From positions 1 to 20,468 of the IMG/VR virus record IMGVR_UViG_3300008450_000600: a stretch of DNA of 20,468 bases; one strand, 5' to 3'. The stretch comes from a virus. The position numbers and the translations under genes were made by a program. Positions 1-20,468 of this stretch are shown here, one piece after another. A model generated the notes under the pieces. The model worked only from the letters and a program-made list of their open reading frames with translations, searched no databases and was not told where the DNA came from. Positions within the stretch are counted from its first letter, which is position 1. Each line of letters starts with the position of its first letter.

Positions 1-261
1 TATTGATTGAACACATTAAAGATCATAATAAATAATTTTTTCTATATATAATATATACTATATATAAGTATATTACTTTTACAGTATATTCTTTTCTTTA
101 TATATTTTAAGTATACACTATCAATACCCTGGACTATTAGGATAAAACGGACATTTGGTATGAATGTATTTATAACTCTTTTATAACGATATTAATATAT
201 AACTTTTTGTTATCAATCCGTGTATACCTGGCTTATTTAAAATAATCAGATATAATCTAAA
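1..261. other. AT-rich non-coding region upstream of the first cassette
   Basis: I see no convincing gene here on either strand. The stretch is almost entirely A and T. It contains a partly periodic tract: CTATATATAA occurs at 42-51 and 58-67, and AGTATATT at 67-74 and 83-90, so both pairs are 16 bases apart. A TATAAT hexamer lies at 251-256, without a TGn extension and without a clear -35 box, and could be a weak promoter starting near 263. The region is most simply read as an intergenic control region between phage modules. An AT-rich unwinding element is possible but nothing else supports an origin. Confidence 0.5.
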
Positions 262-264
262 TTG

Positions 265-312
265 CTGGCACTCAGGATCTTTCTACCCACCCCACTGCTC
301 TTGAGTGTCCAG
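265..312 (+). other. Imperfect stem-loop upstream of the first gene
   Basis: CTGGCACTCA at 265-274 pairs with TGAGTGTCCAG at 302-312, with one bulged T at 308. The loop is long and pyrimidine-rich (275-301). No T-run follows directly, so it is not a standard intrinsic terminator. It lies just downstream of the TATAAT at 251-256 and just upstream of the stronger promoter at 324-332. It could be an mRNA leader structure or processing site. Role unknown. Confidence 0.35.
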
Positions 313-323
313 CACTATTATTA

Positions 324-332
324 TGGTATAAT
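324..332 (+). promoter_or_regulatory. Extended -10 promoter TGGTATAAT (leaderless)
   Basis: TGG at 324-326 directly precedes TATAAT at 327-332. This is the extended -10 form recognised by the primary sigma factor with little need for a -35 box. Only seven bases separate the hexamer from ATG 340, so the expected start of transcription (about 7 bases after the hexamer) falls on or next to the start codon. No Shine-Dalgarno sequence is present, as expected for a leaderless mRNA. Confidence 0.7.
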
Positions 333-339
333 CATTGAT

Positions 340-756
340 ATGTGCACACCAACAACAGAAAAATTTGGGGCTACCCCAGCAAATATTCAGTGGGCTGTTG
401 TCCGTGGAGACTACGCTTCATTCACAGTCTCATTTCTTGAAAATGACGAAGTTACAGAATTTGACACAGACGGCTGGGAATTTTCTGCTACAGCCTATGA
501 TCCAACCACAGACGTACTTGACGAACTAGAAGTTTCCGTTGATGGTTCTGTCATAACTGTAAGCGCTCCAGCATCTATAACTGAAAACTGGGGAACCAAG
601 TACAGATCAGTGGTTGCAGAATTATCTTTTGACCTACAGGCAGTAATACCAGATGGATTATCGACAATTACCTGGACTCCAGTAATTGGAACAATCTGTG
701 TGCTTGGAGATGTTTCTCCAGTATCTGCAAGAGGTACAATCGGTGGAGTATCATAA
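340..756 (+). CDS. Beta-sandwich phage structural protein, 'RGDYASF' type (BppU N-terminal-like)
   Basis: This 139-residue protein carries a W-x-V-V-R-G-D-Y-A-S-F motif near residues 18-28. Alternating hydrophobic and polar stretches suggest a beta-sandwich. Two other proteins here (1623-1967 and 9519-9932) share the motif and general plan, so they form a paralogous family. The motif recalls small virion proteins related to the N-terminal domain of siphophage upper-baseplate proteins; this comparison is from memory and tentative. The start is ATG 340, because TGGTATAAT ends seven bases before it. The same frame can be extended to TTG 262, but that would put the promoter and a stem-loop inside the gene. 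The stop is directly followed by the next ATG, implying translational coupling. Its likely role is in a tail or fibre attachment structure. Confidence 0.65.
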   Translation: MCTPTTEKFGATPANIQWAVVRGDYASFTVSFLENDEVTEFDTDGWEFSATAYDPTTDVLDELEVSVDGSVITVSAPASITENWGTKYRSVVAELSFDLQAVIPDGLSTITWTPVIGTICVLGDVSPVSARGTIGGVS

Positions 757-840
757 ATGATAATTAAGATTAAAGATGTTAATCCTAAACTTCCACCACT
801 TATAAAAGTTAACGGTACTATTTTTAAAGTAAAGAAATAA
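757..840 (+). CDS. Small 27-residue protein, unknown
   Basis: ATG 757 follows the upstream stop codon (754-756) with no gap. The frame runs to TAA at 838-840, and the next gene starts at 844. The predicted peptide begins MIIKIKDVNPKLPP and is rich in lysine and isoleucine (ten lysines or acidic residues in 27), with a central proline pair. It has no signal peptide or membrane segment. The exact fit between two coupled genes is the main argument that it is translated. If it is not translated, the 84 bases would be an unusually long gap for this compact stretch. I do not recognise a family. It sits where the other beta-sandwich cassettes have their fibre-type partner, so it could be a relic or a minimal partner protein. 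Confidence 0.45.
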   Translation: MIIKIKDVNPKLPPLIKVNGTIFKVKK

Positions 841-843
841 CTC

Positions 844-1596
844 ATGGCCATATCAAAAAATATGGATGCTCCAAAAACCAAATACTCCGAAGTAATTAAG
901 TCAACAAAGAGTATAGAGTCTAGTGCCACTGAGTATGTTGCTGTTCCAGGCATTCAAGGAGAAAAAGGTGAAGTTGGTCCACAAGGACCCCCAGGCCCAG
1001 AAGGTCCTAGAGGCGAAAGAGGCATTCCAGGCAAAGATGGTAAAGATGGCAAGGATGGCCCACAAGGTCCTCAAGGCCCCAAAGGAGATCCTGGTAGAGG
1101 CGGTGGAGCAGGATATGAAAGTCCTTCAGGCCAATACCCAGGCTGGGCATACTATGAAAATAAAAACAAAAAACCATTATTTCTAGGACCCGATAGAGGA
1201 GATGATGGTTGGGTAAATATATTGATGGATGATGATGATGAAAACAACATTTTGAGGTTTCTTCCAGAAGGATCTGTTTCCCTATGGAATACAACTACCC
1301 AAAGAATTAACTTTAAACAACTTAAGGTGGGAGCCAAAATAGATATTAGATATGATATAGCCTTAACTACCGATACAAATAGCACAGAGGCATGGATAAG
1401 AACTTATATACCAAAGGTAGAATCCCCTACGGGATATATCGGAATGCTCAAGTATAAGTATCCCTATGAAATGTCTATTCATCAAACCTTATATGTCGAT
1501 TTACTAAAGATTAGGTCAGAAGGCGCAATCATACAAGCAAGAGCAGATAACGAAAGTACTATCTTCCTAAAAGGTATGTATATTTCAGTTTCTTGA
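844..1596 (+). CDS. Collagen-like tail fibre protein
   Basis: This 250-residue protein has three parts. Residues 1-35 form a polar N-terminal region, probably the attachment end. Residues 36-84 are an uninterrupted Gly-X-Y collagen-like repeat with Pro in X and charged residues in Y, including a [10 protein letters not shown] stretch. A C-terminal beta-rich domain (about 95-250) includes an acidic DDDDE run near 129-133. Collagen-like repeats in phages form trimeric fibre shafts, and the C-terminal domain is likely the trimeric tip that nucleates folding or binds a surface ligand. It lies four bases after the 27-residue frame, with no clear ribosome site, so translation is probably coupled. 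The stop codon (1594-1596) is directly followed by the promoter of the next cassette. Confidence 0.8.
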
Positions 1597-1605
1597 TGGT
1601 ATAAT
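1597..1605 (+). promoter_or_regulatory. Extended -10 promoter TGGTATAAT with short leader
   Basis: TGG 1597-1599 and TATAAT 1600-1605 start at the base after the preceding stop codon. The hexamer is 17 bases from ATG 1623. The strong Shine-Dalgarno AGGAGG at 1611-1616 would lie at the very start of the transcript. The same 17-base arrangement recurs before the genes at 2575 and 16446. Confidence 0.65.
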
Positions 1606-1622
1606 GGAACAGGAGGATAACA

Positions 1623-1967
1623 ATGGCATTTCCAAGTACATATGATTTTAACTACTACCGTGGTGACACTGCTCAATTTGTAGCCCGACCAAAAAATGCA
1701 AATGATGGATCCTCATTTGAATTAACAGACTACGATGCTAGTTTTACAATTGCTAACCAAAGAGGGTCTGGAGCAACTCAATATACAGCAAATGCAGTAG
1801 TCGATGAAACATCAGATATTGTTACATGCACAATTACACCAACTGTAGGAAGAACTCTTGCAGCAGGAACATATGTTTATGACGTTGAAATTGACAACGG
1901 TATTGAAATTTATACACTACTAACTGGAACAATTACAGTAACAGACGATATTACTGGAGCAGTTTAA
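1623..1967 (+). CDS. Beta-sandwich phage structural protein, 'RGDTAQF' type
   Basis: This 114-residue protein contains YYRGDTAQF near residues 11-19, then an L-T-D-Y-D-A-S-F-T-I segment. It ends with G-T-Y-V-Y-D-V-E-I and G-T-I-T-V-T-D-D-I-T. This order (RGDT motif, 'gettable' middle, YD-x-E/Q strand, final T-V-x-D-x-T strand) is typical of small Ig-like phage structural proteins and is shared with 340-756 and 9519-9932. No enzyme motif is visible. Its own extended -10 promoter and strong AGGAGG site precede it. The stop overlaps the next start in a TAATG arrangement (1965-1969), so it is co-translated with the fibre protein that follows. An attachment or baseplate role is inferred. Confidence 0.7.
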   Translation: MAFPSTYDFNYYRGDTAQFVARPKNANDGSSFELTDYDASFTIANQRGSGATQYTANAVVDETSDIVTCTITPTVGRTLAAGTYVYDVEIDNGIEIYTLLTGTITVTDDITGAV

Positions 1968-2545
1968 TGCCAGATGTTATATTGTCAAATGATGATATTA
2001 CTGTTCTTGGCCCACCAGAGGTCGTAGAACTTCTTGTAGATATTGGACCAACTGGACAACGTGGAAGTAAATTCTTTGTTGGTGTTGGTGACCCAAATAC
2101 TCTTACTACAAGTGGATCAATTTTTCAAGAAACTATAAATCTTTATGACATGTACATTAATTCTGCACCTGGAGCAAACTATGGATATCTTTATCAATAT
2201 GTCTCTGAGGTTGGTGGAAATACTTGGACTCAAGTTTTAAAGATATCTCCAACTTTATATTCAAAAAGACACACTGTAACTTTTGCCTCTGGAGAGGCAT
2301 CTATAACAGTTCCTATTGCAAATATTGTTACAGTATCTGGTACCCCTCTTACAGCATCTAATTTTAATGTTCAATATAGTATTGAGAATACTGCTCCAAT
2401 TGCTTCTTCAGTTGAGGTACCAGCATTAGCAGGTGCAGGAACAAACCTTGTAGTTAATCTTAATGCTGTTAAGTATGCAAGCAGCACTTGGTCTAATCTA
2501 ACAGGAGAGGTAACGGTACATCTGTTTATATCTGTAGTTGTCTAA
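1967..2545 (+). CDS. Minor tail fibre protein with short collagen-like linker
   Basis: This 192-residue protein begins with a short N-terminal region (V-L-G-P-P-E-V-V-E-L-L-V-D-I near 13-26). A two-triplet collagen-like linker G-P-T-G-Q-R-G (about 27-33) and K-F-F-V-G-V-G-D-P-N follow. The rest, about residues 45-192, is Thr/Ser/Asn-rich and beta-predicted, as in fibre heads. It starts inside the stop codon of the beta-sandwich gene, so the pair behaves as one cassette. The plan (small attachment segment, Gly-X-Y linker, beta domain) is a shortened version of the 844-1596 protein. The receptor is unknown. It ends just before the next extended -10 promoter. Confidence 0.65.
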   Translation: MPDVILSNDDITVLGPPEVVELLVDIGPTGQRGSKFFVGVGDPNTLTTSGSIFQETINLYDMYINSAPGANYGYLYQYVSEVGGNTWTQVLKISPTLYSKRHTVTFASGEASITVPIANIVTVSGTPLTASNFNVQYSIENTAPIASSVEVPALAGAGTNLVVNLNAVKYASSTWSNLTGEVTVHLFISVVV

Positions 2546-2548
2546 TTA

Positions 2549-2557
2549 TGGTATAAT
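2549..2557 (+). promoter_or_regulatory. Extended -10 promoter TGGTATAAT with short leader
   Basis: TGG 2549-2551 and TATAAT 2552-2557 begin four bases after the preceding stop codon. There are 17 bases from the hexamer to ATG 2575, with GAGGTGA (2564-2570) as the ribosome site. The expected transcript start falls at about 2564, on the ribosome site itself. Confidence 0.65.
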
Positions 2558-2574
2558 CTTGATGAGGTGAAAAA

Positions 2575-3474
2575 ATGGCAGCAGAATCAATCGGTAGTTT
2601 AGTACCAACAAAAATTCCAGGTCTATCAGACCAAGCAGACATTCAGGCTGCCCTACGTGTTTATCATTATGGGTCTTACACCTTTGATACAGCAGAAACA
2701 GATCCAGCAGAATTGGTTAACCCATCTATTGCTTATACTTTAAACGATCTTCAAGACCAAATTGATTCTGTTTCTGGTGGTAGCGCAATTCAGGCAACGA
2801 TTGTTGATGCTAAAGGTGACATAATTGCTGCCTCTGCTGCTGATACGGTAGTAAGACTTGCTGTTGGATCAAATGGAAGAGTGCTTACAGCAAACTCTGC
2901 AACCGCTACAGGTCTTGAGTGGGCTACACCAGCGGTAACACTTACAAACTCTGTAACACTAGAAGGAAAGTCAATTGCTTTAGGATCTAACACAGTTACT
3001 GGAACTATTGCTCAGTTTAATACAGCAGTTACAGATGCTGATTTTGCTACCCTTGCAGGAAGTGAAGTTTTAAGTAATAAAGAATTAAAATCTCCTACAG
3101 AAACAATGAATATTGTTGCATCAGCAGCAACAGGAACAATTAATATTAATGCAGAAACTTCAACAATTTGGTACTATACATCAAACGCCACAGCAAACCA
3201 TACATTAAATTTTAGACAAAGTTCATCTGCCACTCTTGATTCAGTTCTTTCTGTTGGAGAATCTATTACTTTGGTTTGGATGAACACAAATGGCTCTACA
3301 CCATATTACCCAAACACAATTCAAATTGATGGATCAACTGTAACTCCAAAATGGTCTGGTGGAACTGCACCTTCTTCTGGTAATGCTAGTAGTATTGATG
3401 TTTATGCTTTCAATATTATTAAAACAGCATCTGCTACATTTGTTGTTCTTGGATCTCAATCAAAGTTTGCGTGA
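2575..3474 (+). CDS. Modular tail fibre protein
   Basis: This 299-residue protein starts with an N-terminal region ending in A-D-I-Q-A-A-L-R-V-Y-H-Y-G (21-33), a motif I associate with attachment ends of phage fibres. A short helical segment, Y-T-L-N-D-L-Q-D-Q-I (54-63), follows. Residues 78-116 carry the fibre module V-D-A-K-G-D-I-I ... N-G-R-V-L-T-A-N-S ... G-L-E-W, which is repeated in the 10635-12443 protein. Residues 164-174 hold L-S-N-K-E-L-K-S-P, related to the L-T-N-K-T-L-T-S-P repeats of that same protein. The C-terminal half is beta-rich (W-Y-Y-T-S-N-A-T-A-N-H-T-L-N-F-R and a final V-V-L-G-S-Q). No enzyme motif is seen. It has its own promoter and is followed after six bases by a glycine-rich adhesin. 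Confidence 0.75.
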   Translation: MAAESIGSLVPTKIPGLSDQADIQAALRVYHYGSYTFDTAETDPAELVNPSIAYTLNDLQDQIDSVSGGSAIQATIVDAKGDIIAASAADTVVRLAVGSNGRVLTANSATATGLEWATPAVTLTNSVTLEGKSIALGSNTVTGTIAQFNTAVTDADFATLAGSEVLSNKELKSPTETMNIVASAATGTININAETSTIWYYTSNATANHTLNFRQSSSATLDSVLSVGESITLVWMNTNGSTPYYPNTIQIDGSTVTPKWSGGTAPSSGNASSIDVYAFNIIKTASATFVVLGSQSKFA

Positions 3475-3480
3475 TAAGAA

Positions 3481-4353
3481 ATGCCAATACGTTCTTCTGT
3501 GGGTGGCTCTAGACTATTAGGTAGAGGTCCAGTTTCTATTGTTTCTGGTGGAACACTCTTTTCAGATGACACTTATTTTTACAGAAGTTTTACTGGTAAT
3601 GGAAGCCTTGTTGTAAGTGGAGCACCACTAGAGTGTGAATATCTTGTTGTTGCAGGTGGTGGCTCAGGAGGAGCATCGGGTGGTGGTGGTGGCGGTGGTG
3701 TTAGAAAATCTTCAGCAACACTTTTAGCAAATACTTATAATGCTGTTGTTGGTGGTGGTGGAAATACTTTTTCAAGTGGTAGCCCATCAAGTTTTAATGG
3801 ACTTGTAGCAAGCGGTGGAGGTAGAGGCGCTGGAAACGGTGTCAATGGTGAAACTGGAGGTGCTGGCGGCGGCGGTGCCTTTAATGCTAACACAACTGGT
3901 ACTAATGGAAACGCTGGAGGATACACTCCAGAAGAAGGACAAAAAGGTGGAAATACAAATGCTACTTCAGGCGGTGCAGGTGGCGGTGGAGGAGGTCCTT
4001 CTTCTCAAGGTGCCAATGAGGGTCAAAACATAGGAACTGCAAATCAAAAATATGGAGCAGATGGTGGAGCAGGATCTTTCTACTCTGGATTCTCGGTCTT
4101 ATTTGGTTCAGGTGGAAGATTTGCTGGTGGTGGCGGTGGTGGAGCAATTGAATCAGGATTTAACGGTGGTTCAGGTGGACTCGGCGGTGGTGGACGAGGA
4201 GGTATTGGTGGTATTCCAAATGGAGATAATGGAGTTAGTGGAACAGAAAATACTGGTGCTGGTGGTGGAGGTTCTGGGCTTGTAGGAACTGGTGGTGGCA
4301 TGCCAGGTGGCAAAGGAATTGTTATTGTGCGTTATTTGAAATCGGCGGTATAG
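3481..4353 (+). CDS. Glycine-rich adhesin / tail tip protein
   Basis: This 290-residue protein has a compact N-terminal domain (about 1-55) with Y-F-Y-R-S-F-T-G-N-G-S-L-V-V and Y-L-V-V-A-G-G-G-S-G-G. This matches the start of the phage glycine-rich domain family (Gly_rich type). Residues about 58-280 are dominated by runs of glycine broken by short Ser/Asn/Ala segments, closing with G-G-K-G-I-V-I-V-R-Y-L. Glycine-rich repeats of this kind form polyglycine-II bundles in known phage adhesins such as gp38 of S16, where loops at the bundle end bind the receptor. The same fold here is an inference. It has three paralogues in this window (5029, 5930, 7218) but lacks their longer N-terminal domain. 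The gene follows its fibre neighbour closely and lacks a strong ribosome site. Confidence 0.75.
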   Translation: MPIRSSVGGSRLLGRGPVSIVSGGTLFSDDTYFYRSFTGNGSLVVSGAPLECEYLVVAGGGSGGASGGGGGGGVRKSSATLLANTYNAVVGGGGNTFSSGSPSSFNGLVASGGGRGAGNGVNGETGGAGGGGAFNANTTGTNGNAGGYTPEEGQKGGNTNATSGGAGGGGGGPSSQGANEGQNIGTANQKYGADGGAGSFYSGFSVLFGSGGRFAGGGGGGAIESGFNGGSGGLGGGGRGGIGGIPNGDNGVSGTENTGAGGGGSGLVGTGGGMPGGKGIVIVRYLKSAV

Positions 4354-4356
4354 AGT

Positions 4357-4635
4357 ATGTCACATTGGGCAGAAGTAGACGAAAACAATATAGTTATTAG
4401 AGTCACAGCAGGAGATAACAATGATCCTAATGGTGATGAAGGATACCAGTGGCTAGTGGATAATCTTGGTGGAACCTGGATTAAAACATCTTATAATGCA
4501 AGAGGTGGTGGTTTTAGAATGAATTTTGCTGGAATTGGATATTTCTGGGATGAAGAAAATGAAAGATTTATTCCACCACAACTAGATCCATCTTGGGTAC
4601 TAGATGAAGAAACAGCAACCTGGAAAGTGACATAA
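4357..4635 (+). CDS. Small Trp-rich phage protein
   Basis: This 92-residue protein starts M-S-H-W-A-E-V-D-E-N-N-I-V-I. It continues with G-T-W-I-K-T-S-Y-N-A (about 39-48), F-R-M-N-F-A-G-I-G-Y-F-W-D (53-65) and ends P-S-W-V-L-D-E-E-T-A-T-W-K. From memory, this pattern is common in short proteins next to fibre genes of cyanophages and other aquatic phages; their function is not settled, with fibre assembly or a minor virion component as options. It has no signal peptide or membrane segment. It starts three bases after the adhesin stop codon and is the last gene before the duplicated promoter leader. It is analogous to, but not clearly homologous with, the neighbouring 100-residue protein. Confidence 0.65.
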   Translation: MSHWAEVDENNIVIRVTAGDNNDPNGDEGYQWLVDNLGGTWIKTSYNARGGGFRMNFAGIGYFWDEENERFIPPQLDPSWVLDEETATWKVT

Positions 4636-4644
4636 TAAAATAAT

Positions 4645-4689
4645 TATAGTGTATAATAGCACTATATGTGATTCACGATAAAAGCGAGA
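4645..4689 (+). promoter_or_regulatory. Palindromic promoter-leader element, copy 1
   Basis: TATAGTG (4645-4651) and CACTATA (4660-4666) form a perfect 7-base inverted repeat. Its 8-base centre starts with TATAAT (4652-4657), so the -10 hexamer lies in the middle of the palindrome. GTGATTCAC (4668-4676), itself palindromic, and ATAAAAGCG follow. Bases 4646-4689 match 6846-6889 at 38 of 44 positions. A repressor or activator site overlapping the promoter, or a hairpin in a read-through transcript, are the main options. The AAGGAG at 4705-4710 then serves ATG 4717. Confidence 0.6.
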
Positions 4690-4716
4690 ATACAAAACCA
4701 AAATAAGGAGTAAGTA

Positions 4717-5019
4717 ATGGCAAATTATGCGGTAATTGAAAACGGCACAGTCGTTAACGCAATCGTAGCAGATTCATTAGAAATTGCACAAGAACTTACA
4801 GGGCTAACATGCCTTGAATATACAGAAGAAAACCCTTTAGGAATTAACTGGTATTGGGATGCTACAGCAGATGCTTATATTGCCCCAGCACCTTACGCTT
4901 CATGGGTTTATGACTATACAGAAAAATTATGGAAAGCACCAATAGAGATGCCAGTTCAAGAAGGACAAAAATATACCTGGGATGAAGTAACAACATCTTG
5001 GATAGCATCTGACATATAG
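4717..5019 (+). CDS. Small fibre-associated protein, 'ANYAVIENG' family
   Basis: This 100-residue protein begins M-A-N-Y-A-V-I-E-N-G-T-V-V-N-A-I-V-A-D. It continues with T-C-L-E-Y near 31-35, G-I-N-W-Y-W-D (42-48), a proline-rich A-P-A-P-Y-A-S-W (55-62) and a C-terminal Y-T-W-D-E ... S-W segment. The first 38 residues are strongly similar to those of the 63-residue protein at 8025-8216. I recall similar short proteins beside fibre genes in many phages. A role in fibre assembly or as a minor virion component fits, but no activity is shown. A good ribosome site (AAGGAG 4705-4710) and the palindromic promoter precede it. The glycine-rich adhesin gene begins nine bases after its stop. Confidence 0.65.
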   Translation: MANYAVIENGTVVNAIVADSLEIAQELTGLTCLEYTEENPLGINWYWDATADAYIAPAPYASWVYDYTEKLWKAPIEMPVQEGQKYTWDEVTTSWIASDI

Positions 5020-5028
5020 GAGTAATAA

Positions 5029-5928
5029 ATGGCAACAACGGTATTTCCCGTAGTAGTTAGTTCAGGATCATCAGGTCCATCAGCAACATCTATTACATGT
5101 GCTTCCCCTTTTGTAGCATATGGAGCAGCGTTACCACTAACACCAGCAATTTATACAATTACGTGCACTTCAACAACAATCGCTAAGGTAGAATTTTTTT
5201 CTTCTGATACAGTTTCAATTGGTGTTGCTACAACTGTAAGTGGTTCTGTTTCATATAATCTAGCAACAGCAGCAACAAAGGTGGTTGTTTGGACTGATAC
5301 TGGAAGCAATATTGTTGTAACAATAACACTAACTGCTTCAGCACTAAGTGATACACTAAACAAAACTCTTGACACAATTACTTCATCTTCTACTTACACA
5401 GGAACATCAACATCAGGATATGCATACTTCTTGATGGCTGGTGGTGGTGGCGGTGGAGGAAACTCAAATCAGCAATATGGTGGTGGCGGAGGTGGAGGTT
5501 CTGGAGGATTTAGATCTGGAATTGTTCAACTTACTGGCTCAATGGCTATTGTAATTGGTGCTGGAGGAACCGCTCCTGGTGGCACTGGTGGAAGTACTAC
5601 TTTTGCAGGATTTACATGTACTGGTGGTGGTGGTGGCGGTACTGGCGGAGCATCTGCTGGAGGAACTGCAGGATCCCCTAATGGTAGTGCAGGAGGAAGC
5701 GTTGGTGGAGGTGGGTCTCCATATGGAACAGGTGGATCGGGTGGAGTAAACTTATCTCCATATTCTTATATGACAAAATCAAATTATATCGGAACTAGCG
5801 GTCAGGGTGGTGGAGAATACACTAACGTAACCGCAGGAACAATATCAGGTGGTGGTGGCGGTGGAGCATCATCTAGAGGTGGTGGACAGCCTGGTGGTGC
5901 TGGAATAGTTTATATTCTAAGGTTCTAA
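5029..5928 (+). CDS. Glycine-rich adhesin (paralogue 2)
   Basis: This 299-residue protein has an N-terminal beta-rich domain of about 135 residues beginning M-A-T-T-V-F-P-V, with repeated V-T-I-T type strands and ending S-S-T-Y-T-G-T. A glycine-rich domain (about 136-299) follows, containing V-Q-L-T-G-S-M-A-I-V-I-G-A-G and closing with G-I-V-Y-I-L-R-F. The 5930 and 7218 proteins share this two-domain plan and the same internal and terminal motifs. The long N-terminal domain probably attaches to the fibre or baseplate, and the glycine-rich domain would form the receptor-contacting polyglycine-II bundle (inference). The ribosome site AGGAG (5018-5022) overlaps the previous stop. One base separates its stop codon from the next adhesin start. 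Confidence 0.75.
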   Translation: MATTVFPVVVSSGSSGPSATSITCASPFVAYGAALPLTPAIYTITCTSTTIAKVEFFSSDTVSIGVATTVSGSVSYNLATAATKVVVWTDTGSNIVVTITLTASALSDTLNKTLDTITSSSTYTGTSTSGYAYFLMAGGGGGGGNSNQQYGGGGGGGSGGFRSGIVQLTGSMAIVIGAGGTAPGGTGGSTTFAGFTCTGGGGGGTGGASAGGTAGSPNGSAGGSVGGGGSPYGTGGSGGVNLSPYSYMTKSNYIGTSGQGGGEYTNVTAGTISGGGGGGASSRGGGQPGGAGIVYILRF

Positions 5929-5929
5929 T

Positions 5930-6844
5930 ATGGCAACTACAATATTCCCAGAACCATCTATATCTACAATTAACGCAAGTACTCTTACGGCAGCATCAGC
6001 AGGGGTACTATATTTATCAACAGTACCTCTAAGTACTGGAATATATACTGTTACTTGTGTATCTTCAACTATAGCAACTGTTGATTTTATGAATGGCTCA
6101 TCTTTAATTACTACAGTTTCAACATCTTCTGGAACTGTAACAGTTAATCTTGGCACAGCGGCAACAAGCATTCGTGTAGTCACTAATACTGGTTCAAATA
6201 TTTCAGTTACAATTACAAAAATTGGTAACGCTTTAACAGCAACAGCCCTTAGCGGAACACTTGACACTATCACAACAACTTCTACTTATACAGGAACTGC
6301 TGTAAATGGAGCATTTGCCGTTCTTGTTGGTGGCGGTGGTAACGGAACAAATGGTATTTATGGTAACGCTGGTGGTGGATCAGGGGCTATATGTTCTGGA
6401 GCAGTAACTCTTACTGGATCAATGCCCGTAGTTATAGGTGCTGGTACAAGCCCTGGCGGAACTTCTAATGGCGGAACTAGCACTTTTGCTGGGTGGAGTG
6501 CTGGTGGTGGGGTGTATCAAGGAAGTGGCGGTACTGCGTCAGGTGCTCCAACAAATACCCCTGGAGGCAATGGTGGTACTGGTGGAGCAAATAATGCTGG
6601 TACAGCAACCTCTCCTCTAGCATATGTTAAAAATGGTTCTACTGGTGGTGGTGGAAGTTACGGTGGTCAACCTGGTGCTGGAAGTGGTATTGGTACTGGC
6701 GGAACTGGTGGCAACGGTGCAGGTGCTAACGGTGGTGCTGGTTCTGGTTATGGCGCAGGTGGAGGATCATGTGGTGGCGGTGGAGCAGGGCCAGGAGTAT
6801 CAGGTGCTGGAACACAAGGAGTTCTTTACGTTTTAAGATATTAA
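5930..6844 (+). CDS. Glycine-rich adhesin (paralogue 3)
   Basis: This 304-residue protein is a tandem paralogue of the gene just upstream. It begins M-A-T-T-I-F-P-E-P and keeps the A-A-T-S-I-R-V-V-T-N-T-G-S-N motif of the N-terminal domain. It then shows L-D-T-I-T-T-T-S-T-Y-T-G-T before the glycine-rich part (from about residue 135). The internal motif V-T-L-T-G-S-M-P-V-V-I-G-A-G and the end L-Y-V-L-R-Y are conserved, while the glycine-rich sequences between them differ widely. Such divergence in the presumed receptor-binding part with a conserved frame is what one expects of adhesins under host selection. Its start is one base after the previous stop and it has no ribosome site of its own, so it is probably coupled. 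Confidence 0.75.
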   Translation: MATTIFPEPSISTINASTLTAASAGVLYLSTVPLSTGIYTVTCVSSTIATVDFMNGSSLITTVSTSSGTVTVNLGTAATSIRVVTNTGSNISVTITKIGNALTATALSGTLDTITTTSTYTGTAVNGAFAVLVGGGGNGTNGIYGNAGGGSGAICSGAVTLTGSMPVVIGAGTSPGGTSNGGTSTFAGWSAGGGVYQGSGGTASGAPTNTPGGNGGTGGANNAGTATSPLAYVKNGSTGGGGSYGGQPGAGSGIGTGGTGGNGAGANGGAGSGYGAGGGSCGGGGAGPGVSGAGTQGVLYVLRY

Positions 6845-6845
6845 A

Positions 6846-6889
6846 ATAGTGTATAATTACACTATACGTGATCTACGATAAAAGCGGGA
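6846..6889 (+). promoter_or_regulatory. Palindromic promoter-leader element, copy 2
   Basis: ATAGTG (6846-6851) and CACTAT (6860-6865) flank TATAATTA, so again the -10 hexamer (6852-6857) is the centre of an inverted repeat. The palindrome arms, the TATAAT and the downstream ATAAAAGCG are conserved with copy 1, while the short bases between them vary. The element starts two bases after the adhesin stop codon and lies 2200 bases from copy 1. A ribosome site, AGAGG at 6903-6907, follows before ATG 6916. Confidence 0.6.
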
Positions 6890-6915
6890 CACGGCTAACA
6901 AAAGAGGTATAACAA

Positions 6916-7218
6916 ATGGCAACAACATCAAAGGCTCTTGCTAGAACAGCAGCAGCAACAAGTAATACAACACTATACACTGTACCTTCAGCAACAACAG
7001 CGGTAGTTACAAATATTGTTGTTACAAATACAGCAGCATCAGCAGGAACATTCACAATCAAACTTGATGGTGTAGATGTTATCAGCGGAGCATCAATCGC
7101 TGCTAACTCATCAGCATTCTTTGATCTAAAGCAAGTTCTTGCAGCAGCAGACCTTATTGAAGGTTCAGCATCAGCAACAAGCGTTAACTTTCACATTAGT
7201 GGAGTGGAGATAGCATAA
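6916..7218 (+). CDS. Small beta-rich phage structural protein
   Basis: This 100-residue protein begins M-A-T-T-S-K-A-L-A-R-T-A-A-A. It continues with T-L-Y-T-V-P-S-A-T-T-A-V-V-T-N-I-V-V-T-N-T (20-40), F-T-I-K-L-D-G-V-D-V (46-55) and a final V-N-F-H-I-S-G-V-E-I. The 'LYTVP ... V-x-x-I-V-V-x-N' pattern followed by short beta strands is a plan I recall in small virion proteins of several phages, perhaps an Ig-like decoration or fibre-base protein. It has no signal peptide. Its stop overlaps the start of the next adhesin (TAATG, 7216-7220), which suggests fixed stoichiometry and a joint role, perhaps as an adaptor for that adhesin. Confidence 0.6.
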   Translation: MATTSKALARTAAATSNTTLYTVPSATTAVVTNIVVTNTAASAGTFTIKLDGVDVISGASIAANSSAFFDLKQVLAAADLIEGSASATSVNFHISGVEIA

Positions 7219-8015
7219 TGGCACAAGCAGTTTTTCCAGTAGCAAGCACATCAACTTTAAATACGTTTAACATTATTGCACCTACTGCAAACACTGCTAA
7301 CCGTATTTCAAGAACTTTTAGTCAAGGTATTTGGACATTTTTAGGTACTGCTGGCTCAACTCCAACAACAAGTATTTACTTATATTCTGGAAACACTCTT
7401 GTTTATTCTGCTTCTAGCACAACCACTATAACAGCAAATATTGGTCAAGATTGTGATCTATTAATATTTGTATCAAACGTAAATACAACAACAGTTACTG
7501 TTACACAAACATCTTCAAGAATAAGTTCTACATCAGGAACTCTTCAAATTTTAACATCTTCTCAAACTTACAATAACACTGGAACTGGATATACAGTTAT
7601 TGTCGGTGCTGGAGGCGGAGGAGGAGGATATTCTTCTCCACCACCAAGAACTGGAGGACGAGGAGGATCTGGTGGCATTGTAAATGCAATAGTTTCTCTT
7701 ACAAGTTCTATGCCTGTTGTAATCGGATCAGGTGGCGGTGGCGGTGGTGTCAACGGTGGTGGATCTGGCGGAGGAACAACAACTTTTGCAGGATACACAT
7801 GTACAGGTGGAAATGGTGGTTCTCCAGGATCATCAGGAACTGGTGGATCACCTAACGGTGTTAATGGTGGAGATACTCCAAATGCTACTTATGGAATTCC
7901 ATGGGTATCTGGATCAAGTACAATTCCTTATGGAAATGGTGGAAGTGGTTCTACAGAAAATAACTATAATGGCGGTGGCGGTGCTGGTGGCGCTGTCTAC
8001 GTACTGAAATTCTAA
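7218..8015 (+). CDS. Glycine-rich adhesin (paralogue 4)
   Basis: This 265-residue protein has the two-domain plan of the 5029 and 5930 genes but is more diverged. The N-terminal beta-rich domain (about 1-128) begins M-A-Q-A-V-F-P-V. The glycine-rich domain starts at G-Y-T-V-I-V-G-A-G-G-G-G (about 129-140), contains S-L-T-S-S-M-P-V-V-I-G-S-G and T-T-F-A-G-Y-T-C-T-G-G, and closes with A-V-Y-V-L-K-F. The T-F-A-G-x-T-C-T-G-G segment is also in the 5029 protein. Receptor binding through a polyglycine-II bundle is inferred. It is translationally coupled to the preceding 100-residue gene. AAGGAGA overlapping its stop codon serves the next gene. Confidence 0.75.
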   Translation: MAQAVFPVASTSTLNTFNIIAPTANTANRISRTFSQGIWTFLGTAGSTPTTSIYLYSGNTLVYSASSTTTITANIGQDCDLLIFVSNVNTTTVTVTQTSSRISSTSGTLQILTSSQTYNNTGTGYTVIVGAGGGGGGYSSPPPRTGGRGGSGGIVNAIVSLTSSMPVVIGSGGGGGGVNGGGSGGGTTTFAGYTCTGGNGGSPGSSGTGGSPNGVNGGDTPNATYGIPWVSGSSTIPYGNGGSGSTENNYNGGGGAGGAVYVLKF

Positions 8016-8024
8016 GGAGATAAA

Positions 8025-8216
8025 ATGGCAAACTTTGCAATTGTTGAGAACGGTATTGTAGAAAATATTATTTCTGCTGATACACTAGAAATTGCTCAAG
8101 AAGTTACTGGAAAAGTATGCGTGGAATACGTAGAAGACAGCGATAATCGTGCACACATTGGTCTATCTTATAGCGATGGTGTGTTTGAACAACCAGAAAC
8201 TTCTCCAATCGAATAA
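8025..8216 (+). CDS. Small fibre-associated protein, short 'ANFAIVENG' form
   Basis: This 63-residue protein starts M-A-N-F-A-I-V-E-N-G-I-V-E-N-I and matches the first 38 residues of the 4717-5019 product (including A-D-x-L-E-I-A-Q-E, T-G and C-x-E-Y). It then ends early with I-G-L-S-Y-S-D-G-V-F-E-Q-P, so it lacks the Trp-rich C-terminal half. The shorter form may be natural, because many fibre-associated proteins end in a similar I-G-x-x-Y-x-D-G-x-F motif. It has a strong ribosome site (AAGGAGA, 8014-8020). It is the last plus-strand gene before a strong terminator, closing the adhesin sub-operon. Confidence 0.65.
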   Translation: MANFAIVENGIVENIISADTLEIAQEVTGKVCVEYVEDSDNRAHIGLSYSDGVFEQPETSPIE

Positions 8217-8223
8217 ACTAAGT

Positions 8224-8265
8224 AAAAAAAATACCCCTACCGATTAAAGTAGGGGTTATTTTTTT
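8224..8265. terminator. Bidirectional intrinsic terminator
   Basis: ACCCCTAC (8233-8240) pairs with GTAGGGGT (8249-8256) around the loop CGATTAAA. An A-run (8224-8231) precedes the stem and a T-run (8259-8265) follows, so it can stop transcription from both directions. It sits between the plus-strand adhesin operon (stop at 8216) and the convergent minus-strand enzyme gene (stop at 8271). Confidence 0.9.
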
Positions 8266-8270
8266 GCTAT

Positions 8271-8843
8271 TTAATTGTATTGGCTAGGGAACTTTTTTAG
8301 CCATCTTTGATACTGAACAGGCTTGGCATGTTTCCAAGACTTCCAGTTTGTTCCACCCTGAGTCATATGGAATACAATCTCTGCATTCTTGACAGGGCTA
8401 AACAACTCAGCATTAGCATCTAGGTCAAACTTATCTCTACGATCAGGTCCTAGATCTCCGATCATATTTATTTGGAATACCCCATAAGAACTGTCTCCAG
8501 TCTTAGCATTTCCATTAAAGGCAAAAGGTCTTCCGTTTGACTCTGCCTTGGCTACAGCCCAAGCAGTCTTTAGACCCTTTCCAGTAAAGCCTACAGCCTT
8601 CAATAATTGAATCAAGTCATAATCTGTTAAAGTAGTTGCGTTCATATACTTTTCCAAGATAATCTGTTTCTTTGGCTTAGAAACCAAAAAAGCCGACTTA
8701 GGGTCGGCAGGAATAGTCAAGGACGTATTACTCAATAAATTATTTTCAGTTGTATTTGTTACAGCATTGGCAGAATTACTTACAGGTGCAAGTACTCCAA
8801 CCAACGATAGGATTCCAATCCAAGCCATCTTGTCTCTTCTCAT
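8271..8843 (-). CDS. Secreted lysozyme-like transglycosylase (endolysin candidate)
   Basis: This 190-residue enzyme probably cleaves the glycan strands of peptidoglycan. Residues 1-27 look like a Sec signal peptide: M-R-R-D-K, a hydrophobic core (W-I-G-I-L-S-L-V-G-V-L-A), and A-N-A before the likely cut at 27/28. A low-complexity linker follows (28-70). The lysozyme-like domain spans about 75-190: G-F-T-G-K-G-L-K-T-A-W-A-V-A-K-A-E-S-N-G with E101 as the likely catalytic acid, then S-S-Y-G-V-F-Q-I-N-M (118-127) and late W-K-S-W (167-170). This order is typical of SLT/goose-type lysozyme-like phage and actinobacterial proteins. The start at 8843 is supported by AGGAGG (8852-8857 on the complement). 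It is the only minus-strand gene, convergent with the adhesin operon. It could be the endolysin (signal-peptide type) or a cell-wall enzyme made for another stage; no holin is visible nearby. Confidence 0.8.
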   Translation of the reverse strand: MRRDKMAWIGILSLVGVLAPVSNSANAVTNTTENNLLSNTSLTIPADPKSAFLVSKPKKQIILEKYMNATTLTDYDLIQLLKAVGFTGKGLKTAWAVAKAESNGRPFAFNGNAKTGDSSYGVFQINMIGDLGPDRRDKFDLDANAELFSPVKNAEIVFHMTQGGTNWKSWKHAKPVQYQRWLKKFPSQYN

Positions 8844-8868
8844 AAAATAAACCTCCTAGAAACAAAAG

Positions 8869-8884
8869 CACCAGTTGTCTGGTG
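8869..8884 (-). other. Leader stem-loop of the lysozyme-like gene
   Basis: CACCAG (8869-8874) and CTGGTG (8879-8884) form a perfect 6-base stem with a 4-base loop. With the promoter at 8894-8902, the transcript is expected to start near 8887, so the hairpin is almost at the 5' end of the mRNA. The ribosome site lies further downstream and stays free. A role in mRNA stability is possible. Confidence 0.5.
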
Positions 8885-8893
8885 TTACTACCA

Positions 8894-8902
8894 AGTATAA
8901 CA
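8894..8902 (-). promoter_or_regulatory. Extended -10 promoter TGTTATACT (minus strand)
   Basis: On the minus strand TGT precedes TATACT (complement of 8894-8899), giving an extended -10 element of the same type as those on the plus strand. The hexamer is about 50 bases upstream of the start codon of the lysozyme-like gene, leaving a leader of about 43 bases with the hairpin and AGGAGG site. No good -35 box lies at 17 bases. Confidence 0.6.
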
Positions 8903-8913
8903 TGTTTTTGCCC

Positions 8914-8930
8914 CAAAAGTCCAACTTTTG
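8914..8930. promoter_or_regulatory. Perfect palindrome, candidate operator in the divergent region
   Basis: CAAAAGT (8914-8920), CCA, ACTTTTG (8924-8930) is a perfect 7-3-7 inverted repeat. It covers the -35 position of the minus-strand promoter and overlaps a TTGACA hexamer at 8928-8933 on the plus strand. It is too short-looped and lacks a T-run for a terminator. A binding site for a dimeric regulator acting on both divergent genes is the best guess. Confidence 0.45.
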
Positions 8931-8969
8931 ACATTTTTATTAAATTGTTATAAAACCTTAAGTATGAAG

Positions 8970-8978
8970 TGGTATAAT
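8970..8978 (+). promoter_or_regulatory. Extended -10 promoter TGGTATAAT (near-leaderless)
   Basis: TGG 8970-8972 and TATAAT 8973-8978 are followed after ten bases by ATG 8989. The expected transcript start is about 8985, leaving a leader of about four bases and no Shine-Dalgarno site. The earlier in-frame ATG at 8977 overlaps the hexamer and would lie upstream of the transcript start. Confidence 0.65.
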
Positions 8979-8988
8979 GGTAAATACT

Positions 8989-9519
8989 ATGGCTACAGGT
9001 TCAACAGCAAACTACGATATCCCTTATCCACTATCCAGTGATCCAGTTAATGTTCACGAGGATATACAGTCATTGGCTGAAACAGTTGAATCATTGCTTG
9101 GAACTGTTGGTCCCGCTTACCATACCCTTGAAGTTACAAATAACAGTGGATCTTCTATTGCTAAAGGTGACCCAGTTTATATTTCAGGGTATGGAACATC
9201 AAAACCAAGAGTAGCAAAGTGTGACTCAGATGACTTAACAACATTCCCAGTAATTGGATTAGCAACAACAGCGATATCAAATAGTTCTGATGGAGTTGTT
9301 TTACTATCTGGAGTATTTTCAAATATTAATACTAATTCTTATAATGTTGGAGATAAAATATACGTTGCTAATGGTGGTGGACTAACAGCAACAATTCCAG
9401 CAACAGGTTCTGGAGTAGTGGCGGTAGTGTTAAAGAAAAATGCCTCAACAGGTATATTACTAGTAGGACAACCAAAGGGCAATGGCTCTTGGGGATCACT
9501 GAAAGCAGGTTTGGCATAA
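8989..9519 (+). CDS. Tail fibre protein
   Basis: This 176-residue protein (from ATG 8989) begins M-A-T-G-S-T-A-N-Y-D-I-P-Y-P-L-S-S-D-P, then V-N-V-H-E-D-I-Q-S-L-A-E-T-V-E-S-L-L. This is a 'Y-x-x-P-Y-P' segment followed by a short helix, typical of the attachment end of fibres. Residues about 42-150 form one beta-rich domain: V-T-N-N-S-G-S-S-I-A-K-G-D-P-V-Y-I-S-G, then F-P-V-I-G-L-A, V-L-L-S-G-V-F and V-G-D-K-I-Y-V-A-N-G-G-G-L-T. I recall this domain from many phage fibre and decoration proteins. No enzyme motif is present. The start was chosen because ATG 8977 lies within the promoter. Its stop overlaps the next start (TAATG, 9517-9521). Confidence 0.7.
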   Translation: MATGSTANYDIPYPLSSDPVNVHEDIQSLAETVESLLGTVGPAYHTLEVTNNSGSSIAKGDPVYISGYGTSKPRVAKCDSDDLTTFPVIGLATTAISNSSDGVVLLSGVFSNINTNSYNVGDKIYVANGGGLTATIPATGSGVVAVVLKKNASTGILLVGQPKGNGSWGSLKAGLA

Positions 9520-9932
9520 TGGCAACTTATAGAGGTCAAGGCGCATCTACATACGATATTGGTGAAGCGCCACCGTTTGTTAACTGGACTATTGTAAAAG
9601 GCGATACAGCCTCTTTTAGGGTTTACCTAACAGATGATGCTAAGCAGCCTCTAAACATCCCTGACTGGACTATAGAAGCGGAATTTAAAAGACCAACCAC
9701 TCCAGTTAACCCACAGGTAATTACAGATACTGCAACTCTAATTTTTACAATTAACCCAGAACAAGATCTAGAAGATGCTGATGGTGAATTTAAGGTTAAC
9801 CTAACTGCTGCACAAACTGCACAGTTGGCAACAAATGATATTTTTGATATTGAATTACGTCTTCCACAGAACACGCTTGTTTGGACAGTTGCTCAAGGGA
9901 AGATTACTCTCCTTGAGGATGTTACAAACTAA
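9519..9932 (+). CDS. Beta-sandwich phage structural protein, 'KGDTASF' type
   Basis: This 137-residue protein contains W-T-I-V-K-G-D-T-A-S-F-R-V-Y-L near residues 23-37, then P-D-W-T-I-E-A-E-F, D-I-E-L-R-L-P and a final T-L-V-W-T-V-A-Q-G-K-I-T-L-L-E-D-V-T. It is the third member of the family found at 340-756 and 1623-1967. The Lys for Arg change in the RGD-like motif shows that this is a fold signature and not an integrin-type RGD. It starts inside the preceding stop codon and its own stop overlaps the next start (9930-9934), so three genes are translated in tight coupling. A baseplate or fibre-attachment role is inferred. Confidence 0.7.
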   Translation: MATYRGQGASTYDIGEAPPFVNWTIVKGDTASFRVYLTDDAKQPLNIPDWTIEAEFKRPTTPVNPQVITDTATLIFTINPEQDLEDADGEFKVNLTAAQTAQLATNDIFDIELRLPQNTLVWTVAQGKITLLEDVTN

Positions 9933-10153
9933 TGGCTTCAGTTGTCATAAATGGCAATACCCCAGTTTTTACAAGGGTTATTGAAAAAGTATCTTTTCCA
10001 ACGGTAGAAGTTACTGAAGAAACTCGTGGAGTAAGTATAAATTCTATTCTCCCATTTAGAATAAGATTTACTGCAATTCAGATCCCTACATCTCTTGGAA
10101 ATATACCAGCAATTCCTTTGCAGGTTATTGGTTTCTCTAACTATATACTTTGA
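9932..10153 (+). CDS. Small phage protein, 'IGFSNYIL' C-terminus
   Basis: This 73-residue protein begins M-A-S-V-V-I-N-G-N-T-P-V-F-T-R-V-I-E-K and ends with F-R-I-R-F-T-A-I-Q-I-P and V-I-G-F-S-N-Y-I-L. It follows the third beta-sandwich gene in the way the fibre gene at 1967 follows the second and the 27-residue frame follows the first. I recall similar short proteins with a terminal I-G-x-x-N-Y-I-L in other phages, but know no function. No signal peptide or membrane segment. Compared with the 1967 product it has the N-terminal part but no fibre domain, so it may be a shortened partner. Its stop is followed six bases later by the next promoter. Confidence 0.6.
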   Translation: MASVVINGNTPVFTRVIEKVSFPTVEVTEETRGVSINSILPFRIRFTAIQIPTSLGNIPAIPLQVIGFSNYIL

Positions 10154-10159
10154 AATATA

Positions 10160-10168
10160 TGATATAAT
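10160..10168 (+). promoter_or_regulatory. Extended -10 promoter TGATATAAT (leaderless)
   Basis: TGA 10160-10162 precedes TATAAT 10163-10168. Six bases separate the hexamer from ATG 10175, so the expected transcript start coincides with the start codon. No Shine-Dalgarno site exists before this gene. Confidence 0.65.
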
Positions 10169-10174
10169 TCAAGC

Positions 10175-10621
10175 ATGGCTAAATTATCAATCTCAAGCAT
10201 AAAGTCTCTGTTTCAGACTGGAGACCGTCCAACTCAAGCAAACTATGAGGATTTAATTGACAGTACCTCTGCAAGATCAACAGACCTTGGTTCAGATGGT
10301 AACAATGAAGTTACAATTAACGGCATTGAAAACTCAACAATCTTTGATAACTTTTTAGCAAGCGAATGGAGATCAGTAAAATACCTGGTCTCAATTAAAA
10401 AGACTTCTGGAGGCGCAAATAAATACTGGGCCACAGAATTAACCATTGTTCCTGACAATACAGATGTAAGCGTCAGTGAGTATGGAACAGTAGACAATGA
10501 TGGGAATATTGGCACCATCTCCGTGTCTAGAGCAGGAGATACAGTTTCACTAACTGTAGTTCCAGTGGGTGGGCAAACACCAATAACCTTGCGCTATTTG
10601 CGTATTGGGTTAAAGGCCTAA
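10175..10621 (+). CDS. Phage structural protein with shared fibre C-terminal domain
   Basis: This 148-residue protein has a short N-terminal helix-like region with S-I-K-S-L-F-Q-T-G-D-R-P-T (8-20) and A-N-Y-E-D-L-I-D-S, an attachment-like motif I associate with phage fibre bases. Residues about 58-148 form a beta-rich domain: F-L-A-S-E-W-R-S-V-K-Y-L-V-S-I-K, E-L-T-I-V-P-D-N, S-E-Y-G-T-V-D-N-D-G-N-I-G-T and V-S-L-T-V-V-P-V-G-G. The end of the 10635 protein (about 516-602) has the same succession, so the two share a terminal domain. In this gene it stands almost alone, like a fibre tip without its shaft. A fibre or fibre-knob role is inferred. It is predicted to be leaderless. Confidence 0.65.
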   Translation: MAKLSISSIKSLFQTGDRPTQANYEDLIDSTSARSTDLGSDGNNEVTINGIENSTIFDNFLASEWRSVKYLVSIKKTSGGANKYWATELTIVPDNTDVSVSEYGTVDNDGNIGTISVSRAGDTVSLTVVPVGGQTPITLRYLRIGLKA

Positions 10622-10634
10622 CTAAGGAGATAAA

Positions 10635-12443
10635 ATGGCAACAGTAACAAAAGATTTTAGAGTAAAAGCGGGACTTGTAGTTGAGGGATCAACTGCGACC
10701 GTTAATGGAAAGAACATTATCACAGCAGGTGTCGTTGACGCTAAAGGTGATTTGATTGTTGGTAGTGCAGATGATGCAGTAGCACGCCTTGGTATTGGTA
10801 CCAATGGTCAAGTACTTACAGCAAACTCAAGTGCTACATATGGTGTTGAATGGCAAGCCCCAGCAGCAGTTGGTGTATTTGGTTCAAGCATTGAATTCGA
10901 AGGTGCAACAGCAAATGACTATGAAACAACACTTGCAGTAACAGACCCAACTGCAGATCGTACAATTACACTTCCAGATGCAACTGGTACAGTAGCACTT
11001 ACTTCAGATGTTACAACACATGCAAACCTTACAGAGGCACATGGTGCAACAGGTGCGGTAGTTGGAACAACTAATACACAGACACTTACTAACAAGACTT
11101 TAACATCACCAAAGGTTAACGAAGATGTTGCACTTCTAGCAACTTCAACAGAACTTAACATTCTTGATGGTGCAACACTTTCTACAACAGAACTTAACTA
11201 TGTAGATGGCGTAACATCAGCAATCCAAACACAATTGAATGCTAAGGCTGCTTCTTCAGATCTTACAACCCACACAGGAGCAACAGAAGCACACGGCGCA
11301 ACAGGTGCGGTAGTCGGAACAACAAATACACAAACACTTACAAATAAGACTCTTACAAGCCCAGTAGTTTCAGGACTTACAATTTCAGACGCAAGCATTG
11401 TTATTGAGGGTGCTACAGCAAATGATCATGAAACAACACTTACAGTAACTGATCCAACAGCAGACCGTACAATAACTTTCCCAGACGCTTCAGGTACTGT
11501 TGCTCTTACAAATAATAAGTTGGATGCTTTTGCAGCAACAACCTCAGCAGAATTGGCAGGAGTTATTTCTGACGAGACTGGTACTGGAGCACTTGTTTTT
11601 GCTAACACACCAACACTTGTAACACCAAACATTGGTGCTGCAACTGGTACATCTTTGGTTCTTTCAGGGGACCTAACAGTTAATGGTACAACAACTACAA
11701 TTAACTCAACAGAAATCACAATTGATGACAAGAACCTTACACTTGGTTCAGTAGCAACACCAACAGATGCAGGCGCAGACGGTGGTGGTATTACTCTTAA
11801 GGGTGCTACAGATAAGACTTTCTCATGGGTAGATGCAACTGATTCATGGACCTCTTCTGAGCACCTTGATCTTGCTTCTGGCAAGGTATTGAAGGTTAAT
11901 GGAACCCAGGTTCTATCAGCAACAGAGTACACAGGAAATGCTGCAACAGTAACAAATGGTGTTTATACATCAAGTAAGATTTCAGCACTCGCTGCAACAA
12001 CATCTTCAGAACTCGCAGGAGTTATTACAGATGAAACAGGAACTGGTGCTCTAGTATTTTCTAATACACCAACTCTTGTTACTCCAGTCCTTGGTGCAGC
12101 AACTGCAACATCTGTTGCACTTCCAGATGCTCTTGTTGGATCTGCAACTGCAACCGCTGGAACTTCAGCAACAACAATTGATACATTCTCAGCAGCAACA
12201 TATTCTGCTGCCAAGTATGTTGTTCAATTAAAAAATGCAGGTGGCGACATTGAAGTTATTGAAGTTCTTGTAGCCGTAGACGGAGCAAACAATGTTTATC
12301 TAACAGAGTACGCAGATGTACAAAGCAATGGTGAACTAGGAACAACAAATGCCGTTTATTCAGCACCAAACGTTCTTCTACAAGTTACCGCAGCAGCAGC
12401 AGACACTGCCGTTAAGGTAAGCAAGACCTACATCGAAGCATAA
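10635..12443 (+). CDS. Long modular tail fibre protein
   Basis: This 602-residue protein begins M-A-T-V-T-K-D-F-R-V-K-A-G-L-V-V, an N-terminal motif shared with the 12463 product. Modules in order: V-D-A-K-G-D-L-I ... N-G-Q-V-L-T-A-N-S (34-66, shared with the 2575 product); a 35-residue E-G-A-T-A-x-D ... D-P-T-A-D-R-T-I-T module at 86-120 and again at 255-289; H-G-A-T-G-A-V-V-G-T-T-N-T-Q repeats at 134-159 and 218-243; E-L-N-Y-V-D-G-V-T-S-A-I-Q-T-Q (186-200); an L-A-G-V-I-x-D-E-T-G-T-G-A-L-V-F module twice (about 307-341 and 459-493); and a long S-G-D-L-T-V-N-G module at 343-423. The last 90 residues match the C-terminal domain of the 10175 protein. This is a repetitive beta fibre shaft with a terminal knob. 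Ribosome site AAGGAG at 10624-10629. Confidence 0.8.
   Translation: MATVTKDFRVKAGLVVEGSTATVNGKNIITAGVVDAKGDLIVGSADDAVARLGIGTNGQVLTANSSATYGVEWQAPAAVGVFGSSIEFEGATANDYETTLAVTDPTADRTITLPDATGTVALTSDVTTHANLTEAHGATGAVVGTTNTQTLTNKTLTSPKVNEDVALLATSTELNILDGATLSTTELNYVDGVTSAIQTQLNAKAASSDLTTHTGATEAHGATGAVVGTTNTQTLTNKTLTSPVVSGLTISDASIVIEGATANDHETTLTVTDPTADRTITFPDASGTVALTNNKLDAFAATTSAELAGVISDETGTGALVFANTPTLVTPNIGAATGTSLVLSGDLTVNGTTTTINSTEITIDDKNLTLGSVATPTDAGADGGGITLKGATDKTFSWVDATDSWTSSEHLDLASGKVLKVNGTQVLSATEYTGNAATVTNGVYTSSKISALAATTSSELAGVITDETGTGALVFSNTPTLVTPVLGAATATSVALPDALVGSATATAGTSATTIDTFSAATYSAAKYVVQLKNAGGDIEVIEVLVAVDGANNVYLTEYADVQSNGELGTTNAVYSAPNVLLQVTAAAADTAVKVSKTYIEA
11661..11903 (+). repeat. 81-residue fibre module, copy 1
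   Basis: This segment encodes residues 343-423 of the long fibre (L-S-G-D-L-T-V-N-G-T-T-T ... D-G-G-G-I-T-L-K-G-A-T-D-K-T-F ... S-W-T-S-S-E-H ... L-K-V-N-G-T). The same module, without gaps, is at 13748-13990. The protein is highly conserved while many codons differ in third positions, so the duplication is not recent. Confidence 0.75.
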
Positions 12444-12462
12444 TTAGAGACGGGAGTCAACT

Positions 12463-12921
12463 GTGGCAACTACTAATAGAGATTTTAAGGTAAAGCACGG
12501 GCTAGCAGTAGCCGAAGGCGGTACTTTTGGTCAGGCTGTCACAGTTGGCACTCCTACTGAAAACACACATGCAACAACAAAACTATATGTTGACTCTGTT
12601 GCAGGATCAGCAGGAGTTACCGTTAGTGGAACAGCCCCAACATCTCCATCAAATGGAAATCTTTGGTTTGATACACTAACAGAACGAGTCCATGTTTACT
12701 ACGGTTCTGAATGGGTTGCTATTGCAACTCTAGAAGATGCAGAAACACTTACAGACCATATTCACGATACAGCAATTGACGGATCTGGACTTATTGTGAG
12801 TACTTTTATTAGTGGTGGCTCATACAATGAACCAGGTGTTCTTGTAAGTGCTGGACTATATAACACAGCATCATTTGAGGCCACTTATGATGGTGGAACT
12901 GCAATAGATAATTTTAATTAA
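12463..12921 (+). CDS. Tail fibre protein, short
   Basis: This 152-residue protein probably starts at GTG 12463, with GGGAG (12452-12456) as the ribosome site. Its first residues (M-A-T-T-N-R-D-F-K-V-K-H-G-L-A-V) match the start of the 10635 protein. It then has T-P-T-E-N-T-H-A-T-T-K-L-Y-V-D-S (about 30-45), the 'H-A-x-x-K-x-Y-V-D' motif of many phage fibres. A G-T-A-P-T-S-P-S-N-G-N-L-W-F-D-T segment (about 55-70) and V-Y-Y-G-S-E-W-V-A-I follow; this pattern is common in phage surface proteins. The C-terminal 60 residues are Gly/Ser/Asp-rich without known motifs. It follows the long fibre by 19 bases in the same transcription unit and may be an alternative or companion fibre with a shared attachment end. 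Confidence 0.7.
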   Translation: MATTNRDFKVKHGLAVAEGGTFGQAVTVGTPTENTHATTKLYVDSVAGSAGVTVSGTAPTSPSNGNLWFDTLTERVHVYYGSEWVAIATLEDAETLTDHIHDTAIDGSGLIVSTFISGGSYNEPGVLVSAGLYNTASFEATYDGGTAIDNFN

Positions 12922-12926
12922 TTATC

Positions 12927-12935
12927 TGATATAAT
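12927..12935 (+). promoter_or_regulatory. Extended -10 promoter TGATATAAT with longer leader
   Basis: TGA 12927-12929 precedes TATAAT 12930-12935. The start codon of the next gene is 71 bases further on, with a ribosome site AAGGAG at 12994-12999. The sequence TATAATTACCACATATAG after the hexamer resembles TATAATTACACTATACG of the palindromic leader at 6852, so this may be a decayed relative. The leader is very AT-rich with only a weak AT hairpin (12951-12965). Confidence 0.5.
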
Positions 12936-13006
12936 TACCACATATAGTTAATTATTAAAAATAATGTAAAATAATTATCTAAGATACTTAACTAAGGAGA
13001 CTATAA

Positions 13007-14236
13007 ATGGCAACAAGAATGCAACAGCGCAGAGGTACTGCTTCTCAGTGGACTTCTGCTAACCCAATATTAAATGCTGGAGAAATGGGCTGGGAGTCAG
13101 ACACAAACAAGTTCAAGATTGGTGATGGAACAAATCACTGGGCAGACCTTGATTACTTTATTGATATTAACTCAACAGTAAACCCAGCATTTGGATCAAG
13201 TATTACTTTTGAAGGTGCTACCGCTGATTCATATGAGACTACTCTTCAGGTAACAGATCCAACAGCAGACCGTACTATTACGTTTCCAGATGAAACAGGC
13301 ACAGTTCAACTCAGAGTTACTGATGTTTCAGACACAGAAATTGGATACCTTAACGGTGTAACTTCAGCAATTCAGACACAGATTGATTCCAAGGCTCCAG
13401 CAAACAATGCATCATTTACTGGAACATTCTCTGCACCAACAGGAACAATTACTTCAACAATGATTGCTGATGGCACAATTGTTGATGGTGACATTAATGC
13501 ATCTGCAGCGATTGCTCAGTCTAAGATTGATGGTCTTTCAACAAGCCTTTCTGCTAAAGCAGATCTTGCTGGACCAACATTTACTGGGACAGTAGTACTT
13601 CCTTCAACAACTTCAATTGGTGATGTTTCATCAACTGAAATTGGATACGTAAATGGAGTTACTTCGGCAATTCAGACCCAAATGGATGCTAAGGCTCCTC
13701 TTGCAGATCCAACATTTACAGGGACAGTATCTGCAGCAAACTTAACACTTTCTGGTGACTTGACCGTAAACGGAACTACAACAAACATTAACTCAACTAA
13801 CCTTGTTGTAGAGGACAAAAATATTGTTCTTGGAGACACAACAACCCCTACTGATACAACTGCTGATGGCGGAGGTATCACACTTAAGGGCGCAACTGAT
13901 AAAACCTTCAACTGGGTTGATTCTACAGATTCTTGGACTTCATCAGAGCACATTAATCTTGCATCAGGCAAGACTTTAAAGTACAATGGTACTGATCTAA
14001 TTGCAGCACAGTCTGGTAACTCAGGCAAGTATCTTACAACTGATGGAACTTCAACTTCTTGGGGAACTGTCTCAGGATATTCTGCTCCAACACTTGGTTC
14101 AACATCAATTGCTTCAGGTGCAACTGTTACAACAATTGTTGGACTTACAAAAGTTCGTTCAGATGTATTTACAACACTTGATGCTAATGGATATGAAGTT
14201 GATATTGAAACAATGACAATCATGGGTGCTTTTTAA
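13007..14236 (+). CDS. Tail fibre protein with Mtd N-terminal-like domain
   Basis: This 409-residue protein starts with residues 4-50 that fit the N-terminal domain of phage major tropism determinant-type proteins: R-M-Q-Q-R-R-G-T-A-S-Q-W, then L-N-A-G-E-M-G-W-E-S-D-T-N-K-F-K-I-G-D-G-T. Modules shared with the 10635 fibre follow: the 35-residue D-P-T-A-D-R-T-I-T-F module (66-100); E-I-G-Y-x-N-G-V-T-S-A-I-Q-T-Q twice (111-125, 211-225); P-x-F-T-G-T repeats; and the 81-residue S-G-D-L-T-V-N-G module (248-328). The last 60 residues are specific to this protein. A trimeric fibre is expected. No C-type lectin domain follows the Mtd_N part, so this is not a diversity-generated Mtd. It ends 33 bases before a strong terminator. 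Confidence 0.8.
   Translation: MATRMQQRRGTASQWTSANPILNAGEMGWESDTNKFKIGDGTNHWADLDYFIDINSTVNPAFGSSITFEGATADSYETTLQVTDPTADRTITFPDETGTVQLRVTDVSDTEIGYLNGVTSAIQTQIDSKAPANNASFTGTFSAPTGTITSTMIADGTIVDGDINASAAIAQSKIDGLSTSLSAKADLAGPTFTGTVVLPSTTSIGDVSSTEIGYVNGVTSAIQTQMDAKAPLADPTFTGTVSAANLTLSGDLTVNGTTTNINSTNLVVEDKNIVLGDTTTPTDTTADGGGITLKGATDKTFNWVDSTDSWTSSEHINLASGKTLKYNGTDLIAAQSGNSGKYLTTDGTSTSWGTVSGYSAPTLGSTSIASGATVTTIVGLTKVRSDVFTTLDANGYEVDIETMTIMGAF
13748..13990 (+). repeat. 81-residue fibre module, copy 2
   Basis: This segment encodes residues 248-328 of the Mtd_N-type fibre and aligns without gaps with 11661-11903. Conserved parts include S-G-D-L-T-V-N-G-T-T-T, A-D-G-G-G-I-T-L-K-G-A-T-D-K-T-F and S-T-D-S-W-T-S-S-E-H. 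Variable parts are short. Confidence 0.75.
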
Positions 14237-14268
14237 AAACTAAAGCACTAACTATAAAGTAAAGATTT

Positions 14269-14299
14269 ACACGCTCTTATTGAGCGTGTTTTTCTTTTT
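14269..14299 (+). terminator. Intrinsic terminator after the fibre operon
   Basis: ACACGCTC (14269-14276) pairs perfectly with GAGCGTGT (14282-14289) around a 5-base loop, followed by a T-rich run to 14299. It ends the fibre transcription unit before the reductase gene. Confidence 0.9.
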
Positions 14300-14306
14300 A
14301 AATTTG

Positions 14307-14315
14307 TGCTATACT
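14307..14315 (+). promoter_or_regulatory. Extended -10 promoter TGCTATACT for the reductase
   Basis: TGC 14307-14309 precedes TATACT 14310-14315, directly after the terminator. The expected transcript start is near 14322, giving a leader of about 55 bases. The ribosome site is GAAAGG (14361-14366), ten bases before ATG 14377. Confidence 0.6.
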
Positions 14316-14321
14316 TAAGAC

Positions 14322-14342
14322 TACTTCGCAAATTACGAAGTA
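14322..14342 (+). other. 5'-terminal hairpin of the reductase mRNA
   Basis: TACTTCG (14322-14328) and CGAAGTA (14336-14342) form a perfect 7-base stem with loop CAAATTA. The stem begins at the predicted first base of the transcript. It has no T-run, so it is not a terminator. It may protect the mRNA or be an operator; the leader is too short for a cobalamin riboswitch. Confidence 0.5.
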
Positions 14343-14376
14343 CTTATCTTATTTTACTTTGAAAGGTACATAATAA

Positions 14377-16410
14377 ATGTCAGAAAGCGTATTCTCTTTT
14401 CGTCTATCAGAAGAATTTGTAAATAAATATCAAAGCATTCCAGCACCATTTGGATTCTCAGATGCAGGATCTAACTCGTTGGGAGAGGTAACGTTTATTC
14501 GTACATATTCTCGTGTTAAGGAAGACGGGACAAAGGAACGCTGGCATGAGGTTTGCCGTCGTGTAATTGAGGGTATGTACTCAGTTCAAAAGAACCATGC
14601 TAAAGATAATCGTCTACCATGGAATGATAACAAGGCTCAGAAGTCTGCTCAAGAAGCATTCCAAAGAATGTTTGAATTGAAGTGGACTCCACCAGGTCGT
14701 GGTCTCTGGGCATTCGGAACTCCCATGACTATGGAGAAGCGTAACTCTGCATCCCTTCAAAACTGCGCTATGGTTTCAACAAGAGACATTGATCGTAATG
14801 ATCCAGGTGCTCTTTTTGCTTGGGTAATGGATGCATTAATGTTAGGTATTGGTGTAGGGTTTGATACCCTTGGACAAGATAAGCAAATGTCTATCTATGC
14901 TCCAACTGAGCCAGCATCTATTTATGAAATCCCAGACACTCGTGAAGGATGGGTAGAGTCTGTTAGATTACTTATTAATTCATTCCTTCGTCAAAACCAG
15001 CCTATTCAAGAGTTTACCTATGACCTTATCCGTCCTCTAGGTGCCCCTATTAAGGGCTTTGGAGGCGTTGCAAGCGGTCCAGCACCACTTATTGATCTCC
15101 ATACACGGATTCGCAATGTGATTGGCTCTAGAGCAGGAGAGGCCCTTGATAGCCGTGCTATTGTAGACCTTGTAAATCTTATTGGCACCTGTGTTGTTTC
15201 TGGAAATGTTCGTCGTTCTGCTACCCTTGCACTTGGCGTTCCACAAGATGAAGGCTTTATTAATCTTAAAAATCCAGAAGTATTTCCTGAAAGAAATTCA
15301 TATGATCCAGAAAAGCCAGGTTGGGCTTGGATGAGTAATAATTCTATTGCTGCTGAAATTGGAACTAAGTATGAAGACTATGTAGATCTAATTGCAGATA
15401 ACGGAGAACCAGGTTTTATCTGGCTTGATGTTGCTCGTAATTATGGAAGACTTGCAGATGCACCTGATTATAAAGATGCTCGTGTTATGGGATTCAATCC
15501 ATGTGCAGAGCAACCACTTGAGTCTTATGAACTTTGTACTCTTGTAGAAGTTCACTTAAACCGTCATGAATCTAAAGAAGATTTTCTTAAGACATTAAAG
15601 TTTGCATACCTTTATGGAAAGACTGTAACCCTTATGCCAACACACTGGCAGCAGACAAACGGTATTATGCAACGCAATCGCCGTATTGGAACATCTCTAA
15701 CAGGTATTGCTTCATTTGCAGATACTTATGGACTTCCAACAACTCGTGAATGGATGGATGAGGGATATAACAAGATTCGTCACTATGACCATCAGTATTC
15801 AGAATGGCTTTGTGTTCGTGAATCAGTTCGTGTAACCACTGTTAAGCCTTCAGGATCTGTATCACTTCTATCTGGTGCTACCCCTGGAGTTCACTGGGGT
15901 CCTGGTGGAGAATTTTATCTTCGTGCTATTCGCTTTGGAAATACTGACCCAATGCTTCATTTGTTTAAAGCAGCGGGGTATAAGATTGAAGCAGACCTTG
16001 TATCAGCAAACACATCAGTAGTCTATTTCCCAGTAGCGTCTGGACACAAGCGTGCAGAAAAGCAAGTTAGCCTATTTGAAAAAATTGGTTTGGCAGCAAC
16101 TGCTCAGAAATACTGGTCAGATAATGGTGTTTCTGTAACCCTTTCTTTTGACAAAGAAGAAGAGACAAAGTTTATTGCTCCAGCCCTGAATATGTACGAA
16201 GGACAGTTAAAGGCAGTATCATTCCTTCCAATGGGAAATAAGACATATCCTCAGCAACCTTATACAGAAATAACAAGAGAAGAATACAACTCATATGTAG
16301 GTAAGATTGGCAAGATTGACTGGTCTGCTATTTATGATGGGGTAGAAAACCTTGAGGCTGCTGGTGAGGCATACTGTTCTACAGACGCATGTGAGATTAA
16401 GTTTTACTAG
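14377..16410 (+). CDS. nrdJ: Adenosylcobalamin-dependent ribonucleoside-triphosphate reductase (class II)
   Basis: This 677-residue enzyme reduces ribonucleotides to deoxyribonucleotides using a thiyl radical generated with coenzyme B12, supplying dNTPs for phage replication in the cytoplasm. Key residues by homology with the Lactobacillus leichmannii enzyme: the active-site pair C130 (S-L-Q-N-C-A-M-V) and C387 (Y-E-L-C-T-L-V-E-V); radical Cys C376 and Glu E378 in F-N-P-C-A-E (373-378); and the C-terminal shuttle cysteines C667 and C672 (Y-C-S-T-D-A-C). Other family blocks are P-D-T-R-E-G-W-V (186-193), G-F-G-G-V-A-S-G-P (227-235), G-N-V-R-R-S-A (276-282), N-R-R-I-G-T-S (434-440) and T-T-V-K-P-S-G-S-V (487-495). 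All catalytic residues are present, so it is probably active. It is shorter than the 739-residue reference, mainly between C130 and P-D-T-R-E-G. It has its own promoter and leader, and lies between structural genes, which is unusual. Confidence 0.93.
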   Translation: MSESVFSFRLSEEFVNKYQSIPAPFGFSDAGSNSLGEVTFIRTYSRVKEDGTKERWHEVCRRVIEGMYSVQKNHAKDNRLPWNDNKAQKSAQEAFQRMFELKWTPPGRGLWAFGTPMTMEKRNSASLQNCAMVSTRDIDRNDPGALFAWVMDALMLGIGVGFDTLGQDKQMSIYAPTEPASIYEIPDTREGWVESVRLLINSFLRQNQPIQEFTYDLIRPLGAPIKGFGGVASGPAPLIDLHTRIRNVIGSRAGEALDSRAIVDLVNLIGTCVVSGNVRRSATLALGVPQDEGFINLKNPEVFPERNSYDPEKPGWAWMSNNSIAAEIGTKYEDYVDLIADNGEPGFIWLDVARNYGRLADAPDYKDARVMGFNPCAEQPLESYELCTLVEVHLNRHESKEDFLKTLKFAYLYGKTVTLMPTHWQQTNGIMQRNRRIGTSLTGIASFADTYGLPTTREWMDEGYNKIRHYDHQYSEWLCVRESVRVTTVKPSGSVSLLSGATPGVHWGPGGEFYLRAIRFGNTDPMLHLFKAAGYKIEADLVSANTSVVYFPVASGHKRAEKQVSLFEKIGLAATAQKYWSDNGVSVTLSFDKEEETKFIAPALNMYEGQLKAVSFLPMGNKTYPQQPYTEITREEYNSYVGKIGKIDWSAIYDGVENLEAAGEAYCSTDACEIKFY

Positions 16411-16419
16411 TCCCTAGCC

Positions 16420-16428
16420 TGCTATAAT
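16420..16428 (+). promoter_or_regulatory. Extended -10 promoter TGCTATAAT with short leader
   Basis: TGC 16420-16422 precedes TATAAT 16423-16428. There are 17 bases to ATG 16446, with the ribosome site AGGAGA at 16437-16442, the same geometry as at 1600 and 2552. A second TGGTATA lies at 16431-16437, overlapping the ribosome site; its TATAGG hexamer is a poor match. Confidence 0.6.
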
Positions 16429-16445
16429 AGTGGTATAGGAGAACA

Positions 16446-19400
16446 ATGTCTAATCCATCAAACTTATATGCAGAAAAGATCTTTTCGGAACACCCATTGG
16501 TTTTGTGGGCACTTGACGATAAGGCTGACTATGTAAGTTTGATTACAGAGGCTCAAAGAAATATTGAATCTCTTTGGACCGTAACTGGTGGAACTAGAAA
16601 TACAGATCCTGGAAGTGGTGCAGTAAATCCACCATTTGAGGATAGCCTTTCAACTAGTATTCTAGGTACTGTTCCATCTGGATCTCCAGGAAATATTGTT
16701 CTTATTAGTCCAAACCTTACTAATTTTTCTAACATGAATGCTTCTCTTGGAACTTTCTCTGTTGGATCTTATTTTTATTCAAACAGTATTTATGCTAATT
16801 CTGTATCTATTGGATACGAGTATACAGACCCAGCAACATCTTCAGTTGTTCAACAGTTAGAAACATTCACTGATCCAATATACAATAGGTGGTCTTTTAT
16901 ATCTTCTACTTTTACAATACCAGACAAGGTTGCAACCTTCAGGATTGTAATTAAAATTGCTACTGCTGTTGGCGGAGCATCTACTTCAGATTATGAATTT
17001 TATGTTAATGGTATTAGTGCGGGACAGTGGGCAGAAGAATTTCATGCTACCTCTCTTGGAACTTCCGTTTCTTCATTTCCTACAGACATTGCCCTAACGC
17101 AAGACTATGCAGTTGAGGCACTTCCATACGGATTAACAGATGTTAGCGGATACTATTTGGCATCAGCAACATCTTTATTTGCAAGGAACACAAGTATACC
17201 GTTGGTGTATGGTGCATCAGGACTTACTAAGATTACTCCAAATGGAGAAAATCCTTCTTTAATTATTCCAGGTCAAGGATTCTTAAATGAACTTGGCAGA
17301 TACAATGAGTACACTGTTGAATTCTGGGCAAGAATAAACTCAGATGCAACACAGCCAAAAAAGATATTTGGACCAATTGCATCTTCAGATGGTCTATATG
17401 TTGAGTCTGGATTTATAACATTAAAAATTGGAAATGCATTTAGATCACACTTTGTTGGCGAATGGTATCGACCAATGCTAATAAATATTAGAGTTATTAA
17501 AAATGCTGCAAGTTTACTTGTTAATGGAGAAGAAGTTTTGTCCCTGTCTTTTGACACAGAGTCAATATCTTTACCCGCAGCACTAAATGAAGCAAACCAA
17601 GACTCTCAAGACTGGCTTGGTTTTTATGCTTATACAGATGTTCCAGAAATAGAAATTGACTGTGTAGCAATTTATCCATACCAGGTCCCAGTTACAGTTG
17701 CTAAGCGTAGATGGGTTTATGGTCAAGGCGTTGAATCACCAGAAGGAATTAACTCAGCCTATGGTGGAACATCTGCATTTATTGATTACTCTTTTGCAGA
17801 TTACACAGCAAATTATTCATACCCAAACTTTGCTAAATGGCAACAGGGAACATTTGATAATCTTGTTACAACAGCAACATCCCTACAGACACCAACATAT
17901 GCTTTGCCAGACATATTTCTTGAGACAAAAACATTGCAAGAATTTTATAATGATAATCAGGCAATTCAAGTTGGAAATGCAAAGTTTATGTGTTTGAAAC
18001 CAAATGAAGACTGGAGCGCTATTGATGGATATATTAACTTCTCTAGTCTAGACATATTAAACGACGAAGTACACGCCATCTATTCTGTAATTCAGGCAAC
18101 TGATGCTGATGCCGATGAACAAATCCTTATTGATATTCAAGACACACTGACGGGAAATAAACTTAGCGTAATTAAAGAGGGGCTATTGGTTAAATATTAT
18201 CTAACCTATAACAACGATCAAGAACTTCTATATACAACAGATGCACTTGTTCTTAATACAAAAAGAGCAGTTGGAATAGATATAGATAAACTTATTAATA
18301 CTTTTGGCGGAAATGTTTCAACATTTTTTGGAAGCAGAAAAGGCCTTACCTTATACATTGGTGGAGATAAGACGGGAACTAAAACTTTCTCTGGATACAT
18401 CTATACAGTTGGATTATGCACAACATCTAACAAGGCTCAGTTAACAGATCACTTTCTAGACAATGGTATCGCAATTCTTACTTCTGGAGATGAACTAATT
18501 GTTCACACTGCAAGTTATACTCTTTTAGCAAATGAATCCTACAATACTTTCTTTCTAGATATTGGAATTTCTGGATATTGGGAAGATTATATGCCTCTTT
18601 CATACTTTGCTCAGTATGTAAAAAATGACGTTGGTAATGAATACTATGATCTAGATTTTATTCAGTTTAATGTTGACTATCCAGAACCATCTACAGTTAC
18701 CCAGGCAGATATTGGCGTTGAGTCTTTTTCTTATCTTGACTTGTATAATCAGTATGCTTCTCCATCTCAAAGAACTTATACTGATCTAGCAGATGCAACT
18801 GAAACTGGCTGGGAAGACTATCTAGATATGGCTGAGCAATCTGTAAGTGCTTATATATATAATACAGACAATTCAGAGGTTAGAAGTTATATAACATTTC
18901 AATATGTTGCAGAAGGAGCAAACTCTCCAGTTGCAAACTTTTTGACAGTAGACAGACCGCTACAAACAAAAATATTAGATATGGACAATCATCCGCAATG
19001 GGAAACTACAAGATTTGAGGTTGTAAACAATACACTTATTTATCCAAGCAAAACTGTAGACTTTAATGAGTTAGCAGTTGTGTATCGTCTTGAGTTTAAT
19101 ATTCGTGGAATATTAACCAAGCCACTAAACCTAAGAAACCTTTCCCTTGCTTCTCAAGTTTTAAATGACAACTCTTTTAATCCTATTGGTACAAAATTTG
19201 GAAACGACTTGTTCCCATATAAGAGGTCTGGAATATATTATGACTATAAGTCTAAAAATCCTTTTAGCATTTACAAGGGAAGCACTCCATACCTTTATAT
19301 GACAAAAAATTCAGGAATTGAAGTTCGTGGAGATTTTATTTCTTCTATAGATCGTGGAGTAGCCTTACCAGTAAACACAACGCTTGCAAACAATTATCGT

Positions 19401-20042
19401 ATTAGTGCTTTCCAGGCTTGGTACAGAAATGACAACGCTCTTTTTTCAAGTTCTCCAGTACAGTTGTTTGAAATAAGACACAAGAATGAAACAATAAAGT
19501 TTTATACAAAAGCAGTTAATGCTTCTGGTAGTAGAGCAAAAATATACGCAGTTAACGACTCAACTGGAGAAGAGGTCAATGGGTTATCTTATTATATTAA
19601 CGGGTACATTGTCAGAGAGCCAGTTCTAACAATTAAAGAGTGGACTGTAATAGGTATATCCTTTGGATCATCCCTAATCTTTGACTCATTCTTGGGGTCA
19701 ATAAATGTAAATGGCCCAGGAGTATTTAATAATATTTCTTATTACCAAGCAACAGACTTGCAGCAAATTCAGAGCGTCATTACAAGACCTTGGGCAAATG
19801 TTAAGACAGAAGATGGAACCAACTTTGACTGGCAGCATTGGAAGACTAACTACTCGTGGAATGGTATGCTAGTTGTATCAACATCCTCAACCTATGGCGT
19901 AAACCCTTCAGAAATCTATAAAACCTATATTGGAACCAATAAGATTATTGTAGATGATGGTGAAGGCATGAGCCTAGACTCTGATAAACTTAAGATTTAT
20001 GATGCTGTTGAGTGGTCAAGTTCTGTTGTCACTGCAGTCTAA
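16446..20042 (+). CDS. Large LamG-like structural protein, multi-domain
   Basis: This 1198-residue protein starts with a conserved-looking segment, H-P-L-V-L-W-A-L-D-D (16-25). Residues about 75-195 resemble a carbohydrate-binding beta-sandwich module (R-W-S-F-I-S-S-T-F-T-I-P and F-Y-V-N-G-I). Residues about 285-415 form a concanavalin/LamG-like jellyroll: Y-T-V-E-F-W-A-R-I, G-L-Y-V-E-S-G-F-I-T-L-K-I-G, W-Y-R-P-M-L-I-N-I-R-V, L-L-V-N-G-E-E-V and I-E-I-D-C-V-A-I-Y. A second related stretch lies around 545-690 (L-Y-I-G-G ... F-S-G-Y-I-Y-T-V-G-L-C). A third lies near the C-terminus (F-Q-A-W-Y-R, K-E-W-T-V-I-G-I-S-F, G-S-I-N-V-N-G-P-G, N-I-S-Y-Y-Q). No catalytic motif is recognisable. It is probably a tail or appendage protein that binds cell-surface glycans. 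It has its own promoter and ribosome site. Confidence 0.7.
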   Translation: MSNPSNLYAEKIFSEHPLVLWALDDKADYVSLITEAQRNIESLWTVTGGTRNTDPGSGAVNPPFEDSLSTSILGTVPSGSPGNIVLISPNLTNFSNMNASLGTFSVGSYFYSNSIYANSVSIGYEYTDPATSSVVQQLETFTDPIYNRWSFISSTFTIPDKVATFRIVIKIATAVGGASTSDYEFYVNGISAGQWAEEFHATSLGTSVSSFPTDIALTQDYAVEALPYGLTDVSGYYLASATSLFARNTSIPLVYGASGLTKITPNGENPSLIIPGQGFLNELGRYNEYTVEFWARINSDATQPKKIFGPIASSDGLYVESGFITLKIGNAFRSHFVGEWYRPMLINIRVIKNAASLLVNGEEVLSLSFDTESISLPAALNEANQDSQDWLGFYAYTDVPEIEIDCVAIYPYQVPVTVAKRRWVYGQGVESPEGINSAYGGTSAFIDYSFADYTANYSYPNFAKWQQGTFDNLVTTATSLQTPTYALPDIFLETKTLQEFYNDNQAIQVGNAKFMCLKPNEDWSAIDGYINFSSLDILNDEVHAIYSVIQATDADADEQILIDIQDTLTGNKLSVIKEGLLVKYYLTYNNDQELLYTTDALVLNTKRAVGIDIDKLINTFGGNVSTFFGSRKGLTLYIGGDKTGTKTFSGYIYTVGLCTTSNKAQLTDHFLDNGIAILTSGDELIVHTASYTLLANESYNTFFLDIGISGYWEDYMPLSYFAQYVKNDVGNEYYDLDFIQFNVDYPEPSTVTQADIGVESFSYLDLYNQYASPSQRTYTDLADATETGWEDYLDMAEQSVSAYIYNTDNSEVRSYITFQYVAEGANSPVANFLTVDRPLQTKILDMDNHPQWETTRFEVVNNTLIYPSKTVDFNELAVVYRLEFNIRGILTKPLNLRNLSLASQVLNDNSFNPIGTKFGNDLFPYKRSGIYYDYKSKNPFSIYKGSTPYLYMTKNSGIEVRGDFISSIDRGVALPVNTTLANNYRISAFQAWYRNDNALFSSSPVQLFEIRHKNETIKFYTKAVNASGSRAKIYAVNDSTGEEVNGLSYYINGYIVREPVLTIKEWTVIGISFGSSLIFDSFLGSINVNGPGVFNNISYYQATDLQQIQSVITRPWANVKTEDGTNFDWQHWKTNYSWNGMLVVSTSSTYGVNPSEIYKTYIGTNKIIVDDGEGMSLDSDKLKIYDAVEWSSSVVTAV

Positions 20043-20044
20043 TA

Positions 20045-20053
20045 TGGTATACT
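20045..20053 (+). promoter_or_regulatory. Extended -10 promoter TGGTATACT (leaderless)
   Basis: TGG 20045-20047 precedes TATACT 20048-20053, starting two bases after the previous stop. Seven bases separate the hexamer from ATG 20061, so the transcript should start at or next to the start codon. No ribosome site is seen. Confidence 0.65.
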
Positions 20054-20060
20054 AAAGGTT

Positions 20061-20456
20061 ATGAATCCATTAATTAGTCAAAAAACTGGTAAGCCTATTG
20101 TAAGCAATGTCCGAAGAAAGGTCATTGAGAAGCAGTATGACTGGGGTCTGTACGTATATAAGAAATCAACTGGCAAGTGGTTTACAGACGGAGAAGGCAA
20201 TGTACTCAACATTGAGTCAATGCGTGGTGACATTTCTAAGATTGCACAACTAAAAACTGCAGCAAAACACTTTGGTGACCCAGGAGATGGTGAAGCCGTG
20301 TTTGTTGCGGGACTTACAAGAATTACAGATGAAGAACACTCAGAGCAGATGGACAGACTCAAGCAGGGGTTAATTCCATCAATGAACGATCTAGGTGCTT
20401 GGCATGCTGCACAGCAAACAGTTGACAAATTTGGTAGGGGTGCTTTAGATGAGTGA
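20061..20456 (+). CDS. Conserved phage protein of unknown function
   Basis: This 131-residue protein contains Y-D-W-G-L-Y-V-Y-K-K (26-35), G-K-W-F-T-D-G-E-G-N-V-L-N-I (38-51), M-R-G-D-I-S-K-I-A-Q-L (54-64), A-A-K-H-F-G (67-72) and Q-G-L-I-P-S-M-N-D-L-G-A (102-113). I recall proteins with this same succession from actinophage structural regions, but know no established function. It is mostly soluble and mixed alpha/beta, with no signal peptide or transmembrane segment. It is predicted to be leaderless. Its last bases overlap the start of the next gene (ATGAGTGA, 20449-20456), so the two are co-translated. This resemblance is one of the weak arguments for an actinobacterial host. Confidence 0.65.
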   Translation: MNPLISQKTGKPIVSNVRRKVIEKQYDWGLYVYKKSTGKWFTDGEGNVLNIESMRGDISKIAQLKTAAKHFGDPGDGEAVFVAGLTRITDEEHSEQMDRLKQGLIPSMNDLGAWHAAQQTVDKFGRGALDE

Positions 20457-20468
20457 AGAAAAAAGATA
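20449..20468 (+). CDS. Start of next gene (partial)
   Basis: ATG 20449 opens a frame M-S-E-E-K-R that runs off the end of the window. It overlaps the preceding stop by eight bases, and AGGGG (20436-20440) is suitably placed as a ribosome site. The product cannot be identified from six residues. Confidence 0.5.

Follow-up and report, generated by a model that had tools for sequence, protein, structure and literature searches.

The window analysed here, the complete 20,468-nt stretch of IMG/VR virus record IMGVR_UViG_3300008450_000600, contains four forward-strand genes with an extended -10 element 6–10 nt before the ATG. A copy of TGGTATAAT at 324..332 (+) lies 7 nt before the ATG at 340 of a gene (340..756, +) for a 138-aa protein of PHROG 1084 (unknown function); this site is of the leaderless type, the first codon being the predicted mRNA 5′ end, and gaps of 7–8 nt recur in six other listed genes of the 340 type (MCxP...). 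TGGTATAAT is also present at 8970..8978 (+), 10 nt before the ATG at 8989 of a gene for a phage cement or head decoration-like protein (PF09956; 8989..9519, +), which is better read as a 3-nt-leader gene (predicted leader ACT). Two further sites of the leaderless type are TGATATAAT at 10160..10168 (+), 6 nt before the ATG at 10175 of a 148-aa tail-associated protein (weak PHROG 967 match; 10175..10621, +), and TGGTATACT at 20045..20053 (+), 7 nt before the ATG at 20061 of a 131-aa protein of PHROG 9394 (20061..20456, +). In the relative G004, portal, protease, and capsid-type genes come after the gene behind the 20045-type site and form with it a head block of the Stanwilliamsviridae type (small gene, portal, protease, capsid); the end of the window falls within this block.

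A sequence-only reading of the window had reported TGnTATAAT elements before these four genes, with gaps of 7, 10, 6, and 7 nt. The positions and gaps are exact at all four sites, and the motif holds in the form TGNTATAMT; because the letters at 20045-20053 read TGGTATACT, that site lacks TATAAT and matches TGNTATAMT but not TGNTATAAT. The reported absence of Shine-Dalgarno (SD) sequences was also borne out, with 0/4 genes having an SD 4-mer match within -17..-4, the test applied here. There are seven copies of TGNTATAAT in the window, all on the forward strand and all outside listed genes, versus a mean of 1.35 and a maximum of 4 in 100 dinucleotide shuffles; the arrangement TGNTATAMT-N6-10-ATG occurs four times, versus a mean of 0.28 and a maximum of 3 in 500 shuffles.

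In total, the 20.5-kb window has 11 forward promoter-like sites and one reverse site. In addition to the four leaderless or nearly leaderless sites, three forward sites have a minimal SD leader with a gap of 17 nt: TGGTATAAT at 1597..1605 (+; SD AGGAGG), TGGTATAAT at 2549..2557 (+; SD GAGGTG), and the extended -10 element TGCTATAAT at 16420..16428 (+; SD AGGAG), the last preceding a gene whose homologue in L152 has no SD and a gap of 9 nt. The other four have long leaders with an SD: TGTATAAT at 4650..4657 (+; gap 59), within a 44-nt repeat, and again in the second repeat copy at 6850..6857 (+; gap 58); TGATATAAT at 12927..12935 (+; gap 71); and TGCTATACT at 14307..14315 (+; gap 61), where the nrdJ leader also contains a covarying hairpin. 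The reverse site, TGTTATACT at 8894..8902 (-), lies upstream of a lysozyme-like gene (8271-8843, - strand; PF18896) with an SD leader. A promoter-like site is present in 11/12 forward intergenic gaps of at least 18 nt, the exception preceding GTG 12463, and the window has no Rfam match at the gathering threshold. Prominent forward terminators are few (in a scan of 1-20000, two forward terminator-like matches are intergenic and G+C-rich, at 8233-8256 and 14269-14289), and the promoters may therefore be nested within read-through transcripts instead of acting as isolated units. The earlier proposal that many cassettes are promoted one by one holds as a count of sites, but is qualified by this possible nesting.

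Spacing was examined in the window together with 190 stretches of relatives, which give 1,093 non-redundant gene starts, called from coding statistics and start-codon weights with upstream sequence unused. TGNTATAMT precedes 92 starts at a gap of 6–10 nt (35, 28, 4, 19, and 6 starts at 6, 7, 8, 9, and 10 nt), a single start at 11–14 nt, and 41 starts at 15–18 nt (3, 11, 20, and 7 starts at 15, 16, 17, and 18 nt). The excess over shuffled sequence anticipated by the sequence-only reading is present: the 92/1,093 at gap 6–10 compare with about 0.7 in shuffles (means of 0.32 for gap 6–7, 0.38 for gap 8–10, and 0.28 for gap 16–18). The short-gap motif was found before 1/941 first in-frame internal ATGs from codon 11, and a reversed-pattern control in ten records gave 63 matches versus 212 for the true motif. 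The motif occurs at gap 6–10 or 16–18 in 26 protein clusters, and 21 of them include a gap 6–10 site. All 92 short-gap starts are ATG, versus 776/876 motif-less starts, under a caller that favours ATG. Among the negative-control phages T4, HTVC008M, P-SSM2, and SPO1 (50 kb each, own caller), 1/213 starts has TGNTATAMT at gap 6–10 (in P-SSM2); 40 kb of Gaia gave none, a weak result given 46 starts called versus 98 annotated genes.

The two spacing classes differ in SD content, with matches in 4/92 starts at gap 6–10 versus 39/41 at gap 15–18. In the four flagged short-gap sites, the match either overlaps the -10 element (L148) or lies between it and the start codon (L091, L196, and L088), and for both SD-less starts at gap 15–18 (L127 and L135) an in-frame ATG lies at gap 6. 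Lack of an SD alone is not diagnostic, since both the motif and an SD match are missing from 426 starts. A pyrimidine precedes the start codon in 61/67 starts at gap 6–8 versus 187/572 SD-led or longer-gap starts (Fisher p 5e-21), the pattern predicted for transcripts whose first base is the A of AUG; the pyrimidine share is also raised at gap 15–18 (25/41). A purine occupies +7 in 19/19 gap 9 starts and +8, a position chosen after inspection of the data, in 6/6 gap 10 starts, and both would be compatible with a 3-nt leader. At distant sites the purine signal is spread over several positions (71, 69, and 68% at +7, +8, and +9), which limits the calibration of +1 to about 2 nt.

The short gap is conserved within gene families, with fractions computed from every homologue among the 1,093 starts. 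In the 20061 family (the gene before portal), the motif lies at gap 6–10 before an in-frame ATG in 28/28 relatives, 11 of them with a moved start; the 10175 family has it at gap 6–7 in 15/15 homologues; and, moved starts included, it is kept in 8/8 of the 8989 family, 14/15 of the protease family, and 10/11 of the 340 family. A start was moved if another in-frame ATG fitted the motif, a procedure that favours the pattern; in the five short-gap families (77 members), 55 members fit at the called start and 18 needed a move. The spacing is retained and the spacer letters are variable. Homologues of the 20061 gene in sampled Streptomyces and Rhodococcus phages have a -10 hexamer at gap 6–7 in 12/12 cases, two with the annotated start moved; 4/12 are flagged for an SD, each match lying at -17 or -16 and touching the -10. 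Over the first 120 kb of each genome, Jay2Jay shows a clear excess of TANNNT at gap 6 (14 vs 2.8) and Comrade a weak one (9 vs 5.0). In DSL-LC01, which is metagenome-assembled and not an isolate (PMC10611076, in the part of the paper used here), a TATAAT or TG-type hexamer lies at gap 6–10 in 1/150 annotated starts, and the looser TANNNT at gap 6–8 in 10/138 called starts, one of them with an SD.

Taken together, these comparisons suggest that this freshwater phage and its relatives make virion proteins without the usual ribosome-binding leader. We infer, with a probability of about 0.86 for the explanation as a whole, that extended -10 promoters (TGNTATAMT, with no -35 seen) place +1 at the A of the start codon at gaps 6–8 and 3 nt upstream of that codon at gaps 9–10; that these sites are read by the host RNA polymerase carrying its main sigma factor; and that ribosomes initiate at the 5′-terminal AUG without an SD, a mode that actinobacteria employ for many genes of their own. 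This promoter would also be used with a 10–12-nt SD leader (gap 15–18) or with longer leaders, and there would thus be one phage promoter type with several leader types. Comparative sequence evidence gives strong support to the leaderless interpretation in the sequence-only reading (quantised spacing, SD absence in the short-gap class, the pre-start pyrimidine, matching spacing in one freshwater actinobacterium, and the pre-portal site in named phages), but this interpretation applies to only 4/11 forward window sites, these being leaderless or nearly so.

In the first 800 kb of Planktophila versatilis, a freshwater actinobacterium, TANNNT lies at gap 6–8 in 186/740 starts, 29 of which have an SD. 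The spacing is thus shared with the phage, but these -10 boxes are weaker and mostly lack TG, which accompanies 5% of 146 such boxes, and TGNTATAMT is absent within 40 nt of the 740 starts; therefore, the phage promoters are not copies of P. versatilis promoters. The sequence signature is also found in Aquiluna, as in P. versatilis. As a host clue, NrdJ gave no confirmed relative in the genome contigs searched, nor in five actinobacterial genomes, where the empty result is weak. Sigma-70 promoters with a -35 were considered and rejected: a generic scan showed no excess (58 vs 58.5), and the -35 is not enriched at gap 6–10 (13/92 vs 0.09–0.25 in shifted controls). Separately, at gap 19–40 a -35 is present in 22/82 sites (0.27, vs 0.07–0.18), which may mean a weak -35 there.

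An alternative that we consider unlikely is that the promoters are real but minor, late mRNA being mostly read-through and SD-less translation depending on coupling to the upstream gene. Besides the scarcity of prominent forward terminators, the start of the 10175 gene 21 nt past the previous stop would suit coupling, and leader-bearing read-through mRNAs may exist too; however, no forward gene is listed shortly before the 340 or the 8989 gene (339 and 772 nt), and coupling would leave the spacing to the -10 unconstrained across relatives. It is rather improbable that TGNTATAMT is read by a phage-redirected polymerase, for example through a WhiB-type factor acting on the main sigma and favouring -35-less extended -10 elements. 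The lack of -35 enrichment at gap 6–10 and the dissimilarity of the motif to the P. versatilis -10 are in keeping with such a factor, as is WhiB in 6/10 relative records, but the other 4/10, possibly incomplete, have no WhiB match, and consensus extended -10 sites do not need a special factor. A phage-encoded sigma was rejected, the two families searched, PF04542 (region 2) and PF04545 (region 4), being found in 0/10 of these possibly incomplete records. Misassigned starts, with the true starts downstream behind an SD and the promoters having ordinary leaders, are very improbable: start calling is imperfect, as the last window gene was first called at 20220 and 18/77 family members needed a move that fits by construction, yet 55/77 fit without any move, 15/15 alignments of the 10175 family begin within 3 residues of one place, and spacing is kept despite varying spacer letters. 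Chance matches in an AT-rich genome (39.5% GC) can be practically dismissed, as the pattern is not reproduced by shuffles, anagrams, the reversed pattern, or internal ATGs.

If our favoured explanation of leaderless initiation from extended -10 promoters is true, leaderless starts that head virion operons, kept at ~38% protein identity, would provide a natural series on why genes are leaderless. Promoter and start would together take up ~16–19 bp and, being so compact, might move as a unit along with a tail or head cassette. Start codons of leaderless-type genes are easily placed too late, seemingly so in 2/12 named phages; in Tomas and StarPlatinum, the predicted start lies 15 nt upstream of the annotation. 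A more speculative and doubtful extension is that an actinophage lineage spanning freshwater to Streptomyces and Rhodococcus begins expression of its head and tail genes with leaderless mRNAs made from -35-less extended -10 elements, perhaps with a main sigma redirected by phage WhiB, genes switching between leaderless and SD-led by small indels between -10 and AUG. A direct test is possible because laboratory Streptomyces phages share the arrangement.

A few leaderless actinophage promoters have been predicted earlier. Actinobacterial leaderless genes are described, in the part of the report used here, as having a TA-like -10 about 10 bp upstream of the start and no SD (Zheng et al. 2011, PMC3160421); the phage sites resemble these in -10 position and SD absence, but lie in the structural region, and their -10 is mostly of the extended form and not a weak TANNNT box. 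In cluster O mycobacteriophages such as Corndog, PL2 is similarly placed before a leftward structural-operon gene (PMC4351075); the portion of that account drawn on gives 2–3 predicted promoters per genome in five phages, whereas here there are 92 non-redundant sites in 21 protein clusters, and the freshwater phages also have an SD-led counterpart class. For mycobacteriophage Adephagia, one leaderless transcript is predicted, from P90 (gene 90), and the ESAS/SAS sites are likewise repeated promoter-bearing motifs; however, the ESAS promoters combine -35 and -10 hexamers with an inverted repeat, and are not called leaderless in the sections of the paper used (PMC11373665). TGNTATAAT is infrequent in named phages (4 copies in Comrade and 5 in Jay2Jay), and their protein identity to the window lineage is ~38-45% (three proteins compared). 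In gene order, there is a likeness to the Stanwilliamsviridae Streptomyces phages Comrade and Jay2Jay and to Rhodococcus phages such as Peregrin, which share the order small gene, portal, protease, and capsid, although in Comrade and Jay2Jay a further gene separates portal from protease; in all of these, a -10 precedes the small gene at gap 6–7, as here.

A re-scan of the window recovered the four extended −10 elements and the gaps (nt between −10 hexamer and start codon) put forward in the sequence-only reading: 324–332 (gap 7, ATG 340), 8970–8978 (gap 10, ATG 8989), 10160–10168 (gap 6, ATG 10175) and 20045–20053 (gap 7, ATG 20061). Only the letters of the fourth differ, as this site had been described as TGnTATAAT and actually reads TGGTATACT. 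All four genes are of the short-gap type and, as claimed, lack a Shine-Dalgarno (SD) match (4-mer, −17 to −4). TGNTATAAT occurs seven times in the window, each time on the + strand and never within a listed gene. Under a looser pattern, all but one of the 12 forward gaps of at least 18 nt hold a promoter-like site, giving 11 forward intergenic sites: four short-gap sites without SD, three at gap 17 with SD, and four long-leader sites with SD. A 44-nt repeat, its copies 86% identical, lies upstream of two tail-region genes (4646–4689 and 6846–6889); the first copy contains a palindrome, TATAGTG...CACTATA, around the −10, which suggests an operator or a shared leader. The nrdJ leader carries a hairpin, TACTTCG ... 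CGAAGTA (14322–14342), between promoter and SD; 71 distinct leaders were gathered, and in 21 that were aligned 93.9% of cells are paired, with both-side changes in four of seven pairs. An Rfam search of the window gave no match.

Judged from gene content, the window, which is the entire virus record (20,468 bases), covers part of a larger phage. Most of it is a run of forward genes, including those for tail-fibre-like proteins, a head decoration/cement-like protein, the B12-dependent ribonucleotide reductase NrdJ, and a 1,198-aa protein that matches nothing in Pfam or PHROGs; the single reverse gene is lysozyme-like. In the 106-kb relative G004, the genes after the 20061 homologue are those for portal, head maturation protease and a capsid-type protein. 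WhiB-like genes (present in six of ten relative records), the best NrdJ matches (Mycobacterium phages and DSL-LC01), and the matches of the 20061 protein and the G004 portal and protease to Streptomyces and Rhodococcus phages point to actinobacterial hosts.

For a wider survey, 152 loci were gathered via the 1,198-aa protein (best 80 of 139 confirmed relatives) and NrdJ (best 80 of at least 599), with 38 additional stretches from nine relative records. A start caller written for this analysis, combining coding statistics with start-codon weights, was applied to all 191 sequences, the window included; the 2,382 starts with 80 nt upstream were reduced to 1,093 by dropping those with ≥80% identity over 90 nt. 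TGNTATAMT occurs 283 times within 71 nt upstream of these starts: 2 at gap 0–5, 92 at gap 6–10, 1 at gap 11–14, 41 at gap 15–18, and the rest further away. Shuffled upstream regions, the kind of control proposed in the sequence-only reading, held 0.3–0.4 occurrences in each of three gap classes compared; among 941 genes, one has the motif at gap 6–10 of its first internal in-frame ATG. The 92 gap 6–10 sites are spread over 59 loci, and 21 of 26 protein clusters (single-linkage; proteins with the motif at gap 6–10 or 16–18) have a gap 6–10 site. The regulatory architecture, with promoters of predicted leaderless type, is real and conserved.

The arrangement is largely kept within gene families (counting every homologue among the 1,093 starts whose alignment spans half or more of the query). 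TGNTATAMT lies at gap 6–10 of an in-frame ATG in 28/28 members of the 20061 family (17 with the start as called, 9 with the start moved, and 2 that were called at gap 18 but have an in-frame ATG at gap 6), 15/15 of the 10175 family (none moved), 8/8 of the 8989 family (2 moved), 14/15 of the protease family (6 moved; the remaining one has a −10 without TG), and 10/11 of the 340 family (1 moved), where the exception is window gene 9519, directly behind an upstream gene. The 16446 family is the SD-led counterpart, with gap 15–18 in 16/18 (3 moved) and SD in all 13 at called starts. Its other members are that of locus L041, where the motif is absent and the called frame opens far inside the protein, and that of L152, with gap 9 and no SD, a naturally occurring change from the SD-led to the near-leaderless form.

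SD matches separate the two classes, with 4/92 at gap 6–10 vs. 39/41 at gap 15–18. Bacterial transcription starts (+1) about 7 nt past the −10 hexamer, so that at gap 6 the +1 would fall on the A of AUG; PMC3160421 gives a corresponding range. At gap 19–60, a pyrimidine is found at +6 in 59% of sites and a purine at +7, +8 and +9 in 71, 69 and 68%, initiator bases that loosely fit this distance. A pyrimidine directly precedes the start in 61/67 cases at gap 6–8 vs. 187/572 control starts (SD match without motif, or motif at gap 15–40; by part, 128/450, 25/41 and 34/81), and in 191/426 starts with neither motif nor SD. A purine occupies +7 in 19/19 gap 9 sites and +8 in 6/6 gap 10 sites (+8 being picked post hoc); starts at gap 9–10 would therefore carry a 3-nt leader (for example, ACU) ahead of AUG. 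At gap 6–10, all 92 starts are ATG vs. 776/876 motif-less starts, with a caller that is biased to ATG. The commonest second codon is GCT at gap 6–10 (22/92) and GCA at gap 15–18 (13/41), the 8989 gene included; this difference may be a family effect.

Most likely, the extended −10 would be read by host RNA polymerase carrying the main sigma factor, transcription would begin on the AUG or 3 nt before it, and ribosomes would initiate at that 5′ AUG. The gap 6–10 sites show no −35 enrichment, and two sigma-70 families had no match in ten relative records. A phage WhiB may redirect sigma. As few forward terminators stand out, the promoters probably add internal starts to read-through transcription.

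Comrade has the order ribonucleotide reductase, endolysin, hypothetical, small gene, portal, hypothetical, protease, capsid, which Jay2Jay shares from the endolysin-type gene onward; the small gene product of Comrade is 38% identical to the window 20061 protein over 97 residues. From 135 records matching this protein, 12 phages were sampled: Comrade and Jay2Jay, seen beforehand, and ten chosen from 40 of the records before inspecting upstream DNA. All 12 have TATAAT, TACAAT or TATGAT at gap 6–7 of an in-frame ATG, but they are not twelve independent events, being homologous, with Comrade and Belfort near-identical there. This ATG is the annotated start in 10 of the 12; in the Streptomyces phages Tomas and StarPlatinum it lies 15 nt upstream (gap 6), in agreement with Jay2Jay and Yaboi, and their annotated start for the gene before portal is probably that much too late. 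In both Comrade and Jay2Jay, a TANNNT hexamer stands at gap 6 of the protease gene; over the first 120 kb of each genome, such sites are in clear excess in Jay2Jay (14 vs. 2.8) and weakly so in Comrade (9 vs. 5.0).

DSL-LC01 has a scheme unlike that of the window phage, with TATAAT mostly near SD-bearing annotated starts: at 23–41 kb, 23/25 forward TATAAT have an SD-matched annotated start no more than 60 nt away, and one annotated start outside this region (8346) is of leaderless type. A CTAAAG-like element precedes 24/25 forward TATAAT at 23600–40600, typically as the partly palindromic GATTCTAAAG(A/T)TGTTATAATAGAATCA. At related locus L176 (18281–18353) and its relatives, a conserved leader of ~60 nt, TGAGGAAAC...ACGCC...AGAGGTG, lies downstream of TGTTATAAT and precedes a head-region gene for a 212-aa Ig-domain-type protein (PHROG 2175).

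A limited search of open-access journal papers turned up no phage lineage described as having this arrangement. Leaderless mRNAs were predicted from promoters PL1 and PR2 of cluster O mycobacteriophages, with PL2 similarly placed (PMC4351075), and for Adephagia gene 90 (PMC11373665); in Actinobacteria, leaderless genes with this spacing are well documented (PMC3160421). Both a WhiB and a sigma factor are encoded by the first Nanopelagicales phages to be isolated (PMC10202952). In Planktophila versatilis (first 800 kb, 740 called starts), TANNNT peaks at gap 6 (119) and gap 7 (52) and is found at gap 6–8 in 186 starts, 29 of which have SD; a 200-kb sample of Aquiluna is similar (27/198). Both serve here as comparison bacteria only. 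P. versatilis has weak boxes (most often TAGGCT, TAGACT and TAGAAT), TGNTATAMT did not turn up within 40 nt of any of its 740 starts, and TG precedes the box in 5% of 146 SD-less sites vs. 68% of 111 in the phages. Thus, with the same spacing in P. versatilis but weaker boxes mostly without TG, the phage arrangement is the bacterial geometry with a stronger −10.
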